Assembly (NCBI RefSeq): GCF_022664535.1
Contig: NZ_JAKUJY010000019.1
Span: forward strand, 1-64,000
DNA length: 64,000 nucleotides
Reading direction: 5' to 3'
Source: Sphingobium trunci
GTDB taxonomy: Bacteria > Pseudomonadota > Alphaproteobacteria > Sphingomonadales > Sphingomonadaceae
The notes under the pieces are model-generated. The model saw nothing but the letters and a program-made list of their open reading frames with translations. It had not been told where the DNA came from and did no database searches. The position numbers were made by a program, and so were the translations under genes. This document shows, piece by piece, positions 1 to 64,000 of the stretch (position 1 is its first letter; every line of letters begins with the position of its first letter).

Positions 1-712
1 GCAGCAGCTTCCAGATCGGGAGCAGCAGCCCCGAGACCATGTGCAGCGTCGAGGTATCATGGCTCGGCAGTCCGCCAAGCTCGGTGGCCCAAGCCGCGCT
101 GAACGTCGCACGATCCGTCTCCTCCCACGAACTTGCCGCCAGCATCTCGGCGCGCATCACGCTGTCAGTGAGCGGCCAGATCAGGCGGACGCGCGGGTGG
201 ATCGCGCCGTCATCATCGGTGACGCTGCGCGCGCGGCGCTGGACGGCCACCCGGCCGGTCTTCGCGTTGACCAGCAGCTTGCCGCCACGATCGTCGGCCA
301 TGGCCAGCGCATCGGCGAGCGAAAGCGGCATCAGCCGATCCTTGCGCTCGATGGTGAGCAGCGCGGTTTGAGCACCGGTGCCAGGATGGGTATAGATCGG
401 CGCGCGCGCGATGATGCGGAAGCTCTCGGCCTGCAAGGTCTCCAGCCCCACCTCATAGCTGCCGGACGCCTGCGCCTGTTCGATGCGGGCGGTCAGCAGC
501 CCTTCGAACGCCTCGAACAGCAGGTTCTGCATGGCGACCGTCAGCGCCAGCATGCGGTTCAGGAAAATGTTGATGCCGGGCAGCTCATCCTTGAGACCAC
601 CGTCGCTGTCGAGCAGCGACAGGCCGGTCGCCGCCTCGAAGCGGTCGAGCGAGCAGCCCTCGACCTTGCCGCGCGACAAGAGCACATAGAGCTGGCGCAG
701 CGCATCGCGCGC
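1..712 (-). pseudogene. C-terminal remnant of the strawberry-notch helicase, in frame after a stop codon
   Basis: Reading on past the TAA at 713-715, the same minus-strand frame stays open to the window edge (237 codons). It encodes plausible protein beginning ARDALRQLYVLL and later containing DGGLKDELPGINIFL and LTIERKDRLMPLSLADAL. This looks like the C-terminal part of strawberry-notch-type proteins, which are usually longer than the 1077 residues before the stop. From memory, relatives have Tyr just before ARDALRQ, and TAA is one base from a Tyr codon. The segment therefore appears to be the detached end of the upstream gene. It might be made by reinitiation at an internal ATG, or the stop could be a sequencing error. 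Confidence 0.75.
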
Positions 713-3700
713 TTACCAGCTCTCCTGATTGTCAGCCGCGCTGAACATATTCTGTCCGCCGGTCTGGCGCTGGCCGCGCGTGATCGCGCCGAGCGTGTCC
801 AGCCGCCGGGCGATGGTCGAGATGAAGCGCTTCTGCGCCTTCACGTCGGTCGAGACCGGCCGGAACAGCGGCGGCTGCTTCTGGTTCGTGCGGTTCGTCC
901 GCCCGAACCCCTGGATCGCGGCATCGGCCTTCCACCCGGCTTCGAGCAGATAATGGATGCGCCGCCGTTGATTCATCGCGCCGAGATCAGCGTGGTAGCT
1001 GCGACCGGTGCCGCCTGCGTCGGAGAAGATGAGGATCTGCTTCTTGTCCTGCTGGAAGGCATCGGTCTCGTGGAGCGCTGCCGATGCCGGACGGTTCTCG
1101 ACTGCGAAGCGGACCGAGCCGTCGTCGTTGTGCTTCGGCACGACGCGGCGCGACCGGCCCGTCACCTCCGCGACCATCTCTGTCCCGAAATGCTGGACGA
1201 TCTGGTCGAGCGCGCCGGGCACCGGCGGCAAGGCCGCGAGCCGCTCGATCATCGCGTCACGGCGACGCACCGCCTCGCGATTGAGGACGGGCACGCCATT
1301 CTCGTCGCTGACCGGGCGCGAGGAGAGATTGCCCTCGCCGTCGGTGAACGGCTCGTACAGCTGCACCGGAAAGCTGTGCTGGAGGTAGGAGAGAACGCCG
1401 TCCCTCGGAGTGATATCCACCGAGACGTCATGCCATTCATCGGCCGGAATCTCGGCGAGGCGGCGTTCCTGCATCGCCTCACCAGTCGAGACGATCTGCA
1501 CCACGGCCGCATGGCCCGCCTCCAGATCGCGCGCGATGCTGGCGATGACGGCGGGCGTCTGCATGCTGGTGATGAGGTGGTTGAAGAAGCGCTGGAGCAT
1601 GCCCTGATAGGCGGACTTGGCCTGCGCCTTGGCCTGCCGGTTGAGCGTACCGTGAGCGGAACTGGTGACGCCAGCCGCTTCCAGTGCGGCATCGAGATTA
1701 TTGTGGATCACCTCGAACGCCGAGGCATAGCTATCATAGATGCGGACCTGTTCGTCCGTCAGCTTGTGCTCCAGCATCTCATATTCGACGCCGTCGAACG
1801 AAAGCGACCGGGCGGCATAAAGGCCGAGCGCCTTCAGATCGCGCGCGAGCACCTCCATTGCCGCGACACCGCCATTCTCGATCGCGGAGACGAACTCGCC
1901 CCGCGTCGCGAACGGGAAGTCCTCGCCGCCCCACAGGCCAAGACGCTGGACATAGGCAAGGTTCTGCACGGTAGTGGCGCCGGTCGCCGAGACATAGACG
2001 ATGTGGGCATTGGGCAGCGCATGCTGCAGGCGCAGTCCTGCACGGCCCTGCTGCGAGGGCGCGACATCGCCGCGCTCGCCCTTGCCGCCGGCGGCGTTTG
2101 CCATCGCATGGGTCTCGTCGAATATGATCACCCCATCGAAGTCGGCGCCAAGCCATTCGACGATCTGGTCGACGCGCGACTTCTTGCCGCCGCGTTCCTG
2201 CGAGCGCAGCGTTGCATAGGTGGTGAACAGCACGCCTTCCTCAAGCCGGATATCGCTGCCCTGTTTGAAGCGCGACAGCGGCGTCACCAGCAGGCGTTCC
2301 TGCCCAAGCACCGACCAGTCGCGCTGCGCGTCTTCGAGCAGCCGGTCCGAGACCGACAGCCACAGCGCGCGGCGGCGGCCTTTCAGCATATTGTCGAGGA
2401 TGATCGCGGCGACCTGCCGACCCTTGCCCGCGCCGGTGCTGTCACCGAGGAACCATCCCCTGCGGAACCGGACGGCCCCTTCGGCATCTTCCGACGCCGC
2501 AGTGATCGTGTCGAACATCTCGTCGACCTTCCACGCGCCCGACAGATACCCCGCATGGGCTTCACCAGCGTAGATCACGGATTCCAGCTGGGCGTCCGAC
2601 AGGATGCCGAGCGTCACAAGCTGGGACGGCAGATGCGGCCGGTAAGAGGGCCTGGGCGGCGCGACCGAGGCCATTGCCGCCGACTGGACCAGTGGGGTCG
2701 GATGCGGTTGCGCGCCCTCGATCCGTAGCGACTGGGGCGCATAGGGCTCGTAGATGCTGTCGCCCAGACGCTCGGCGGGCGGTGTCCAGTCGATCGTCCC
2801 ATAAGCGAGTTCGACCGCCGACGTGTCCGGGACAGAAGGAGCAGCCACCGAAGCCACGGCCCGCGTCTTTGCGCGCGCCGGCATGGCGGAGGTGGTAACC
2901 GGCAGCGCCGCAACCGGCGATGGCGTGATCGGTGCGCGCGGCGGCACCTGGTCGAGCACCCACTGAAGCAAGGTCGCGGTGTCGGGCGCTTTGCCGGCGC
3001 TCTCGACAAAGCTGGCCGGATCGTCGGCGGGCAGCTTGTCGATGACGGTCAACCGCGTCTCGATCGCCGTGCCATGTTTGGCATAGACCTTCCCGTCAAT
3101 CGCGGCGGTGAACACCACGCGCGCCTGTTCCTGCAGTCGGGTGAAGGCCCTGCGCCAGTCGGACGATGCCGGCGCGCAGCTTGCGCCCGTGATCGCGACC
3201 AGGCGACCGCCCGGTTCGAGGCGCGCGAGGGCGGATTGAATGTGCTGCATAGCGGCGTCGCGCATCGTGCGATCGACGTTCGCGACCGCCGAGAAAGGCG
3301 GGTTCACCAGCACGATGGTCGGCCGGATCGGCATGGGCAGTCGGTCGTCGATCGAGGCGGCATCATGGCCGGAGACAGCCACGTCCGGGAACAGCAGCCG
3401 CAGCATCTCGGCGCGGGTCTCGGCCAGTTCGTTGAGTGTGAGGCCCGCCCGCGCGAGCACGGCGTGGACGGCGAGCATTCCAGTGCCGGCGGACGGTTCC
3501 AGCACATGATCGGCGGGCTGGATCGAAGCCGCCACAGCGGCGACAAAGACAAGGCCCGGCGGGGTCGAGAATTGCTGCAAGGCCTGGGAGGTCTCCGAAC
3601 GACGGGTGTGCGTGGGCATCAGCGCCACGATGCGTTCGATCAGCGCCAGCGCGCTTAGCGGTGCGCGGCCGACGATCGTCGGGCCATAGCGGCGCAGGAA

Positions 3701-3946
3701 CAGGATCTCCGCCGCCTCGCAGGCGTCATAGGCGGTCTTCCAGTCCCAGGCGCCGGTCGCGTCGCTGTCGCCGAAGGCGTCGGTCATCGCGGTGCGGAGT
3801 TGCGCGGCATCGATCGTGCGCCCCGCTTCGAGTGCCGGCAGAAGGGCGCGCGCGGCGGCCAGCAGGGCGACGGCCCGGCTGGCGAAAGGGCATGCAGCGG
3901 TGGAAGGCGCGGCGCGCAGCGCCGCGTCGGACAGGATATGGGTCAT
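713..3946 (-). CDS. Adenine-methyltransferase/strawberry-notch helicase fusion (DarB-like), truncated by nonsense codon
   Basis: A protein of 1077 aa combining two enzyme domains. The N-terminal third resembles an N6-adenine DNA methyltransferase, with SAM motif LEPSAGTG (residues 149-156) and catalytic NPPF (215-218). The second half is a superfamily 2 helicase of strawberry-notch type, with Walker A GDSTGAGKGR (501-510), Walker B DETH (610-613) and a late GFGRTNRTNQ motif. The ATG at 3946 is chosen because GGAGA lies just upstream and the preceding 46 codons look non-coding. Such fusions occur on large plasmids and phages; P1 DarB protects incoming DNA against type I restriction. A similar role here is inference. 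The gene ends early at TAA 713-715 while the same frame continues coding, so the product may be non-functional. Confidence 0.8.
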   Translation of the reverse strand: MTHILSDAALRAAPSTAACPFASRAVALLAAARALLPALEAGRTIDAAQLRTAMTDAFGDSDATGAWDWKTAYDACEAAEILFLRRYGPTIVGRAPLSALALIERIVALMPTHTRRSETSQALQQFSTPPGLVFVAAVAASIQPADHVLEPSAGTGMLAVHAVLARAGLTLNELAETRAEMLRLLFPDVAVSGHDAASIDDRLPMPIRPTIVLVNPPFSAVANVDRTMRDAAMQHIQSALARLEPGGRLVAITGASCAPASSDWRRAFTRLQEQARVVFTAAIDGKVYAKHGTAIETRLTVIDKLPADDPASFVESAGKAPDTATLLQWVLDQVPPRAPITPSPVAALPVTTSAMPARAKTRAVASVAAPSVPDTSAVELAYGTIDWTPPAERLGDSIYEPYAPQSLRIEGAQPHPTPLVQSAAMASVAPPRPSYRPHLPSQLVTLGILSDAQLESVIYAGEAHAGYLSGAWKVDEMFDTITAASEDAEGAVRFRRGWFLGDSTGAGKGRQVAAIILDNMLKGRRRALWLSVSDRLLEDAQRDWSVLGQERLLVTPLSRFKQGSDIRLEEGVLFTTYATLRSQERGGKKSRVDQIVEWLGADFDGVIIFDETHAMANAAGGKGERGDVAPSQQGRAGLRLQHALPNAHIVYVSATGATTVQNLAYVQRLGLWGGEDFPFATRGEFVSAIENGGVAAMEVLARDLKALGLYAARSLSFDGVEYEMLEHKLTDEQVRIYDSYASAFEVIHNNLDAALEAAGVTSSAHGTLNRQAKAQAKSAYQGMLQRFFNHLITSMQTPAVIASIARDLEAGHAAVVQIVSTGEAMQERRLAEIPADEWHDVSVDITPRDGVLSYLQHSFPVQLYEPFTDGEGNLSSRPVSDENGVPVLNREAVRRRDAMIERLAALPPVPGALDQIVQHFGTEMVAEVTGRSRRVVPKHNDDGSVRFAVENRPASAALHETDAFQQDKKQILIFSDAGGTGRSYHADLGAMNQRRRIHYLLEAGWKADAAIQGFGRTNRTNQKQPPLFRPVSTDVKAQKRFISTIARRLDTLGAITRGQRQTGGQNMFSAADNQESW

Positions 3947-4127
3947 CGGTGGAAGTCTCCGGGAGAGCGGGAAGCGGAAGCCCCAGCGGACGCTCTCTCT
4001 AAGCCCGACCGGGTTCGCTCCTCCGGCCGCGCCTCTCCCTCTCACACGGGATTGCATCCCGTCCATTACCGTCGGCGGCAACAATCCCCCTCAGAGGCTT
4101 CGGTGACGAACGCATCTTCAGGCGCCG

Positions 4128-6347
4128 TCATATGCGTGAGGTGTTTGCCGATCCAGCATTGGAGAACCCAGCGTTCGCAGCGCCCCCATGCAGAAACGGC
4201 AAGCTTCGCGTTGGAGACCCGGTCAAGGCGAGAAGGGCATTTGCAATCGCGGGCGCGATCGGCGGCACGCCGGGTTCGCCCATGCCGGACGGCCGGTTGG
4301 TGGATGGGATGATGTACGTCTCGATCGCAGGCATCTCGTTCATGCGCACGACGGGATAGGTATCGAAATTGGTTTCCTGGACTATGCCGTCCCTGAGGGT
4401 GACAGCGCCGTAGAGCGCTGCCGAAAGGCCGAAGCCTATCCCGCTTTCCATCTGCGCGGCGATCTGGTCGGGCGAGACAGCGATCCCGCAATCGACCACC
4501 GCGACGACCCGGCGCACAACGGGGCGGCCGTCTTGCAACCGGACCTCTGCGACCTGCCCGACGACCGTGCCGAAACATTCATGGACGGCGATACCCTGCG
4601 CCCAGCCGGGTTCGAGAGGTTGGCCCCACGCTGCCTTGCCGCACAGTTCGTCCAGCACCGCCAGATGCCGCGTCGCGCCGGCTCTTTGGTAGATCGCCCG
4701 CCGATACGCTGCCGGATCGCGCCCAACACGCCGGGCAAGTTGATCGACGACATGCTCCATTACCATACCGTTGAACGAATGGCCGACCGAGCGCCAGAAC
4801 GCGACCGGCACCGGAAAGTTCGGCGAGAAAATCTTGCCATCGATGACTTCCGCGGCGGTCAGGTAGGGCGATTCCGCGATACCCTCGACAGCCTGCGCAT
4901 TGGGTCCGACCGGTAGCAGTGGCTGGGCAACGACGTGGTGGCGCCAGCGCGACGGAAAGCCGTTCGGGGCCAGTTCGACCCAGATGCGGTGGTGCGCCAT
5001 CGGCCGGAAAAGCCCTGACGACATCTCATCTTCCCGCGTCCAGATCAGCTTGACCGGTCGCCCGGATGCGCGCTTGGCGATCCGCACGCATTCGACGAGA
5101 TAGTCGGCGGCCAGGTTGCCGCGCCGGCCGAACGAGCCACCCGCCGGCACAATCTCGACATCGACGCGACCGGGGATGGTGGCGGCTGCCCGCGCCGCCT
5201 GCACCTGATCCACCGTCGCCAGGTGCGAACCCGAGATGATCTTCACGTCCCATCCGCTGACTTGGGCGACGCAATCCAGCGTTTCCATCGGCGCGTGCGC
5301 GAGATAGGGGAAGTCGAACGCGAACTCGATCGCGTCGGGACCGAATGCGACCTCCGCATCCTTTCCCTTGCTGTGAAAGTCGCTCGGTTCCAGGTCGGTT
5401 CGCCGGGCGGCGGTTTCGTGATAATAGCGCACGAGTTCAGGCGTGGATCGCGTCTCCGCCACGCTGTCGTCCCATTCGACCCTGAGTGCATCGCGCCCTT
5501 GTCGGGCGGCGAAGGTGCTTTCCGCGACCACGGCCACGCCCGTCTCGATCGCGAAGACGTCGACGACGCCCTTGACCTTGCGCGCATCGGAGGGATCGAA
5601 CTTTGCCATCCGTCCGCCGAAGCGCGGGCTGTGCGCGACCATCGCCACCAGCATATCCGGAAGTTGGATGTCCTGAGCATAGATTTGGGCGCCCGTGCTC
5701 TTGGGAAGGCTATCCTTGCGCCGCACCCGGTCGGTGCCGATCAGTCGATAGTCCTTGGGTTGCTTGAGCGCCGGTTGCTGTGGCGGCGTCTGGCGCGCGG
5801 CGTCGGCCAACAGTTCCGCAAAGGTCGCTGACCGTTTTGAGGCGGGGTGCGAGACGACACCATTGTGCACATCAATCAGCTTGCGCGGCACGCCCCAGCG
5901 TAACGCGGCCGCGGCCACGAACATCGCGCGGGCTGCTGCGCCAGCATTGCGCATCGGATCCCAGTTGGTTGCGATGGAGTTCGATCCGGCAGGCCCCTGC
6001 ATACCATAAGCGCGGAAATTGGCGTGTGCGTCGATCACGCGGACGCGGTCCCAGTCCGCATCGAGTTCCTCGGCGATCATGGCCGCCATGCCGGCGTGGA
6101 CGCCCTGGCCCAGTTCCTGCTGCTTGTTGACGATCGTCACCCAGCCGTCTGGAGCGATTCGGATAAACGACCCGAAGGCGCTCGGCTCCGGATCGGGACC
6201 GCCGCCCTGGAAGATGGCGCCGGCGACCTGCATCGGGTGGGTCGCGGTGTAGCCCACGACCATTGCGCCGCCGACCAGCGTTCCGCCCAGGATCATCTTG
6301 CGGCGCGTCATCTCGAAGCGGCGTTTGGGTGCCGATGCCTCTATCAC
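4128..6347 (-). CDS. Isoquinoline 1-oxidoreductase-type molybdopterin-binding subunit (large subunit)
   Basis: Large catalytic subunit (739 aa) of a xanthine-oxidase-family molybdenum hydroxylase, which hydroxylates N-heterocycles or oxidises aldehydes with water as oxygen donor. Visible features are a twin-arginine segment TRRKMILGG (residues 14-22) followed by a hydrophobic stretch, indicating Tat export; the cofactor-binding loop GGSFGRR (403-409); and GEPG near residue 691 carrying the presumed catalytic Glu. I chose the GTG at 6347 because AGGAG sits seven bases upstream; the inner ATG at 6311 has no good ribosome site. It is the last gene of a three-gene operon, 25 bp after the cytochrome gene. 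The exact substrate is unknown, and aldehyde dehydrogenases of this family look alike. Confidence 0.85.
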   Translation of the reverse strand: MIEASAPKRRFEMTRRKMILGGTLVGGAMVVGYTATHPMQVAGAIFQGGGPDPEPSAFGSFIRIAPDGWVTIVNKQQELGQGVHAGMAAMIAEELDADWDRVRVIDAHANFRAYGMQGPAGSNSIATNWDPMRNAGAAARAMFVAAAALRWGVPRKLIDVHNGVVSHPASKRSATFAELLADAARQTPPQQPALKQPKDYRLIGTDRVRRKDSLPKSTGAQIYAQDIQLPDMLVAMVAHSPRFGGRMAKFDPSDARKVKGVVDVFAIETGVAVVAESTFAARQGRDALRVEWDDSVAETRSTPELVRYYHETAARRTDLEPSDFHSKGKDAEVAFGPDAIEFAFDFPYLAHAPMETLDCVAQVSGWDVKIISGSHLATVDQVQAARAAATIPGRVDVEIVPAGGSFGRRGNLAADYLVECVRIAKRASGRPVKLIWTREDEMSSGLFRPMAHHRIWVELAPNGFPSRWRHHVVAQPLLPVGPNAQAVEGIAESPYLTAAEVIDGKIFSPNFPVPVAFWRSVGHSFNGMVMEHVVDQLARRVGRDPAAYRRAIYQRAGATRHLAVLDELCGKAAWGQPLEPGWAQGIAVHECFGTVVGQVAEVRLQDGRPVVRRVVAVVDCGIAVSPDQIAAQMESGIGFGLSAALYGAVTLRDGIVQETNFDTYPVVRMNEMPAIETYIIPSTNRPSGMGEPGVPPIAPAIANALLALTGSPTRSLPFLHGGAANAGFSNAGSANTSRI

Positions 6348-6372
6348 AGGCGTTCTCCTATTCGCTGGCGGA

Positions 6373-7059
6373 TCAGGCGGGGCATTTGCCACCCGTATCC
6401 AGCCAGGCCTTGATGAGCGCACCAAACTCCGCCTGCGTGCCCGGCGCGGGTGTACGCTGGCCGCCGGGGTGCCAGGCCCAGCCGACAAGCTCGTCTTCTG
6501 TCATGTGGTGCAGCAGTTGTTCGCGATTCATATGCGCGCGGGGCGGGTCGAGAATTTGCCGACATATCTGCCCAAGCGTCTTGCCCTGCCAGGCCATCTC
6601 GATGGGCGCGAGTCGCCACTTGGGATTGCCGGGCACGCCCGAGGCCGCGAAGTTCGCATCATGGTGACAAGTCGCGCAACGCAGCGTCTGCGCGCCGGCA
6701 TCATCGGTGCCACGCGTGACCCACGGCATGTGCGGACGCATCGCGTCGGTCTGCGTCGGCCGGTCCGTGCGGGGATGGCAATTCATGCAGCGCGGGTGCT
6801 GGATCACCCGGCCCGCCTCCTCGAACAGCGCAATCGAACGCGCCTGCGGGTTGGCGATCGACGCGAATGCGGCGACAGGGCGCAACTGCACGACTTCAGT
6901 ACGCAGATGATTGGCAGGAAGCGACTGTGCCTGCGGCAGCGGCTGGGGACGCAGGAGGATCGCCAGCGCGAGGACGATAGCCACGACGACCAGCGCCAAT
7001 ATCGGCAAGCAGCCGAAGCGTCGACGCTGGCTCTGCCCGGAGGAACGTCGCCACCTCAC
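6373..7059 (-). CDS. Membrane-anchored dihaem-type cytochrome c subunit of the molybdenum hydroxylase
   Basis: Protein of 228 aa with one N-terminal membrane segment (about residues 18-36) and two CxxCH haem-attachment motifs, CMNCH (91-95) and CATCH (128-132). It probably carries electrons from the iron-sulfur subunit to the respiratory chain on the periplasmic side. It starts at GTG 7059, overlapping the TGA of the preceding gene (GTGA), so translation is likely coupled. Similar small cytochromes accompany IorAB-like enzymes in proteobacteria. The gene order [2Fe-2S] subunit, cytochrome, molybdopterin subunit supports one enzyme complex. Haem number is inferred from the motifs. Confidence 0.85.
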   Translation of the reverse strand: MRWRRSSGQSQRRRFGCLPILALVVVAIVLALAILLRPQPLPQAQSLPANHLRTEVVQLRPVAAFASIANPQARSIALFEEAGRVIQHPRCMNCHPRTDRPTQTDAMRPHMPWVTRGTDDAGAQTLRCATCHHDANFAASGVPGNPKWRLAPIEMAWQGKTLGQICRQILDPPRAHMNREQLLHHMTEDELVGWAWHPGGQRTPAPGTQAEFGALIKAWLDTGGKCPA

Positions 7060-7526
7060 GACTGGCCGGACCCAAGCCTACCAGCAGCGTCGTGAATCGC
7101 TGCGCGGATCCGATTGTAGGTGGCACAGCGGCAGATGTTACCGCTCATGGCGATATCGATATCGTCGTCGGTCGGCGCGGGAATCGCACGGAGCAGCGCT
7201 ACCGCGCTCATGACCTGACCTGATTGGCAGAAGCCACATTGCGGCACGTCGCGCGCGACCCAGGCATCCTGAATCGCCTTGGTTTCTGCGCCGTCCACAG
7301 CCTCGATCGTCACGATCTGCGCCGACGACACGGCCTCCAGCGCAAGAGAGCAGGAGCGCATCGGCTGACCATCGACATGCACGGTGCAGGCGCCGCATTG
7401 CGCCACGCCGCAGCCGTACTTCGTGCCCGTAAGCTTCAGCGTGTCGCGAAGCACCCAGAGAAGCGGGGTCTGGCCGTCCTCATCGACGTGGTGGATCCGA
7501 CCGTTGATCGATAGCGAAAAACGCAT
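7056..7526 (-). CDS. [2Fe-2S] subunit of isoquinoline 1-oxidoreductase-type enzyme
   Basis: Small iron-sulfur subunit (156 aa) that passes electrons from the molybdenum centre. The plant-ferredoxin-type cluster ligands are visible as C39, C44, C47 and C59. The second, C-terminal cluster has C97 and C100 (CGFC) and C132 and C134 (CRC). Length and spacing match the small subunits of this family. It has no signal of its own and would be exported with the Tat-carrying large subunit, as is known for related enzymes. It is the first gene of the operon, with only a weak ribosome site (GGACC) before the ATG. Its end overlaps the cytochrome gene. Confidence 0.9.
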   Translation of the reverse strand: MRFSLSINGRIHHVDEDGQTPLLWVLRDTLKLTGTKYGCGVAQCGACTVHVDGQPMRSCSLALEAVSSAQIVTIEAVDGAETKAIQDAWVARDVPQCGFCQSGQVMSAVALLRAIPAPTDDDIDIAMSGNICRCATYNRIRAAIHDAAGRLGSGQS

Positions 7527-7954
7527 GGATTAGGTCCGAATAACGATGGTCATGGCTATAAGGCTACGCGGCTTCGGCGGAGCAAAGAACGCCGGATCCC
7601 ACATAAAACATGCCTATTCCTATTGTGGCGGATCGATGATGCTTCTTGAACGCTCCCAGGCAAGTGCGCGACCCGACAGAAACGGAGCGATGTCAAGGAG
7701 TGCGATTATTGCGATACGAACTTTCAGATGATTGCGGATGTCCGAACGACTGAAATCTTGCGGACATATCCCACGTCATCAACCAAGGTCAGCACAACGT
7801 CGGCAGTCGCCGCACAGGCGAGGAAGAACCATAAGCCATGTCCGACAGCCAATCCTGACAGGCAGCACCGCGACGATGAAGATATTCACTGTCCAGTCCA
7901 GCCGTTGGTCCAGCTTCATCGAGTGATCGCGTTCCGGTTGGGCGGGCCAGAACA
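7527..7954. other. 428-bp gap; possible decayed membrane-protein remnant
   Basis: No intact gene. On the minus strand an ATG at 7919 opens MKLDQRLDWTVNIFIVAVLP; after a shift of frame the DNA continues with hydrophobic sequence (VGHGLWFFLACAATADVVLTL) to a stop near 7725. This could be a frameshifted membrane protein but I do not recognise a family. The promoter of the molybdenum-hydroxylase operon should lie in the part nearest 7527. Confidence 0.3.
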
Positions 7955-8731
7955 TCAGCCGGCATCCGCCCGGGACGCGAGCCGGTACACAGATGCCGGT
8001 GGGACGTTACGGAGGGTTGTCCCCACCCGATCCGCGACGAGCCCGAGACGGGTCAGCACGTCCACCGGCACCGAGCATCGTCGGCCATAGGTGAAGAGGT
8101 AGAACGCCGCGTCAGGCGTCATGCGCGAGAACGCGGCATGGATGATGGCTTCGATTTGCTCGGCATTCATGCTTCGCAGACCCAGTCCACAGATGGTGGC
8201 GCCGAAGTCGCTGCTGTCAGCCTTTTGGGCGTGGGTCAGATCAGCGGCGTCGATGCCGAGGACCGTCGCGCGAGGAAAGCGCTGCTTCAGCAGCCGCGCG
8301 AAGGTCGGATTCTGTTCGACAAGTGTGAGGTCCCACTCGGCGACACCGCGCGCGATCAGATTCTGCGTGAACACCCCGGTTCCCGGACCAAGTTCGAGTA
8401 CCGGGCCAGTCCATTTATCCACGCTGCGGGTTATTAGCGACGCCAACGCCTTGCCGGATGGCGCGACTGCCGCGGTGCCGGCCGGGTTGCGCATCCATTC
8501 GAGCAGGAACCGGAGCGTGTCCAGCCGTTCCCCATTCGCTGATCCGAGGGCCGTCGGTCCAGCCTCATCGCTGTTCCAACCTCGACCATCCGTGAGAACG
8601 CTGGCAGCGCGCCGCCTTGGCAATACCCGGTCATTATAGTGTCGATCGTCCTTGCCGCCGACATCGATGCCGAAACATTTCCACCATGGTGGAGCGGCGC
8701 TTTCCGATGATGTCATCGATCTAGCCGCCAT
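7955..8731 (-). CDS. SAM-dependent methyltransferase, phospholipid N-methyltransferase-like
   Basis: Class I methyltransferase of 258 aa. SAM motif I is LELGPGTG (residues 112-119), preceded by RFLLEWMRNPAGTAAVAPSG, the lead-in I associate with PmtA-like phospholipid methyltransferases. The first 70 residues are not conserved-looking and may be poorly folded. The ATG at 8731 is supported by a one-base overlap with the stop of the upstream SDR gene (TGATG), indicating translational coupling. The reaction is likely methyl transfer to a lipid or small molecule; the acceptor cannot be read from sequence. It is last in a probable three-gene operon. Confidence 0.65.
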   Translation of the reverse strand: MAARSMTSSESAAPPWWKCFGIDVGGKDDRHYNDRVLPRRRAASVLTDGRGWNSDEAGPTALGSANGERLDTLRFLLEWMRNPAGTAAVAPSGKALASLITRSVDKWTGPVLELGPGTGVFTQNLIARGVAEWDLTLVEQNPTFARLLKQRFPRATVLGIDAADLTHAQKADSSDFGATICGLGLRSMNAEQIEAIIHAAFSRMTPDAAFYLFTYGRRCSVPVDVLTRLGLVADRVGTTLRNVPPASVYRLASRADAG

Positions 8732-9681
8732 CAGTTCGTGAAGGTCCGCATATTCTCGCGCGCATCCGGTTCAAACCGCACGGCGGTCAGCGCTTCGGAC
8801 ACCTGCCAGAGACGGGCGGCAACCGCCTCGTCCAGAGCGTTCGGCGGCACCTTTGCCAGCGCCGGGAACCCTCGCGTCTCCCCCATCTTGTCCGGGCCGT
8901 AATAGGCACCGCCCTGTGCATCGGGCGATGTTGCCGCGAAAAGCGTCGGGAGGGCGCCTTGGGAAGCGGGCTGGAAGAGAAACGGCAGGATGGATCGCGC
9001 GATGCCGTGTGCGCTCCAGCGACCAGGCGCATTGTGCAACAGATCCGTGCGCGCAATGCCCGGATGGGCGGCAATGCTGGTTATGCCCCAGGCGCCGGCC
9101 TTGCTGCGCCGCTCCAGTTCGAAGGCGAACATCAGGCAGGCGATCTTCGACTGGCTGTAGACGGGCATCGGCTTGTAGCTGCGCTTGGCATTCAGATCGT
9201 CGAAATTGATCGCGCCGCTTGCGGCAGCGACGCTTGAAAGCGATACGACCCGAGCATTGCTGCCCTTGTGAAGAAGGGGCAGGAGATGGGCAGTGAGCGC
9301 GAAATGGCCAAGATAGTTGGTGCCAAGCTGCAATTCGAAACCGTCTTTGGTTTCCTGTCGCTTTGGCGGAACCATCACACCGGCGTTGTTAATCAGGAGG
9401 TCGAGGCTGTCCCGTGTCTTCCCGAGCCGGACGGCGCACTGCGCAATTGACGCGAGGTCGGCGAGGTCGAGCGGCTCAAAGCTGATCCGCGCCTGCGGCA
9501 CGGCCCTTCGAATTCTGTTGACCGCCGCCGATCCCTTCTGGGGGTCGCGACCAGCGATAATCACATCGCCCCCCGCCCGCGCGAGTGCGAGCGCATCCTC
9601 GAAGCCGAGGCCGCCGGTGCCGGTGACGACGGCCGATCGGCCATGCTGCGGCGGAATGTCGGATGCTGTCCAACGGGTCAT
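8731..9681 (-). CDS. Short-chain dehydrogenase/reductase with a shortened glycine motif
   Basis: NAD(P)-dependent SDR of 316 aa, of the retinol-dehydrogenase-like type. Catalytic YSQSK is at residues 175-179 and the NNAG motif at 98-101. The cofactor loop reads TGTGGLG (20-26), one residue shorter than the usual TGxxxGxG, which may weaken cofactor binding or reflect a codon deletion. The ATG at 9681 is chosen because MTRWTASDIP matches the usual start of this subfamily; the open frame runs 28 codons further upstream without a ribosome site. It is followed without gap by the methyltransferase gene. An AraC regulator lies upstream on the same strand and may control it. Confidence 0.8.
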   Translation of the reverse strand: MTRWTASDIPPQHGRSAVVTGTGGLGFEDALALARAGGDVIIAGRDPQKGSAAVNRIRRAVPQARISFEPLDLADLASIAQCAVRLGKTRDSLDLLINNAGVMVPPKRQETKDGFELQLGTNYLGHFALTAHLLPLLHKGSNARVVSLSSVAAASGAINFDDLNAKRSYKPMPVYSQSKIACLMFAFELERRSKAGAWGITSIAAHPGIARTDLLHNAPGRWSAHGIARSILPFLFQPASQGALPTLFAATSPDAQGGAYYGPDKMGETRGFPALAKVPPNALDEAVAARLWQVSEALTAVRFEPDARENMRTFTN

Positions 9682-9775
9682 GATACTGTCTTTCGAAGGT
9701 TGCGCTGGTTGCATCCAGAGATACGCGCGAGCCACGCAAGCGCCATGCCGGAACCTGCGAGACACGTGCCTATTC

Positions 9776-10126
9776 CTACGATTTGGATATTTGGGCCTGC
9801 CTGCCGATCATGTCAGATAACTCCCGACGTTGCGATGCCGAGAAGCCGGCTTCCTCCAGGCTCATCGTTGGGACGCTTCGCGGGAACAGTGCGCGGGCAA
9901 GTTCGGCATAGGCGCGCAACGCCTCCAGGCGCGGATTGGCAAGGGAGACGGGTGTCGGCCTTGCGAAGAAGATGAGGACGTTTGACAACCGCGATCGATT
10001 GCGAACAATCTCGCCGTCCTTGATCCCGATCTTGATGGCCATTCGTTCCAGATACGAGAAGACGGGCGCGAGGACGGCGGGCTTAGCCTCGCCGATCGAC
10101 CTCGTCGGCGACAGGTCCATGAACAT
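9776..10126 (-). CDS. Small uncharacterised protein
   Basis: I do not recognise this 116-aa protein. It begins MFMDLSPTRS and contains a short hydrophobic stretch (VLIFFARP) and a helical C-terminal half (LEALRAYAELARALF), with no signal peptide or known motif. The ATG at 10126 follows GGAGA at good spacing. It lies on the same strand as the SDR gene, 94 bp upstream of it, and may share its transcript. Base composition fits its neighbours, so it is probably a real gene. Confidence 0.5.
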   Translation of the reverse strand: MFMDLSPTRSIGEAKPAVLAPVFSYLERMAIKIGIKDGEIVRNRSRLSNVLIFFARPTPVSLANPRLEALRAYAELARALFPRSVPTMSLEEAGFSASQRRELSDMIGRQAQISKS

Positions 10127-10316
10127 TGGGCTTCTCCATCGATCAGAGTTGCTGAGCGACTGTTCATGCCGATCCACGGACCAGGCATCCTGTCATCTCG
10201 TTCCCAATGTGCCCGCAACCGCCCTGCGGCGAAATGCCCGAACCCGTCTAATATTTGCCCATTTCTCTATGGGACTAGGCGTGAGGCGCACGCGGTAGAA
10301 TCTTTCAAGAACATGG

Positions 10317-10345
10317 ACGGGCGCGCAGACCCGAGGCGCGCCCGT
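10317..10345 (-). terminator. Strong hairpin after the AraC gene
   Basis: A perfect 10-bp stem (ACGGGCGCGC / GCGCGCCCGT) with a 9-base loop lies 20 bp beyond the stop of the AraC gene on the minus strand. No clear T run follows, so it may act as a weak or Rho-assisted terminator. Confidence 0.5.
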
Positions 10346-10365
10346 GAGGCTGCTACTTGTGAAAG

Positions 10366-11364
10366 CTACGTCAGCGCGGCCTTGAGGCTCATCGCATCGC
10401 GTTTGGGCGCGACACCAAAGGCGCGCGAATATTCGCGGCTGAATTGGGACGCGCTTTCGTAGCCGACCTGGTAGGCCGCCTCGGCGACATTTACTGCATC
10501 CGCGATCATCAGGCGGCGCGCCTCCAGCAGGCGAAGCTGCTTCTGGAACTGGAGCGGCGTCATCGAGGTCAGCGCCTTGAAATGCTGGTGGAACGAGGAC
10601 GGGCTCATATGCGCAGCCTCCGCCAGACGCTCGACGCGCAGCGTTTGTGCGAAATTATCGCGAAGCAAATGAATCGCCCTGGCGATGCGCTCAAGATGTG
10701 AGTCCGGCATGGCCTGCTTACAGAGTTCAGCGCCGTTGGGACCGTTTAGAAGCCAGTAGTAGAATTCACGCATGAGCGCCGGGAAAAGTATTCGGATGGC
10801 CTTGGGCGTGTCGGTCAGCCGGACCATGCGCGTGACGCAGTCTGCAAGTGGGCCTTCCACCTCGGCGACGAACATGCTCCGAGCGGTACTTGTGGTCGGA
10901 ACCGGAGGGCTTTCGAGCTGCTCCAGCACCTCGCGCATCATCATGACGTCAAATTCGACCGAGACGCCGACAAAGGGTTCTTCCGGGCTCGCGGCAACGA
11001 TCCGTCCGCAGGCAGGAAGATCCACGCCCACGATCAGGCACTGCATCGGACCGTAGCTGAGCGTCTCATCACCAACGAGGATGTCCTTGGCGCCCTGCAG
11101 CGTGATGCAGAGCGACGGCTGATACACATAATGGTTGTCCATATGATGGAACGACCGGATCATGTGAATGCCGGCGCCAGGCACCGGGAAGTACCCCTCT
11201 CCGCCGCCATGTGCATCCATGAAGGCATTCACCACCCTAAGAAGCTCTGAAGATACGCCGCTCTTTTCCGGGCGACGTGCAATCACACCGCGATTCGCAG
11301 ACACCCGCGTCGGGCCACTTGTAGGAAAAGGCAAGATTTTTCCGGTTTCCGGCATTCTGGTCAT
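10366..11364 (-). CDS. AraC-family transcriptional regulator
   Basis: Regulator of 332 aa. The N-terminal domain (about residues 60-210) resembles the AraC_N type found in regulators of oxidoreductase genes. The C-terminal part holds two helix-turn-helix motifs, the first around RVERLAEAAHMSPSSFHQHF and the second around VAEAAYQVGYESASQFSREY, followed by the family's closing segment. It lies upstream of, and on the same strand as, the 10126-7955 genes, separated by a hairpin, so it probably controls that SDR operon. Effector unknown. Confidence 0.85.
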   Translation of the reverse strand: MTRMPETGKILPFPTSGPTRVSANRGVIARRPEKSGVSSELLRVVNAFMDAHGGGEGYFPVPGAGIHMIRSFHHMDNHYVYQPSLCITLQGAKDILVGDETLSYGPMQCLIVGVDLPACGRIVAASPEEPFVGVSVEFDVMMMREVLEQLESPPVPTTSTARSMFVAEVEGPLADCVTRMVRLTDTPKAIRILFPALMREFYYWLLNGPNGAELCKQAMPDSHLERIARAIHLLRDNFAQTLRVERLAEAAHMSPSSFHQHFKALTSMTPLQFQKQLRLLEARRLMIADAVNVAEAAYQVGYESASQFSREYSRAFGVAPKRDAMSLKAALT

Positions 11365-11526
11365 CGAACATTCCCTCTAGCTTACTGGTGCCAACCAAAG
11401 CGAGGCGAGAGACAAACATGACAGAAATCTCAGCCTCGTCAATAGATGTTATAAGTTACACTTCACGCATTCAGAAGGATGCCGATCACAAATATATAAA
11501 GAGTACCCGTATAATTCCTACTTCTT

Positions 11527-11832
11527 ATGATGTTATTATTGGCCATAATTTTCAGAAATTCCGAAAGCTTTCCTCAATCTATTCTCGATAAATCGATAAA
11601 TACAGATCTGTCTCCTAACGATAGGCAGATCGATTTACTGGCAAGCATAGTATTTGCGGGGTGCTATGCGCCGTTATTGCTACCGCTCGCGCGGGCCTCC
11701 GATCGTGGATCGCCACGTTTCGTCCTCGTCGCTTGTATCGCCATCTGGAGCGCGATGACAGTACTCGGTGGCCGCGCCGCCAGCTTCCTCCTTCTGGCTT
11801 TCACGCGGTTCGGTGTTGCGTTCGGTGAGATA
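11527..11832 (+). pseudogene. MFS transporter remnant (N-terminal part)
   Basis: The frame encodes DRQIDLLASIVFAGCYAPLLLP and PLARASDRGSPRFVLVACIA, then WSAMTVLGGRAASFLLLAFTRFGVAFGE. This is the pattern of membrane segments 2-4 of spinster-like MFS carriers, including the loop with DRG and R. After GVAFGE the similarity stops and the sequence becomes unrelated and Pro/Ser-rich. A complete carrier has about 430 residues, so at least three quarters is missing. The flanking 11420-11660 stretch is AT-rich compared with the rest of the window, consistent with a disrupted insertion point. Confidence 0.6.
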
Positions 11833-11965
11833 CCCCCTTCTCGCAGCTCCGTAGCGGGGTCGTCATCTCCTCCGCCCAGGGCGACCCCGCAGGCCACCGA
11901 AGGAGAACCGATCAACCGGGTCCCGTCGGTGGCCCTACTACCACCCTCCCCAAATAGGATCGTGC

Positions 11966-12766
11966 ATGCGTACACTATTCCTGACCATTTTAACCTGCGG
12001 CGTCGCCGCGATGACCGCTGGCACTGCTCAGGCGCAGGCTGGCCCTCCTGACGACGGCTCGCCGCATGGCGTGGTGGCCATCGGACCCGGCGTCGTTCCT
12101 GAATTCGACGGGTCCGGGGACATGCGTGTGTTCCCGTTCGTGGTTGCCGATGTCCAGTGGCGTGGCATCAACGTTCAGGTGGGTGGCCCCGGCCTGCGTA
12201 TGGACGTTGTTCCAGACCCGCGGCTCGCGTTTGGACCGGTGATCGGAATGCGTCTTCCGCGCAACGACGTGGACGGACCCGTCGGATTGCTGCCCAACAT
12301 CGGCACCGCGATCGAGGCGGGTGCTTTCGTCGGTTATCGCATCGGCGGCAGCGCGTCGGGCCAGGGCTCGCTCCAGATAGAGCTATCCGTGGTCCACGAT
12401 GTCTCGCAAACCCACAACGGGCTTCTCGCAACCGCGAGCGCTAGCTACGCTGCCGTTCGCCAGAGGGATTTCTTCCTCTCACTCGGCGCGCAGACCACCT
12501 GGGTGAACCAGGACTATGCGCGCACCTATTTCGGCATTGATGCGGCCGGCGCCAGGGCGAGCGGCCTTCCCGCCTATCGTCCGGACGCGGGGGTCAGGGA
12601 CATTGGGGGCGGTGTGACCGCTGGCTACTGGTTCAGTGATCACCTGGGCGTCACGGCACGTGCCGGTGCGAGCTACCTCGTGGGTGATATCGCCGACAGC
12701 CCGATCACCGACAACGGCAGCCGTTGGCAGCCCGCCGCCGGTGTCATGCTTTCCTACCGGTTTTGA
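11966..12766 (+). CDS. MipA/OmpV-family outer-membrane protein
   Basis: Protein of 266 aa with a clear signal peptide (hydrophobic core about residues 4-18, cleavage near AQA-QA). The rest alternates Gly-rich and hydrophobic segments typical of a beta barrel and ends in Phe (LSYRF), the outer-membrane sorting signal. The pattern VAIGPGVVPEFDGSGDMRVFP near the mature N-terminus is characteristic of MipA/OmpV proteins. These act as porin-like or scaffold proteins. AGGATCG precedes the ATG. It appears to be a single-gene unit. Function here is unknown, perhaps uptake or envelope stress. Confidence 0.85.
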   Translation: MRTLFLTILTCGVAAMTAGTAQAQAGPPDDGSPHGVVAIGPGVVPEFDGSGDMRVFPFVVADVQWRGINVQVGGPGLRMDVVPDPRLAFGPVIGMRLPRNDVDGPVGLLPNIGTAIEAGAFVGYRIGGSASGQGSLQIELSVVHDVSQTHNGLLATASASYAAVRQRDFFLSLGAQTTWVNQDYARTYFGIDAAGARASGLPAYRPDAGVRDIGGGVTAGYWFSDHLGVTARAGASYLVGDIADSPITDNGSRWQPAAGVMLSYRF

Positions 12767-13005
12767 GGGACAGTCATGACCGACAATCCGCTTTGCGATA
12801 TCCTCCTGTTCGCAGCACCGCCAAGCCTCACCGCCTTGCAGCGGTGGAGAACTGGCGCTTCTTCGCCACGAAGAGCAAGTGACGCAGGGTTAGTCTCCCC
12901 GCTGGAAGCTCCCCAGGCGTCATCTCGTTAGCCGGCAGCGAATGCGCTGTACCGTTTTTTGGATGCTAAGCGGCCCAAAAATCAACATCCCGTCAGGAGA
13001 TTACC

Positions 13006-13761
13006 ATGCATGATAAGGCCGTAGCACTGGTCACAGGTGCCAACCGAGGCATCGGCTTGCAGATCGCCAAAGAGTTGAGCGCCAAAGGCTTAACCGTATT
13101 GGTTGGAGCGCGCGACGTCGCGCGCGGCGAAGCCGCGGCCAATGTGGTGGGACAGAGCGCGGTCGCGCTCCAGCTGGACGTGACGGATCAGACATCGATC
13201 GCGGCGGCCGCGGAACGGGTTCGCCGGGAGTTCGGGCGTCTCGACGTCTTGATCCAGAATGCCGCGATCGCCAAGACCGAAGGAAGCGATCAAACCGGCG
13301 AAGAATTTGCGCAAGCCAACCGGCCAAGCATCGTCTCGCTCGATGACATGCGCGCCGTCTGGGACACAAATGTGTTCGGCGTGCTGGCGGTCTATCAGGC
13401 GATGTTGCCGATCCTGCGCGCCACGCCGAACGCGCGCATCGTCAACGTCTCCAGCGGGGCTGGGTCGCTGACGGTGGTTTCGGACCCGGACTCTCCGTTG
13501 CGGCCCCTGTTCGAGGTTAGCTATGCGGCCTCGAAGACCGCGCTCAACGCGTTGACGGTCGCGATGGCGATTGAGCTGGAGGCCGAAGGTATCAAGGTCA
13601 ACGCTGTCTCGCCGGGCTACACCAAGACGCGGCTGACCAGCTTTGCTGGCACGGAGAGTGTCGAGGAGGGGGCCGCCGAGGCCGTGCGCGTGGCGCTGCT
13701 TGGCTCCGACGGGCCGACAGGGGCGTTCACGCATGCCACATTGGGCGTCGTCCCTTGGTAA
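13006..13761 (+). CDS. Short-chain dehydrogenase/reductase
   Basis: SDR of 251 aa. The NADP-type loop TGANRGIG is at residues 10-17 and catalytic YAASK at 173-177. The usual NNAG appears as QNAA (84-87). AGGAG lies before the ATG. It resembles the carbonyl-reductase-like SDRs that reduce reactive carbonyls or quinones. It converges with an AraC gene at 13873 and seems to be transcribed alone. Substrate unknown. Confidence 0.85.
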   Translation: MHDKAVALVTGANRGIGLQIAKELSAKGLTVLVGARDVARGEAAANVVGQSAVALQLDVTDQTSIAAAAERVRREFGRLDVLIQNAAIAKTEGSDQTGEEFAQANRPSIVSLDDMRAVWDTNVFGVLAVYQAMLPILRATPNARIVNVSSGAGSLTVVSDPDSPLRPLFEVSYAASKTALNALTVAMAIELEAEGIKVNAVSPGYTKTRLTSFAGTESVEEGAAEAVRVALLGSDGPTGAFTHATLGVVPW

Positions 13762-13872
13762 CACGATTATTGCGGGTCGATCGATTCTTGAGCCGCCGCG
13801 ACACGATCGCCGTACGGCGCGCGAGCGCCTGGTGAGCGGTCTTTGCGGTCTGAATTACTATGCGCCTTGCCG

Positions 13873-14796
13873 TTAAGTAGTCAGCTCCGCCTGTCGTCGT
13901 CCGTATTGTCGCGGCGAAATGCCCATAACGCGCTTGAAGGCGGTGCTGAAGGCGCTCTCCGACTCATATCCCAGCGAAGCCGCTGTTTCGACCAGCGCGT
14001 CGCGCGAGTTGACCAATCGATCGCCGGCGAGAAGCATGCGCCAGCGCGTGAGATACCCCATTGGTGTCTCGCCGACGGTCTCGCGGAATCGCTGCGCGAA
14101 CGTCGAGCGGGACATGCCCGACTGATCCGCAAGTTCCTGCAGGGTCCAGCGGTGGGCGGGATCTGCGTGCATTGCTCCGATGGCCTTGCTGATCTGTTTA
14201 TCACCGAGCGCGAAGAACCAGCCCACCCGTCCTTTCAGGCCTTCGGCAAGATGCAGGCGGAGGGCCTGGACCAGCATCATATGGGCGAGATGTTGAGCAA
14301 CGAGCGACGCGCCAGGCTGTGCTTCGCGGAGTTCGGTCATCATTCTCTCGACCGACCAGCGTAGCGCGGCCTGCTCGGCCTCGCGGCGAATAAGAATGAT
14401 CGGAGGCAAAGTACGGAGCAGCATCTCGGCGTGGCGTCCGCTGACCGCGAAACGGCTCCCGACCAGGAAGAAGTCGCCACCTCCATTATGCGTAACCACT
14501 CCACCGGTGCGGGCAGGCGGAAACACAGTGCCTGCCAGCACTGGCTCAAGGTCGAGGTCGCTGGCAAGTCTGAATGGCCGGCCGGTCGGTAGAACGAAAC
14601 ACTCGCCGGCGACTAGGCGCACGGGCTCTTCTACACCCTCGACCGCAAGCCAGCACTGACCCGAGATGACAGCATAGCATTTGATCCGGCCATTCTGGTC
14701 GTCGAACTGGATCGCCCAGCTTCCGCCCGCGTCAAAACCGGCTGACACGTAACTCTGGGGCTTTAGGAGCGAGAGCACATCAGATAGGGGATCCAT
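13873..14796 (-). CDS. AraC-family regulator with cupin sensor domain
   Basis: Regulator of 307 aa from the chosen ATG at 14796; the frame extends upstream but the MDPLSDVLSLLKP start fits the family. The N-terminal half is a cupin-type sensor (CWLAVEGVEEPVRLVAGECFVLPTGRPF). The C-terminal half has the two AraC helix-turn-helix motifs (LQELADQSGMSRSTFAQRF and VETAASLGYESESAFSTAFK). It is divergent from the DUF1097-NmrA-SDR genes across a 172-bp gap, the usual arrangement for a regulator of those genes. Confidence 0.85.
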   Translation of the reverse strand: MDPLSDVLSLLKPQSYVSAGFDAGGSWAIQFDDQNGRIKCYAVISGQCWLAVEGVEEPVRLVAGECFVLPTGRPFRLASDLDLEPVLAGTVFPPARTGGVVTHNGGGDFFLVGSRFAVSGRHAEMLLRTLPPIILIRREAEQAALRWSVERMMTELREAQPGASLVAQHLAHMMLVQALRLHLAEGLKGRVGWFFALGDKQISKAIGAMHADPAHRWTLQELADQSGMSRSTFAQRFRETVGETPMGYLTRWRMLLAGDRLVNSRDALVETAASLGYESESAFSTAFKRVMGISPRQYGRRQAELTT

Positions 14797-14968
14797 TAGC
14801 ATCATCCCGGACGATCGCAAAGAAATTGTGGACTTAGAGGCATGGATAGTGCGGACGTCGCGGATTATCCAGAGCTTGGATTGCTTGGGACGGACGCCGC
14901 GGTGCGGGACGTCCCGACCTCGAAGATAATCCCGGCAGCAGCGACAATTTTGCAGAAAGGAAGCGGCA

Positions 14969-15493
14969 ATGAGCACCTCTCATGTCGATGCCAAAACCAC
15001 TTCGCGCGAACCGCGACACCAGCAGACTCGCGGTCAGTTCGTCCTTTTCACGGCGATCGCCGCGATTGTCGCAGCAGCTGCGGCATGGTTGAGCGAGGCC
15101 TTGGCACTTGAGGTCTGGATCATGTTCGCCGGTTTCATAGCATGGTTCACCCGCCCAACGTCGACGCGCGACGGCATCCATTCGATGATCTGCCTCTGGC
15201 TCGGCATTCTACTTGCCGCCATCTCCTACTGGGCGACCGGCAGTCTCATCTCCCTTGCAGCATCGCTCGCATTGCCACTCGTCGTTTTCGCGGTGGCGCT
15301 CCTCGTGGTTGGGCTGCGCACGACCCCTGTGCTTGACAATATGCTGGGCTGGTTTCTCGGGCTTGTGACCTACTTCGCAGCCGAACTTGAACCCCAATTG
15401 ACTAGCTTCGCCAATCTCGGACTGGCCACCGCCATTGGCGGATTCGCGGGCTGGGCTTGTCAAGCTCTCAACCGGCGCTTCGCCGAAGCCTGA
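14969..15493 (+). CDS. DUF1097-like integral membrane protein
   Basis: Protein of 174 aa with about five hydrophobic segments (residues 26-42, 48-60, 70-88, 92-114 and 123-170 region) and the ending ALNRRFAEA. The layout matches DUF1097 inner-membrane proteins, whose biochemical role is not known. AAAGGAAG precedes the ATG. It leads a three-gene run with the NmrA-like and SDR genes, 31 bp apart. A fragment of a second copy lies at 18677-18760. Confidence 0.65.
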   Translation: MSTSHVDAKTTSREPRHQQTRGQFVLFTAIAAIVAAAAAWLSEALALEVWIMFAGFIAWFTRPTSTRDGIHSMICLWLGILLAAISYWATGSLISLAASLALPLVVFAVALLVVGLRTTPVLDNMLGWFLGLVTYFAAELEPQLTSFANLGLATAIGGFAGWACQALNRRFAEA

Positions 15494-15524
15494 ACCTACC
15501 TGCGTTACCCAAACGGAGACAATC

Positions 15525-16409
15525 ATGATCGTGCTAACTGCCCCCACGGGCAATATCGGGCATCAGGTGCTGCTGCGGCTGCTCGACGCTGAAGCGCCCG
15601 TCCGCGTAATCGTGCGCGATGCTTCGAAATTGCCGGAAACGGTCCGCACCAGGGTCGAGGTGATCGAAGGCTCACACGGCGACCAGGAAGTCGTGGATCG
15701 GGCTTTTGCCGGTGCCGATACACTCTTTTGGCTGGTGCCCCCGAACCCGACCGCCAAGACCGTCGATGAGGCTTATGTGGACTTTACGCGTCCGGCGGCC
15801 GAAGCGCTGCTGCGTCATGGTGTGAAGCACGTCGTCGATATTACCGCGCTCGGTCGCGGAACGCCGTGGGCTGGCAAAGCGGGATTAGTCACGTCTTCGT
15901 TCCGCATGGATGATCTGCTTGCCGGCACCGGCGTTGCCTTCCGCGCGGTCGCCAACCCGTCGTTCATGGACAATATTGCCCGCCAGGCGACGGCGATCCG
16001 CGAAAAGGGCATGTTCTTCCTCCCTTTCAATGGCGACAAGAAGATGCCGGCGGCCGCTACCCGCGACATTGCGGCGACAGCGGTGCGCCTTTTGCTCGAC
16101 ACAAGCTGGGTGGGCCTCGGTCACGCCGCCGTGCTCGGGCCGGAAGATCTCTCCTTCAACGAAATGGCCACGACCATGTCCGAGGTGCTCGGCAAGCAGG
16201 TCCGCTACCAGCAGGTGTCGTTCGAGACGTACAGGGCTGGTTTCGTCGAGCGCGGCATGTCGGATGCGATGGCGCAGGGCATGACGGATATGGCTTGGGC
16301 CAAAAACGAGGGCCTCGACAACGCCGAGCCGCGCACGACCGAGAGCACGACACCGACCAGCTTCCGCCAATGGTGCGAGGAAGAGTTGAAACCGGCCTTG
16401 GTCGGCTGA
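15525..16409 (+). CDS. NmrA-like NAD(P)H-binding protein
   Basis: Atypical short-chain reductase of 294 aa. It begins MIVLTAPTGNIG, the glycine-rich dinucleotide loop (residues 6-12), and has the extended NmrA/quinone-oxidoreductase-2 layout with ITALGRG and DIAATAVRLL. Such proteins reduce quinones or sense the NADP state. The ATG at 15525 follows ACGGAGAC; the frame is open further upstream but overlaps the end of the DUF1097 gene. It is the middle gene of the DUF1097-NmrA-SDR operon. Confidence 0.8.
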   Translation: MIVLTAPTGNIGHQVLLRLLDAEAPVRVIVRDASKLPETVRTRVEVIEGSHGDQEVVDRAFAGADTLFWLVPPNPTAKTVDEAYVDFTRPAAEALLRHGVKHVVDITALGRGTPWAGKAGLVTSSFRMDDLLAGTGVAFRAVANPSFMDNIARQATAIREKGMFFLPFNGDKKMPAAATRDIAATAVRLLLDTSWVGLGHAAVLGPEDLSFNEMATTMSEVLGKQVRYQQVSFETYRAGFVERGMSDAMAQGMTDMAWAKNEGLDNAEPRTTESTTPTSFRQWCEEELKPALVG

Positions 16410-16440
16410 TCGAACATAATCTGGAAAAAGGAAATCCGTC

Positions 16441-17196
16441 ATGGAAATGACCGGCAATACGATCCTCGTTACGGGCGGAACGAGCGGCATCGGCCGCGCC
16501 CTCGCCGAGCAATTTCACAGCCGCAGCAATCAGGTGATCATCGCCGGGCGGCGCCAGCCATTGCTGGACGAAATCACGGCCGAGCGCCCCGGGATTCGCG
16601 GTATTCAAGTCGATCTCGACGACGAGAAAAGCCTCGTGGCATTCGCCGACGGCGTGGCGGCCGAGTTTCCCGACCTTAATATGCTCGTTAATAATGCCGG
16701 CATCTCGCGGGAGGAGAACATCGTAGGTGAGGATTTCGACTTTGCTACCTCTCGTGAGATGATTCACACCAACATCCTCGCCAAGCTGCAACTCACGGGA
16801 CTGCTGCTTCCGGTCCTTCGGCAGCAGCCGACCGCGACCATCATCACAACATCGTCGGGGCTGGCGTTCGTCCCGCGCCACAATTTCCCCACCTATTGCG
16901 CGACCAAAGCGTTCCTGCATTCCTGGGTTCAATCGCTTCGAACCCAACTGCGCGAGACGGCGATCAAGGTGCTGGAACTGATCCCGCCCTACGTCCAGAC
17001 GGAGTTGGCCGGACCTGATCAGGCGCGCGACCCAAATGCGATGCCACTTGGAACCTATATCGCTGAAGTGGTCGGACTTCTGGAAAGTGGTGACTTGCCA
17101 AACGGCGAAATCCTAGTCGAGCGCGTCAAACAGCTCCGCTCGGCCGAACGCATGGGCAAGTATGACGAGGTCTATTCGACGCTTAACGCCAGCTAG
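16441..17196 (+). CDS. Short-chain dehydrogenase, DltE-like
   Basis: SDR of 251 aa with TGGTSGIG (residues 11-18), NNAG (84-87) and YCATK (152-156). The C-terminal portion with PPYVQTEL resembles DltE-type SDRs. It is third in the operon, 31 bp after the NmrA-like gene, with GGAAA upstream. It probably reduces a small carbonyl compound; regulation by the divergent AraC protein is inferred from position. Confidence 0.85.
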   Translation: MEMTGNTILVTGGTSGIGRALAEQFHSRSNQVIIAGRRQPLLDEITAERPGIRGIQVDLDDEKSLVAFADGVAAEFPDLNMLVNNAGISREENIVGEDFDFATSREMIHTNILAKLQLTGLLLPVLRQQPTATIITTSSGLAFVPRHNFPTYCATKAFLHSWVQSLRTQLRETAIKVLELIPPYVQTELAGPDQARDPNAMPLGTYIAEVVGLLESGDLPNGEILVERVKQLRSAERMGKYDEVYSTLNAS

Positions 17197-17317
17197 GAGA
17201 CCTATGCGCGGGAGGGTGAACGGCACTCACGACTCCACTTTCTCACCCTACAACCTTTGCCTCTGAGCGGTTTCGCTTGGAGGCAAGAAAGCCACTACAA
17301 CGATGATATCGATCGGA

Positions 17318-18133
17318 TCACATCAGCATTTCTCGCGCTGCCTGATGGACCGTCCGTACGACGGGCTGAAAGCCAAGGCTGCGCGCCAGTGAGACATCCA
17401 TGTGGAGATGCCATGGATTGATCAGCGGCTCCGACGAAGGCTCCATCGTTCCGCCGGCGAGACCGACAAGCTCATAGATGGATGTGGGCGCTTCATCAGC
17501 GATATTGACGACGTGTCCGTCCATGGCGCCGGTCAGAGCGAGGGTCATGACCGTGGCGATGTCGCGGTGATGCACCATGCTCATCCGCTGCGCCGGATGC
17601 ATTTTGAAGTTGGTGACCAAGCGCGGCAGTTCTTCCAGATGCCCGTCTCCGTCGCCATAGATGAAACCGAACCGCTGAACGCACCAAGTCAGCCCGCTCT
17701 CGCGCAGCACATTCTCGGCGGCGAGCTTGCTGGCGGGATAGGCCTGCTGCGGGTCCACCGCATCCGTCTCCAGTCCGGGGCGAGCAGTGCTTGCGTCATA
17801 GATGTTGGAGGTGCTGGCGAGGATGAAGCGCACCTCGGGCACGTGCGCGCGCGCTGCGGCGATGAGATTGCGCGTCCCTTCGAGGTTGCTCTTCCAGATG
17901 AGGTCGGTGTCGGGCGTCCGAAAGACCGCCGCAAGATGGATGATCGCGGACACGCCCTCCACAGCCTTGGCGAGTGAGATGGGATCAAGAAGGTCGGCCT
18001 CCACCGCGCTCACGCCCGCAGGCGGCGTCTTGCCCTCGCGCATGAGCGCGAGACAAGCAAAGCCTGCATCGACGAGACGCGGCAAGAGGCGCGCGCCGAC
18101 AAGGCCGCTGGCCCCGGTCACAAGAATGGTCAT
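17318..18133 (-). CDS. NAD-dependent epimerase/dehydratase-family protein
   Basis: Extended SDR of 271 aa with GASGLVG (residues 7-13) and catalytic YPASK (132-136). It belongs to the nucleoside-sugar-epimerase-like group, many of which reduce carbonyls rather than sugars. Its ATG overlaps the stop of the MarR gene (ATGA), so both are translated from one transcript starting at the MarR promoter. It is therefore probably repressed by that MarR protein and induced by its ligand. Confidence 0.85.
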   Translation of the reverse strand: MTILVTGASGLVGARLLPRLVDAGFACLALMREGKTPPAGVSAVEADLLDPISLAKAVEGVSAIIHLAAVFRTPDTDLIWKSNLEGTRNLIAAARAHVPEVRFILASTSNIYDASTARPGLETDAVDPQQAYPASKLAAENVLRESGLTWCVQRFGFIYGDGDGHLEELPRLVTNFKMHPAQRMSMVHHRDIATVMTLALTGAMDGHVVNIADEAPTSIYELVGLAGGTMEPSSEPLINPWHLHMDVSLARSLGFQPVVRTVHQAAREMLM

Positions 18134-18591
18134 GATAATGTTCCTTTCCGGGAAATATTCTCAAGGCGCTCCGTTGCGGCCCGGAGCACGCGGACCACGG
18201 TGGCGATGTCGGCCTCATCGATGCCGTCGAACGCGGCCGAACGAATGAAGGAGAGATCGGGTAGTTCGCCCCAGAGCTTCGCGCCGGTGGGCGTGATGCG
18301 CAAAAGCCTCTGCCGCTGGTCGGCCTTGTCGGACTCCTGTTCCACAAGGCCCTTGCGTACGAGCGTCGCGACTAGACTGGTCATCGTTGCGCGCTCGATC
18401 CCGAGCAGCCGCACGAGATCGCGCTGCATCGTCGGCCCATCATGCACGAGTTGGTGAAGCACATACCATTGCACGGAGCCGAGTTCATAGGGACGCAGGG
18501 CAGAATCCATGACTGCCCGGCCGGCGAAGTAGCACCGCTTGGTCCAGACTCCGATGCCGTCGCGCCCTGACTCTCGCGGCTCATCGCTCAT
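18130..18591 (-). CDS. MarR-family transcriptional regulator
   Basis: Winged-helix regulator of 153 aa. The recognition segment is MQRDLVRLLGIERATMTSLVATL, followed by the wing (VEQESDKADQRQRLLRITPTG). The ATG at 18591 has AAGGTG upstream; a GTG two codons earlier is possible. It is first in a two-gene operon with the epimerase-family gene. A 36-bp palindrome begins nine bases upstream of the start codon and covers the predicted -10 box, so it almost certainly represses its own operon. Confidence 0.9.
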   Translation of the reverse strand: MSDEPRESGRDGIGVWTKRCYFAGRAVMDSALRPYELGSVQWYVLHQLVHDGPTMQRDLVRLLGIERATMTSLVATLVRKGLVEQESDKADQRQRLLRITPTGAKLWGELPDLSFIRSAAFDGIDEADIATVVRVLRAATERLENISRKGTLS

Positions 18592-18599
18592 CGGCACAC

Positions 18600-18653
18600 C
18601 TTACATATTCGCTAGTTATCTAGCAAATATGTAAGGTAGCTAGCGAATGTCAA
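18600..18653 (-). promoter_or_regulatory. MarR operator overlapping the operon promoter
   Basis: Positions 18600-18635 form a palindrome of 16-bp arms around a TTAT loop (left arm CTTACATATTCGCTAG) with a single mismatch. On the minus strand TTGACA (18653-18648) and CATATT (18631-18626) make a -35/-10 pair with a 16-base spacer, so the operator covers the -10. An extra half-site (CTAGCGAAT) lies between them. Confidence 0.8.
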
Positions 18654-18676
18654 CCCGCACATCCAATCGACTGCTG

Positions 18677-18760
18677 TCACTCGGCGAAGCGGCGATTAAG
18701 AGCCTTGCAGACGAAGCCGGATGCGCCGCCGATCACTGCGGCGGCAACGAGATGGACGAA
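18677..18760 (-). pseudogene. C-terminal fragment of a second DUF1097-like gene
   Basis: The minus strand encodes about 27 residues ending IGGASGFVCKALNRRFAE then TGA. The intact DUF1097-like protein at 14969-15493 ends IGGFAGWACQALNRRFAEA, so the two tails match closely. A TGA in frame a few codons upstream and the lack of a start show that only the end is left. It lies between the MarR operator and the LysR gene, evidence that this region was built from a duplicated or exchanged DUF1097 locus. Confidence 0.7.
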
Positions 18761-18853
18761 GATGCGGCATCAAGCCCGGCTCCGCAGTGCCGTGCGCCGC
18801 CGTGTATCCCCTTTCTATCACTTGGACCGCACTGGCTACGTCCGGCCGGCCTG

Positions 18854-19747
18854 TCACCCAGCTCTGCTCGTTCTAAGCGCCTCCTTGAACAACTCGAAGG
18901 CCGTCGTGCCCTGCCGATCGGGATAATAGAGATGGTAGCCGGCAAACGGCTCGCACCAAGGCTCCAGAAGGCGGGTGAGACGGCCTTCGGCAATGGGCGA
19001 AGCTACCAGATCCTCCAGGATGTAGAGCATGCCGCACCCTTCGACGGCGGCAGCCACCAGCAGATCGGCGTCGTTGAATATCGGCCCTCGCCCTGGCACG
19101 ACAGTCACGGCGTGGCCGTCGCGCTCGAACGACCACGGCGACAGGCCGCCATGCCCATCGCGATAAGCGATACAGCGATGCGCCGTAAGGTCGGCGGGTT
19201 CCATCGGCACCGGATGGTCGCGCAGATAGCTGGGAGTGGTCACCACCGCGACACGAAGCGGCGGCCCGATGGGCAGCGCGATCATGTCCTTCTCCAAATG
19301 CTCTCCGAGCCGGATACCCGCATCGTAGCGGCCCGCGACAACGTCGGTCATCCCGTTGTCCACGCGCACCTCCACCTTGATGCCGGGGTGGCTGCGCATG
19401 AACGACGGGAGCATCGGCCACAGCAACGTGTCCGCGGCGTGCTTGCCCGTCGTGATCCGGACGGTGCCGATCGCCGCCCCGCGTGCCTGGGACAGCGCCT
19501 CGATCTCGTCGTCTAGTTCCGCAAGCGCCGGCGACAGGGTCGCGAGCAGCCGCTCGCCGGCCGCGGTCGGGGCGACGCTGCGCGTCGTGCGGGTGAGCAG
19601 GCGAAAACCTAGCTGGTTCTCCAGCCGCTTCATGGTCTGGCTCAACGCCGACTGCGTCACCGCCAGTCGCCGCGCGGCGCGGGTGAAGCTGCCGTCGTGA
19701 GCGATGGCCGCGAAGATGGCGAGGTCGCCGAGCCGATCCGGACGCAT
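18854..19747 (-). CDS. LysR-family transcriptional regulator
   Basis: Regulator of 297 aa: N-terminal winged helix (FTRAARRLAVTQSALSQTMKRLE, about residues 21-43) and a periplasmic-binding-like effector domain (VRITTGKHAADTLLWPML onward). It is divergent from the SDR gene at 19847 across 99 bp, the classic LysR target arrangement, so it probably activates that SDR. Effector unknown. Confidence 0.9.
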   Translation of the reverse strand: MRPDRLGDLAIFAAIAHDGSFTRAARRLAVTQSALSQTMKRLENQLGFRLLTRTTRSVAPTAAGERLLATLSPALAELDDEIEALSQARGAAIGTVRITTGKHAADTLLWPMLPSFMRSHPGIKVEVRVDNGMTDVVAGRYDAGIRLGEHLEKDMIALPIGPPLRVAVVTTPSYLRDHPVPMEPADLTAHRCIAYRDGHGGLSPWSFERDGHAVTVVPGRGPIFNDADLLVAAAVEGCGMLYILEDLVASPIAEGRLTRLLEPWCEPFAGYHLYYPDRQGTTAFELFKEALRTSRAG

Positions 19748-19846
19748 TCGTGATCCCTGCTACTGGGGCATATTACTTATGAGGCGGTTATCTCTATCCA
19801 TTAGCATTATAACTTAGTCTGCGACAGCAGGAGTGAGGAATGAGCT

Positions 19847-20659
19847 ATGGCAAAGGTTTGGCTGGTGACGGGCGCGAGCCGGGGACTTGGGCGGGAGATC
19901 GCCCGCGCGGCGCTGAATGCGGGTGAAACAGTCGTGGCGACAGCGCGGTCCGTCGAAGAGGTGCGCAATGGCTTGGGAGCCGAACACGGTCTGCACGCCC
20001 TCGCGCTCGACATCACCGACGCCAAAGCCGCGAACTTGGTCGCCACCGAGACGGTCGAGCGGTTTGGCGCGATCGACGTGCTGGTCAACAATGCCGGCTA
20101 TGCCGAACTGGGCTTCTTCGAGACCTTCACCGATGCGGAGGTGCGGCGTCAGTTCGAGGTCAACCTGTTCGGCACGATGAACGTCGCCCGCGCGGTCGTC
20201 CCCCACATGCGGGCGCGTCGCTCAGGCCTCATCGTCACCATCTCGTCGGTCAGCGGGCTGGTCTCCAACGGCGGGGGATCGGTCTATTCGGCGTCGAAGT
20301 TTGCAATCGAGGGGTGGATGGAAGGCTTTGCGCAGGAGTTGGCACCGCTCGGCGTCCGCTCGCTGCTCGTCGAGCCGGGGATGCTTCGCACCGACTTCAT
20401 GGACCGGAAGTCGGCAAGCTTCGGCAGCATTGACATTCCAGACTATGCCGAGGCGATCGCGCAATATCGTGCGTTCGTGGACGAGGCGAACGGTAACCAG
20501 CCCAACGACCCGAGTTTGCTCGCTGCGCGAATCGTGGCGCGGGCGTCGCAAGACGGGTTGTCGTCGCGGCTGATATTTGGCGACGACGCGCTTGCGTGGG
20601 CGGGCGCGAAGGTCGACCAGTTGCGGCAGGAGATCGCCCGATCCGCCGACCGGGATTAA
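19847..20659 (+). CDS. Short-chain dehydrogenase/reductase
   Basis: Classical SDR of 270 aa with TGASRGLG (residues 8-15), NNAG (81-84) and YSASK (147-151), and the longer C-terminal region seen in oxidoreductases related to retinol dehydrogenases. The ribosome site is GAGG upstream of the ATG. It is divergent from, and probably controlled by, the LysR gene. Substrate cannot be predicted. Confidence 0.85.
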   Translation: MAKVWLVTGASRGLGREIARAALNAGETVVATARSVEEVRNGLGAEHGLHALALDITDAKAANLVATETVERFGAIDVLVNNAGYAELGFFETFTDAEVRRQFEVNLFGTMNVARAVVPHMRARRSGLIVTISSVSGLVSNGGGSVYSASKFAIEGWMEGFAQELAPLGVRSLLVEPGMLRTDFMDRKSASFGSIDIPDYAEAIAQYRAFVDEANGNQPNDPSLLAARIVARASQDGLSSRLIFGDDALAWAGAKVDQLRQEIARSADRD

Positions 20660-20699
20660 GACGGCGGAACAGGGCCGCGTGCGGCACAGGAGGTTATCG

Positions 20700-20855
20700 A
20701 TGCATGTGGCCGTGACACGGACATCTTCTGCCGTAGATTTAACGAGCTCTCAGCCTGATCAATGCGGATTCACCTCTTGTCGGCTCGGGATTAAGGCATG
20801 CGCGCTAAAATGGCGAACAACCGATTTAGGGGTTGGACGTTTATCGGCGGAGTAG
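20700..20855 (+). CDS. Possible small protein (51 aa)
   Basis: A short frame beginning MHVAVTRTSSAVDL has an unusually good ribosome site, AGGAGG six bases before its ATG, 40 bp after the SDR gene. The encoded sequence has no recognisable motif and codon use is not convincing. It may be a leftover gene start at the junction with the plasmid backbone. Confidence 0.25.
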   Translation: MHVAVTRTSSAVDLTSSQPDQCGFTSCRLGIKACALKWRTTDLGVGRLSAE

Positions 20856-20883
20856 GACGGGAGACGGCAGCACAATCATAGTG

Positions 20884-21280
20884 CTACAGCGGAGACGTAG
20901 TGCTCATCTTCATCGGGCGCGTCCCGCCATACCGCCGTGCGCCGCCTTTTGCCGACGCTTCCAACTCTTGAGCCGCCGCCGGCACTCCATCTCGCTGGTC
21001 GATCTCATCGGGGTCGGCTTCCCGCAGCTTGTCGCGGACCATATCGGCGGCGCAGGTGCGAGACGGGTTCGCGTCGCGTAACATGTCCTTCAGCTCGGCG
21101 ATGTCGAGCCAGACGGTGTCGGAGGGTCCGTCGCTGGCATAGAGATCTGGCATAGAGATAGAGCGCATCCCCATCCGACTCGTGATCGAACATGCCGGTC
21201 AGCAGCGCATGCTCGAGGCGGGTGATCGCGTGCGAGGGGATGTTCGGCCGAACGACGGTCGAGGAATGATAGTCAGCCAT
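20884..21280 (-). pseudogene. Small plasmid-backbone gene frameshifted by a 13-bp duplication
   Basis: Starts MADYHSSTVVRPNIPSHAIT at ATG 21280 with GGAGACC upstream. It reads well to DGDALYLYA, then the frame is lost. Removing one copy of the 13-bp repeat at 21134-21159 restores YLYASDGPSDTVWLDIAELKDML and an open frame to the stop at 20884 (384 bp, exactly 128 codons). I recognise the start as that of a small conserved protein seen near ParB on sphingomonad plasmids, function unknown. As it stands the product would be truncated. Confidence 0.7.
21134..21159. repeat. Perfect 13-bp tandem duplication inside a gene
   Basis: CTGGCATAGAGAT occurs twice back to back (21134-21146 and 21147-21159). 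Thirteen is not a multiple of three, so it shifts the reading frame of the surrounding minus-strand gene. Slipped-strand replication is the likely cause. Confidence 0.95.
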
Positions 21281-21357
21281 GATAGGTCTCCAGATGCGCG
21301 AAAGCCCAGCACGTGGCCGGGCTTTCGCGGGTTGGTTGGGAGGTGATGCGAGCCGCG

Positions 21358-21744
21358 TCAGGAGGGCGGATCGGAATCGTCGGTGCTGCGCCCCGCGAAC
21401 GGATCGACATCGCGGTGGATCGGCTGGGCGCGCCCCATCCAGCGTACGGGCCGGATACAATGCACCCAATCCGCGAAGCCCGGAATGAACCCTAAATCCT
21501 CGCGGACATGCTGTTCGCCTATGAGGCGGACAGGCACGACGCGCCCCGTCGAGATGGTGATCGTCGGCCCGAAGGTCCGCTCCAACTGGAATACGCCCTG
21601 GGCATGGTGACGCAGGGCATGGTGCCGGAAATCGGCGATGATCTCCTTCGATTCGTCGAATCACTGATGGAGTGCCAGATAGTCTTCCGGCGTCCCGCCC
21701 CACTTGCGAACCGAGGAGAGCGCATGATGATAGCAATGTCCCAT
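21358..21744 (-). pseudogene. DUF6915-like plasmid gene with in-frame nonsense codon
   Basis: The gene starts MGHCYHHALSSVRKWGG at 21744. Codon 28 is TGA (21663-21661) where the protein should read HQ-W-FDESKEII; TGG to TGA is a single change. The frame then continues through ALRHHAQGVFQLERTFG and VVPVRLIGEQHVREDLGF to a stop at 21358. From memory this is the DUF6915 family of small proteins encoded near ParB on sphingomonad plasmids; function unknown. It lies 10 bp after the DUF6878-like gene. Confidence 0.7.
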
Positions 21745-21754
21745 CGTCGCCTCC

Positions 21755-22179
21755 CTACAGTTCGTAGCTGTGGTTCTCGGACGTTTCGATCCGATAGTTG
21801 AAGTCGAGGGTGATGGCGCCCTTGGCGACATCGAATATGATCTCGCCATAGAAGAGCGTTTCGATGGCGTCGCGAGCGGTTCGGTCAGGCGCTCGATCGC
21901 GTCATCGCGAAAATGGGCGGGTGCGATCTCGACGGGGACGTTGGGTAGCGTGGCATCAGCGTCGCCGGGCTTGATCTCGATGCCGTCGATCTGGCCGCTG
22001 TCGCCATAGCCGTCGAACGTGAGAATAACGCTGGTGATGCCCGCGTCGGCCAGCGCCGCGAGAAGAACCGCCTTGTTGGCGGGATGCAGTTCGGCCGCAC
22101 GCAGTTCTTAAGCGTGATAGCGGGCCATGAAATCGTCCATGTCGATCGTCGGCACCGGGGTTGGGGTGTCATCGGTCAT
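21755..22179 (-). pseudogene. DUF6878-like plasmid gene with a nonsense codon and a frameshift
   Basis: The ATG at 22179 follows AGGAGATCC. The frame reads MTDDTPTPVPTIDMDDFMAR, then TAA at codon 24 (22110-22108), then continues ELRAAELHPANKAVLLAALA and VILTFDGYGDSGQIDGIEIK. Near 21868-21876 the frame shifts; adding one base restores DAIETLFYGEIIFDVAKGAI and a stop at 21755. Total length is one base short of 142 codons, which agrees with a one-base deletion. The sequence fits what I recall of the DUF6878 family. It is the first gene after ParB. Confidence 0.7.
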
Positions 22180-22281
22180 TGCGGATCTCCTGAAAATGAT
22201 GAAGCTCGACGCGGGTGCGCCGGGGTTTCGCTGGTCGTTGGTGATGGGAACGGGGCGACCGCAGCCGCCCCGCCCAGAGGG

Positions 22282-24426
22282 TCAGGCTGCCGCGGCGATA
22301 TCGTCGCCCTCGTCGCCGGCCGGTTCCGGCTCATGCTCGAGGAACGCGGGCAGAACCGCCGGCTCGGCATCCACTGCCGCATCGGTCGCGGACGCGCCCT
22401 GCAGTTCGGGCGTCCGCATCGGCTCGGGCAACCAGCCGGCATCCTCCAGCAGCCGCTCGGCCTCGTTCGCCATGTCGCCCTTTTTCAGATGGTCGATCAT
22501 TTCGGCGAACTTCGAGCCCTTCGCTTGCGCCACATCGGCAAGGATGCGCGGCTTGGTCACGCTGCGGAAATACCCCTCGACCGTGGGACGCCAGCCCGCG
22601 CCAACCACATCGAGCCCCACCGCCCGCGCGAGGACATGGCTATGGGTGATGCGGCGCTCGACGCTGTGCTTCGAGATGCGGCCATTGTCGTACTTTGGCA
22701 CCACCTCCAGCTGCGCGTTCAACGCCTGCGAGGCACAATGCGCGAACAAGGCCGCCTGTTCGGCGCCGTCGAACGCCAGCAGCGCGTCCCACAGTTCCTT
22801 GTCGTCATCGGGCAGACGGTCGGCCCAGCGCTTGTGGCGCTCGTCGATCGCCTTGGCCGGTGCGCTGCTGCGCAGGCCAGAAGGCGCGAACCCGAACGAC
22901 GCCTTGCTGAGCGACACCTGCAGGCAGGATTCGCGGCTGTAGCTGTAGAAGGTGTCGAGCACGAAGGCGTGCAGGACCGCCGCGAAGGCCGTCGACGGCT
23001 CCTGCGCGAACGCATCCTGCAGGGCGAGCGTGCGCCAGGCAGTGAGTTCGGCGACAAGACGGTCGGGCAAGGGTTTAAGGATCTCGCCATCCTCATCATC
23101 GTCGCTCGGCGCGGCGTCGATGGGGACCACGTTGGATCCGGAAACGCGGGCATCACCGGCATCATCTTCGCCATCGATATCGGCACCAGGCGTCCCCGCG
23201 ACCACATCCGCCTCGCCGGGTTCGATTTCGGCGGCGGGCTCATCCTCGGGGCGGACATAGCCGCGCTCGATGCAGAGCGATCCGTCGGTCTCGATCGACA
23301 CGAACGCGCCAGCGCGCGCCATCTCCGCTTGGTCGAAGACCTTCGGCCGATCGACCAATGCGCCGATCTCGGTCTCGATCGTGTCGAGGCGCTCATGCAC
23401 CTCGTCGGGGACATGGGGTTCGTCGGACCATTGCTCCTCGATCCGTTCGGATTCGGCCTCCAGTTCGGCGAGCCGCGCATCTTCGTCCGCCGTGCGCGGC
23501 ACCGGCACGCCGTCGATCTCGCGCAAGCCGCTGGTCACATTCCAGGGCAGATCGACAGCGGTCGCAACCCATTTCCAGCCCTCGGCGCCGATGATCTCGC
23601 CCTCGGCCTGGAGCTTCTCGGTCACCAGCCGGTCGAGCAATGCCGGATCGGTGAGCCAGCCGCCGTCGTCGGGTTGGAACAGGTCCCGCATCGCTTCCTG
23701 CCCACCGGCCGCCAGATAGGCATCGATGCCGACGAACCGCACGCGCTTGTCGGAGACCCTGACGGTCCCTTCGGTCAGCTTTTCGCGGATGAACTGCGCC
23801 GACTTGTTGTAGCTGTGGGCAAGCAGTTCCCAGACCTGCTCCTGATGCGCATGATCGTCCGACACCGAGAAGGCGATGAGCTGTTCGAGCGTCATGCCGT
23901 CCTCGGCATAGACCTCGTGCAGCTTCGGGGACACCTTGGCGAGGCGCAGGCGCTGGTTCACCACCGCGGGGGTCACGAGGAAATGCGCGGCGATCGATTC
24001 GATGCCCTCGCCCTTGTCGACCATCGCCTGCATGGCGCGGAACTGGTCGAGAGGGTGGAGCTGCTCGCGGAAGGTGTTTTCCGCGAAGCTGTCCTCTTCG
24101 GCCGAGACGGTGTCGTTGGCCGCCTTGACGACACAGGGGATGGGCGCGTTCTTCGCCAAGCGCTTCTGCTTGACCAGAAGTTCGAGGGCGCGGAACCGCC
24201 GGCCACCGGCCGGCACCTCGAAATCACCCGTCTCCTGCCCTTCCGGATCGAGGATGGGCCGGACGTTGAGGCTCTGGAGCAGGGTGCGGCGGACGATGTC
24301 CTCCGCCAGCTCGCCGATCGAGACACCGGCCTTCACCCGGCGGACATTGGACTGGGACAGACGCAGCCGGTCGAACGGAATGTCGCGCGATCCGGCGAGG
24401 ACGATCTTTTGAGGCGCTTTGGCCAT
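22282..24426 (-). CDS. ParB/RepB-like plasmid partition protein
   Basis: Long ParB-family protein (714 aa). The ParB N-terminal nuclease-like domain shows PAGGRRFRALELL and AENTFREQLHPLDQF (about residues 70-125). A helix-turn-helix follows (IESIAAHFLVTPAVVNQRLRL, about residues 144-164). The C-terminal two thirds are particular to the plasmid version, with an acidic linker around residues 410-450. It binds centromere-like sites for plasmid segregation or regulates plasmid genes; no ParA gene is in view, so a purely regulatory role is possible. GGAGAAG precedes the ATG. It is the only intact gene of the small backbone cluster. Confidence 0.9.
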   Translation of the reverse strand: MAKAPQKIVLAGSRDIPFDRLRLSQSNVRRVKAGVSIGELAEDIVRRTLLQSLNVRPILDPEGQETGDFEVPAGGRRFRALELLVKQKRLAKNAPIPCVVKAANDTVSAEEDSFAENTFREQLHPLDQFRAMQAMVDKGEGIESIAAHFLVTPAVVNQRLRLAKVSPKLHEVYAEDGMTLEQLIAFSVSDDHAHQEQVWELLAHSYNKSAQFIREKLTEGTVRVSDKRVRFVGIDAYLAAGGQEAMRDLFQPDDGGWLTDPALLDRLVTEKLQAEGEIIGAEGWKWVATAVDLPWNVTSGLREIDGVPVPRTADEDARLAELEAESERIEEQWSDEPHVPDEVHERLDTIETEIGALVDRPKVFDQAEMARAGAFVSIETDGSLCIERGYVRPEDEPAAEIEPGEADVVAGTPGADIDGEDDAGDARVSGSNVVPIDAAPSDDDEDGEILKPLPDRLVAELTAWRTLALQDAFAQEPSTAFAAVLHAFVLDTFYSYSRESCLQVSLSKASFGFAPSGLRSSAPAKAIDERHKRWADRLPDDDKELWDALLAFDGAEQAALFAHCASQALNAQLEVVPKYDNGRISKHSVERRITHSHVLARAVGLDVVGAGWRPTVEGYFRSVTKPRILADVAQAKGSKFAEMIDHLKKGDMANEAERLLEDAGWLPEPMRTPELQGASATDAAVDAEPAVLPAFLEHEPEPAGDEGDDIAAAA

Positions 24427-24725
24427 GGGTCTTCTCCATGACGGGCCGCCGCGAGACTCTCTCCCGGCTCCCAGCCCGTCACGAAGCCACCGGCTTCCCT
24501 CTTCCTCTCAAGGGATGGCCGGCGGCCGCCCAGCCTGCGCGGGGCGAGGCGCCACCGTTCGCCGCAACCATCTTGCCATGAAGTTCCTGATTTGTTCTCA
24601 TGTCGCGATGGAACGAATCGAACGAGATCAACTCTCCGCCATTCTGCTGGCAGCGCCAGGATGGGCGCGGGTCGGCCTGACGATGCCAGACGAACGGATG
24701 CGCGAGCGCGCCGCTGACCAGCGGG
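24427..24725. other. ParB leader region, no gene seen
   Basis: About 300 bp upstream of ParB with no convincing frame. The part next to ParB (24427-24550) resembles in composition and placement the leader of the helicase gene (3947-4080), both with alternating pyrimidine runs and GAGAG stretches. The left end of the IS3 element is missing from the right part. Confidence 0.35.
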
Positions 24726-24938
24726 TTGCCGCGCGAACGGGTTGCGTCGGATTTGGGGATCGGCAAATCGACCCTGAACAAATGGGTTTCGCATTATCGT
24801 CCGTCAGATCTGGTGTCCGCGCCGCAGGCAGACCTGGCCCGAGAGAATGAACGGCTCCGCCTGGAGAACCGTATCCTCAGGGAGGAGAGGGAAGTCCTAA
24901 AAAAGGCCACTCAGTTCTTCGCGAGCCAAAGGCCGTGA
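24726..24938 (+). pseudogene. IS3-family OrfA, 5'-truncated
   Basis: Encodes PRERVASDLGIGKSTLNKWV, the helix-turn-helix of an IS3-family OrfA, and a leucine-zipper region (LARENERLRLENRILREERE) ending KKATQFFASQRP. A stop lies in the same frame not far upstream and the usual N-terminal start is absent, so about 25-30 residues are lost. It overlaps OrfB by four bases, as in active IS3 elements that use programmed frameshifting. Confidence 0.8.
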
Positions 24939-25803
24939 GGTTCGCCTTTGTGCATAGCTGGCGGCATCGTTGGCCGGTGGAACTGATGTGCCGTGTCCTG
25001 CAGGTCAGCGAGCGCGGCTATCGGTCCTGGCGCTCGCGGCCGATCAGTCGCCGGGAGCGGACAGACATGAGGGTGCTGGCCCATATCCGGGAGCAATATA
25101 GCCTGAGCCTTGGCAGTTACGGTCGCCCCAGGATGACGATGGAGCTCAAGGAAGCAGGGCTCGACGTTGGCGAGCGCCGGGTTGGCCGCCTCATGCGGAT
25201 CAACGGGATCAAGCCAGTCCGTACACGCAAGCACAAGGTCACGACGGACAGCCATCACCGCCTTGGTGTCGTGGCGAATTGGTTGGACGGCGACTTTGCC
25301 GCCGATGCACCCAATCAGAAATGGGCGGGCGACATCACCTATATTTGGACGTCGGAGGGCTGGCTCTACCTTGCCGTCATCCTCGATCTGCATAGTCGGC
25401 GTGTCGTGGGCTGGGCAGTCAGCGACAGGATGAAGAAGGACCTGGCGATCCGGGGGCGGTGCGCCTGCGCCAGCCACCCCAAAGGCTGCCTTTTCCATTC
25501 CGATCGCGGCAGCCAATATTGCTCCTATGATTATCAAAAGAAGCTGCAGGCCTATGGCCTGCGTCCATCGATGAGCGGCAAGGGTAATTGCTACGATAAC
25601 TCCGCCGTCGAAACCTTGTTGGCTTCGCCGCCCTTCGGGTCAAATCCCTGAAGGCCGAAATGATCTGGCGGCAGAGCTGGACAACCCGGCGACAGGCTGA
25701 AGCTGCCATCTTCCAGTACATCAACGGCTTCTACAATACTCGCCGCCGCCATTCATATCTGGGTGGCATCAGCCCGCTCGCATTCGAAGCCAAGGTGGCA
25801 TAA
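24935..25803 (+). pseudogene. IS3-family OrfB transposase, frameshifted
   Basis: DDE transposase. The three catalytic acidic residues are still visible: D in WAGDITYIW, D in FHSDRGSQY and E in NSAVETL. After VETL an insertion near 25620-25650 shifts the frame; the true C-terminus (RRQAEAAIFQYINGFYNTRR, ending AFEAKVA) continues in another frame to 25803. A second disturbance near 25455-25480 replaces the normal RLRQPPKG stretch. The transposase is therefore inactive. Confidence 0.85.
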
Positions 25804-25839
25804 GAGATAGGTGACCGGCGCAAAACCGTTACAAGTCCA

Positions 25840-26036
25840 GACTCCTTGCGGAGATAAAGACAATCCCATCTGGCGCGAGCCGAAGGCGTGTTGCCTACAA
25901 CGAGATCGGAATGATCGGTGAGAAGTGTCCGCTGCGCGAACGCTAAGCGGGCTTCCTCCTGAATGGCCGCAAACTCGGCGGCTCCATCGAGTTGCGGCAG
26001 GCTGCCCGGATCAAAATATGGTCCCTTAGCCCTCAT
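25840..26036 (-). pseudogene. Truncated gene start of unknown function next to the IS
   Basis: A minus-strand frame starts MRAKGPYFDPGSLPQLDGAA and reads EFAAIQEEARLAFAQRTLL and SDLVVGNTPSARARWDCLYL before running into the IS3 right end at 25839. It may be the first 65 residues of a gene cut by the insertion. The family was not recognised, and the first codons overlap the IS66 fragment. Confidence 0.3.
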
Positions 26037-26165
26037 CGTAAGAACGCGATCTTCGCAGGGTCAGACGAGGGCGGGGACAACTGGGCGGTGATCGCCACGC
26101 TGATCGAGAACTGCAAAATCTCGGGCATCCACACGCATACTTGGCTCACCGAGACCCTCGAGCGG
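26031..26165 (+). mobile_element. IS66-family transposase C-terminal fragment
   Basis: The plus strand encodes RKNAIFAGSDEGGDNWAVIA, then TLIENCKISGIHTHTWLTET, the conserved C-terminal block of IS66 transposases. About 45 residues remain, with no start and no inverted repeats seen. This second decayed element marks the boundary of the catabolic island. Confidence 0.75.
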
Positions 26166-26213
26166 CAAGGCTTCCTCAGGTCCATTTTACGGGTCGAGTC
26201 CGAACTACATAAG

Positions 26214-27626
26214 CTAAGGGCGCGTCCAAACGAGCTTGGCGTTGCAGAATTCGCGAAGCCCGAAATGCGATAGTTCACGGCCGAAGCCGCTGGCCTTGAT
26301 GCCGCCGATCGGCACGCGCGGGTCTGACGCGGCGACTCCGTTGATGAAAACGCCGCCTGTATCGAGCCGCTGCGCGATGGAGTAGGCTTTCGCGGGGGTC
26401 GAACTCCACACCGCGCCTGCAAGGCCGAAGTCGCTGTCATTGGCGATGCGGATGGCGTCATCGGCATCTTCAGCGACGATGATGGGGGCGACCGGGCCGA
26501 ATGTTTCTTCGCGAAACACCGGCATGTCGGGCGTTATATCGGTCAGCACCGTGGCCGGATAAAAATAGCCCGGCCCCTCGGGAATGTCTCCACCCAGCAG
26601 CAGGGTTGCGCCACGCCGGAGGCTTTCGGACAGCTGCGCGTGGATTTCCTGCCGCGCACGGTCGCGCGCCATCGGCCCAAGCTGGGTGTGCGGATCGGCG
26701 GGATCGCCCTGCGCGAGCTTGCGGACAGCGGCCACGAACCGCTCGGCAAAGGCGGCCGAGACGGGGCGTTCCACGATCAGCCGCTTGGCGGCGATGCAGA
26801 CCTGACCGCAATTCTGGAAGCGGGCGGTGACGGCCGCCTCGACGGCCCGGTCGAGATCGGCATCGGCCAGAATGATGAATGGATCTGTGCCGCCCAATTC
26901 GAGGAGCGACTTTTTCAGGTGTCGGCCCGCGTCGGCGGCAATGGCTGCCCCGGCGGACGCGCCCGCCGTCACCGTGACCGCCGCGATCCGGCTGTCCGCG
27001 ATCAGCCGGGACAGGTCATGCCGCCGGACATTGAGCACGCCAAATAGGCCGGCCGGAAAGGCCGCCGCATCGAACATATCGGCGAGCGCGCGCGCCGATC
27101 CCTGCACATTGTCTGCGTGCTTGAGGACAAAGCCGTTGCCGGCCGCCATGATCGGAACCGCCGCTCGCAGCACCTGCCAGAAGGGGAAATTCCAGGGCAT
27201 CACGCCTAAAATCGTGCCGAGCGGCTGATAGATGACACGGGCGGTGCCGTTGCCACCGACATCCGGCTCCTCGTCGCGCAGCAGCGTGGCGCTATTCGCC
27301 GCATACCAGTCGCACATGAACGCGCATTTCTCGATCTCCGCCCGTGCGGCGGTGATCGGCTTCCCCATTTCGGCCGTGATAAGGTTTGCCAATTGGTCGA
27401 GACGATCTCTGAGCACCGCGCCCAGCCGGGCGAAGGACCTCTCGCGGTCCTGCACGTCGATGTCGCGCCAGATTCGCTGAGCCGTGCTAGCTGCATCCAG
27501 GATCGCGTCCTGCGCGTCGATATCATGGCATGGGTAGCGCCCCACTTCCTCGCCGGTGGCCGGATTGACCGAGACCGAGAAGGGCGCGTTGGCGAGGATC
27601 GGTGCCGTGAGGTCTGTCTGGAGCAT
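26214..27626 (-). CDS. Aldehyde dehydrogenase, succinate-semialdehyde dehydrogenase-like
   Basis: NAD(P)-dependent aldehyde dehydrogenase of 470 aa. The catalytic Cys lies in NCGQVCIAAKRL, the general-base Glu in LLELGGTDPF, and the cofactor segment is MPWNFPFWQ. Length and the VINGVAASDPRVPIGGIKASGFG ending (read in parts) match succinate-semialdehyde dehydrogenases. The aldolase gene upstream ends one base before this ATG (TGAGATG). HpaI-type aldolases release succinate semialdehyde from homoprotocatechuate-type intermediates, so this enzyme probably oxidises that product or a homologue. Confidence 0.85.
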   Translation of the reverse strand: MLQTDLTAPILANAPFSVSVNPATGEEVGRYPCHDIDAQDAILDAASTAQRIWRDIDVQDRERSFARLGAVLRDRLDQLANLITAEMGKPITAARAEIEKCAFMCDWYAANSATLLRDEEPDVGGNGTARVIYQPLGTILGVMPWNFPFWQVLRAAVPIMAAGNGFVLKHADNVQGSARALADMFDAAAFPAGLFGVLNVRRHDLSRLIADSRIAAVTVTAGASAGAAIAADAGRHLKKSLLELGGTDPFIILADADLDRAVEAAVTARFQNCGQVCIAAKRLIVERPVSAAFAERFVAAVRKLAQGDPADPHTQLGPMARDRARQEIHAQLSESLRRGATLLLGGDIPEGPGYFYPATVLTDITPDMPVFREETFGPVAPIIVAEDADDAIRIANDSDFGLAGAVWSSTPAKAYSIAQRLDTGGVFINGVAASDPRVPIGGIKASGFGRELSHFGLREFCNAKLVWTRP

Positions 27627-27627
27627 C

Positions 27628-28428
27628 TCAATATACCTGCTTGGGGCCGGCCGCCGGCGCGGCGTCGGTGGACTTGAAGCGCCGCGCGAGGGCCTCTGCA
27701 CCGCACGCGAGGATCGTTACGTCGGTTCCCACCGCGACGAAGCTCGCTCCAAGCTCCAAGTAGCGGCGCGCGAGCGCTTCATCGGCGATGAGGATGCCGG
27801 CGGCCTTTCCGGCGTCGCGAATCTGGCCAATGCCGCTCTCGATCGCCTTCTGGACTTCGGCATGGCCTGGATCACCGAGATACCCTAGAGCAGCGGCCAG
27901 ATCGGACGGGCCGATGAAAACGCCATCGACGCCATCGGTCGCGGCGATGTCAACAATCGCCTCCAGCCCGCTGATGCTCTCCACCTGCAACAGCAGGCAG
28001 ATTTCCTCCTGCGCCTTGTGAAGATAGCCGGGCGTCCGGTTCCACTGGCTGGCGCGGCCGATCGCTGAGCCGACGCCGCGAATGCCCGCCGGGGGATAGC
28101 GGGTCGCGCGCACCAGCAATTCGGCCTGCGCGGCGCTTTCCACCATGGGGATGAGAAGGCTGCGCGCGCCGATGTCGAGGAGCTGCTTGATGAGCACCGG
28201 GTCGCCCACCGGCGCACGGACGACGGCTTCCGCTTCGTAAGCGGCCACCGCCTGCAAGTGCGACAGGATCAGCGGCAGGTCGTTGGGCGCATGCTCCCCG
28301 TCGATCAGCAGCCAATCGAACCCCGCGCCGGCGCAGATTTCCGCCGTATAGGGCGATGCGAGCGCCTGCCATAAACCGATTTGCGGGCGACCCTCGGCAA
28401 GAGCGGCTTTGAACGCATTGGCTTTCAT
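27628..28428 (-). CDS. hpaI: HpaI/HpcH-family aldolase (2-hydroxy-oxo-diacid aldolase)
   Basis: Class II pyruvate aldolase of 266 aa. The family motif [12 protein letters not shown] is at about residues 39-50 and metal ligands fall in [10 protein letters not shown] and [13 protein letters not shown]. In the homoprotocatechuate pathway HpaI splits 4-hydroxy-2-oxoheptanedioate into pyruvate and succinate semialdehyde. Here it follows an HpaH-like hydratase by 16 bp and precedes a semialdehyde dehydrogenase, the complete lower sequence of that route. The exact chain length of its substrate is not fixed by sequence. Confidence 0.85.
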
Positions 28429-28444
28429 GCCGTCGGCCTCGTCT

Positions 28445-29248
28445 TTAGAACTGACATTCGACCGCTCCCAAGGTGCCGAAATCCGCCGTGATCAGCGAGC
28501 CCGGCGGCGCTTCGACCGGACGGATGAAAGAGCCGGACAGGATGACCTGCCCCGCCTCGATCCGGTCGCCATAGGCGGCGAGCCGGTCCGCGAGCCAGGA
28601 GACGGACAGCAGCGGATCGTTCAGCACGCCCGCTCCAAGGCCGGTTTCCTCGACCTCGCCATCGCGCGCGACGATCGCGCCGATCCAGCGCAGATCGACC
28701 GTCGCGAAGTCGTGACAGGGCGTTCCCATAACGATGCCGGCATTGGCGGCATTGTCCGAAATCGTGTCCAGCACGGTGCGAAGTCTGCCAGAGCGCTGGT
28801 CTTTCCGGGTGATCCGCGTATCGAGGATTTCGAGCGCGGGCACAACATGGTCTGTGGCCGCGAGAATATCCGCGCCGGTCAGATTTCTGCCGGAAAGCGG
28901 TGCCTTCATCACAAAAGCGATTTCCGCCTCGATGCGTGGCTGGATGAACCGGTTCGGCGCGATGCGCGCACCGTTCTCGAACACCATGCTGCGTAAAAGG
29001 ACGCCCGAATCCGGTATGTCGATGGATAACGCGGCCTGCATCGCCTTCGACGTCAGGCCGATCTTAAAGCCGACGAGATCATCGCCCGCTGCGCACTTGC
29101 GCCGTACCCATTCCGCCTGGATGGCATAGGCATCGTCCATCGTCATGTTCGGATGGTCGTCGCTCAGCAGCGGGATCTGGACCCGATTGCGTTCGGCCGC
29201 ATCGAGCGCGGCCGCGGCCGCTTGGATTGTTGATGGGTCCAGACTCAT
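28445..29248 (-). CDS. hpaH: 2-oxo-hept-4-ene-1,7-dioate hydratase-like enzyme
   Basis: Protein of 267 aa of the MhpD/HpaH hydratase-decarboxylase family. It contains [23 protein letters not shown] (the two metal-binding Glu residues) and LEILDTRI (third Glu), all in the usual order. It adds water to the 2-hydroxydienoate made after ring cleavage, supplying the aldolase. The ATG at 29248 has GGGGGA upstream; the open frame extends 32 codons further but overlaps the cupin gene. It is fourth in a six-gene operon. Related family members are decarboxylases, so hydratase is chosen on context. Confidence 0.8.
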
Positions 29249-29259
29249 CTTGTCCCCCG

Positions 29260-30354
29260 TCAGGCGGTCGCCGCGGCGCGGTTCGTGAGGAAGCCTTCCT
29301 CCGCACCGAGCAGCGCGGGTGGCTCTTTCAGGCTTTCCTGCCACAGCAGCGATTCCATGGCGATGTTGAGCGGCTGGTCCTGAATCGTCAGTTCATAGAC
29401 CGGCTCGTCATAGCTGGCGTGATTGTGCACCGACCAGCCGGGCGCGGAAAGCATGAGATCGCCCGCCTTCCATTCATAGGTCTTGCCGTCGACGGTCGAA
29501 CGCCCCGATCCGGAGAAATAATAGTTCACCGCCGCCGACGAATGGCGATGCGGCCGATCCACGATCTTGGGCGGGCGAACGGTCATCGTCGCGAAGAAAT
29601 TGGGCGTGGTCCCATTGGTACGGCCAGTCATCGGATTGTAGAGGAGATAGAGGCGGCGGCCGATATAGTCCTTGCCCAGCCCCTCAAGCTTGTCGAGGTG
29701 ATGGCGGACTTCTTCCCATGGCCAATATAGAGCAGGGCTGGTGACGGACGGCGGGTTGATAAGCCTTTCGTAGGGCATCATCCAGGCGCCGTCTTCATTG
29801 AGCTGGAAGGTACCAAAGGGGCTTTGGCGGCGGGCATCCGGTTCTGGTTGCTCCATGTCCTGATCGATGCTCCTGAGCAGGGGTTGCGGATCCTCCTCGA
29901 CGACATGGATGTTCATCATTTCCAGCAGGGAGCCATTGCTGTAGGTCAGCCGGACATAGAGGTCTTCGCTGATATTCTTGTGTCGATAGATGCGCATCGA
30001 CGGCGTATTCCAGACATCGTGCAGCGCCGTCTGGCGACGCTTGCCGCTGATCTCCGTCTCTCCCTGCCCACGGATGACGAAGTTCACCTGCGTGGAATTC
30101 TGCCGGAAGGTGCTGGTTTCTTCGCCGGGCAGCAGAACGTCCAACGAGACCTGGATGCCAGGGGCGAGGCCGATGGAACGCTGGTTGCGGGGATGCTGGA
30201 AGAAGGAGCGGCGGCGGCCATTGTGCGGACGCGGCAGCGCTGCGAGTCGCCCAATCTCGGCGTCGATCTCCTCCTTGCTGATGACGATCGGCTCCCAGGG
30301 CGCATCCCTTTCGAGAAGCGCGCCGCTTGCATCAATGAAAAGGGGTTGGGTCAT
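29260..30354 (-). CDS. Bicupin dioxygenase-like protein (gentisate 1,2-dioxygenase superfamily)
   Basis: Protein of 364 aa with two cupin domains. The C-terminal cupin keeps the metal-binding pattern HRH (H269, H271) and late His residues H310 and H312. In the N-terminal cupin the equivalent place reads FRQNSTQVNF, so that domain has lost its HxH and is probably structural. In known gentisate dioxygenases the iron sits in the N-terminal cupin, so this is a reversed arrangement. The ATG at 30354 lies eight bases after AGGAG; an ATG two codons earlier is too close to it. It sits between OCD-like and hydratase genes and may be the ring-opening enzyme of this operon. The substrate is unknown. Confidence 0.7.
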   Translation of the reverse strand: MTQPLFIDASGALLERDAPWEPIVISKEEIDAEIGRLAALPRPHNGRRRSFFQHPRNQRSIGLAPGIQVSLDVLLPGEETSTFRQNSTQVNFVIRGQGETEISGKRRQTALHDVWNTPSMRIYRHKNISEDLYVRLTYSNGSLLEMMNIHVVEEDPQPLLRSIDQDMEQPEPDARRQSPFGTFQLNEDGAWMMPYERLINPPSVTSPALYWPWEEVRHHLDKLEGLGKDYIGRRLYLLYNPMTGRTNGTTPNFFATMTVRPPKIVDRPHRHSSAAVNYYFSGSGRSTVDGKTYEWKAGDLMLSAPGWSVHNHASYDEPVYELTIQDQPLNIAMESLLWQESLKEPPALLGAEEGFLTNRAAATA

Positions 30355-30370
30355 CAACATGGCTCCTGTT

Positions 30371-31363
30371 TCAGCGGTTCGTCAGACGCGGCCTTGCGCG
30401 ACCGGGGCGAGGGATGGGGCGGCCGACACCGGCTTTGCGCGCGCTTTCCAGCAAAACGAGGCCGAGTGAGAGGTCGGAAATGCCCATCCCCATTGCCTTA
30501 AATATGGTAAGATCGGCGTCGGCAGGGCGGCTGGCCTCCGCAGCGACGAGTTCCGACAGGGGACGCACCCGCGTCCATGCTGTCTCATCCGATCCGAACG
30601 CATTCAGGAATTCGCGGCTATGTTTGCGAATCTGCGGCACGCTGTCGGCGGCGATGACGGTCGCTCGCTGCAGCAGATCGGTTGCGAATTCGACCCGGTC
30701 GGGCAGGATCGCGCCCACGGCATTCAGATGCGTACCCGGCGCGAGCATGTCGCGCTGAAGGAAAGGCGTTGTCGCCCGCGTGCAGGCCGTCACGACGTCG
30801 GCCCGATCCAGCGCCTCCTCCAGCGTGGCGGCCGCTACCGCGTTAATGCCCAGCGCCTCGCTTGCGGCCTGCGCCAGCGCCTCGCGATTGGCGGGGGTTG
30901 GGCTCCAGATCGCCAGATGCGCAAGCGGACGGACGGCGTTCACCGCGGCGATCTGAGTAAGGCTCTGCTTGCCCGCGCCGATCATCGCCATCCTCGCCGC
31001 GTCGGCCTTCGCCATTACGCCGGTGGCGACGCCGCTGATGCCGCCGGTTCGCATCTGCCCCAAGGCGAACGCCTCAATGATGGCGAGTACTGCGCCATCG
31101 TTGGAGTCGATGAGGATCAGCAGCGGCATCGCGCCGCGCGCGGTGTGCGCCCAGGTTTTGGTGCCCGCCACCCCGCGACCTTCGATCACCGCGCCGATCG
31201 CATGCAGGGTCGAATGCCCGTCCCAGGCGGCATGCGTCTTCACCATGTTGATCGCCTTGCCGGCGGCCTCCTGGCGCAGGCCGTTCTGAAGCGCACCGAT
31301 CGCCTGTGGCAACGACATGAGGTCGACGACCTCCTGTTCGGTGATCCAGATCGGATCGCTCAT
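30371..31363 (-). CDS. Ornithine cyclodeaminase/mu-crystallin-family protein
   Basis: Protein of 330 aa with the family's NAD(P)-binding segment AMIGAGKQSLTQIAAV (about residues 127-142) and N-terminal substrate region with NMVKTHAAW. Members are ornithine cyclodeaminases, ketimine or pyrroline-carboxylate reductases and alanine dehydrogenases. The start overlaps the stop of the CMD gene (ATGA). In an aromatic operon an imine or amino-acid reductase is unexpected; it may point to a nitrogen-containing substrate, or the protein may reduce an oxo-acid. Confidence 0.75.
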   Translation of the reverse strand: MSDPIWITEQEVVDLMSLPQAIGALQNGLRQEAAGKAINMVKTHAAWDGHSTLHAIGAVIEGRGVAGTKTWAHTARGAMPLLILIDSNDGAVLAIIEAFALGQMRTGGISGVATGVMAKADAARMAMIGAGKQSLTQIAAVNAVRPLAHLAIWSPTPANREALAQAASEALGINAVAAATLEEALDRADVVTACTRATTPFLQRDMLAPGTHLNAVGAILPDRVEFATDLLQRATVIAADSVPQIRKHSREFLNAFGSDETAWTRVRPLSELVAAEASRPADADLTIFKAMGMGISDLSLGLVLLESARKAGVGRPIPRPGRARPRLTNR

Positions 31364-31920
31364 CCTTGGGTTTCCTCTTCAAATATCGACGGGACCGGTG
31401 GCGCAAGCGACAGGACGTTCACGATAATCGCGTGGGTGAGATAGCGCCCCACGAGAAAGAGGATCGCGATGGCCTGGTCCGGTCCGATATGATCGATCGA
31501 GGTATCCAGCAACGGACCGACATCATGGCCGCGCTGCTCGATCGCGGCGATGACGAGCCGCTGGACCGCGCGCTCGGCGTCGGACAGGCTAGGCGCGGTG
31601 TCCGGCTTCAACTGCTCGACGGCCGCAACCCACGCATCGCCGAAGCCGAGCTTGCGCGACAGCCGCTCATGCTGGTGGCGTTCATAGTCATTTCCCATGA
31701 CCGACGCGACGGTGAGCGCCCCGAGTTCCGTCAGGCGATCGGGAAGCGCATTTTTGAGCGCTTCAGTCATCTCCATGAACGGCACGAGGATGTTGGGCTG
31801 ATGCCCTGCGCATCGGAAAAATTCTCCGAGATAGCCCAAACGCTTGACGCGGGCCTCCAGCACGGATTGAGCGGCCGGCGCGAGTTGGTCGAAAGTCAGG
31901 CGTTCAATGCGGTCGGTCAT
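31360..31920 (-). CDS. Carboxymuconolactone decarboxylase/AhpD-like protein
   Basis: Protein of 186 aa of the CMD-like fold. The helix ELGALTVASVMGNDYERHQHE corresponds to the active-site helix; the CxxC of peroxidatic AhpD members is absent. It is the first gene of the six-gene operon and overlaps the next by four bases. It could be a decarboxylase or isomerase acting on a ring-cleavage product; true gamma-carboxymuconolactone decarboxylase is shorter, so the name is only a family label. Confidence 0.7.
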   Translation of the reverse strand: MTDRIERLTFDQLAPAAQSVLEARVKRLGYLGEFFRCAGHQPNILVPFMEMTEALKNALPDRLTELGALTVASVMGNDYERHQHERLSRKLGFGDAWVAAVEQLKPDTAPSLSDAERAVQRLVIAAIEQRGHDVGPLLDTSIDHIGPDQAIAILFLVGRYLTHAIIVNVLSLAPPVPSIFEEETQG

Positions 31921-31990
31921 GATGCCCCCTCACAAGGCGTCGTGATGGGATAGAGAGGCAGATTAGGGAAATATATTGTAGGATGTGCAG

Positions 31991-32009
31991 CTATACCTTA
32001 TCCGTATAG
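31991..32009. promoter_or_regulatory. Probable LysR-type operator in divergent promoter
   Basis: CTATAC-N7-GTATAG is a perfect inverted repeat containing the T-N11-A core expected for LysR-type regulators. It lies directly before the LysR gene start and 71 bp upstream of the divergent six-gene operon, so the regulator could control both. Confidence 0.65.
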
Positions 32010-32011
32010 CG

Positions 32012-32992
32012 ATGGATTTACGCCAACTTCGTTATTTTCTGGTGCTTAGCGAGGAACTCAATTTCACGCGCGCTGCAGCCCGATGCAATGTGTCGCAGCC
32101 GCCGCTGAGCCGTGCCATCGCGCAACTGGAAAATGAGCTTCAGGCCACGTTGTTCGTCCGGGATACGCATCGCGTGTCGTTGACCGCAGCCGGGACAAGC
32201 CTGGTCGAAGATGCGCGCCGGATATTGGCCGGGGTCAATGAAGCGGGCGAAAAGGCGCGCAGCATCGCCCTGGGACAGAGAGGCACACTCAAACTCGGCT
32301 TTGGCGGGTCCACCGTCTATTCGCTCTGGCCCCGCTTGGTTCGGGGGTTTCGCGCCGCTTCGCCCAACGTCACCATCAAGTTCCTCTCCATGCCGGTGAT
32401 CGAACAGATTGAAGCGCTGCGCGACGCGCGGATAGATGTCGGTCTGATCCGGGAGCCCATCCTTGACGAATTGCTCGCGACCCAAACGGTCTATCGCGAA
32501 ACGCTGGCGGTAGTCTTGCCGTCCGCGCATCCACTCGCCGCGACGGAGGGAGCCATCGCGATTCAGGAGCTCGCATCGAGTCCGTTCGTGACATATGAAC
32601 CCCGGCGTGGCTTCAGCTATCATGCCGATCTCCATGCCCAGTGCCGAATTGCCGGTTTCGAGCCGATGATCGCGCATGAGGCTCCTTCGACCGAGGCGGT
32701 GATCGGCATCGTCGCTTGCGGCGAGGGCGTCGCCATCGTGCCCGCCTCGGCGGAGCGCCTGCACATGCATGGCGTCTGCTTCCGACCGCTCCGTGCGACC
32801 GAACCGCCTCAGCCTTTCGAATCGGTCACATTCGGCCTCGCCTGGAACAAGCTGTCCGCTTCGGCGGTGGCGCTGGAATTCGTCGCCCATGCGCGCGCAT
32901 GGGCGGAAAAATCCGGCATCTCCGAAGCCTCGCTCTCGAGCGCCAATATCGCCTCGGGGTCCGGCAGCCCGATGGGCGCTATTTCGTCATGA
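32012..32992 (+). CDS. LysR-family transcriptional regulator
   Basis: Regulator of 326 aa from ATG 32012, which gives the standard start MDLRQLRYFLVLSEELNF. The helix-turn-helix is FTRAAARCNVSQPPLSRAIA, followed by the effector-binding domain (LKLGFGGSTVYSLWPRLV onward). It is divergent from the meta-cleavage operon (31920-26214) and resembles regulators of aromatic degradation that respond to pathway intermediates. A T-N11-A palindrome lies immediately upstream. It has no strong ribosome site. Confidence 0.9.
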   Translation: MDLRQLRYFLVLSEELNFTRAAARCNVSQPPLSRAIAQLENELQATLFVRDTHRVSLTAAGTSLVEDARRILAGVNEAGEKARSIALGQRGTLKLGFGGSTVYSLWPRLVRGFRAASPNVTIKFLSMPVIEQIEALRDARIDVGLIREPILDELLATQTVYRETLAVVLPSAHPLAATEGAIAIQELASSPFVTYEPRRGFSYHADLHAQCRIAGFEPMIAHEAPSTEAVIGIVACGEGVAIVPASAERLHMHGVCFRPLRATEPPQPFESVTFGLAWNKLSASAVALEFVAHARAWAEKSGISEASLSSANIASGSGSPMGAISS

Positions 32993-33271
32993 TACAGGCG
33001 CTGCTGATAGATGCTGCTCAAATGCCGCAACGCCGACGGTAAGGCTCGCCTATCCGTTCTTGAGCGCTTCACCATAAGGCCCGCGAGGCAATTGGAGGAC
33101 GATCTGCAAAATGTCCGGGGTCACCGCAGGTCGGACATGAGGAGCTGATGGCCGTTAGCGCGGTCACTGGTCGAAGCGAGCGGAAGTCGGCAAGCTTCGC
33201 TGAATGAGCGTCAACGTTTGCCCGCCGCCGGTAGGCGATCACCAAGGGCGGGCGATGCAGGTAAGGTCAGT

Positions 33272-34306
33272 TTATGCGGCGGCGCGTTCCCCCAGAGGGC
33301 GGCGGCGAAGTGATGCCGACGCGATGGCCGGTGGGACATAGGCCGCGCCTTCGAGCGGTGCGATATCGACGCCCGGCGGCACGATCGCATCGATCTGATC
33401 CAGTATCTCGTCGCTCAGTCTGACCTCGATACCAGAGAGATAGCCCTCGAGCTGTTCGGGAGTGCGTGGGCCGATTATGGCCGAAGTAATCGCTGGATGC
33501 GCCATGACGAAGGCGACCGCTAGATGGATCAGCGAAATGCCTGCGGCCTCCGCAACCGGGATGAGCTGTTCGACTTTATCCAGGCTGTTTTCATCGGTCA
33601 TGGCGTTGGGGAAAAATTTCGCGCGCATCGTATCGGGCGTCTTTTCACCCTGACGATACCGGCCAGAGAGCATTCCCTTTGCAAGCGGACTCCAGGACAT
33701 GACGCCCATGCCGAAACGCTGGCAAGCCGGCAGGACGTCCCTTTCGATGGAGCGGTTGAGGATGGAATAGGGAGGCTGCTCGGTGCGGAAGCGCGTTAGG
33801 CCACGCCGCTCGGCAACCCACTGTGCGTCGACGATATCGGCCGCGGGGAAGGTCGATGCGCCTATGGCCCGCACTTTCCCGGCGCGCACTAGGTCCGTAA
33901 GGGCCGACAGCGTTTCTTCGATGTCCGTGTCGGGCACCGGCCGGTGCAACTGGTAAATGTCGATATAGTCCGTCTGGAGGCGTCGAAGGGAGTTATCGAC
34001 CGCGCGGGTGAGCCAAAGACGCGATCCGCCCCGGTCATTCGGGTTGTCGCTCATCGGCTGGAAGGCCTTTGTCGCCAAAACCACCCGATCCCGCCGGTCT
34101 TTGAGCGCCTTGCCCACCACTTCCTCCGATTCGCCGCGGCTGTAGGCGTCCGCCGTATCGATAAAGTTGATGCCGACGTCGGTAGCGCGATGAACCATGC
34201 GGACGCATTCGTCATGATCGCCATTTGCCATTTTCCCGAACATCATGGCACCAAGGCAATAGGGACTGACCTTGATGCCGGTGCGGCCAAGCGGACGATA
34301 GTGCAT
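33272..34306 (-). CDS. Aldo/keto reductase
   Basis: NADPH-dependent (beta/alpha)8-barrel reductase of 344 aa. The catalytic tetrad is visible: Asp and Tyr in FIDTADAYSRGESE, Lys in VVLATKAF and His in IYQLHRP. The C-terminal cofactor segment contains SAIIGPRTPEQLEGYL. It belongs to the YajO/Tas-like group. It is divergent from a TetR gene across 138 bp containing inverted repeats, and is probably repressed by that TetR. Likely role: reduction of an aldehyde or ketone, possibly detoxification. Confidence 0.9.
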   Translation of the reverse strand: MHYRPLGRTGIKVSPYCLGAMMFGKMANGDHDECVRMVHRATDVGINFIDTADAYSRGESEEVVGKALKDRRDRVVLATKAFQPMSDNPNDRGGSRLWLTRAVDNSLRRLQTDYIDIYQLHRPVPDTDIEETLSALTDLVRAGKVRAIGASTFPAADIVDAQWVAERRGLTRFRTEQPPYSILNRSIERDVLPACQRFGMGVMSWSPLAKGMLSGRYRQGEKTPDTMRAKFFPNAMTDENSLDKVEQLIPVAEAAGISLIHLAVAFVMAHPAITSAIIGPRTPEQLEGYLSGIEVRLSDEILDQIDAIVPPGVDIAPLEGAAYVPPAIASASLRRRPLGERAAA

Positions 34307-34361
34307 GAATGTCTCCTGTTCAGGGTCTGGCGCAAAGTGGGGAAAAGAGCTACATCACAAC

Positions 34362-34404
34362 AAACGGAATCGTGTTCCACTTTATATGGACGCATGTTCC
34401 GTTT
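34362..34404. promoter_or_regulatory. Inverted repeats between AKR and TetR genes
   Basis: AAACGGAA (34362-34369) and TTCCGTTT (34397-34404) form a perfect inverted repeat 27 bp apart; within the first, GGAA-TCGTG-TTCC is a smaller palindrome. The position in the divergent promoter suggests a TetR operator. Confidence 0.5.
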
Positions 34405-34444
34405 AGCAAGAGGTCCGTTTGGCGATGCGTTTTAGAATTTTGGA

Positions 34445-35038
34445 ATGCCGATGACGGGACGATCCAGTACGTCTTTGCGGGCCGACGCGCGCCGGAACAT
34501 CGATGCCCTGCTTCAGGCGGCTCTGGCCGTGTTCAGCGATCAGGGCATAGACGCGCCCATGCGAACGATCGCGAACCGCGCCGGGGTGGGGGTCGGCACT
34601 TTGTATCGCCACTTCCCGCAGCGTTCGGACCTCATCAAGGCCATTATTCGACGCGAGGTCGAGGCGCTGGTCGAAGCCGCTAACGATCTTGTTGAACAGC
34701 ATGAGCCGGGGGCAGCCCTCGCGACCTGGTTGAGCCTTGTCGTCGATCTGGTCGCGACGAAGCGTGGGCTGGGGCCGGCGCTTCATTCCGGCGATGCCGC
34801 TTATCAGTCGCTTCCCGATTATGTCTTCGGCGCCTTGATCCACCCCTTGCACATGCTTCTTGCCTCCGCCGCGGCGGCGAACATCATCAGATCTGACGTC
34901 GATGCCGGCGACCTTCTGAATGCGGTCCTTCGCGTCGCCACGCCCGCTAGTGAAGGCGATGTCGCCCAGGCAAAACGGATGGTCGCGCTTCTGGTCAACG
35001 GCCTCTATCATCGTCCGAATGCGGCCCTTCCAAGCTGA
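34445..35038 (+). CDS. TetR/AcrR-family regulator
   Basis: Regulator of 197 aa. The N-terminal helix-turn-helix reads MRTIANRAGVGVGTLYRHFP (about residues 39-58), followed by an all-helical ligand-binding domain. It is divergent from the aldo/keto reductase and converges on the flavin reductase. It probably represses the reductase and itself through the repeats at 34362-34404. Whether it also acts on the palindromes at 35.7, 58.8 and 63.6 kb is open, since their sequence differs. Confidence 0.9.
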   Translation: MPMTGRSSTSLRADARRNIDALLQAALAVFSDQGIDAPMRTIANRAGVGVGTLYRHFPQRSDLIKAIIRREVEALVEAANDLVEQHEPGAALATWLSLVVDLVATKRGLGPALHSGDAAYQSLPDYVFGALIHPLHMLLASAAAANIIRSDVDAGDLLNAVLRVATPASEGDVAQAKRMVALLVNGLYHRPNAALPS

Positions 35039-35092
35039 TCGGCGTGGGCCTTGGCTGCAAGCGAAGGCTGCACCGCGACGGGATTTCGGCCG

Positions 35093-35587
35093 TCAGGCCA
35101 ATTGCGCCGCCGAGGCAAACCGACCGTCCACCCAGATCAAGGGGTCGATCGTTGGATGGTTCGCCACATGGCTAACCTGACCGATGAACAAGGTGTGCGT
35201 CGCGACCTCCAGCGTTGTAATGACCGTGCATATCAGACTGGCCACCGAGTCGCTGAGCACGGGCAGGCCTTCATCCGACGCATACCAGGAGCCGTGCTGA
35301 AAGCGGGCGCTACCCTTCGTCGGTCCGCTGAAAAGGGAGACGAGTTCGCGATGCCGTTCAGACAGCAGATTCACACAGAACTGGCGATGTTCCGACAGGA
35401 CAGGGGATAGGCTTGTACTGCGGTTCACCGCGACCAAAATCGTAGGCGGATCGGCTGTGACCGAGGTCAGGGCCGTGGCGGCCATTCCGGTCCACTTGTC
35501 TCCGGTGCCGGACGTCACCAGCGCGATCGTGGTCGCCAGCCGGCGCATGGCTTGCTTGAAATCATTTTCGATAGTGGACGCGGACAT
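35093..35587 (-). CDS. Flavin reductase of a two-component monooxygenase (HpaC-like)
   Basis: Protein of 164 aa of the flavin-reductase-like FMN-binding family. Typical segments are FKQAMRRLATTIALVTSG near the start, GMAATALTSVTADPPTILVA (about residues 34-53) and the late GQVSHVANHPTIDPLIW. Such reductases supply FMNH2 or FADH2 to a separate oxygenase. The ATG at 35587 follows GGGAGAGG; upstream codons look non-coding. The obvious partner is the acyl-CoA-dehydrogenase-like monooxygenase starting at 63689, whose promoter carries a similar palindrome. Confidence 0.85.
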   Translation of the reverse strand: MSASTIENDFKQAMRRLATTIALVTSGTGDKWTGMAATALTSVTADPPTILVAVNRSTSLSPVLSEHRQFCVNLLSERHRELVSLFSGPTKGSARFQHGSWYASDEGLPVLSDSVASLICTVITTLEVATHTLFIGQVSHVANHPTIDPLIWVDGRFASAAQLA

Positions 35588-35694
35588 ACCCTCTCCCATT
35601 TGACTGCGAACGTCGCGGGGCTGGTCCGAACAGGCGGCAAGCGTCGATCGACGGAGGCGCGACCCGCAAGCCCAAATTGACTTGACCACGCGAA

Positions 35695-35736
35695 CAGAAT
35701 ATATTGATAGTATATTCTGATTGCTTGGCTTGTCAA
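35695..35736 (-). promoter_or_regulatory. Promoter and operator of the flavin reductase (shared palindrome, copy 1)
   Basis: On the minus strand TTGACA (35736-35731) and TATACT (35714-35709) are spaced by 16 bases. A perfect palindrome CAGAATATA-N7-TATATTCTG (35695-35719) covers the -10, as expected for a repressor site. The same motif occurs at 58762-58786 and 63640-63664. It may also serve the plus-strand acyl-CoA ligase operon. Confidence 0.75.
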
Positions 35737-35775
35737 CGGTACGACATATAGCGAACCGGAGAACAGGGGAGAGAG

Positions 35776-35910
35776 ATGAAGCTAGGTCCACAAGGATTTC
35801 AAAGTGTTCGCATGACGCAGGCGATAGCGAGCAAATGGTGGTTGCCTGACAGCCGAGACGCGCTCCACCGCGTCATTGCGACCGCCGCATCGGTAAAGGC
35901 CAGCCGATGA
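35776..35910 (+). CDS. Small ORF (44 aa) coupled to the acyl-CoA ligase gene
   Basis: Begins MKLGPQGFQSVRMTQAIASK with GGGAGAG just before its ATG, and its TGA overlaps the ATG of the acyl-CoA ligase gene (ATGA). The encoded peptide (WWLPDSRDALHRVIATAAS in the second half) has no known motif. It may be a leader peptide or a true small protein that couples translation; it could also be a remnant of a larger gene. Confidence 0.4.
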   Translation: MKLGPQGFQSVRMTQAIASKWWLPDSRDALHRVIATAASVKASR

Positions 35911-37406
35911 TCGCAACCATTGCTGAGCTCAGCGGTGCCGCAGCCGCGCGATACGGACCACGCACCGCCGTGACAATCTTGGGCGGTTCAGCGCTGAGCT
36001 TCCACGATCTCGATGCCAAGGCGGGGCGCTTGGCGGGTGGTTTGGCCGCGCACGGCCTAGGCCAAGGCGATCGAATCGCACTGCATCTTCCCAACGGCCT
36101 GGATTGGATTATCGCTTACCATGCAATTGCCCGCCTTGGTGCGGTGGTGGTCCCTTGCAACATTCTCCTGGCCCCGGAAGAGGTGGGTTGGATTACCGAC
36201 GATGCAGAGGTCGCCGCGCAGATCATTGCCTCGGATCGCACCGATGCGATCCGAGGTGCGCAAAAGGTTCTCCCGCTCACGATCACGGAGAAAGATCTTG
36301 ATCGGCTGATGACAAGCGACTGGATCAAGGCTGTCCGTTGCGAACCAGACGATCTGTTCACCATCGGCTACACCTCCGGCACGACCGGGCGGCCCAAGGG
36401 GGCGACCCAGACCCATCGCGCCGTGACCGCAAGCGTGGGAATGACCGCAACCATCCACGCGCGGCACGATGGGGACCGCATATTGACCGCCCTGCCTTTT
36501 CCGCATGTTTATGGCAACGTCGTGCTCAACACGAGCCTGCTCGTGGGCAGCACGCTCTTCGTGCTACCGCGCTTCGACGCGAGCGACGCGCTGGCCGCCA
36601 TCGGTCGGAATGGGATAACGCTGTTCGAGGGCGTTCCGACCATGTTCTACCAGATGCTTGCCCATCCGGATGTGCGATCGGCGCAGCTTCACAGCCTGCG
36701 GCGGTGCACCGTTGGCGGCCAGACGATGCCGCGCGCCAAGATCGAGGAAGTCATAGAGCGGTTCGGTTGCCCGCTGCTTGAGCTGTGGGGCATGACCGAA
36801 GTGGCGGGGCCGGCGATCACGCACTCGCCCTACTGGCCGGCTCGGCACGGCTCGATCGGGCTCCCGTTTCCCGGAATGGAGGTGCGGATCGGTTCGCTTC
36901 AACAAGCTGGCACCGTATCCAAGCCTATGGAAGCCGGCGAGATACTGGTGCGCGGCCCGCTCGTCACCAAAAGCTATTGGCGTAATTCCGGCGCAACTGC
37001 CGAAGCGATCGATGCCGCTGGATGGCTCGCGACCGGGGACGTGGGCTATGCCGACCCGGATGGGTATATATTCGTCGTGGACCGGTTGAAGGACATGATC
37101 ATCACCGGCGGCTACAATATCTATCCGGCCGAGGTTGAACAGATTCTTGCGCTCCACTCCGCAGTGGCGATGTCCGCAGTGGTGGGCGTGCCGGATGCTG
37201 AAAAGGGCGAGCTTGCCCATGCTTATATCGTGCTCGCTGGTGAGAGCGAGGCGGATGAAGCCGTCCTCAACGCACACTGCCGAGTCCATCTCGCGCCCTA
37301 CAAGGTGCCGCGGCGCTATATTTTCGTGGACGAACTGCCGCGAACCAGCACCGGCAAGATTTTGCGACGTGCTCTGCGCGGGCCGTCCAGCCTGATCAAC
37401 GAATGA
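35907..37406 (+). CDS. Acyl-CoA synthetase (AMP-binding)
   Basis: ATP-dependent acyl- or aryl-CoA ligase of 499 aa. The phosphate loop is YTSGTTGRPKG, with ELWGMTE, GWLATGDVGY and the C-terminal catalytic Lys in RTSTGKILRR. It activates a carboxylic acid to its CoA thioester. It follows the 44-aa frame with a four-base overlap and precedes an aldehyde dehydrogenase by 11 bp, which could supply its acid. It is one of three such ligases in the island. Substrate class (fatty or aromatic) is not determined. Confidence 0.9.
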   Translation: MIATIAELSGAAAARYGPRTAVTILGGSALSFHDLDAKAGRLAGGLAAHGLGQGDRIALHLPNGLDWIIAYHAIARLGAVVVPCNILLAPEEVGWITDDAEVAAQIIASDRTDAIRGAQKVLPLTITEKDLDRLMTSDWIKAVRCEPDDLFTIGYTSGTTGRPKGATQTHRAVTASVGMTATIHARHDGDRILTALPFPHVYGNVVLNTSLLVGSTLFVLPRFDASDALAAIGRNGITLFEGVPTMFYQMLAHPDVRSAQLHSLRRCTVGGQTMPRAKIEEVIERFGCPLLELWGMTEVAGPAITHSPYWPARHGSIGLPFPGMEVRIGSLQQAGTVSKPMEAGEILVRGPLVTKSYWRNSGATAEAIDAAGWLATGDVGYADPDGYIFVVDRLKDMIITGGYNIYPAEVEQILALHSAVAMSAVVGVPDAEKGELAHAYIVLAGESEADEAVLNAHCRVHLAPYKVPRRYIFVDELPRTSTGKILRRALRGPSSLINE

Positions 37407-37417
37407 GGATCTGAAAG

Positions 37418-38842
37418 ATGACTATTGATTTTGACGCCGGCTACGAGATGACGATCGATGGTCGCGCGGTTCCGGCGCACGCGCATTTCGATGCCTTCAA
37501 TCCCGCGACGGAAGAAGTGATCGCGCAGGTTCCCGACGCTTCGCGCGTGCAACTCGACGAAGCGGTCGCGTCGGCACGCAGGGCATTTCCTGCCTGGAGC
37601 GCGACGCCACTTGCAGAGCGACAGAAGGCCGTCGCGCATATCGGCGACGTGATCGACGAGAATGCCGAAGCGTTCATGCGACTGTTGACGCGCGAACAAG
37701 GGAAGGCGCGCAAAGGGGCCGAGTGGGAGATCGGCGGTTCAGTGATCTGGTGTCGCGAGATCGCGACCCAGGAACTCCCGCTGCATGTCGTCGAGAAAAC
37801 GGAGACTCGAAGCGTCGAAACGCGGCGTGTGCCGTTGGGCGTTGTCGGCGCGATCACACCCTGGAACTTCCCGCTTCTGCTGGCGATCTGGAAGATCGCT
37901 CCAGCGCTCATAACCGGCAACACGATGGTTTTGAAGCCATCGCCTTACACGCCGCTTTGTACGCTCAAACTGGGTGAATTGCTTCGCGACGTCCTTCCTG
38001 CCGGTGTCCTTAACGTCGTCTCCGGTGGGAACGAACTGGGAGCTTGGCTGACGCAGCACCCGGACGTCAGCAAGATCAGCTTCACAGGTTCCACCGCCAC
38101 CGGCCGCAAGATCATGGAGTCGGCGTCGGGCAACCTGAAGCGGATCACCCTGGAGCTTGGCGGCAACGATCCCGCGATTGTCTTGCCCGACGTAGACGTT
38201 CAGGCGACCGCGCAGGCGCTATTCTGGGCGGCGTTCCAGAACAGCGCACAATTTTGCGTCGCGGCCAAGCGCCTTTATATCCACGAAGATATTTATGACG
38301 AACTGTCCGCCGCCCTGGCGGCCTATGCCGCCACGGTGAAGGTCGGCGACGGTTCTCAGCAGGGAACCGATCTCGGCCCGATCCAGAACAAGATGCAGTT
38401 CGAAAAAGTGAAGGATCTGCTCGCCGATTCCGCGGCGGCCGGCCATCATTTTCTGACCGGCGGCGTTCCCGAGGCCGGGCAGGGCTATTTCGTGCCAGTC
38501 ACCATCGTGGACAATCCGCCGGAGGACAGCCGGGTGGTGGTCGAGGAAGCGTTCGGTCCGGTCCTGCCGCTCCTCAAGTTCCGCGACATTGACGATGTGA
38601 TCGATCGCGCCAACCGCACCGAATACGGCCTTGCCGCATCGGTGTGGAGCCGTGATACCGGGCTGGCTCGGTCCATTGCCGAACGGATCGAGGCAGGAAC
38701 GGTCTGGATCAACGAAATCCACAGCTTTTCGCCGCATGTCGCCTTTGGCGGGCACAAGCAGTCGGGCGTGGGCATTGAAAACTCTCTCGAAGGGCTCGCC
38801 GAATATAGTAATGCCCAGACGATTATCACAAATAACGCCTGA
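37418..38842 (+). CDS. NAD(P)-dependent aldehyde dehydrogenase
   Basis: ALDH of 474 aa with ITPWNFPLLL, GSTATGRKI (cofactor), LELGGNDPAIVL (general base) and the catalytic Cys in NSAQFCVAAKRLY. The residue before Cys is Phe in place of the common Val, a substrate-pocket variation. It is closely related to the ALDH at 52980-54404 (shared GNLKR-TLELGGNDPA block), so one may be a duplicate. It ends the ligase-ALDH operon, followed by a hairpin. Confidence 0.9.
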   Translation: MTIDFDAGYEMTIDGRAVPAHAHFDAFNPATEEVIAQVPDASRVQLDEAVASARRAFPAWSATPLAERQKAVAHIGDVIDENAEAFMRLLTREQGKARKGAEWEIGGSVIWCREIATQELPLHVVEKTETRSVETRRVPLGVVGAITPWNFPLLLAIWKIAPALITGNTMVLKPSPYTPLCTLKLGELLRDVLPAGVLNVVSGGNELGAWLTQHPDVSKISFTGSTATGRKIMESASGNLKRITLELGGNDPAIVLPDVDVQATAQALFWAAFQNSAQFCVAAKRLYIHEDIYDELSAALAAYAATVKVGDGSQQGTDLGPIQNKMQFEKVKDLLADSAAAGHHFLTGGVPEAGQGYFVPVTIVDNPPEDSRVVVEEAFGPVLPLLKFRDIDDVIDRANRTEYGLAASVWSRDTGLARSIAERIEAGTVWINEIHSFSPHVAFGGHKQSGVGIENSLEGLAEYSNAQTIITNNA

Positions 38843-38849
38843 CAAAATC

Positions 38850-38873
38850 GGCCCGCGTATCGCTGCGCGGGCC
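38850..38873 (+). terminator. Hairpin terminator after ligase-ALDH operon
   Basis: Stem GGCCCGCG / CGCGGGCC with an 8-base loop starts seven bases after the ALDH stop and is followed by GCGTTTG. The short T run makes it a moderate intrinsic terminator. Confidence 0.55.
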
Positions 38874-38928
38874 GCGTTTGCCTGGCTATAACAGGGGCGC
38901 GTTGTAGGAGTGTTCAGGCCAAGGCCGT

Positions 38929-39219
38929 TCAGACGGTCATCACTTTTTCACAATAGGCGGCTTCGGGCCTGTCATTGAACAGGGGGACCAAACGCGCCAG
39001 CAAGGCGCTGGCGTCCGGGTTCTTTGCTGACTTGTGGGCATCGATACTCTCCCACGTCTCAAGAAAGATGAAGCGGCGGCCATTGTCGAGATCGTGCAGC
39101 AGGTCAATTCCGTGACAGCCGGGAGCGGATCGCGCAAGCTCGGCCAATTCGATCAAGCCCGCTTTCACGCTCAGCTCCTCACCCTGCCTCGCGTGGATGA
39201 TATAATGTCTGGCTATCAT
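38929..39219 (-). CDS. Antibiotic-biosynthesis-monooxygenase-family protein (quinol monooxygenase-like)
   Basis: Small protein of 96 aa with the ferredoxin-like ABM fold pattern: IARHYIIHARQGEE, APGCHGIDLLHD and RRFIFLETWESIDAH. Such proteins (YgiN-like) oxidise quinols or aromatic substrates without cofactor, or bind them. AGGAAG precedes the ATG. It follows the riboflavin-synthesis gene by 65 bp on the same strand and ends the run that begins with the GMC gene. Confidence 0.8.
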   Translation of the reverse strand: MIARHYIIHARQGEELSVKAGLIELAELARSAPGCHGIDLLHDLDNGRRFIFLETWESIDAHKSAKNPDASALLARLVPLFNDRPEAAYCEKVMTV

Positions 39220-39284
39220 GGTTCTTCCTGCAAGCGACAGAAGCTACTGGTGTCGCCTGTGCAGGCGGCAACCGGACCTTTCAT

Positions 39285-40571
39285 TCAGGCGCTGATTGGA
39301 CGATACCCCACTACAGCCAGGTCATAGCCGTCCAGGGCGATGAGGCTGTGATGGGAGTTAGTGAGAAGGATCATATCCTGAACCCCCAGTTCCGCGAGGA
39401 TTTGCGCGCCTATCCCGTAGTCGCGCAGTTCGTCCATGTCCGTCTGTGTCTCGCCACCCGCTTTCAGCGCTTGAAATGTACGGCTGAACATGTCCGGTGT
39501 CCGCCGATTCAAAATAACGATAAGTCCAGCACCCTCATCGCCAATAATCTCCATCGAACGGGATAAGAGATGGCTGCGCGGCGCTTCCTGCCCGAAGGTG
39601 TCCGCGAATGGCGACATCTGGTGCATCCGTATAAGCGTCGGTCGATCTGGATCGACATGCCCCTTCTGCAATACGAGCTGCTCGGTGCCGGTCGCGCGGT
39701 TGAGGAAGATGATGGCCTTCCACTCGCCGCCCCATCGGCTGGTGAACGTCAGGTCGGAGCGCCGTTCAACGAGGTGATCATTGCGGCGGCGGTAGGCGAT
39801 TAGGTCGCGTATCGTTCCTATCTTGAGACCATGTTCTTTTGCGAAGGGAATGAGATCGTCGAGGCGCGCCATCGTCCCGTCGTCCCGCATGATCTCGCAA
39901 ATCACGCCAGAGGGATTGAGGCCCGCAAGGCGCGCCACGTCGACTGCGGCCTCCGTATGGCCGGTACGGACGAGGACGCCACCATCGCGTGCCACCAGCG
40001 GAAAGACATGGCCCGGCGTCACGATGTCCGACCGCCCCTTTGCCGCGTCGATCGCGACGGATATGGTGCGTGCCCTGTCGGCCGCGCTGATGCCGGTCGA
40101 TACGCCCTCCCGCGCCTCGATCGAGACGGTGAAGGCGGTTTCATGTCGCGTCCCATTTTCACGGCTCATCAGCTCAAGGCCGAGTTGGCCGACACGTTCG
40201 GACGTCAACGCCAGGCAGATCAGCCCGCGGCCGTGCGTTGCCATGAAGTTTATCGCATCGGGAGTCGCCATTTGCGCTGGTATTACCAGATCGCCTTCAT
40301 TCTCGCGGTCCTCGTCGTCTACGAGGATGAACATCCGTCCGTTTCGCGCCTCATGGATGATTTCTTCGGGAGGAGCGAGCGCGAGGCCCGCTTCGCGCTT
40401 TGCCAGATAGGTTTCGAGCCTGGAGATAGTCTCGGCGTCCGAAACCCAGTCATCGTCATCCAGATGGCGAAGGCCGCCGCTGGGGAGGCCAGCCGCGCGC
40501 GCCAGCCCGGACCGGGATAATCCGCTTTCCCTGATCAGTCTGCGGATCTTTTCAATAGTGCCATCACTCAT
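39285..40571 (-). CDS. ribB: 3,4-dihydroxy-2-butanone-4-phosphate synthase with degenerate GTP cyclohydrolase II domain and N-terminal HTH
   Basis: Protein of 428 aa. Residues 1-60 look like a DNA-binding helix-turn-helix (ESGLSRSGLARAAGLPSGGL). The DHBP-synthase domain follows with the acidic signature DDEDRENEGDL (85-95) and HTEAAVDVARLAG. The C-terminal domain aligns with GTP cyclohydrolase II but has no zinc Cys residues (RMHQMSPFADTFGQEAPR), so that activity should be absent. The enzyme makes the four-carbon precursor of riboflavin. Its presence among flavin-dependent catabolic genes suggests extra flavin supply. The ATG at 40571 follows AGGA; no RFN riboswitch was recognised upstream. 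Confidence 0.85.
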   Translation of the reverse strand: MSDGTIEKIRRLIRESGLSRSGLARAAGLPSGGLRHLDDDDWVSDAETISRLETYLAKREAGLALAPPEEIIHEARNGRMFILVDDEDRENEGDLVIPAQMATPDAINFMATHGRGLICLALTSERVGQLGLELMSRENGTRHETAFTVSIEAREGVSTGISAADRARTISVAIDAAKGRSDIVTPGHVFPLVARDGGVLVRTGHTEAAVDVARLAGLNPSGVICEIMRDDGTMARLDDLIPFAKEHGLKIGTIRDLIAYRRRNDHLVERRSDLTFTSRWGGEWKAIIFLNRATGTEQLVLQKGHVDPDRPTLIRMHQMSPFADTFGQEAPRSHLLSRSMEIIGDEGAGLIVILNRRTPDMFSRTFQALKAGGETQTDMDELRDYGIGAQILAELGVQDMILLTNSHHSLIALDGYDLAVVGYRPISA

Positions 40572-40842
40572 AGTTTCGGTTCCTGTGGCGAGTGCCGGAC
40601 CGACCCACCGCGCTTGAAGTTCGACGATGTTCGCGCTCGTAGGCGCGTAAGCCATGATGCCGAGGATCGCGACCGGCATGGAACGGGCGGCGCCTTTCAC
40701 ATGGCTATGCTGGGCAAAGCGCCAAGCGGCATGCTGGCGCCCAGTGCCGGTCCAGCGAAGGCGAACCGAACGGTTTCCCAACGGACGGCAATAAACCGGA
40801 GAGAACGGAGCGCGTTTGATTCGCCGACGCCTGATTGATTGC

Positions 40843-41727
40843 TTACCACCCCAGGTCCAGAGCGAAGCTGTCACCATCCCTTCGCACCCGGCCGACATAA
40901 GGCGCTTCGAAATGGCCGGGGATGAGCAGGGCGTTTTCGTCGGCGCAAAATTCCAGGAGATCGCGCCTAGCGGTGGCCGCCATGTCTTGATTCCAGCACA
41001 CGACACTGCTCATATTCCAAAGTGGAACCTGCATCGGGGAGTGGAGCAGATCCCCGGCGAAGACGCCCGTATCCCCGTCCGACCGCAACTCGATGCGAAT
41101 ATGTCCCGGCGAATGTCCGGGCGCCTGACGAAGCAGAAGGCAATCGAACAGTTCGTGCAGGTCTTCCACCAGCATCATCTTGCCGCTTTCCACCACCGGA
41201 TGGATGGAATCCTCAAACGTCTCCCGCAGATAGGGCGCGCAGTCTGGATCGGCCGCCTCCGCCTTCGCCGCCTCATATTCGACGCGCGAAAAGACATAGC
41301 GCGCATTTGGAAAGGTCGGAACCCAACGCCCGTTCACCAGCCGCGTGTTCCAGCCGACATGATCGACATGGAGATGGGTGCACAAGACGAAATGGATGTC
41401 TTCGGGTTGCAGGCCATGCTCCGCCAACCGCTCCAGATAGCGATTGGCCAAGTGGTGCATCTCGGCGAAGGCCCGTCGGTTCTTGTCATTACCCATGCAG
41501 GTGTCGATGAGGACATTATAGTCACCGACTTTCAGCAACCAGCTATGCACCGGCATGGGGAAGCGGCCCGTCTCGGGATCATAATGATCGGGGCAGAGCC
41601 AATGTTCGTGCGGCTTCACCGCTTCCCGGCTGAATTTGGGAAACCATGTCTGGGCGGTGAAGCCGAGCAGCGAGCTATCATATACACGGCCGATCTCCAC
41701 CTTGCCGATCTTGCCAAGCGTTTTCAT
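40843..41727 (-). CDS. MBL-fold metallo-hydrolase
   Basis: Protein of 294 aa with the metal motif THLHVDHVGW and later RQAPGHSPGH and GVFAGDLLH, all expected for a two-metal hydrolase of the lactonase/glyoxalase type. ATG 41727 is preceded by AGGAGAGGAA; a TTG two codons earlier is less likely. It follows the ALDH gene by 28 bp. It may open a lactone or hydrolyse an ester formed in the pathway. Confidence 0.85.
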   Translation of the reverse strand: MKTLGKIGKVEIGRVYDSSLLGFTAQTWFPKFSREAVKPHEHWLCPDHYDPETGRFPMPVHSWLLKVGDYNVLIDTCMGNDKNRRAFAEMHHLANRYLERLAEHGLQPEDIHFVLCTHLHVDHVGWNTRLVNGRWVPTFPNARYVFSRVEYEAAKAEAADPDCAPYLRETFEDSIHPVVESGKMMLVEDLHELFDCLLLRQAPGHSPGHIRIELRSDGDTGVFAGDLLHSPMQVPLWNMSSVVCWNQDMAATARRDLLEFCADENALLIPGHFEAPYVGRVRRDGDSFALDLGW

Positions 41728-41755
41728 CGTCAATTCCTCTCCTTGATGGCCGCGT

Positions 41756-43258
41756 TCAGGCGGTGGGGCTCTTCAGCCGAATGTGGATGTTCTTTTCACG
41801 GGTGAACGCGAGCAGTTCCTCGAGGCATTCCTCGCGCCCCAGCCCGGACTGGCGCACGCCGCCAAACGGCGCGCCCAGGAAGTGCCGCGCCACTTCATTG
41901 ACCCATACATAGCCGGCCTCGACGGCGCCCGCGAGCCGATGCGCGCTATGAAGATCGTCGGTCCAGATTGAGCATGTCAGGCCAAGGTCGTTCTGGTTCA
42001 CCTGCGCAATGAGTTCGGCCTCGTCCTGCCAGCGAAGCACCGAGAGCACCGGGCCGAAAATCTCTTCCCGCGCGATCGCCATATCCATCGTCACGTCGGC
42101 AAAGAGGGTCGGCTCGAAGAACCAGCCGCTCGCGAACGCGCTTCCATCGGGATGCTTGCCGCCCGAGACAAGGCGAGCGCCTTCGGCAATTCCTTTCTGA
42201 ACGAAGGAAACCACCCGATCATATTGAGCCTGAGAGGCGATGGCGCCCATCACGGTGTCAGGATCGGACGGGATGCCGGGGCTGAAGCGCTGAATCTTCT
42301 CGGCGGCCTTTTGAAGCACTGCATCGTAGAGCGAGTCATGAATGAATGCCCGGCTCGTCGATCCGCACGATTGTCCGCACCAGTCGAAGTTCATGCCGCG
42401 AATGACCGCATCCGCAACATCCTCCACGTCCGCGTCCGGAAGCGCGATGAGCGCATTCTTGCCCCCCAGTTCCAGCAGCACGGGCTTGATCGTCTCGGCC
42501 GCCGCTCGCATCACCGCCCGGCCGGTGGCGACGCTGCCGACGACGGTCACCATAGCGATGCCGGGATGCGCCGCCAGCGCGGTTCCGGCCGCCCTGCCGC
42601 CCGGCAAGATGTTGAGCACGCCGGGCGGAAGCAGCGCGTCCCATATTTCGGCCAGTTTCAACGATGAGAGCGGCGCTTGCTCGGGCGGTTTCATGATGAC
42701 GGCATTGCCGGCTGCAAGTGGCGCCGCCGCCTTGCCAGCGCAGAACATGAGGGGATGATTGAACGGAATGATCCTTGCGACCACCCCTTGAGGTTCGCGC
42801 GTCGAGAAGTTCACGGTGTCCGGACCCATCGGTATCGACGCGCCCTTCATCTCGGTGACGAGGCCGGCGAAGAAGTCGAGCTGCCCGGCCGCGAATTCGA
42901 CATCGCCGCGAAGCATTCGGACGGGGTTGCCGCCGTCTATGGCATCCAGGAGCGCCAGTTGGTCCACCCGCCCGCGCAGTCGAACAGCCATTTCCCGCAA
43001 GATTTTCGCGCGTTCCAGCGGCGCTACGTCACGCCAGATCGCAAAGCCGGCACGGGCCGCAGCGACGGTCTGATCCACGTCTGCCTCGTCGGCATCCGCG
43101 ATCTTGCAGATCTCGGCTCCCGTTGCCGGATTATATATAGTGCGGGTGCCTCCGCTTAGGGCGCCATGCCACCCTCCTCCATAATAGAGGTCGCGTCGCG
43201 AAGGCAGTGTGTCTTCATAATCGCGATCGCTCGGCTTGAGGCTGGGGTGAGGTTGCAT
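41756..43258 (-). CDS. NAD(P)-dependent aldehyde dehydrogenase
   Basis: ALDH of 500 aa with IIPFNHPLMF, GSVATGRAVM, LLELGGKNALIALP (general base) and the Cys region DWCGQSCGSTSRAF, in which the catalytic Cys is followed by Gly-Ser. GGSTS-like replacement and the NHP in place of NFP place it with betaine/benzaldehyde-type ALDHs. The start at 43258 is chosen for GGAA upstream; 43273 is possible. It follows the GMC gene by 29 bp, so the pair would convert an alcohol to an acid via the aldehyde. Confidence 0.85.
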   Translation of the reverse strand: MQPHPSLKPSDRDYEDTLPSRRDLYYGGGWHGALSGGTRTIYNPATGAEICKIADADEADVDQTVAAARAGFAIWRDVAPLERAKILREMAVRLRGRVDQLALLDAIDGGNPVRMLRGDVEFAAGQLDFFAGLVTEMKGASIPMGPDTVNFSTREPQGVVARIIPFNHPLMFCAGKAAAPLAAGNAVIMKPPEQAPLSSLKLAEIWDALLPPGVLNILPGGRAAGTALAAHPGIAMVTVVGSVATGRAVMRAAAETIKPVLLELGGKNALIALPDADVEDVADAVIRGMNFDWCGQSCGSTSRAFIHDSLYDAVLQKAAEKIQRFSPGIPSDPDTVMGAIASQAQYDRVVSFVQKGIAEGARLVSGGKHPDGSAFASGWFFEPTLFADVTMDMAIAREEIFGPVLSVLRWQDEAELIAQVNQNDLGLTCSIWTDDLHSAHRLAGAVEAGYVWVNEVARHFLGAPFGGVRQSGLGREECLEELLAFTREKNIHIRLKSPTA

Positions 43259-43287
43259 GCTGAAACATTCCATTCACAAGGTGTGGA

Positions 43288-44931
43288 TCAAAGGGCGGCT
43301 TCGGTTTCGACAGAAGGGGCGCGCGCCGACGCGATCGCCTCGCCAAGGATTATGTCCGCCGCCTTTTCTGCGATCATCATCACGACGGCATTGATGTTGC
43401 CCCCGACCATATCGGGCATGACCGAAGCATCCACGACGCGCAGACCCTCGACGCCGCACACCCGTAACTGCGGATCGACGACCCGCAGGGCGTCGCCTTC
43501 GCCGCCCATTTTGCATGTGCCCGCAGGGTGGTGAACGGTCACAGCATTTGACCGGACGAAGGCGTCGAGTTCTTCGTCCGTCTGCCTTGCATCGCCCGGC
43601 AGAATTTCCGATCCTGTATGCGCACGCATGGCGTTCTGGGACATCACGGTGCGCGCCATTCTTACACCTTTCCTCAAACCGGCACGGTCGGCTTCCGCCT
43701 GAAGGAAGCGTGGCTCGATCAACGGTGGGGCCGCGGGGTCGGAAGAAGCCAGCCGAACGGCGCCGCGGCTCTCCGGCCGCAGGAGGGCGACCCGGCAGCC
43801 GAACGTGTTCGGCACCGGATGGATGAACGGCTTGAGCCAGGGCTTCGCGGGAAAGGGCGCAGCGAGGAAGAGAAACTGGATGTCGGGCAAAGCCTCGCCG
43901 CTGTCCGATTTCAGAAAGGCTGTGGCGCCAATGGGCACGTCACCGGCGAAGCTCTCGCGGCCCAGCAAAGAGTTCAGCATCGAAATCGCGAGGCGGTCAT
44001 ACCGCATCGCACGTTCGAACGGGGCTGGATCAGTCCTGCGATGCACTGTGATGACGCTGAGATGATCCTGAAAGTTCGCGCCGACGCCCGGCGCTGGGAC
44101 ATGCACAGGGATCCCCAAAGAGCGAAGCTGTTCGGGATCGCCGACGCCCGAGAGCATGAGCAGTTTCGGGCTGTCGATGACGCCACTACACAAGATTACC
44201 TCGCGACGCGCGTGCGCCACCTGCTCGACGCCGCGCCGGACATAGCGAATGCCTGTAGCGCGGCCCTGCTGGATGATGATCTGGCGGGCCGCTGCCTCGG
44301 TCTCGATACGCAAGGAGGGACGTTTCAGAGCAGGGCGCAGATAGGCGTCGGCGGAACTCCAGCGCCGTCCGCGATGGATTGTTGACTGGACCATGCCGAA
44401 ACCTTCCTGATGCCTGCCGTTATAATCAGCCGTTATCGGGTAGCCTGCTTCCGCCCCGGCCTCGATGAAGGAACCGAGGATGGGGTCGCGATAACGCGTT
44501 GCCTGAGTGTGGAGCGGCCCGTTCGCTCCGCGATAGCCATCGCCGCCATGCTCCCATCGCTCCGATTTTTTGAAATAGGGGAGGACGTCAGCATAGGACC
44601 AGCCGGTGGCGCCATTCGCGGCCCAGCGGTCGTAATCGCCCGCATGGCCGCGCACATAGACCATGACGTTGACCGAGGACGAACCGCCGATCACCTTGCC
44701 GCGCGCACACTCGATAGCGCGTCCGTCGAGGCCGGGGTCCGGCTCCATGAAATAGCCCCAGTCGTGCAGCCGTTCCGGGAAAATCTTGCCGATGCCGACA
44801 GGAATGTGGATCAGTGGATCACGGTCCCACTTGCCAGCCTCCAGCAGCAATACGGAAGAACCGTCTTCCGTAAGGCGGCTCGCCATCACGCATCCGGCAG
44901 AGCCCGCCCCTACGACGATATAGTCGAACAT
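43288..44931 (-). CDS. GMC-family FAD-dependent oxidoreductase
   Basis: Flavoprotein of 547 aa. It starts MFDYIVVGAGSAGCVMASRL, the FAD-binding loop, with LLLEAG further on and the GMC signature ARGKVIGGSSSVNVMVYVRG (about residues 80-99). The catalytic region is TVHHPAGTCKMG and GGNINAVVMMIAEKAA near the end. Such enzymes oxidise primary alcohols or polyethylene-glycol-like substrates. The frame runs to a GTG at 44961, but ATG 44931 fits the family. It leads a five-gene run on the minus strand and is divergent from an AraC gene. Confidence 0.9.
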   Translation of the reverse strand: MFDYIVVGAGSAGCVMASRLTEDGSSVLLLEAGKWDRDPLIHIPVGIGKIFPERLHDWGYFMEPDPGLDGRAIECARGKVIGGSSSVNVMVYVRGHAGDYDRWAANGATGWSYADVLPYFKKSERWEHGGDGYRGANGPLHTQATRYRDPILGSFIEAGAEAGYPITADYNGRHQEGFGMVQSTIHRGRRWSSADAYLRPALKRPSLRIETEAAARQIIIQQGRATGIRYVRRGVEQVAHARREVILCSGVIDSPKLLMLSGVGDPEQLRSLGIPVHVPAPGVGANFQDHLSVITVHRRTDPAPFERAMRYDRLAISMLNSLLGRESFAGDVPIGATAFLKSDSGEALPDIQFLFLAAPFPAKPWLKPFIHPVPNTFGCRVALLRPESRGAVRLASSDPAAPPLIEPRFLQAEADRAGLRKGVRMARTVMSQNAMRAHTGSEILPGDARQTDEELDAFVRSNAVTVHHPAGTCKMGGEGDALRVVDPQLRVCGVEGLRVVDASVMPDMVGGNINAVVMMIAEKAADIILGEAIASARAPSVETEAAL

Positions 44932-44964
44932 ATGCCCGAAGATGCCTTCCTTTCCCGACACGGA

Positions 44965-45075
44965 TTACATCCCCTCCGCAATGGACGATGGAGCGAACGC
45001 CATCATTTCCGGTCCTGCCTTTCCGGACCAATGAAACGGCAACAGGCGTCCTTTGCTCTTGCTGAACATGGCCAT
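44965..45075 (-). CDS. Small ORF (36 aa) ahead of the GMC gene
   Basis: Begins MAMFSKSKGRLLPFHWSGKA with AGGAGAGGG upstream and ends with TAA 33 bp before the GMC start. No family recognised. The good ribosome site and position suggest a real small protein or a leader peptide. Confidence 0.4.
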   Translation of the reverse strand: MAMFSKSKGRLLPFHWSGKAGPEMMAFAPSSIAEGM

Positions 45076-45559
45076 CGTCTTACCCTCTCCTCAAGATTTC
45101 CTTCCGATACCGCAAGTCCTGCGGCAACTGCATCCTCGATTTGATAAAATCTTATACTTCATTCCATAGGATAATCACGTTCCGAAGAATTGTGGAAACG
45201 TATAAGAAAAATTCTGGTTTGGAGTTTCATCAATGAAGGATGGTTCGGAAGCTCTCAAGCGCGGAAATATAGCGCCGAAAACGGTCATCCTCTTACCGAC
45301 GTATCGAGCGTTATCGCGCGACTTTGATCCGCTGGCAAAAATATTCAAGATGACCAATCGTCATCCTTCCGTCTTTGGCGTCCTCTGCAAGCAATGTGGC
45401 GTCAATTGATAGTGCGCCCCATCCCCTTCGAACTACACTTGGAACGCCGGCAGACCGGCGCCAAGGAGGGGAATGAAGAGCGATGCATGCGACAGGGCGG
45501 TTTGAGTCTGTGGCAGTCGGCATGTGCGTGCGCACCCGATGGTATGCTTTGGAAACGCG
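45076..45559. promoter_or_regulatory. Divergent GMC/AraC promoter region with inverted repeat
   Basis: A 484-bp gap with no convincing gene. TCTTATAC (45150-45157) and GTATAAGA (45200-45207) form a perfect 8-bp inverted repeat 42 bp apart in an AT-rich stretch, a candidate AraC binding pair. A GC hairpin (CGCCGG-CAGA-CCGGCG) lies near 45448-45463. Confidence 0.45.
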
Positions 45560-46579
45560 ATGACGAGACCGATCACTGATCGCTGCAGCTTTCCCTCGAC
45601 TTTGTGGCGGGCAATGCGGGTGGTTGGAATCGATCCTGCAGCCGTATTGCACATGGCGGGGCTGCCCGGCAGCGTCCATCTGGACCCCGCCACGTCGCTT
45701 TCCACTTCACAATATTTCGCAATCTGGAAGGCGATCAAGGCTTTGGCGAGTGAACCCTGCATCGCCCTAAAAATCATCAAAGCGGGCGACTCCACGGGTC
45801 AGCAACCGGGCTTTCTCGCTGGCCTTTACGCCGCGAACTTTCGTGATGCGATCAGCCGCCTTCTTCATTTCAAAAGCATGGTGACATCCGAAAAGATCTG
45901 GACGAAGGAAGAACAGGGACAATGGTCGATGGGCAGGGACTGGCCCTTTGCGACGGAACCTGAACCCTCGCTTTGCATTGATCTTGCCTTTGCTTTCATG
46001 GTGGAACTGGGAAGGCGTGGAACCGGGCGGCGCGTCACGCCGATCCGCGTGCAATATACCAGGGACCGGGCCGGAGACGAGGGACTCGAAATCTATTATG
46101 GTTGCAAGGTCCATTTCGGCGCGCGGCACAACAGCATAACATTCGCCAACGAAGACCTGGACATTCCTTTTCCGGGGCACAGTCCGGAGTTTCTCGAACT
46201 CGTTACCCGCAGCGTCCTTGATGCGTTCGCCAAACTTGCCGGGGAGGACACAGTCGTCGATCGCGTCAAATCCGCGATGAAGCGAGCCATGGCCACAGGA
46301 CGGCCTGAGGCAGCGGCGATCGCGAGCGAACTCGGCATGAGTGAGCGCACGCTTCAGCGACGGATAACCGCAGAGGCATCATCCTATCGCGCGCTGCTCA
46401 TCGAAGCGCGGCGAGAGCGCGGTCTGGAGCTGCTTAGAAACCCCAGCTTCGATATCAACGCGATCACCTCGATGCTGGGGTATGAAAGTCCCACATCCTT
46501 CTATCGCGCCTTCAAGGAGTGGGAAGGCGTATCGCCCGGCGAGTGGCGGCTGCAGCGCGGAATGGACCGCGGGATCTGA
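45560..46579 (+). CDS. AraC-family regulator (OruR-like)
   Basis: Regulator of 339 aa from ATG 45560 with GGAAA upstream. The N-terminal region resembles the arabinose-binding-type sensor of OruR/ArgR-like AraC proteins; the C-terminal domain has both helix-turn-helix motifs (AAIASELGMSERTLQRRITA and INAITSMLGYESPTSFYRAF). It is divergent from the GMC operon and upstream of the PhlG-like/amidohydrolase pair, so it may govern either. Confidence 0.9.
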   Translation: MTRPITDRCSFPSTLWRAMRVVGIDPAAVLHMAGLPGSVHLDPATSLSTSQYFAIWKAIKALASEPCIALKIIKAGDSTGQQPGFLAGLYAANFRDAISRLLHFKSMVTSEKIWTKEEQGQWSMGRDWPFATEPEPSLCIDLAFAFMVELGRRGTGRRVTPIRVQYTRDRAGDEGLEIYYGCKVHFGARHNSITFANEDLDIPFPGHSPEFLELVTRSVLDAFAKLAGEDTVVDRVKSAMKRAMATGRPEAAAIASELGMSERTLQRRITAEASSYRALLIEARRERGLELLRNPSFDINAITSMLGYESPTSFYRAFKEWEGVSPGEWRLQRGMDRGI

Positions 46580-46888
46580 TGGCGACTTCCTAATATTTCG
46601 TGATTGGCGTCATTCGAGAGAGTTTTGGCATCATCCGTCATTGTCCGGACGGGGAGGTGCCGTAAGTTCAAGGGGCATCCGGAACCTAGGGTTGCGGATA
46701 GCTTCAATGTGCGACGACATGTGTTGACGGGGGATACCGCTCAGTCAGCACAAGAAATTTGAGAGGATAGCGAGGGCGCGCGGGCCTGCCCTGCACGCTG
46801 TACCCGTCGAACCCGGTGACGCTCCAGTGTCGAGCGCGGAGCTTGTCGCCGAACGTCAGGGAACTCGTATGTTGAGGATTTATCGCCG
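46580..46888. other. Intergenic region, no gene seen
   Basis: 309 bp between the AraC gene and the PhlG-like gene. No frame looks coding. A TTGACG near 46726 could be a -35 box for the downstream pair, but no matching -10 was evident. Confidence 0.4.
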
Positions 46889-47656
46889 ATGCGTAACCTG
46901 CAGCTACGTTGCTCGATCGATGGGTCGAGCTATTCCGCCAAGCAGCTTGATGAGGTTCAATATCAGCGCCATATTCATGGCCTTCATTCCCTCCTGCGTC
47001 TGGGAGCCATCATCGAGCAGGACGGACAGCCGCTTTCGCACGATGCCATAGATCGCCTGCTTCCTGAGGATGCTCGCGCGGTTTCGATCGCGACCCGGCA
47101 ATCCTATGGGCCGGATGGGCTTAAGGAACTGTACCGCGACCAGCTCCTGGAATCGGACAAGATGTGGAAGGCAGCGAATGACGCGCCCGCCGACGCGCCG
47201 CTGCTGCTGGCGCAAACGGATGTTACGGTAACGGGCGTATCGCTGGAAGATCTCGCCAAGGTCGTCAGCCTCGATCATATTCATCACGCCTATGCCGCGC
47301 TGCATCCGGACCATGACTTTGCGTTGGGCGACAACACATGCCTCGAGCATATGGAGACCTTCGGTCATTTCGGCGGGCCGACCTGGCTCTTTGCCCACCC
47401 GGACAAATCTATTTCCGTCCCGGTCGAGCGGGATGAGGAATATCCGATGCTCATGGCCGGTCACACGACCCTGGCCAGCGATGGCACGCCCATGAATCTC
47501 TACGCATATCACCAGTTCAAGCCGTTAGAGAACGGCTTCGCCATCAAGCAGTGCGCTGCTTTTCCGCCAAAGACGCCGCTGCCGATCGTGGATGGACACA
47601 AGCTGCATCTGGCGATCGAGATTTGGGAAGCGGCGAAACTTGCCGCCAAAGATTGA
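46889..47656 (+). CDS. Putative metal-dependent hydrolase, PhlG (2,4-diacetylphloroglucinol hydrolase)-like
   Basis: Protein of 255 aa that I cannot assign firmly. It contains HIHHAYAALHPDH (residues 130-142), ETFGHFGGP (156-164) and an HxxxE near the C-terminus (H240, E244). PhlG binds zinc through two His and two Glu, the last pair spaced HxxxE, so a PhlG-like C-C hydrolase is possible. PhlG is about 40 residues longer and the middle spacing differs. It precedes the amidohydrolase gene by 16 bp on the same strand. If the reading is right, it would remove an acyl group from a phenolic ring or beta-diketone. Confidence 0.4.
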   Translation: MRNLQLRCSIDGSSYSAKQLDEVQYQRHIHGLHSLLRLGAIIEQDGQPLSHDAIDRLLPEDARAVSIATRQSYGPDGLKELYRDQLLESDKMWKAANDAPADAPLLLAQTDVTVTGVSLEDLAKVVSLDHIHHAYAALHPDHDFALGDNTCLEHMETFGHFGGPTWLFAHPDKSISVPVERDEEYPMLMAGHTTLASDGTPMNLYAYHQFKPLENGFAIKQCAAFPPKTPLPIVDGHKLHLAIEIWEAAKLAAKD

Positions 47657-47672
47657 ACTACAGGAGGCCGAA

Positions 47673-48920
47673 ATGCAGGTAACACCATCTTTGCCCGATA
47701 GCGTCCGTCCCTTCGCAGGACGCATCACCGACATCGACAGCCACGAGATGGTTCCCGCCCAGCTCTGGGTGGAGGAATGGGGCGAAATCACCCGCCCCTG
47801 GGCCGAGCGCGCGATCCAGATCAATCCCAACGGCGGAGCGCAGAACATCATCAGCGTCCCCGGTTTCGCCGGCGATGTTGCCGAGATGGATCCGAAGGCG
47901 GTCTGGACCGCCAAAGGCCCGACCGCGCCAGGCGCTGCGGACATGGGGCGTCGCCTTGACCTCATGGATACGATGGGCCTCAGCCGGCAGCTCATGTTTC
48001 CCTCCGGCCCCGGCCTCGGTGGTCTGGCTCTTTACGGTTCGCCGAATGAAGCCGCCAAATATGGCGTCGGCAGCTTCGGGGTGACGGATGACGGTTTCTA
48101 CAAATATGCCCGCGACCTGATGGACAGCTACAACCGGTGGTCGGTCGAAGTCGCGTCGATTTCTTCGCGTTTCCGCCCTGTCGCGCCGATCTACGGGGAT
48201 ACCCCCGAAGAATTATATGCGGTGACCAAGAAGCTGATAGACAAAGGCATCCGCGCGGTGCTCATTTCGGCGCCGCGCCTGCCCGGTGGCTGTTCGCCGG
48301 CGTCCAACGATCTTGATCCCTTTTATGCGATGGTGGCCGAAGCGAAAGTGGCGATCACGCTGCATATTGGCGGTGAGGATCTGTTCTTAAGGACGAATGA
48401 CTGGGTTAAGGCGAAGGCATTTGAAGGATATAAGGAGACGACAGAAATCCTCCTGAATCCGTGGAAGCTGTCGACCTACCATCTGGCGGCACAGAATTTC
48501 ATCGGAACCATGGTCGTCGGCGGCGTGTTCGAACGGCATCCGACGCTTCGCATGGGCGCCACCGAATTTACCGCGCATTGGGTCGGCCCGCTCGCCCGCT
48601 CGCTCGACATCTGGCACGAGCATGATTATTCGCTGAAACCCAAGGGCGTATCGAATGACCATGAAGGGCGGCGCCTGCCGATGAAGCCTTCTGAATATAT
48701 CAATCGCAATGTTCGCGTCTCGCCGTTCGATTTCGAGCCGGTCGGGGAATATATCGAAATGTATGGTCTTGAGGATGTCTATTGCTTTGCCAGCGACTTC
48801 CCGCATGTTGAAGGCGGCAAGGATCCGGTAGGCGAATTCGCTTCCTCGCTGGAGCATCTTGGCCCCAGGATCATGGAGAAGTTCTTCGTCACCAACGGGG
48901 AGTTCCTTCTGCCAGAATGA
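47673..48920 (+). CDS. Amidohydrolase-family protein (ACMSD-like, PF04909 type)
   Basis: Protein of 415 aa of the amidohydrolase-2 group, whose members decarboxylate or hydrolyse aromatic acids and ring-cleavage products. The N-terminal metal motif reads DIDSHEM in place of the usual HxH, a variant seen in part of this family. Further ligands are expected at ITLHIGG and in CFASDFPHVEGG, with the catalytic Asp. CAGGAGG precedes the ATG. It forms a pair with the PhlG-like gene, so the two probably act on consecutive intermediates. Confidence 0.8.
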   Translation: MQVTPSLPDSVRPFAGRITDIDSHEMVPAQLWVEEWGEITRPWAERAIQINPNGGAQNIISVPGFAGDVAEMDPKAVWTAKGPTAPGAADMGRRLDLMDTMGLSRQLMFPSGPGLGGLALYGSPNEAAKYGVGSFGVTDDGFYKYARDLMDSYNRWSVEVASISSRFRPVAPIYGDTPEELYAVTKKLIDKGIRAVLISAPRLPGGCSPASNDLDPFYAMVAEAKVAITLHIGGEDLFLRTNDWVKAKAFEGYKETTEILLNPWKLSTYHLAAQNFIGTMVVGGVFERHPTLRMGATEFTAHWVGPLARSLDIWHEHDYSLKPKGVSNDHEGRRLPMKPSEYINRNVRVSPFDFEPVGEYIEMYGLEDVYCFASDFPHVEGGKDPVGEFASSLEHLGPRIMEKFFVTNGEFLLPE

Positions 48921-49061
48921 TTGATAGGGCGTTCGGCCGCACGGAGAAGGTGCTGCCGAGCGCTTGCCCGCCGGATAACCTGCACAGCCTCGCGACGGGC
49001 TACGAAGCTGGCGGGACGGGGTCAGGCGCCGTTATCGAAATGATCGACCTCAAGACATGTC

Positions 49062-49535
49062 TTATGTCGCTTCTTCAGGCTCGCGGCGGCGGATCAGGAT
49101 GGTATCGAGGATCGACAGCAGCAGGACGCCATCGCTACGCCTGAGTTCGCCCAAATGCTGAGCGATGCCACAGGACGGCCGCGATTTCGAAGGCCGTTTC
49201 GATCTCCAGCTGAAATGAAGTCGCACGACATCACCCGGCCGGGCCGGAGCATGGTAGCGCGTCTCGTCAGATCCGAAGCTGGCGATGACGGTAGGGCCGA
49301 GGTTAAACTCATGCAGCAGCCGCTGCTTGACCGCGAGCATATGAGTCCCCGAAGCGGTAAGTCCTTCAAATCCGGCCGCCTTTGCAGCATCATCATTTAG
49401 ATGGACGGGGAGGGGATCCCATTGCTGAGCAAAAGCGATGATCGCATCACGCTCAAAAACGACAGCGCTCGATATTTGCACGGGACCGACATCTATATCT
49501 TCAAAATATGTGCCTTGGGCGGATAGCTCGATCAT
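49062..49535 (-). CDS. MaoC-family (R)-hydratase
   Basis: Single-hotdog protein of 157 aa with the hydratase motif D40-P-L-P-V-H45 and GLTASGTHMLAVKQRLL. These enzymes hydrate enoyl-CoA thioesters in beta-oxidation-like pathways. It is divergent from an SDR gene, and an IclR-type palindrome lies between them. Together with the thiolases and SDRs it completes a side-chain beta-oxidation set. Confidence 0.85.
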   Translation of the reverse strand: MIELSAQGTYFEDIDVGPVQISSAVVFERDAIIAFAQQWDPLPVHLNDDAAKAAGFEGLTASGTHMLAVKQRLLHEFNLGPTVIASFGSDETRYHAPARPGDVVRLHFSWRSKRPSKSRPSCGIAQHLGELRRSDGVLLLSILDTILIRRREPEEAT

Positions 49536-49579
49536 TCTTGTCCCCTTAAAGATCGGGTGTTCACATCAATCACTCAATA

Positions 49580-49598
49580 TACGAAAATGATTTTCGTA
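49580..49598. promoter_or_regulatory. Shared palindrome B, copy 1 (IclR-type)
   Basis: TACGAAAA-TGA-TTTTCGTA is a perfect inverted repeat. On the minus strand it lies between TTGTTA and TATATT boxes of the MaoC promoter. The 15-bp core CGAAAATGATTTTCG recurs exactly at 55696-55710. Confidence 0.75.
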
Positions 49599-49717
49599 AC
49601 AATCGGTTGATGTCCTCCTAGTCGCACGCTAGCCAGGAGAGCAGCCATAGCGACCGACCAACGGGCGCTGGATCTTGATTTGGAAATTGCATCAGCAGAC
49701 AGCGAGTGGGGAGAGAC

Positions 49718-50506
49718 ATGTTCGATTTGACGGGCCGGGTCATCATCGTAACCGGCGGTGGCGGAGGGATCGGCGGGGCATCCGTGAAGGCGCTTAGCCA
49801 ATTGGGTGCGACCATAGTGGTCGCCGACATCGAAATGGACCGGGCGCGCGCGATTGCGGGTGCAACCCGGCGGCCCGTAGTGGCCGCGCAACTCGACGCC
49901 ACGGTCGAGGCGAGCTGGGCGGATCTTCTCAAACAGGTCGAGCGCGACCATGGCCGGCTTGATGCCCTCGTCAACGCTGCCGGCGTGCTGCGGCCGCGCC
50001 CTTTCAGCGAAGCCACCGTCGAGGAACTGGACGCGACCCTAAACCTCAATGTGCGCAGCGTCTTCATGGGCTGCAAGGCAGCCTCGCCGTTGATGATCGA
50101 AACCCATGAAAAACTGGGCGCCAAACCTTCGATCGTCAACCTGTCGTCGATATATGGGCTTTTCGCGGGTGTCGCGCACGTTGTTTACTCGACGAGCAAA
50201 GGCGCGGTTCGCATGATGAGTAAGGGTCTGGCGCAAGAACTGGCCAAGCATCAGATACGCGTGAATACGGTCTTCCCCGGCCCCGTCAACACATGGCTCA
50301 TGACGAACTCTGTAGCACAGCTCGGTGAGTTCGGACTGCGGCCCAAGGGTCAGGACGGACTGGATCTCGTCGCCAAAATGCATCCGATGGGACGGCTGGC
50401 CGAGCCTGAAGACATTGCCGGCGTCATCACCTTCCTGTGTTCGGACGCGTCTTCCTTCATGACCGGTGGCGAGCTGGTCGTCGACGGGGGTCTGACGCTA
50501 ACGTGA
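49718..50506 (+). CDS. SDR-family dehydrogenase
   Basis: SDR of 262 aa with TGGGGGIG (residues 12-19), NAAG (86-89) and YSTSK (157-161), and the closing GGELVVDGG typical of FabG/3-hydroxyacyl-CoA dehydrogenase-like members. GGGGAGAG precedes ATG 49718. It could oxidise a 3-hydroxyacyl-CoA formed by the MaoC hydratase. Its end overlaps the convergent ligase gene by nine bases. Confidence 0.85.
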   Translation: MFDLTGRVIIVTGGGGGIGGASVKALSQLGATIVVADIEMDRARAIAGATRRPVVAAQLDATVEASWADLLKQVERDHGRLDALVNAAGVLRPRPFSEATVEELDATLNLNVRSVFMGCKAASPLMIETHEKLGAKPSIVNLSSIYGLFAGVAHVVYSTSKGAVRMMSKGLAQELAKHQIRVNTVFPGPVNTWLMTNSVAQLGEFGLRPKGQDGLDLVAKMHPMGRLAEPEDIAGVITFLCSDASSFMTGGELVVDGGLTLT

Positions 50507-52000
50507 ATGGGGTGCTTGCGCCGGGGCCTGAACACCAGATGCCGCCAGGAATTGGTCGCGTAAAACATGCTTCCGGATTTTGCCGGAGGCATCGCGATGC
50601 AATGTCTCGACCTGCCTTATCAATTTGGGAACCTTGTAACCCGCTATCGTCTCTCGCAAGCGCTTGCGCAGCCCATCCGCGTCGAGATTGTCGCCGACCA
50701 CGAAGGCCACGATCATTTCGCCAAATTCGGGGTCGGGAACCCCGAAGGCTGCGCAGTCCGCGACGCCCGGGATAGCGAACAGCGCCTTTTCTACCTCAGC
50801 CGGATAGATGTTCACGCCGCCCGACACCACCATGTCGCGCGCGCGATCGCACAGGAACAGATACCCGTCCTCGTCCTGATAGCCGATATCGCCGAGCGAA
50901 ACGAGGTCGCCCAGCCCGACTTCCGCGCGCTTTGCGGGATCGTTGTGATAGGTGAAATCCGGATAGGAGCGCAGCCGGCCGAAAATCTCACCTGCTTCTC
51001 CGCGAGCCACGTCCACTCCTTCCGCATCGACAATCCGGAATTCGACATCTTCAAGCGGCTTTCCGCATGTTCCCGGGCGGTCAAGCCATTCCGCGCTGCT
51101 GCACAGGGTAAGTGCGCCAACTTCCGTGCCGCCATAATATTCTGCGACGATCGGCCCCCACCAGTCGATCATGGCTCGCTTGACGTCGTCGGCGCACGGG
51201 CCGCCGGCATGAAGCGCCCAGCGAAGGGATGAGAGATCACAGGCCTGGCGGGTTTCGGCAGGCAGGCGCAGCAGGCGAACGAACATGATGGGCGCGAGGG
51301 CGACCGACGTGATCCTCTCCCGCTGGATGGTGGCCAGCATCGCCTCCGCGTCGAAGCGGGGCATGATCTCCGTATATTCCGCCGTAAGCACGCCATGGAT
51401 GGCGAACTGGTTCGGGAATGCATGATACAGCGGACCGGGCACGAGAACGCGACTGCTTGCGTCCATTCGATAGAGATCGGATCGGATCGCCCGCATCGAC
51501 GCCTGCTGTTCAGGCGTGGGTGGGCAACGCTTCACGCCCTTGGGCCGTCCGGTGGTGCCTGACGTGTAGACGATGCTGCCAGGCGCCTGCCTGTCGGGGC
51601 CGTTGAAGAGGTCGCTTCCATCCCGCCAGGATGCATAGGGTGAGGGTGCATCGTCCGCGCCGACGAACATTGTGCGCCTGTCCTGCTTCCAGCTTTCAGG
51701 AAGACTGGCCCCGAGATCTTCATGGACAAAAATGGCAGCGGGGTCGCAATCCTTGAGCAGGACGTCGATTTCTACGGCGGCGAAATGCCAATTGATGGGC
51801 ACAGGGAAGGCACCAAGCCTGCCTATGGCAAGGCTGATCTCGACGAAGGCGATGCTGTTCTTCAGAAGCAGGGCGACGCGATCGCCCTGGGTGATACCCA
51901 GCTTCTCCAATCCACCGGTGATTCTGGCCACATTCGCATCCAGGGTCGCGCGATCGAGAGCCGCAGCGCCGCATCGTATGACTTCAACAGACATCGACAT
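50498..52000 (-). CDS. Acyl-CoA synthetase (AMP-binding)
   Basis: ATP-dependent ligase of 500 aa. The phosphate loop is YTSGTTGRPKG, followed by YYGGTEVGALTL, VSLGDIGYQDEDGY and C-terminal RDASGKIRKH with the catalytic Lys. GRLRSYPDFTYHNDP and the short N-terminus place it with long-chain or aromatic acyl-CoA ligases. It is last in the minus-strand operon thiolase-ALDH-IclR-ligase, 14 bp after the IclR gene. It probably activates the acid formed by the ALDH. Confidence 0.85.
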   Translation of the reverse strand: MSMSVEVIRCGAAALDRATLDANVARITGGLEKLGITQGDRVALLLKNSIAFVEISLAIGRLGAFPVPINWHFAAVEIDVLLKDCDPAAIFVHEDLGASLPESWKQDRRTMFVGADDAPSPYASWRDGSDLFNGPDRQAPGSIVYTSGTTGRPKGVKRCPPTPEQQASMRAIRSDLYRMDASSRVLVPGPLYHAFPNQFAIHGVLTAEYTEIMPRFDAEAMLATIQRERITSVALAPIMFVRLLRLPAETRQACDLSSLRWALHAGGPCADDVKRAMIDWWGPIVAEYYGGTEVGALTLCSSAEWLDRPGTCGKPLEDVEFRIVDAEGVDVARGEAGEIFGRLRSYPDFTYHNDPAKRAEVGLGDLVSLGDIGYQDEDGYLFLCDRARDMVVSGGVNIYPAEVEKALFAIPGVADCAAFGVPDPEFGEMIVAFVVGDNLDADGLRKRLRETIAGYKVPKLIRQVETLHRDASGKIRKHVLRDQFLAASGVQAPAQAPHSR

Positions 52001-52014
52001 ATTTTTCTATCATC

Positions 52015-52905
52015 TCAAAGATTGGGGGGAGCGGCATCGGTTCCTTCGGGGGACTGGGCCGCATCGCCTGTGAGCAGGATGTCTTCTACCTGCCGGGCGA
52101 TGGCGATGAGGTCGGGGGCAAGCTGTTCGCGCAAATCCTTTTCCGGCAGTGCATAGGCCGGACCGCCCAGGTTGAGCACATAGATGCAATCTCCGGGATG
52201 GGCGGCGATGGGCACGGCCACGCCGCTGATGTCCTTCTGCCAATCGCCGATGCTGGTGCAGTAGCCCAGCCGGCGATGTTCATTGATGGCGTCTTCGACA
52301 CCTTTGCGTATCCGTCCCCATTCGTCTCCATAGTGGGATCGCAGCCGGTCCAGAATATCCTCTCGCTCATCACTTCCGCATGCAGCAAGATAGGCCCGCC
52401 CCATAGCGGAGGTTGCCAAGGGTAACCGCGATCCGGGAAACAGTCTCAGAGCGATGAGCGCGTCGCCTTCTGCGGTATCGGTATAGATGACCTGGAGATC
52501 ATCTCGAGTGCCCAGTCCGACATTGAAGTGACTGCCGGCCGCCAGGCGTCGCATCAACGGCAGGGCCAGGATGCGAACATTTGTGGTAGCCAGCGCGATC
52601 GCGCCGAGCCGAATGGCGCGAGGGCCAAGCCGATATTCACGGGAGCGAGGATCGAAAGACAAATAATTATGCAGGGCTAGCGTGTAGGCCAACCGCGACA
52701 CGGTCGGCTTGGTGAGGCCGGTGCGTTCGGCCAACTCGGCATTGCCGAGGCTTGCGTCATTGCGGCTGAAAGCATCGAGCAGGGCAAGGCCGCGGCCGAG
52801 CGCGACGACAACCTGAGAATCGCCATCCTCTTCACGAGCGGCATTGCCCAATTGCCCCGCCTGACGCGGCTTCGCCCGTTCAGTTGGACTGGCTTGTGCT
52901 TTCAT
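52015..52905 (-). CDS. IclR-family transcriptional regulator
   Basis: Regulator of 296 aa. A winged helix (NAELAERTGLTKPTVSRLAY) is followed by the IclR effector domain with GYCTSIGDWQKDISGVAVPI. GAGG precedes ATG 52905; the frame extends upstream without a ribosome site. It is inside the thiolase-ALDH-IclR-ligase operon, so it is likely self-regulated. IclR proteins bind short palindromes with AT-rich centres, so the two copies of CGAAAATGATTTTCG flanking its operon and the MaoC/SDR pair are the natural candidates. Confidence 0.9.
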   Translation of the reverse strand: MKAQASPTERAKPRQAGQLGNAAREEDGDSQVVVALGRGLALLDAFSRNDASLGNAELAERTGLTKPTVSRLAYTLALHNYLSFDPRSREYRLGPRAIRLGAIALATTNVRILALPLMRRLAAGSHFNVGLGTRDDLQVIYTDTAEGDALIALRLFPGSRLPLATSAMGRAYLAACGSDEREDILDRLRSHYGDEWGRIRKGVEDAINEHRRLGYCTSIGDWQKDISGVAVPIAAHPGDCIYVLNLGGPAYALPEKDLREQLAPDLIAIARQVEDILLTGDAAQSPEGTDAAPPNL

Positions 52906-52979
52906 CTGGACCTCTTGAAATAGTGCCATGTTTGTGGGCGCTCCGCGCATGGTCCCGAAGATAACCTGCGCCGTGCCCC

Positions 52980-54404
52980 TCAACCATGTCTAACCAGCAC
53001 TTGCACATTAGTATATTCAAGGAGGCCCTCCGTGGCGTTCTCGACCCCGAATCCCGATTGCTTGTGTCCTGAAAAGGGCAGGGTGGGCGTCATACCGTGA
53101 ATCGTGTTGAGCCAGACCGTGCCGGCCTCCAACTGCCGGCCGACCTTTGCCGCCTGCTCGATGTCGGCGCTCCATACCGACGATGCGAGACCATATTCGC
53201 TGTCATTCGCGCGGCGAACAGCATCTTCGATATCGCTGTACCGCAGCAGCGGGACAAGGGGGCCGAACGGCTCCTCGCGGACCACCCGGCTGTCGTCCGG
53301 CGGATTGTCGATCAGCGTCGGCGCGATGAAGTTGCCCGGTCCGGTCATCTCGCCCGGCTCGCTCAGGAAATGGAGACCTGCGGCGCGGGCTTCCTCTATC
53401 ATCGCCCTGACGCGCTCGAATTGCGCACGGTTCTGCACAGGTCCGATGCGTGCGCCCGGCATATTGCCGGGAACCGGCGGGTTCGCTCTGGCCAGCTCCG
53501 CCATCCTGGCGGCGAAACGGTCATAGATATCGTCATGCACGTAAATGCGCTTGGCGGCGATGCATACTTGTCCGGCATTGCGGAATGCGCCCCAGAACAG
53601 GCGCTCCGCAACCGATTGGACGTGGGCGTCGGGCAGCACGATTGCCGGATCGTTGCCACCCAGCTCCAATGTCAGGCGTTTGAGGTTGCCTGCGGCCCCG
53701 CGCATCACCGCTTTGCCCGTCGCCGTCGATCCGGTGAATGAAATCTTGTCGATATCGGGATGTTCGGACATGAAGGGGCCGAGATGATCGCGGCCCGAAA
53801 TGGTGTTCAGAACGCCCGGCGGCAGAACGTCCAAGAGCATTTCCCCGATTCGCAACGTCGTGAGCGGGGTGAAGGGCGACGGCTTGGCGACCACGGTGTT
53901 GCCGGTCTTGAGCGCCGGCGCGAGCTTCCACGCCATGAGCTGCACCGGGAAGTTCCATGGCGCGATGGCGCCGACGACTCCGATTGGCACATGCCGTATC
54001 TCGGCAACACGGCCATCGGGTTCGCGTTGCTGCCGCACGGGGAGCGGGTGATTTGCATAGGCTTCAAACCACCGCGCGGCCGTTTCGATTTCGTGACGTG
54101 CCTCTTCGAGGGGCTTGCCCTGCTCCTGAGTCAAAAGTTGTGCGAGCGGTTCGATCTCTCCGCGCAATCGGACGGAGGCGGCGAGAAGCATGGCATCCCG
54201 GCTGGCTGATTCGATGCGTTTCCACGCCGGAAACGCATCGCGTGCCGCAGAGACGGCTTCCTCCAGATGGCTTGCTTCGCAGTCGGGCGCCTGGGCAAAG
54301 GCTTCACCGGTTGCCGGATTGATGACCGGCATGGAGAGCGGTGTATCCACGCGACGACCATTGATCGTCGCGCTGCAAATCGCGGGAAGGCCTGCCTCAA
54401 CCAT
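52980..54404 (-). CDS. NAD(P)-dependent aldehyde dehydrogenase
   Basis: ALDH of 474 aa with IAPWNFPVQLM, GSTATGKAVM, LELGGNDPAIVL and the catalytic Cys in NAGQVCIAAKRIY. It is a close relative of the ALDH at 37418-38842, with the same length and near-identical core blocks. It starts six bases after the thiolase gene ends and probably shares its mRNA. The likely substrate is an aldehyde released by thiolytic or aldolytic side-chain cleavage. Confidence 0.9.
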   Translation of the reverse strand: MVEAGLPAICSATINGRRVDTPLSMPVINPATGEAFAQAPDCEASHLEEAVSAARDAFPAWKRIESASRDAMLLAASVRLRGEIEPLAQLLTQEQGKPLEEARHEIETAARWFEAYANHPLPVRQQREPDGRVAEIRHVPIGVVGAIAPWNFPVQLMAWKLAPALKTGNTVVAKPSPFTPLTTLRIGEMLLDVLPPGVLNTISGRDHLGPFMSEHPDIDKISFTGSTATGKAVMRGAAGNLKRLTLELGGNDPAIVLPDAHVQSVAERLFWGAFRNAGQVCIAAKRIYVHDDIYDRFAARMAELARANPPVPGNMPGARIGPVQNRAQFERVRAMIEEARAAGLHFLSEPGEMTGPGNFIAPTLIDNPPDDSRVVREEPFGPLVPLLRYSDIEDAVRRANDSEYGLASSVWSADIEQAAKVGRQLEAGTVWLNTIHGMTPTLPFSGHKQSGFGVENATEGLLEYTNVQVLVRHG

Positions 54405-54410
54405 GGCCGA

Positions 54411-55655
54411 TCAAATTTCTGGCGCTTCGAGGATCGTAACGACGCAAGCTGCTTCCTCAAGTCCATGGAAACCGCCGCCATTTTCCGCGAGACCGATCCG
54501 CGCGTCCTCAACCTGCCGGTTGCCGGCCTCCCCGCGCAGTTGCGTCACTAGTTCGAAAATCTGGATAGCGCCTGTCGCTCCAATCGGATGCCCTTTGGAT
54601 AAGAGGCCGCCAGACACATTGATCGGCAACCGGCCGCCAAGCTGCGTTTCCCCACTTTCAGCCCAAGCGCCGCCGTCGCCATAGGTGCAGAAGCCGACAT
54701 TCTCGGAGTGGAGGATTTCTGCGATGGCAGAGGCATCGTGCAGTTCTGCAACCGACACATCTTCCGGTCCGATGCCCGCCCTTGCATAGGCCCGGTCGGC
54801 CGCGACCCGCGTGAGATGTCGGTCATATTGTGCAGCGGTGCGATTGCTGCTGCTGCTCACGCCGATGCCCCGGATGTTTACTGCCCTCCGACCGCCGTTC
54901 AGTGTCTGGGTGAAGCGGCGGGATGCGATGATGAGCGCGCACGCGCCATCGCTCATTGGGGCGCACATCGACCGCGTGATGGGCCAGACGACCATTCGAT
55001 CGGCAAGGACTTCATCAATGGTCAGTGGAAAGCGATATTGCGCGAAGGGGTTGAGCTGGGAGTGATTGTGATTCTTTGCGGCGACGGCGGCGATCTGCCG
55101 GGCCGTCGTTCCAAATGTCTTCATGTGAAATCGGGCCTGCGCCGCATAGATATCCATGAAGACCGAGCGTTCGGCGGAATCGACATTGCCCTCGGGGGGA
55201 TCGACGCCTTCGCCGATCGCGAGCAGGGCAGCGATGTGATCGTCGGCAAGCTCCCGGTCCCAACTGCCCTTGAACGCCTCAAACATCTCGATCCGCTTGT
55301 CCGGGTAGTTCATCTTCTCCGCACCTACGACAAGCGCCACTTCGACAAGGCCGGATTCGACTGCGGCGAATGCCTGAAAGACGCCTGAGCTTGAGCTGGC
55401 GCAGGCATTGTCGGTGTTGAAGATCGGAATACCCTCAAAGCCATAGGCGCGCAGCGATGCCTGGCCCCGAACGCCATGCTGCCCTTCCAGCGCGCCTTGC
55501 CGCGTGTTGCAGAACCAGGCGGCGTCAATACGCTCCTTGCCCAGCCCCGCATCGTCGAGAGCCGCCGTGACAGCCTCCGCGGCCAAGGACCGCACGGAAC
55601 GATCCAGATGCTTCCCGAGTGGCGTCATGCCGGCGCCGATTATGACAGTGTCGCT
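54411..55655 (-). CDS. SCP2-type thiolase-like protein
   Basis: Protein of 414 aa of the sterol-carrier-protein-thiolase group. The nucleophile Cys is in DNACASSSS (C86), a His in AELHDASAIAE and the second His in KGHPIGATG. The C-terminal CxG of classical thiolases is replaced by NGGG. Members cleave 3-oxoacyl-CoA or act as aldolases (Ltp2-like) that release an aldehyde; the directly linked ALDH supports the aldolase reading. Aldolase members normally need a DUF35 partner, and none is visible here. Start 55655 is chosen by homology (MSDTVIIGAG). Confidence 0.8.
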   Translation of the reverse strand, partial: SDTVIIGAGMTPLGKHLDRSVRSLAAEAVTAALDDAGLGKERIDAAWFCNTRQGALEGQHGVRGQASLRAYGFEGIPIFNTDNACASSSSGVFQAFAAVESGLVEVALVVGAEKMNYPDKRIEMFEAFKGSWDRELADDHIAALLAIGEGVDPPEGNVDSAERSVFMDIYAAQARFHMKTFGTTARQIAAVAAKNHNHSQLNPFAQYRFPLTIDEVLADRMVVWPITRSMCAPMSDGACALIIASRRFTQTLNGGRRAVNIRGIGVSSSSNRTAAQYDRHLTRVAADRAYARAGIGPEDVSVAELHDASAIAEILHSENVGFCTYGDGGAWAESGETQLGGRLPINVSGGLLSKGHPIGATGAIQIFELVTQLRGEAGNRQVEDARIGLAENGGGFHGLEEAACVVTILEAPEI

Positions 55656-55694
55656 CATGAGCGGGATGTAGAACACTCAGCTTACCATGTGAAG

Positions 55695-55711
55695 GCGAAA
55701 ATGATTTTCGC
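55695..55711. promoter_or_regulatory. Shared palindrome B, copy 2 (IclR-type)
   Basis: GCGAAAA-TGA-TTTTCGC, perfect. It lies 40 bp before the thiolase start on one side and 67 bp before the SDR start on the other, controlling a divergent promoter pair. The core is identical to the copy at 49580-49598. Confidence 0.75.
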
Positions 55712-55777
55712 GTTTTGTTGACGAGTGAGGCCGGAAGGCTTAGCCGTGGCGACGGGCAAGCTGATAAAGAGGTGTAA

Positions 55778-56527
55778 ATGAATCTGGGCATCCAAGATCG
55801 CGTAGCGTTCGTAACCGGAGCGGCGGGGGGTATCGGCGCCCGAACCGCAGCGATGCTTGCCGAGGAGGGCGCTTCAGTCGCAATTGGCGATATCAATTCC
55901 GACGCCGCCGAGGCCGAGGCCGAGCGGCTCCGCGACACGGGCTGCAAGGCAATGGCTGTTCAAGTTGACGTGGCGAGCGCAGCGTCGGTGGATCAGGCGT
56001 TGACGACCGTTGTCCGGGAGATCGGCGTCGTGGATATCCTCGTCAACAATGCGGGCTTTACCCGGGACAAGCGCATTGGCCGGATGGAAGAGAGCGACTG
56101 GGATGCAGTCGTCGACGTCGTCCTCAAAGGCGCTTTTCTCTGCACCAAATCTGTCCTGCCCGGCATGATAGAAAAAAACTGGGGCCGCATCGTCAATATT
56201 TCGTCACGCGCTTATCTCGGCAACCCAGGACAGGCGAACTATTCATCCGCGAAAGCAGGTCTGCTCGGTCTGACACGGTCGACGGCGCTGGAAAATGGCC
56301 GCTACAATATCACCGTAAATGCGGTGGCGCCCGGCATCATCGACACGGCGGCGGTTCGAAACCTGCCGCATTATGAGAAGGTCAAGGCGAATGCGGAAGC
56401 ATCCTTGCCGTTGCCTCGGCTTGGGCGGCTCGAGGATGTTGCCGCCGCGATAGTTTTTCTCGCTTCCGAGCAGGCGGGATACATTACCGGCGACGTGCTC
56501 CATGTGTCAGGGGGGCGCTATGGCTGA
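55778..56527 (+). CDS. SDR-family dehydrogenase, FabG-like
   Basis: SDR of 249 aa with TGAAGGIG (residues 13-20), NNAG (90-93) and YSSAK (155-159). It ends GDVLHVSGGRYG. FabG-like members oxidise or reduce 3-hydroxyacyl thioesters. AGAGG precedes the ATG. Its end overlaps the double-hotdog hydratase gene by eight bases, so the two are coupled and probably act in sequence (hydration then oxidation). Confidence 0.85.
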   Translation: MNLGIQDRVAFVTGAAGGIGARTAAMLAEEGASVAIGDINSDAAEAEAERLRDTGCKAMAVQVDVASAASVDQALTTVVREIGVVDILVNNAGFTRDKRIGRMEESDWDAVVDVVLKGAFLCTKSVLPGMIEKNWGRIVNISSRAYLGNPGQANYSSAKAGLLGLTRSTALENGRYNITVNAVAPGIIDTAAVRNLPHYEKVKANAEASLPLPRLGRLEDVAAAIVFLASEQAGYITGDVLHVSGGRYG

Positions 56528-57446
56528 CTCCAAAGCCGCGGTGGACCGGCTGGCGGAGCCACGAGTTCGTTCGGTGATGGATCCGGAATCGCTGCTCAAC
56601 CTTCCCCCCAGGATCATTCGTCACAGCTATACCAGACGCGATACGATGCTTTACGCGCTGGGGGTGGGGGCCGGACGCGATCCGATGGGCGAGGCTGATC
56701 TGCCATATGTCTTCGAGGATAATCTGCGTGCGTTGCCGACCATGGCGGTCGTGCTCGCGTACCCCGGATTCTGGCAGATGGAACCGCGTTACGGCATTGA
56801 CTGGCGGCGGGTTCTGCACGCCGAGCAATCCTGCGAATTCCATACGCCGCTGCCGGTCGAAGGCACGGTGCGGGGCGAGTTCTCGGTCGATGCGATCGTC
56901 GATAAAGGGGCTGAAAAGGGCGCGCTGCTTCGCGCGCGACGCCTCATTTATGATGAGGCCGACCAAAGGCTGCTGGCAACGGTGAGGCAGATTTCCTTCC
57001 TGCGTGGCGATGGAGGGAGAGGCGGTGGCGGCACGGCGCTGATTCCCTTGCCGGCCGTTCCCGGTCGCACGCCCGACAAAAGGATCATGTTCGAGGTTCG
57101 GCATGAGCAAGCGCTCGTCTATCGTCTTTCGGGAGATTATAATCCGTTGCATGCGAGCCCGGCGGCTGCGCGCGACGCGGGCTTCGCCAAGCCGCTGCTG
57201 CATGGGCTGTGCACCTATGGATTCGCCGGAAGGGCTGTTCTCGCAGCGGCTTGCGGCAATGATCCTGTACGCCTGAAGACGTTGGAATGCAGGTTCACGG
57301 CGCCGGTGCACCCCGGAGACAATCTGGATGTCCTCATCTGGCAGGAAGCAGCGCAAGATATAGCATTCCAAATCATCGTTCCCGAAAGGCAAGAGGTCGT
57401 GATCGACAATGGAAAGGCGCAAATAGCCTCCTGTGTGAACGCATAA
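56520..57446 (+). CDS. Double-hotdog MaoC-like enoyl-CoA hydratase
   Basis: Protein of 308 aa made of two hotdog domains. The C-terminal one has the catalytic DYNPLH (D206, H211) followed by GFAKPLLHGLCTYGF, as in peroxisomal-type 2-enoyl-CoA hydratase 2. The N-terminal domain lacks it. It hydrates trans-2-enoyl-CoA to the (R)-3-hydroxyacyl-CoA, fitting bulky side chains such as those of sterols or aromatics. It overlaps the SDR gene by eight bases. Confidence 0.85.
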   Translation: MADSKAAVDRLAEPRVRSVMDPESLLNLPPRIIRHSYTRRDTMLYALGVGAGRDPMGEADLPYVFEDNLRALPTMAVVLAYPGFWQMEPRYGIDWRRVLHAEQSCEFHTPLPVEGTVRGEFSVDAIVDKGAEKGALLRARRLIYDEADQRLLATVRQISFLRGDGGRGGGGTALIPLPAVPGRTPDKRIMFEVRHEQALVYRLSGDYNPLHASPAAARDAGFAKPLLHGLCTYGFAGRAVLAAACGNDPVRLKTLECRFTAPVHPGDNLDVLIWQEAAQDIAFQIIVPERQEVVIDNGKAQIASCVNA

Positions 57447-57572
57447 AGCCATGGGACCGTCTGGGTAGCCGGTCTGACGATGGGCTTATCGGGCGCAAAT
57501 CCACCAGGGCCGCCAAGCTCGACGCGCAGATCGAGATCATGGTTAGGTAAATTGAGAGAAGGTGCAGTTGAG

Positions 57573-58565
57573 ATGACCAAGATGGAAACCCCTTACGGAC
57601 CTGTGTTGGTGACCGGTGCGACCGGCTATCTTGCTGGATGGGTCGTAAAGCTCCTCCTCGATACCGGGGTGACCGTTCATGCGAGTGTTCGAGATCCCGA
57701 CAACATTGCCAAGGTGCGCCATCTGCTGGACATGGCGGACAAGGCGCCCGGATCGCTTCGCCTGTTCAAGGCCGACCTTCTTGATCCCGGCAGTCACGAG
57801 GCGGCGATGGACGGCTGCCGCATTGTCATGCACACCGCATCACCCTTCCTCCTCCCTTCGGGCATTTCCGACCCGCAACGCGACCTTGTCGAACCGGCGC
57901 TGGCGGGGACGCGTGACGTTCTCGAAACCGTCAATCGGGTTGCCAGCGTCGAGCGGGTGGTGCTGACCAGTTCCACCGTTGCGATTGTCGATCCGGTCCA
58001 AATTACCGACAAGATTCATACTGAGACGGACTGGAACGATTATGCGTCGATCGAAACGACGGCCTATCCCTATTCCAAGGTGCTTGCCGAACGTGAAGCG
58101 TGGAAGATCGCCGACAGTCAGGCGCGGTGGAAACTCGTCGCCATCAATCCTGCATTCATAGTCGGACCGGGAACCGCGTCCCAACAGACTTCGGCAACAT
58201 TCGACCAGTTTCGCGCCATGTCGAATGGCACCTTCAGCAAGGCGTTGCCCTCGCGCGATGTCGGCGTGATCGACGTCCGTGATGTCGCGGAGGCGCATCT
58301 CCGGGGCGCCTATGTTCCCGGGGCCGGCGGTCGGAATATCGTTTATGCCGAGGTGCTGAGCTTCAATGACATTGCGACGATCTTGAAGGAAGAATTTGGC
58401 GAGGATACGCGTTGGCAATTCCCGCCAGAGACGCCTTGGGATTTTTCGACACCCCATTGGCGTGCCGACAACAGCAAGGCCGCGTCGGAACTGGGCATGG
58501 TCTATCGACCGCTTCGTCCCGCAATCATCGAGACTTTTCGACAGCTCACCGCCCAATCGTCCTAA
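57573..58565 (+). CDS. NAD(P)-dependent reductase, cinnamyl-alcohol/dihydroflavonol reductase-like
   Basis: Extended SDR of 330 aa with VLVTGATGYLAGWV (residues 11-24) and catalytic YPYSK (165-169). It resembles plant-type cinnamoyl-CoA/dihydroflavonol reductases and bacterial relatives that reduce or oxidise phenylpropanoid-like carbonyls. The ATG at 57573 lies downstream of AGAAGG. It is third in the SDR-hydratase run, 126 bp after the hydratase gene. This family fits a phenylpropanoid-type substrate, but that remains inference. Confidence 0.8.
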   Translation: MTKMETPYGPVLVTGATGYLAGWVVKLLLDTGVTVHASVRDPDNIAKVRHLLDMADKAPGSLRLFKADLLDPGSHEAAMDGCRIVMHTASPFLLPSGISDPQRDLVEPALAGTRDVLETVNRVASVERVVLTSSTVAIVDPVQITDKIHTETDWNDYASIETTAYPYSKVLAEREAWKIADSQARWKLVAINPAFIVGPGTASQQTSATFDQFRAMSNGTFSKALPSRDVGVIDVRDVAEAHLRGAYVPGAGGRNIVYAEVLSFNDIATILKEEFGEDTRWQFPPETPWDFSTPHWRADNSKAASELGMVYRPLRPAIIETFRQLTAQSS

Positions 58566-58714
58566 CCTTTCATAAGGCGATGGATCGCAGGCTTTTTGTC
58601 GCCAGAATTCCGGACCAAGGCGCAACAGCAGTTCCGGCGCGGCGCTCGCCTCGATTGGGCGGAAAGGCGGCACTTGTCGGATGGGCAACTGCCCCATTTC
58701 GTTCGACGCAAGCC

Positions 58715-58735
58715 CGGCGGGCACGGCGCCCGCCG
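58715..58735 (+). terminator. GC-rich hairpin before the FAH promoter
   Basis: CGGCGGGC-ACGGC-GCCCGCCG, a perfect 8-bp stem with a 5-base loop, between the reductase gene and the next promoter. No T run follows, so termination efficiency is uncertain. Confidence 0.4.
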
Positions 58736-58745
58736 CGTGCTTCAC

Positions 58746-58786
58746 TTGACTCTTTTCTAGTCAGAATATACTTAAAGTATAATATG
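58746..58786 (+). promoter_or_regulatory. Promoter and operator of the FAH operon (shared palindrome, copy 2)
   Basis: TTGACT (58746-58751) and TATACT (58767-58772) with a 15-base spacer. The palindrome CAGAATATA-N7-TATAATATG (58762-58786) matches copy 1 in its whole left arm and in 7 of 9 right-arm positions, and covers the -10. Confidence 0.7.
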
Positions 58787-58841
58787 ATTCGTGGCAGCTT
58801 GGCTCCAGAGGCAAGCGCCGACGAGAATGAATGGGAGAGCC

Positions 58842-59771
58842 ATGAAACTGGGCCTGGTAGACGATTATATTCCCGCGTTGATCGACGGAGATTTGGTCAG
58901 GCTGCTGGCTGAGGATCTGCCGCAGATCATGGCTCTGCCGCCCCATGCGCGTCTGGCCGGACTGATCGAGCGGTGGGATGCGCTTGCTGCTCATATCAAG
59001 GCGAGCACCCGCCCGTGCGTGCCCCTCGACGACGTCGTGTTGCGCGCGCCTTTGCCGCGGCCAGCCAAGCTGCTTTGCGGACAGCTCAGCTTCAAGGAAG
59101 GCGTTGCGGAGGCCAAGGTCAAGCCGGCATTCTTTTTGAAGTCATCGACGAGCGTCATCGGGCCCGGTGAAACGGTCGAGCTTCCTCCGGTGGACGCTCC
59201 CGTGTTCCATCATGAAGGCGAGTTAGCGGTCGTGATCGGCAAACGCGCCAAGTCCATCACGCCGGCCGAGGCGATGGACCATGTCTTTGGCTACACCTGT
59301 TTTCTCGACATGTCGGCGCGGGGCGTCGGGCACGGCACCAGCTTTCAGGACAAGTCCTATGACACATTCGGGCCGATGGGGCCTTGGGTTCTCACCGCCG
59401 ATTGTGTTCCGGACCCTCACGAACTCCAAGTCCGTCTTTGGGTGGATGATGAGCTTCGCCAGGATTATCCAATGTCCGACATCGGCAATCCCGTGGCTGA
59501 CCTGGTTGCCTATGCCTCGTCCATCGCCGCGCTCGAACCTGGCGACGTGCTTGCGCTCGGCGTCAACCATCAGGGCATAGGTCCGATCCAGGACGGCGAC
59601 ACGGTGCGGATCGAGATCGAGCCGATCGGCGGCTTTTCGGTCCAGGTGAAGGACGCTCTCGGACGGCGCTGGGAGAAGGGCGTGGATACGAGGCTGGCTG
59701 CCGTCGTGCTCCGCATGGTGCGCGGAGAGCCCTTGGGCACCGTGGACTTTTCCCCACGGCTCGACCGCTGA
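58842..59771 (+). CDS. Fumarylacetoacetate hydrolase-family protein
   Basis: Protein of 309 aa with the FAH-fold metal site: HHEGELAVVIG (E125, E127) and FLDMSARG (D156), plus FFLKSSTSVIGPGE before it. Members hydrolyse acylpyruvates or fumarylpyruvate, or isomerise and decarboxylate meta-cleavage products. GGGAGAG precedes ATG 58842. It is the first gene of the operon FAH-ligase-thiolase-extradiol dioxygenase, so it probably acts on the product of that dioxygenase or a later intermediate. Confidence 0.85.
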   Translation: MKLGLVDDYIPALIDGDLVRLLAEDLPQIMALPPHARLAGLIERWDALAAHIKASTRPCVPLDDVVLRAPLPRPAKLLCGQLSFKEGVAEAKVKPAFFLKSSTSVIGPGETVELPPVDAPVFHHEGELAVVIGKRAKSITPAEAMDHVFGYTCFLDMSARGVGHGTSFQDKSYDTFGPMGPWVLTADCVPDPHELQVRLWVDDELRQDYPMSDIGNPVADLVAYASSIAALEPGDVLALGVNHQGIGPIQDGDTVRIEIEPIGGFSVQVKDALGRRWEKGVDTRLAAVVLRMVRGEPLGTVDFSPRLDR

Positions 59772-59781
59772 GCGCTCCGGC

Positions 59782-61332
59782 ATGAGGCTGATCGACTATC
59801 TCGACAAAGGCGCCGAACTCGGCAGTGCCGTCTCCTGTATCCTTCGGGGAGATCAGGCATGGTCCTATTCCCAGGTCATTGAGCGCACGCATCAGATTGC
59901 CTGCGCCTGCGCGCGGGATGGCTTCGGAAAAGGGGGCAAGGCAGCTGTTCTCAGTCCGAACGAGCCGGACACACTGGTGGCGATCCTGGGAATATTGCGG
60001 GCCGAATTGATTTGGTTGCCGATCAATCCGCGATATACGCTCGACGACATCACCGAGCTTTTGCATCGTTTCGATTGCGAACTGCTCATCGTGCATCCTT
60101 CATTCGAGCCGGCGATCGATCAGATCCAGGCCGCGGCGCCGGCCATCCGGCTCGTTCTCACTCTTGGGGAAGGAAGCGATGCGGTTGCATCGCTTGATGG
60201 CTGGATAGAGCCTCCCGGATCGCGGCACGAAGGCTCGGCCCCCAACGCCGAAGATGTCTGCGCGATCATGACGACCGGCGGCACGACCGGCCGGCCCAAG
60301 GGCGTCCTTCAAACCAACCGTGGGTTCGAGACCTATGTGGCGAACCATATCGCCACGATGGGACATGACGAACGTCCGCGGTATCTGGTCGTGGCCCCGC
60401 TGACCCATGCGGCGGGCTTCATGTGCTTCTCCATGCTCGCGCGCGGCGGCACGATCTTCATCGCGACTGGCACCGAGCCGCGAACGGTGGCGGATGCGAT
60501 GAGTCGCCACGGCATCACCGATCTCTTCGCGCCGCCGACCTTGATCTATACCATGCTGGCCGATCCGGAAATCCGGGCCATGCGCTTTCCCGCGCTTAAA
60601 TGCCTGTTATATGGCGCGGCGCCCATGTCGATCGAGAAGCTGCGCGAAGCGCTCGAATGGCTCGGCCCCGTCATGTACCAAGGTTTCGCGCAAGTCGAAG
60701 CCATCATGATCTGCACAGTTCTGCGGCCGCAGGACCATTTTATCGACGGCCAGATCGCCGGGCCGAAACGCCTGTCCAGTTGCGGTCGGCCAGCGCCCTT
60801 CGTGATGATGGCGGTGATGAATGAAGAAGGCGAATTGCTGCCCGACGGGTCGGTAGGCGAGATCGTCGTTCGGTCCGGAAATGTCATGCTGGGCTACTAT
60901 AATGACCCGTCCGCCAGCGCCGAGGCGTCCCGTTTTGGCTGGCATCATACGGGGGATATCGGCTTTCGGGATGAGGAAGGCTTCTACCACCTCGTCGATC
61001 GCGCTCGGGACATGATCATTTCCGGGGGATATAATATCTATCCGTCGGAGATCGAGCAGGTGCTCTGGGGCCATCCGGCCGTTCAGGATTGCGCCGTCGT
61101 GGGCGCTCCCGACCCGAAATGGGGTGAGGCGGTCACTGCTGTCGTGCAGTTGAAGGCGGGTAAAACGGTCGACGCTGCCGAACTTGTCAGCCTTTGTCGG
61201 ACCCGCGTCGGCTCGATCAAGGCCCCCAAGACAATTCTCTTCTGGCCCGAACTGCCCCGTAGTCCGGTGGGCAAGGTTCTCAAGCGCGACATCCGGGACA
61301 AACTGTGGGCGGGTGAGGCTCGCCGCATATGA
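59782..61332 (+). CDS. Acyl-CoA synthetase (AMP-binding)
   Basis: ATP-dependent ligase of 516 aa. The phosphate loop is MTTGGTTGRPKGV, later GWHHTGDIGFRDEEGF and GGYNIYPSEIEQVLWG, and the C-terminal Lys in RSPVGKVLKRD. It lies ten bases after the FAH gene and 13 bp before a thiolase gene. With that thiolase it forms a module for activation and shortening of an aromatic side chain, parallel to the ligase/thiolase set at 50-56 kb. Confidence 0.9.
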   Translation: MRLIDYLDKGAELGSAVSCILRGDQAWSYSQVIERTHQIACACARDGFGKGGKAAVLSPNEPDTLVAILGILRAELIWLPINPRYTLDDITELLHRFDCELLIVHPSFEPAIDQIQAAAPAIRLVLTLGEGSDAVASLDGWIEPPGSRHEGSAPNAEDVCAIMTTGGTTGRPKGVLQTNRGFETYVANHIATMGHDERPRYLVVAPLTHAAGFMCFSMLARGGTIFIATGTEPRTVADAMSRHGITDLFAPPTLIYTMLADPEIRAMRFPALKCLLYGAAPMSIEKLREALEWLGPVMYQGFAQVEAIMICTVLRPQDHFIDGQIAGPKRLSSCGRPAPFVMMAVMNEEGELLPDGSVGEIVVRSGNVMLGYYNDPSASAEASRFGWHHTGDIGFRDEEGFYHLVDRARDMIISGGYNIYPSEIEQVLWGHPAVQDCAVVGAPDPKWGEAVTAVVQLKAGKTVDAAELVSLCRTRVGSIKAPKTILFWPELPRSPVGKVLKRDIRDKLWAGEARRI

Positions 61333-61345
61333 TGAGGATCGACTG

Positions 61346-62584
61346 ATGCAACAGGTCTATGTAGTGGGAGTGGGAATGACGCCGTTCGGCCGGCTCCCCG
61401 ATCTCAGCGTCAAGCAACTCGCCGCCCAAGCGACACAGGCGGCTTTGCTTGATGCCGGTATTCCCGCGAGCGCTCTTGAGGCAGCCTTCTTCGGCAATGC
61501 GACCCAGGGCCATATGGAAGGCCAGCATATGGTCCGGGGAGAGATCGCGCTTCGCGCCATGGGCATACAGGGCATCCCGGTCGTCAACGTAGAGAATGCC
61601 TGCGCGACCGCCAGCACCGCCTTCATCCTAGCGGTCAACCACCTCAAGGCGGGGGAAGGCGATGTCGTTCTCGCGCTTGGGGCCGAAAAAATGGTTTCGA
61701 GCGACAAGAGCCTTATGTTTTCGGCGTTCGACAGTGCCTGGGATGTGCATGATGTTGAAGGCAATACCGCCCGGCTCAAGAATCTGGGGAACGGCGTCAC
61801 GGCTCCGCCCGGAAGCGCCTCGGAGAGACCTTATAGCGTGTTCATGGACGTCTATGCCGGGCTGGCGCGCCAGCATATGGCTCGCTTCGGAACGACGCAG
61901 CGTCAGATCGCGGCGGTCTCCTCGAAGAACCATAACCACTCGCAGCATAATCCGCTTTCGCAATTCCAGCGCCCCTTTACGATCGAAGAGGTTCTTGCGG
62001 CGCCGCCGATCACCTACCCCTTCACGCTGCCCATGTGCTCACCGATATCCGACGGCGCCGCCGCTGCCGTGATCATGACCGAAGCCGGCATGAAGCGCCA
62101 TGGGATCGATCGCAGCCGCGCCATAGTCGTGCTCTCCGCCGTGATGCAGACGGGCAGCGACCGGCCGGCCGAGGCGATTGAGCAGCATTGCACCGTCATC
62201 GCCGCCAGGAAAGCCTATGAGCGTGCAGGCGTCGGGCCGGAGGACGTGTCGGTTGCCGAAGTGCATGACGCGACCGCCGTCGGAGAAATCATCCAGATCG
62301 AAAATCTCGGGCTTTGCTCATTCGGCGAAGGCGGGTTCCTGGCCGAGCGGGGCGAGACCGCTCTGGGCGGACGCGTCCCGGTCAATCCTTCCGGCGGTTT
62401 GCAGTCCAAGGGGCACCCGATCGGTGCGACAGGTCTTGGTCAAATCTACGAGCTTGTGACGCAGCTCAGAGGCGAAGCCGGGCCACGCCAGGTCGACGGT
62501 GCAAAAATAGCGATCGCGGAGAATGGCGGCGGCTCGTTCGTCGTCGAAGAAGCGGTCGCGACAATCATCATGCTTGGCCGTTAG
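61346..62584 (+). CDS. SCP2-type thiolase-like protein
   Basis: Protein of 412 aa, clearly paralogous to the one at 54411-55655: the same start (VGVGMTPFG), Cys at residue 86 in ENACATAS, AEVHDATAVGE, KGHPIGATG and the NGGG ending in place of CxG. It either thiolyses a 3-oxoacyl-CoA or cleaves a 3-hydroxyacyl-CoA by retro-aldol reaction. No DUF35 partner gene follows. GAGGATC lies before ATG 61346. The longer upstream open frame overlaps the ligase gene and is not used. Confidence 0.85.
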   Translation: MQQVYVVGVGMTPFGRLPDLSVKQLAAQATQAALLDAGIPASALEAAFFGNATQGHMEGQHMVRGEIALRAMGIQGIPVVNVENACATASTAFILAVNHLKAGEGDVVLALGAEKMVSSDKSLMFSAFDSAWDVHDVEGNTARLKNLGNGVTAPPGSASERPYSVFMDVYAGLARQHMARFGTTQRQIAAVSSKNHNHSQHNPLSQFQRPFTIEEVLAAPPITYPFTLPMCSPISDGAAAAVIMTEAGMKRHGIDRSRAIVVLSAVMQTGSDRPAEAIEQHCTVIAARKAYERAGVGPEDVSVAEVHDATAVGEIIQIENLGLCSFGEGGFLAERGETALGGRVPVNPSGGLQSKGHPIGATGLGQIYELVTQLRGEAGPRQVDGAKIAIAENGGGSFVVEEAVATIIMLGR

Positions 62585-62596
62585 AGGAGGGACATC

Positions 62597-63532
62597 ATGT
62601 CTGTCATCAAAGCGATCGACCTGGCCTATGTCCGCGTTCGCGCTCCCGATTTCGATCAGGCGCGCCTGTTCCTCGCCGACTTCGGACTTATTGAGAATTC
62701 GCGCGATGGAGAGAGGCTTGGGTTCCGTGGGCTCGGGCCGGAGCCGGAAATCCTGACCGTCGAACCCGGCGGGCGTGGACTGGTGGCGATCGGGTTTGCC
62801 GCGGGCGCAAGAGACGATCTTGAGCGTTTTGCACAGGCCGCGAACAGCAGGGTGACGGAAAGGATGGGGCGTGGAGGCGGCTGGCAGGTTGTCGTTCACG
62901 ACCCGGACGGCAATCAGATCGAGCTGATTTGGGGGGTAACCCCGGTCGAGCCCGTCGCGGTCGATCGTCCGCACACCAATGAAGGCAGCGACCGCTATCG
63001 TCGGCAAGGGTCTGTGCGCCGGCCGGCTTCCGGACCGGCCCATGTGTTGCGGCTGGGGCATGTCGTCCTTACCACGCCCCAGCCGGAGCCGCTCGCGCAA
63101 TGGTATCGCGACATGTTCGGATTTCTGGTGTCGGACGTGGTTTACGACGGCAGCGAAGACAATGTGCTGCTTTCGTTCAACCGGCTCGACCTGGGCGACG
63201 AATATGTCGATCATCATGTCTTCCAGACCATGATCGGCCCGCCCCGCGGAATTCATCATATCTCGTTTGAAGTTCTCGACATCGACGATCTCTACATCGG
63301 CCACCAATTTCTGACGGAGCGCGGTTATCGCCATATGTGGGGCGTGGGCCGACACAAGCAGGGGAGCCAGATTTTCGATTACTGGATCGATCCATCGGGA
63401 GTCATGTATGAACACTGGACGGATACCGACCTGCTGAACGCCGACTGGACGCCTGGCATTGAATCGGCGGCCGCATCTCAAGGGCCTTGGGGGCCTCCGA
63501 TGCCCGCCGAATTCATCACCCAGGTGGGGTAG
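62597..63532 (+). CDS. Extradiol ring-cleavage dioxygenase (type I, VOC fold)
   Basis: Two-domain VOC protein of 311 aa. Iron ligands of type I extradiol dioxygenases are visible as H155 (LGHVVL), H221 (GIHHISFEV) and E272 (MYEHWTD), with the preceding His and the GYRHMWGVGRH stretch near the active site. It cleaves a catechol next to its hydroxyls using oxygen. AGGAGGG precedes the ATG. It ends the FAH-ligase-thiolase operon and is followed by the monooxygenase that could make its catechol from a phenol. 2,3-dihydroxybiphenyl- and HsaC-like enzymes are the nearest recognisable types. Confidence 0.9.
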   Translation: MSVIKAIDLAYVRVRAPDFDQARLFLADFGLIENSRDGERLGFRGLGPEPEILTVEPGGRGLVAIGFAAGARDDLERFAQAANSRVTERMGRGGGWQVVVHDPDGNQIELIWGVTPVEPVAVDRPHTNEGSDRYRRQGSVRRPASGPAHVLRLGHVVLTTPQPEPLAQWYRDMFGFLVSDVVYDGSEDNVLLSFNRLDLGDEYVDHHVFQTMIGPPRGIHHISFEVLDIDDLYIGHQFLTERGYRHMWGVGRHKQGSQIFDYWIDPSGVMYEHWTDTDLLNADWTPGIESAAASQGPWGPPMPAEFITQVG

Positions 63533-63621
63533 CGGCGTTTGACAGCCGCGATCGCTGGCCTCGTCCCGTAATTTCCCAAGCGCCTGTTGCAGCGGTGCCG
63601 CCTGATCGAGCGCCAATCCGA

Positions 63622-63664
63622 TTGACGCCCACGTAAAATAACAATATACTTGGTGTATATTATG
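63622..63664 (+). promoter_or_regulatory. Promoter and operator of the monooxygenase gene (shared palindrome, copy 3)
   Basis: TTGACG (63622-63627) and TATACT (63645-63650) with a 17-base spacer. AACAATATA-N7-TATATTATG (63640-63664) covers the -10; inside it AATATAC-N5-GTATATT is perfect. It shares layout with the sites at 35695-35719 and 58762-58786. Confidence 0.75.
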
Positions 63665-63688
63665 CTGATCGAATGGACGGAGAGGTGA

Positions 63689-64000
63689 ATGAAGATGGCG
63701 GCGCCTAGTAAGGTCGAGCGCTCCGGTACGGGCTTCATGACACGCAAGGAACGGCGGCAGGCGCTGCTGGCGGCCGTCGATGCCGTGGCGCCGGTCCTGT
63801 CCGCAGAGGCGCCCGATGCGGAAAAGCAACGCCATCTGACGCCGGCCGCGATCACCGCTTTGCAGGCATCGGGTCTGCTGGCGCTCAAGCTCCCGCTCGA
63901 ACTTGGCGGTTTCGAGGCGGACAATGCGCTTCAATATGAAGTCATAGAACGCATCGCCTATCACAGCACCGCCGCGGCCTGGTGCATGTTCATTTACACG
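63689..64000 (+). CDS. Acyl-CoA-dehydrogenase-like flavin monooxygenase, 5' part only
   Basis: The first 104 residues of a gene cut by the window edge. After a basic N-terminus it reads HLTPAAITALQASGLLALKL, PLELGGFEADNALQYEVIER and HSTAAAWCMF, the start of the acyl-CoA-dehydrogenase-type fold used by group D oxygenases (HsaA or hydroxyphenylacetate 3-hydroxylase C2). GGAGAGGTGA precedes ATG 63689. A real acyl-CoA dehydrogenase is possible, but the following of an extradiol dioxygenase and the presence of a flavin reductase at 35.1 kb favour a phenol hydroxylase. Confidence 0.7.
   Translation, partial: MKMAAPSKVERSGTGFMTRKERRQALLAAVDAVAPVLSAEAPDAEKQRHLTPAAITALQASGLLALKLPLELGGFEADNALQYEVIERIAYHSTAAAWCMFIYT

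Follow-up and report, generated by a model that had tools for sequence, protein, structure and literature searches.

The window analysed here, the first 64,000 nucleotides of a contig of Sphingobium trunci, carries catabolic genes that are scattered over distant promoters, and it raises the question of whether these genes are controlled together and, if so, by which regulator. A 25-bp palindrome of the form CAGAATATA-N7-TATATTCTG is found at 35695-35719 (site 1, no mismatch), 58762-58786 (site 2, plus strand, two mismatches) and 63640-63664 (site 3, plus strand, three mismatches). The initial annotation had described these 9-N7-9 palindromes with the right arm counts (7 of 9 in the right arm of site 2; 7 of 9 and 8 of 9 in the arms of site 3). 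At three or fewer mismatches these are the only matches in the window, and 100 dinucleotide shuffles of the window gave none. A scan of the whole draft genome (83 contigs, 4,670,835 bases) with the asymmetric consensus at the same threshold also found sites 1-3 only, and the reversed-pattern control gave no match. A symmetric 23-bp pattern (three or fewer mismatches) adds one place in the draft genome, at contig position 82244, which is a conserved site (site 5 below); its reversed control gave no match in the three genomes that bear the cluster.

Two other species, G019 and G063 (Sphingobium sp. 15-1), have kept sites 1-3 at their orthologous promoters, where the flanking DNA has diverged. 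Past 64 kb, sites 4 (contig position 81722) and 5 (about 82243) lie upstream of a TonB receptor gene; they are weaker (six and four mismatches, respectively) and are kept in all three cluster-bearing species. With a matrix built from 16 sites, including h11455, every site scores at least 23.5, and nothing else in the window's contig or the G019 stretch exceeds 13.5. One further, unexplained place, in the G063 stretch, reaches 21.3. Lone places that score as high as h80000 are found in L071 (29.5) and L073 (28.6), which come from other Sphingobium genomes and were fetched because of a pattern match.

The palindrome has a fixed relation to the promoters. In 15 promoter copies (both directions of site 1, plus sites 2, 3, and 5, each in three species) the left arm doubles as the -10 box: in all 15 the hexamer begins at one and the same operator base, and a TTGACN -35 box is located 15-17 bp upstream of it. 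Promoter scores are 8.2-10.6 in these copies; 980 intergenic positions gave a median of 6.0, with the 95% point at 8.0. The earlier description of a TATACT -10 box with a TTGAC-type -35 box under each palindrome was correct as to the overlap and the -35 boxes, but not as to TATACT throughout: site 1 covers both -10 boxes in a two-way promoter that reads TTGACT-N17-TATATT on the plus strand and TTGACA-N16-TATACT on the minus strand. Site 2 lies over TTGACT-N15-TATACT, with a spacer of 15 rather than 17, and site 3 over TTGACG-N17-TATACT. No convincing -10/-35 pair in the shared register was found at site 4, h11455, or h80000.

Leftward, the target of site 1 is a flavin reductase gene (35093-35587, minus strand; PF01613 by Pfam). 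Its start is most likely the ATG at 35587, after GGGAGAGGGT, rather than the GTG at 35791, which would place site 1 inside the reductase gene. Rightward, the probable target is an AMP-forming acyl-CoA ligase gene (35907-37406, plus strand), with an aldehyde dehydrogenase (ALDH) gene downstream (37418-38842, plus strand); this operon, at first named as a target only with a "perhaps", is very likely served, given that site 1 sits within a two-way promoter with both -35 boxes conserved. A short ORF before the ligase gene (35776-35910) was discarded: its GGGGAGAGAGATG start is conserved, but its protein sequence is not. Site 2 lies in the promoter of four plus-strand genes, which encode a fumarylacetoacetate hydrolase (FAH)-family protein (58842-59771, with a GGGAGAGCC-ATG start), another AMP-forming acyl-CoA ligase (59782-61332), an SCP-type thiolase (61184-62584 as the longest ORF; its Pfam matches begin at residue 58, so that the true start is probably near 61330), and a glyoxalase-fold extradiol dioxygenase (62597-63532). 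Site 3 lies in the promoter of an HsaA-like flavin-dependent monooxygenase gene (plus strand, acyl-CoA dehydrogenase fold), which runs from 63689 past the end of the window to contig position 64894 (L004:3689-4894). Since sites 4 and 5 are upstream of the TonB receptor gene, uptake probably joins the regulon; a leftward promoter of this gene lies under site 5, and site 4 is near the receptor start. None of 24 ORFs of at least 50 aa checked in the cluster gaps has a match in both relatives (G019 and G063), and a conserved, MarR-sized ORF of 146 aa at contig position 89568 proved to be a GFA-family enzyme.

The families of the reductase and the HsaA-like monooxygenase would fit the proposed two halves of one enzyme, but luciferase-type monooxygenases are also present in the cluster, and reduced flavin would be needed by these too. 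The two-component flavin monooxygenase HsaA/HsaB and the extradiol dioxygenase HsaC of steroid degradation belong to the same protein families. Among NCBIfam models the monooxygenase matches HsaA best, at 110.2 against a cut-off of 450, while the reductase scores 77.5 with the HsaB model (cut-off 230) and the dioxygenase 34 with the HsaC model (cut-off 450); all are far below the cut-offs, including the equivalog cut-offs of HsaA and HsaB, and for the reductase and the dioxygenase other models score higher than the Hsa models.

The proposal of one operator at three distant promoters is thus supported by its conservation in two other species, its locked register on the -10 box, and its near-absence elsewhere in the genome. 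We consider it very probable that a dimeric repressor uses the palindrome as its operator and so controls these scattered genes together as one regulon; several promoters within a single cluster have their -10 box overlapped by the palindrome, as with the putative TetR-type operator of EdcR. A repressor dimer bound at the palindrome would cover the -10 box of each promoter, so that RNA polymerase could not load, and an inducer, either a pathway substrate or an intermediate, would free the repressor from the operator. We infer repression, induction, and the transcription units from these features. The regulon would comprise the flavin reductase and ligase-ALDH genes (from one two-way promoter), the FAH-ligase-thiolase-extradiol dioxygenase genes, the HsaA-like monooxygenase gene, and, beyond the window, the TonB-dependent receptor gene. 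Scattered genes would thereby become one testable unit, with uptake, ring hydroxylation, ring cleavage, and CoA activation under one switch; the predicted substrate is an aromatic compound, apparently both taken up and broken down by the cluster products.

As the owner of the palindrome, the initial annotation had offered a TetR at 34445 or a regulator beyond 64000, and the second option is the better one. We favor a TetR-family protein encoded on the minus strand at contig positions 94064-94858 (L005:14064-14858), 30 kb past the window and at the cluster's far end, and put its chance of being the owner at about even. Among 94 Sphingobium genomes, close orthologs of TetR 94064 are found only in the three that bear the cluster, the next best match having 36% identity. 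In G063 the promoter of its ortholog carries a site, left out of the matrix, with a score of 28.1; scores of at least 28 were reached at 2 places in 25 Mb simulated from intergenic composition. The promoter in G019 has no site (best score -0.1), and in the window's genome the DNA upstream of TetR 94064 ends at the contig end, so that this clue to autoregulation rests on one species. The gene upstream of TetR 94064 in G019 has a counterpart on contig C14 of the window's genome, where a join of C14 to C11 was not seen. Distant relatives cannot confirm the owner, because good sites are missing there: upstream of eight homologs with 29-36% identity there is nothing better than seven mismatches, and a 40% homolog in G204, alone among 397 genomes of the family in giving a further match at E 1e-42 or better, has nothing above 6.1 with the matrix in its locus. 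On PLSDB plasmids neither TetR 94064 nor the monooxygenase has a close copy (best places all <60% identity), and a DNA search with 58500-64000 gave no record in which one place covers 80% of the query. A further regulator in the region, of AraC type, is encoded at contig position 88432.

The same operator regulon might instead belong to another TetR (contig positions 75761-76450; L004:15761-16450), which lies 5-6 kb from the TonB receptor sites. TetR 75761 is limited to the same three of 94 genomes, and both G063 and the window's genome have it near the receptor gene, but its own promoter stretch shows no site in any of the three species. In the window's genome this stretch has a different palindrome, TATGACG-N3-CGTCATA, which is degenerate in G019 and was not found in G063, so that it does not speak decisively against this TetR; we regard its ownership as unlikely but still a serious alternative. 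The probability left by TetR 94064 and TetR 75761 goes to another or an as yet unidentified regulator.

Two other roles for the sites, as targets of an activator or as elements of promoters read by an alternative sigma factor, are improbable. The left arm and the -10 box coincide, and the 15-bp spacer of site 2 is short for sigma-70 and could suit an activator; however, the one-way promoters of sites 2 and 3 retain the two-arm symmetry, and sites 1, 2, 3, and 5 have conserved -35 boxes of the ordinary TTGAC type. A protein over the -10 box usually represses.

TetR 34445 (34445-35038, plus strand) is the TetR gene nearest to site 1 and is conserved in the cluster, but its own promoter carries a different operator, a tandem GGA-N7-TCC (34362-34404, ends approximate), of which the pair is seen in 5 of 6 homolog loci. 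This motif is present in G088 (67% identity), whose genome lacks the palindrome at three or fewer mismatches, and in G098 (48%), where there is one loose palindrome match on another contig. Because its operator differs and is kept in homologs from genomes without a close copy of the cluster, TetR 34445 is a very unlikely owner. An IclR-family regulator (52015-52983, minus strand) was rejected since its operator type, CGAAAATNATTTTCG, assigned by motif type and position, differs from the 25-bp palindrome. CGAAAATGATTTTCG is found at 55696-55710, upstream of the group of genes to which the IclR gene belongs, and other IclR-type operators are at 49582-49596 and at contig position 89503; all three places fit the IclR-type TGGAAATNATTTCCA-like motif, to which the 25-bp palindrome shows no fit by eye (motif from PMC13273656). 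The IclR-type and AraC-type motifs near 52015 and 45524 both differ from the palindrome.

Chance, that is, AT-rich promoter DNA that happens to be palindromic, is practically negligible: promoters are AT-rich in this GC-rich genome and the loose symmetric pattern has a background (its reversed control matches in 12 of 94 Sphingobium genomes and in 2 of 397 in the family scan), but the shuffles and the reversed control in the three cluster-bearing genomes are empty, and the sites are kept in three species against diverged flanks. The symmetric pattern itself (three or fewer mismatches) matches in 43 of the 94 genomes. In 35 besides the cluster-bearing three there is one recurring site, (C/A)GTATATAC-N5-GTATATAC(T/G), some with further single matches; it is unrelated, as it stands, in 3 of 3 fetched cases, just upstream of an ORF pair that we take, by eye, to be an AbrB-like antitoxin and a PIN-type protein. 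Five more genomes (G008, G089, G098, G104, and G112) have matches of other kinds only. At two or fewer mismatches the family scan matches in 3 of 397 genomes; besides the window's genome these are G270 and G141, with a single place in each, and the perfect palindrome in G270 lies just past an ORF end and looks like a terminator. A search of genome contigs for the dioxygenase gave two loci, that of G063 and L035, a MAG contig whose dioxygenase has 48% identity and which has no site at six or fewer mismatches. No title on this cluster or operator was found among the literature matches listed, mostly titles and abstract starts.

Taken together, we tentatively suggest, at somewhat less than even odds, that TetR 94064, a repressor that does not appear in the papers listed, rules with its own AT-rich operator at least five promoters over 47 kb, among them the two-way promoter and that of the TonB receptor gene, as one of several interleaved systems in one catabolic island, the others being of IclR type, of AraC type, and that of TetR 34445. 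The two sites of the TonB receptor gene, 445-530 bp apart, could then be bridged by a DNA loop. The island is seen in 3 of 94 Sphingobium genomes, and a three-genome comparison can tell apart several operator types within it; TetR 94064 is a named candidate for the regulator, and the operator could serve as a biosensor part.

The layout and predicted logic resemble those of EdcR, a TetR-family repressor of oestradiol degradation in Caenibius tardaugens. Its putative operator, TnnCnnTACnAnTnGTAnnGnnA, was found in silico and overlaps the -10 box of four promoters in one catabolic cluster, being conserved at two operons and less so at its own gene and a transporter gene, and repression was shown with a mutant (PMC8700777). 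Common to both are a sphingomonad TetR-type repressor (predicted here) and a palindrome over -10 boxes; by eye, the TAC-N5-GTA core and the 23-bp frame of sites 2 and 3 are equal to those of EdcR, whereas the other fixed bases differ. Of the 16 sites, 6 carry this core without change, namely sites 2 and 3 in each of the three species; TAT-N5-GTA takes its place at site 1 and h11455, and most copies of sites 4 and 5 depart from it. The TetR_C_11 domain reported for EdcR has no match in either candidate: TetR 94064 has TetR_N only, and TetR 75761 has TetR_N and a sub-threshold TetR_C_40. Here, moreover, five conserved sites extend over 47 kb and include the TonB receptor. PheR of Sphingobium sp. 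SHPJ-2 is an IclR-family phenanthrene repressor (PMC13273656) that likewise ties one Sphingobium repressor to catabolic and TonB-type uptake genes. It differs in regulator family and motif (GCAACG), and its effect on uptake comes from transcriptomics, whereas here an operator-like site stands upstream of the receptor gene.

The three 25-bp palindromes at 35695–35719, 58762–58786, and 63640–63664 (sites 1, 2, and 3) reported in the initial annotation were recovered, with no further match in the window at three or fewer mismatches and none in shuffled sequences. They precede the flavin reductase (−) and ligase-ALDH (+) genes, the FAH-ligase-thiolase-extradiol dioxygenase genes, and the HsaA-like monooxygenase gene, respectively. 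The window makes up bases 1–64000 of a 94,882-base contig (C11). Matches were not scattered over the genome: the asymmetric consensus found the three known places alone in the 4,670,835-base draft (reversed control, 0), and a symmetric 23-bp pattern added one place, at contig 82244. When palindromes were sought in relatives, 3 of 61 genomes matched: besides the window's own genome and G019, a member of the same order gave one weak site. A protein search with the extradiol dioxygenase, covering 94 genomes from the genus, found close orthologs in just three: the window's genome, G019 (95%), and Sphingobium sp. 15-1 (G063; 79%). The other matches among those listed have 32–44% identity. From aldo-keto reductase 33272 onward, synteny is kept in G019 and, for the most part, in G063. 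Sites 1–3 lie at orthologous promoters in both relatives, and the intergenic alignment of the three species keeps the palindrome and the −35 boxes, the remaining DNA having diverged.

At relaxed stringency, contig 81722 (site 4; 6 mismatches) and 82243 (site 5; 4 mismatches) also emerged, both kept in G019 and G063. They are flanked by a TonB receptor gene (contig 79251–81656, −; G063 ortholog at 88%, confirmed by Pfam) and an MFS gene (contig 82539, +). Site 5 lies over a leftward promoter directed toward the TonB receptor (TTGACG-N17-TATATT; TATATA in G063), and site 4 is close to the receptor start, without a good −35 box. The receptor beside these sites looks broken in G019 (L013:7910-11213), where only residues 1–218 of 801 could be matched, split over two pieces separated by about 2.6 kb; the match to a neighboring C45-type protein covers just 256 of 716 residues.

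The −10 hexamer starts at operator base 6 in all 15 copies counted (site 1 in both directions and sites 2, 3, and 5, in three species), with TTGACT/G/A 15–17 bp upstream. Their promoter scores are 8.2–10.6, against a median of 6.0 and a 95% point of 8.0 for 980 intergenic positions scored on a single contig strand, sites included, 15 of which reach at least 10. The spacer of site 2 is 15 bp in all three species. Outside this count, the three site 4 copies and two further G063 places (h11455 and h80000) have no convincing −10/−35 pair in the shared register; TATAC does occur in register on the − strand in h80000 and in two of the site 4 copies, where the −35 box is poor. Boxes are present both ways at site 1 (TTGACT-N17-TATATT on the + strand and TTGACA-N16-TATACT on the − strand), and thus one operator spans a two-way promoter for ligase-ALDH (+; a "perhaps" in the initial annotation) and the flavin reductase (−). 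A short ORF at 35776–35910, possibly a leader for coupled translation, has a conserved GGGGAGAGAGATG start and an otherwise unconserved sequence. In G063 and the window's genome, not in G019, the stop of this ORF overlaps the start of the ligase gene.

A matrix was built from 16 sites, leaving out h80000; these score 23.5–38.9 (20.0–36.6 with the site group left out), and the best place outside the sites reaches 13.5 on the window's contig and, in the G019 stretch, 13.3. The additional G063 sites lie ahead of an ALDH gene (h11455) and of TetR 94064 (h80000; 28.1), and one G063 place, h95069 (21.3), is unexplained. A 25-Mb simulation based on intergenic composition, which took in the sites and is thus conservative, gave 41 places scoring at least 20 and 2 scoring at least 28. 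Among loci of other Sphingobium genomes, L071, L073, and L072, fetched for a pattern match, scored 29.5, 28.6, and 22.2, and the other loci at most 16.8. A G019 place outside the cluster (L070:2473; G019:C1:2237473) has 3 mismatches and scores 20.8; it lies immediately ahead of an AMP-forming ligase gene and is a possible additional target. A GTATATAC-N5-GTATATAC palindrome occurs in 35 of 94 Sphingobium genomes (e.g., L067:2539, L068:2091, and L069:2056); by eye, it lay upstream of an AbrB-like antitoxin and a PIN-type ORF in the three cases read, with apparent ribosomal-protein and RNA-processing genes nearby.

The conserved regulators of the cluster are TetR 34445, AraC-type 45524, and IclR 52015, and, beyond the window, TetR 75761, AraC-type 88432, and TetR 94064. 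None of 24 gap ORFs of at least 50 aa matched in both relatives, and a 146-aa gene at contig 89568, considered as a regulator, turned out to encode a GFA-family enzyme. Judging from sequence, TetR 75761, TetR 94064, and AraC-type 88432 are the remaining candidates for recognizing the palindrome, close orthologs of the two TetRs being confined to the three cluster-bearing genomes of 94. We prefer TetR 94064 as the putative owner because of the high-scoring site in its promoter in G063, in line with the earlier suggestion of a regulator beyond 64000. Its promoter in G019 has no site, and in the window's genome only about 90 bp of contig precede its likely start (a continuation was searched for and not found); the owner may instead be a regulator located elsewhere in the genome. 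TetR 34445, the closest candidate initially, is disfavored by a different operator in its own promoter, a tandem GGA-N7-TCC present at 5 of 6 homolog loci, including those of G088 (67%, adjoining an aldo-keto reductase gene; palindrome absent from the genome at up to 3 mismatches) and G098 (48%; one loose palindrome match on another contig).

Most likely, a repressor such as TetR 94064 would cover the −10 box when bound to the palindrome and shut the promoter, and a pathway compound would lift this repression; we infer repression, induction, and the transcription units. A close precedent is EdcR, a TetR repressor of Caenibius tardaugens, whose putative operator is a 23-bp palindrome with a TAC-N5-GTA core that overlaps the −10 box at four promoters; at two operons it is conserved, and at the EdcR gene itself and a transporter gene its conservation is weaker (PMC8700777). 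The proposed system would work like EdcR; the C-terminal domain of EdcR (TetR_C_11) was not found in TetR 94064 or TetR 75761.

The monooxygenase most resembles flavin enzymes of the HsaA and Rv3094c types; the dioxygenase is of the extradiol type with a glyoxalase fold, and the reductase belongs to the PF01613 family. All three fall below the NCBIfam equivalog cut-offs. A route of hydroxylation, meta-cleavage, and hydrolysis is plausible. We infer that the reductase partners the HsaA-like monooxygenase; it could also be common to the luciferase-type monooxygenases (contig 67588, 84799, and 90266).

Other predicted operators are interleaved in the cluster. CGAAAATNATTTTCG (at most one mismatch) occurs at three places per species, two common to all three species and the third differing in G063; one shared place is upstream of the gene group containing IclR 52015. 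CGAAAATNATTTTCG is similar to the IclR motif of E. coli quoted in PMC13273656 and is therefore assigned to IclR 52015 as its putative operator. Perfect IclR-type operators, CGAAAATGATTTTCG, lie at 49582–49596, 55696–55710, and contig 89503, with three in G019 and three in G063 at no more than one change, the third elsewhere; on this sequence evidence, the predicted IclR-type operators make up a second regulon in the same cluster. The AraC-family gene (45524–46579) has TTGGCGTC-type direct repeats on both flanks (45375 and 46604), which recur when G019 and G063 are aligned and are probably its own sites.
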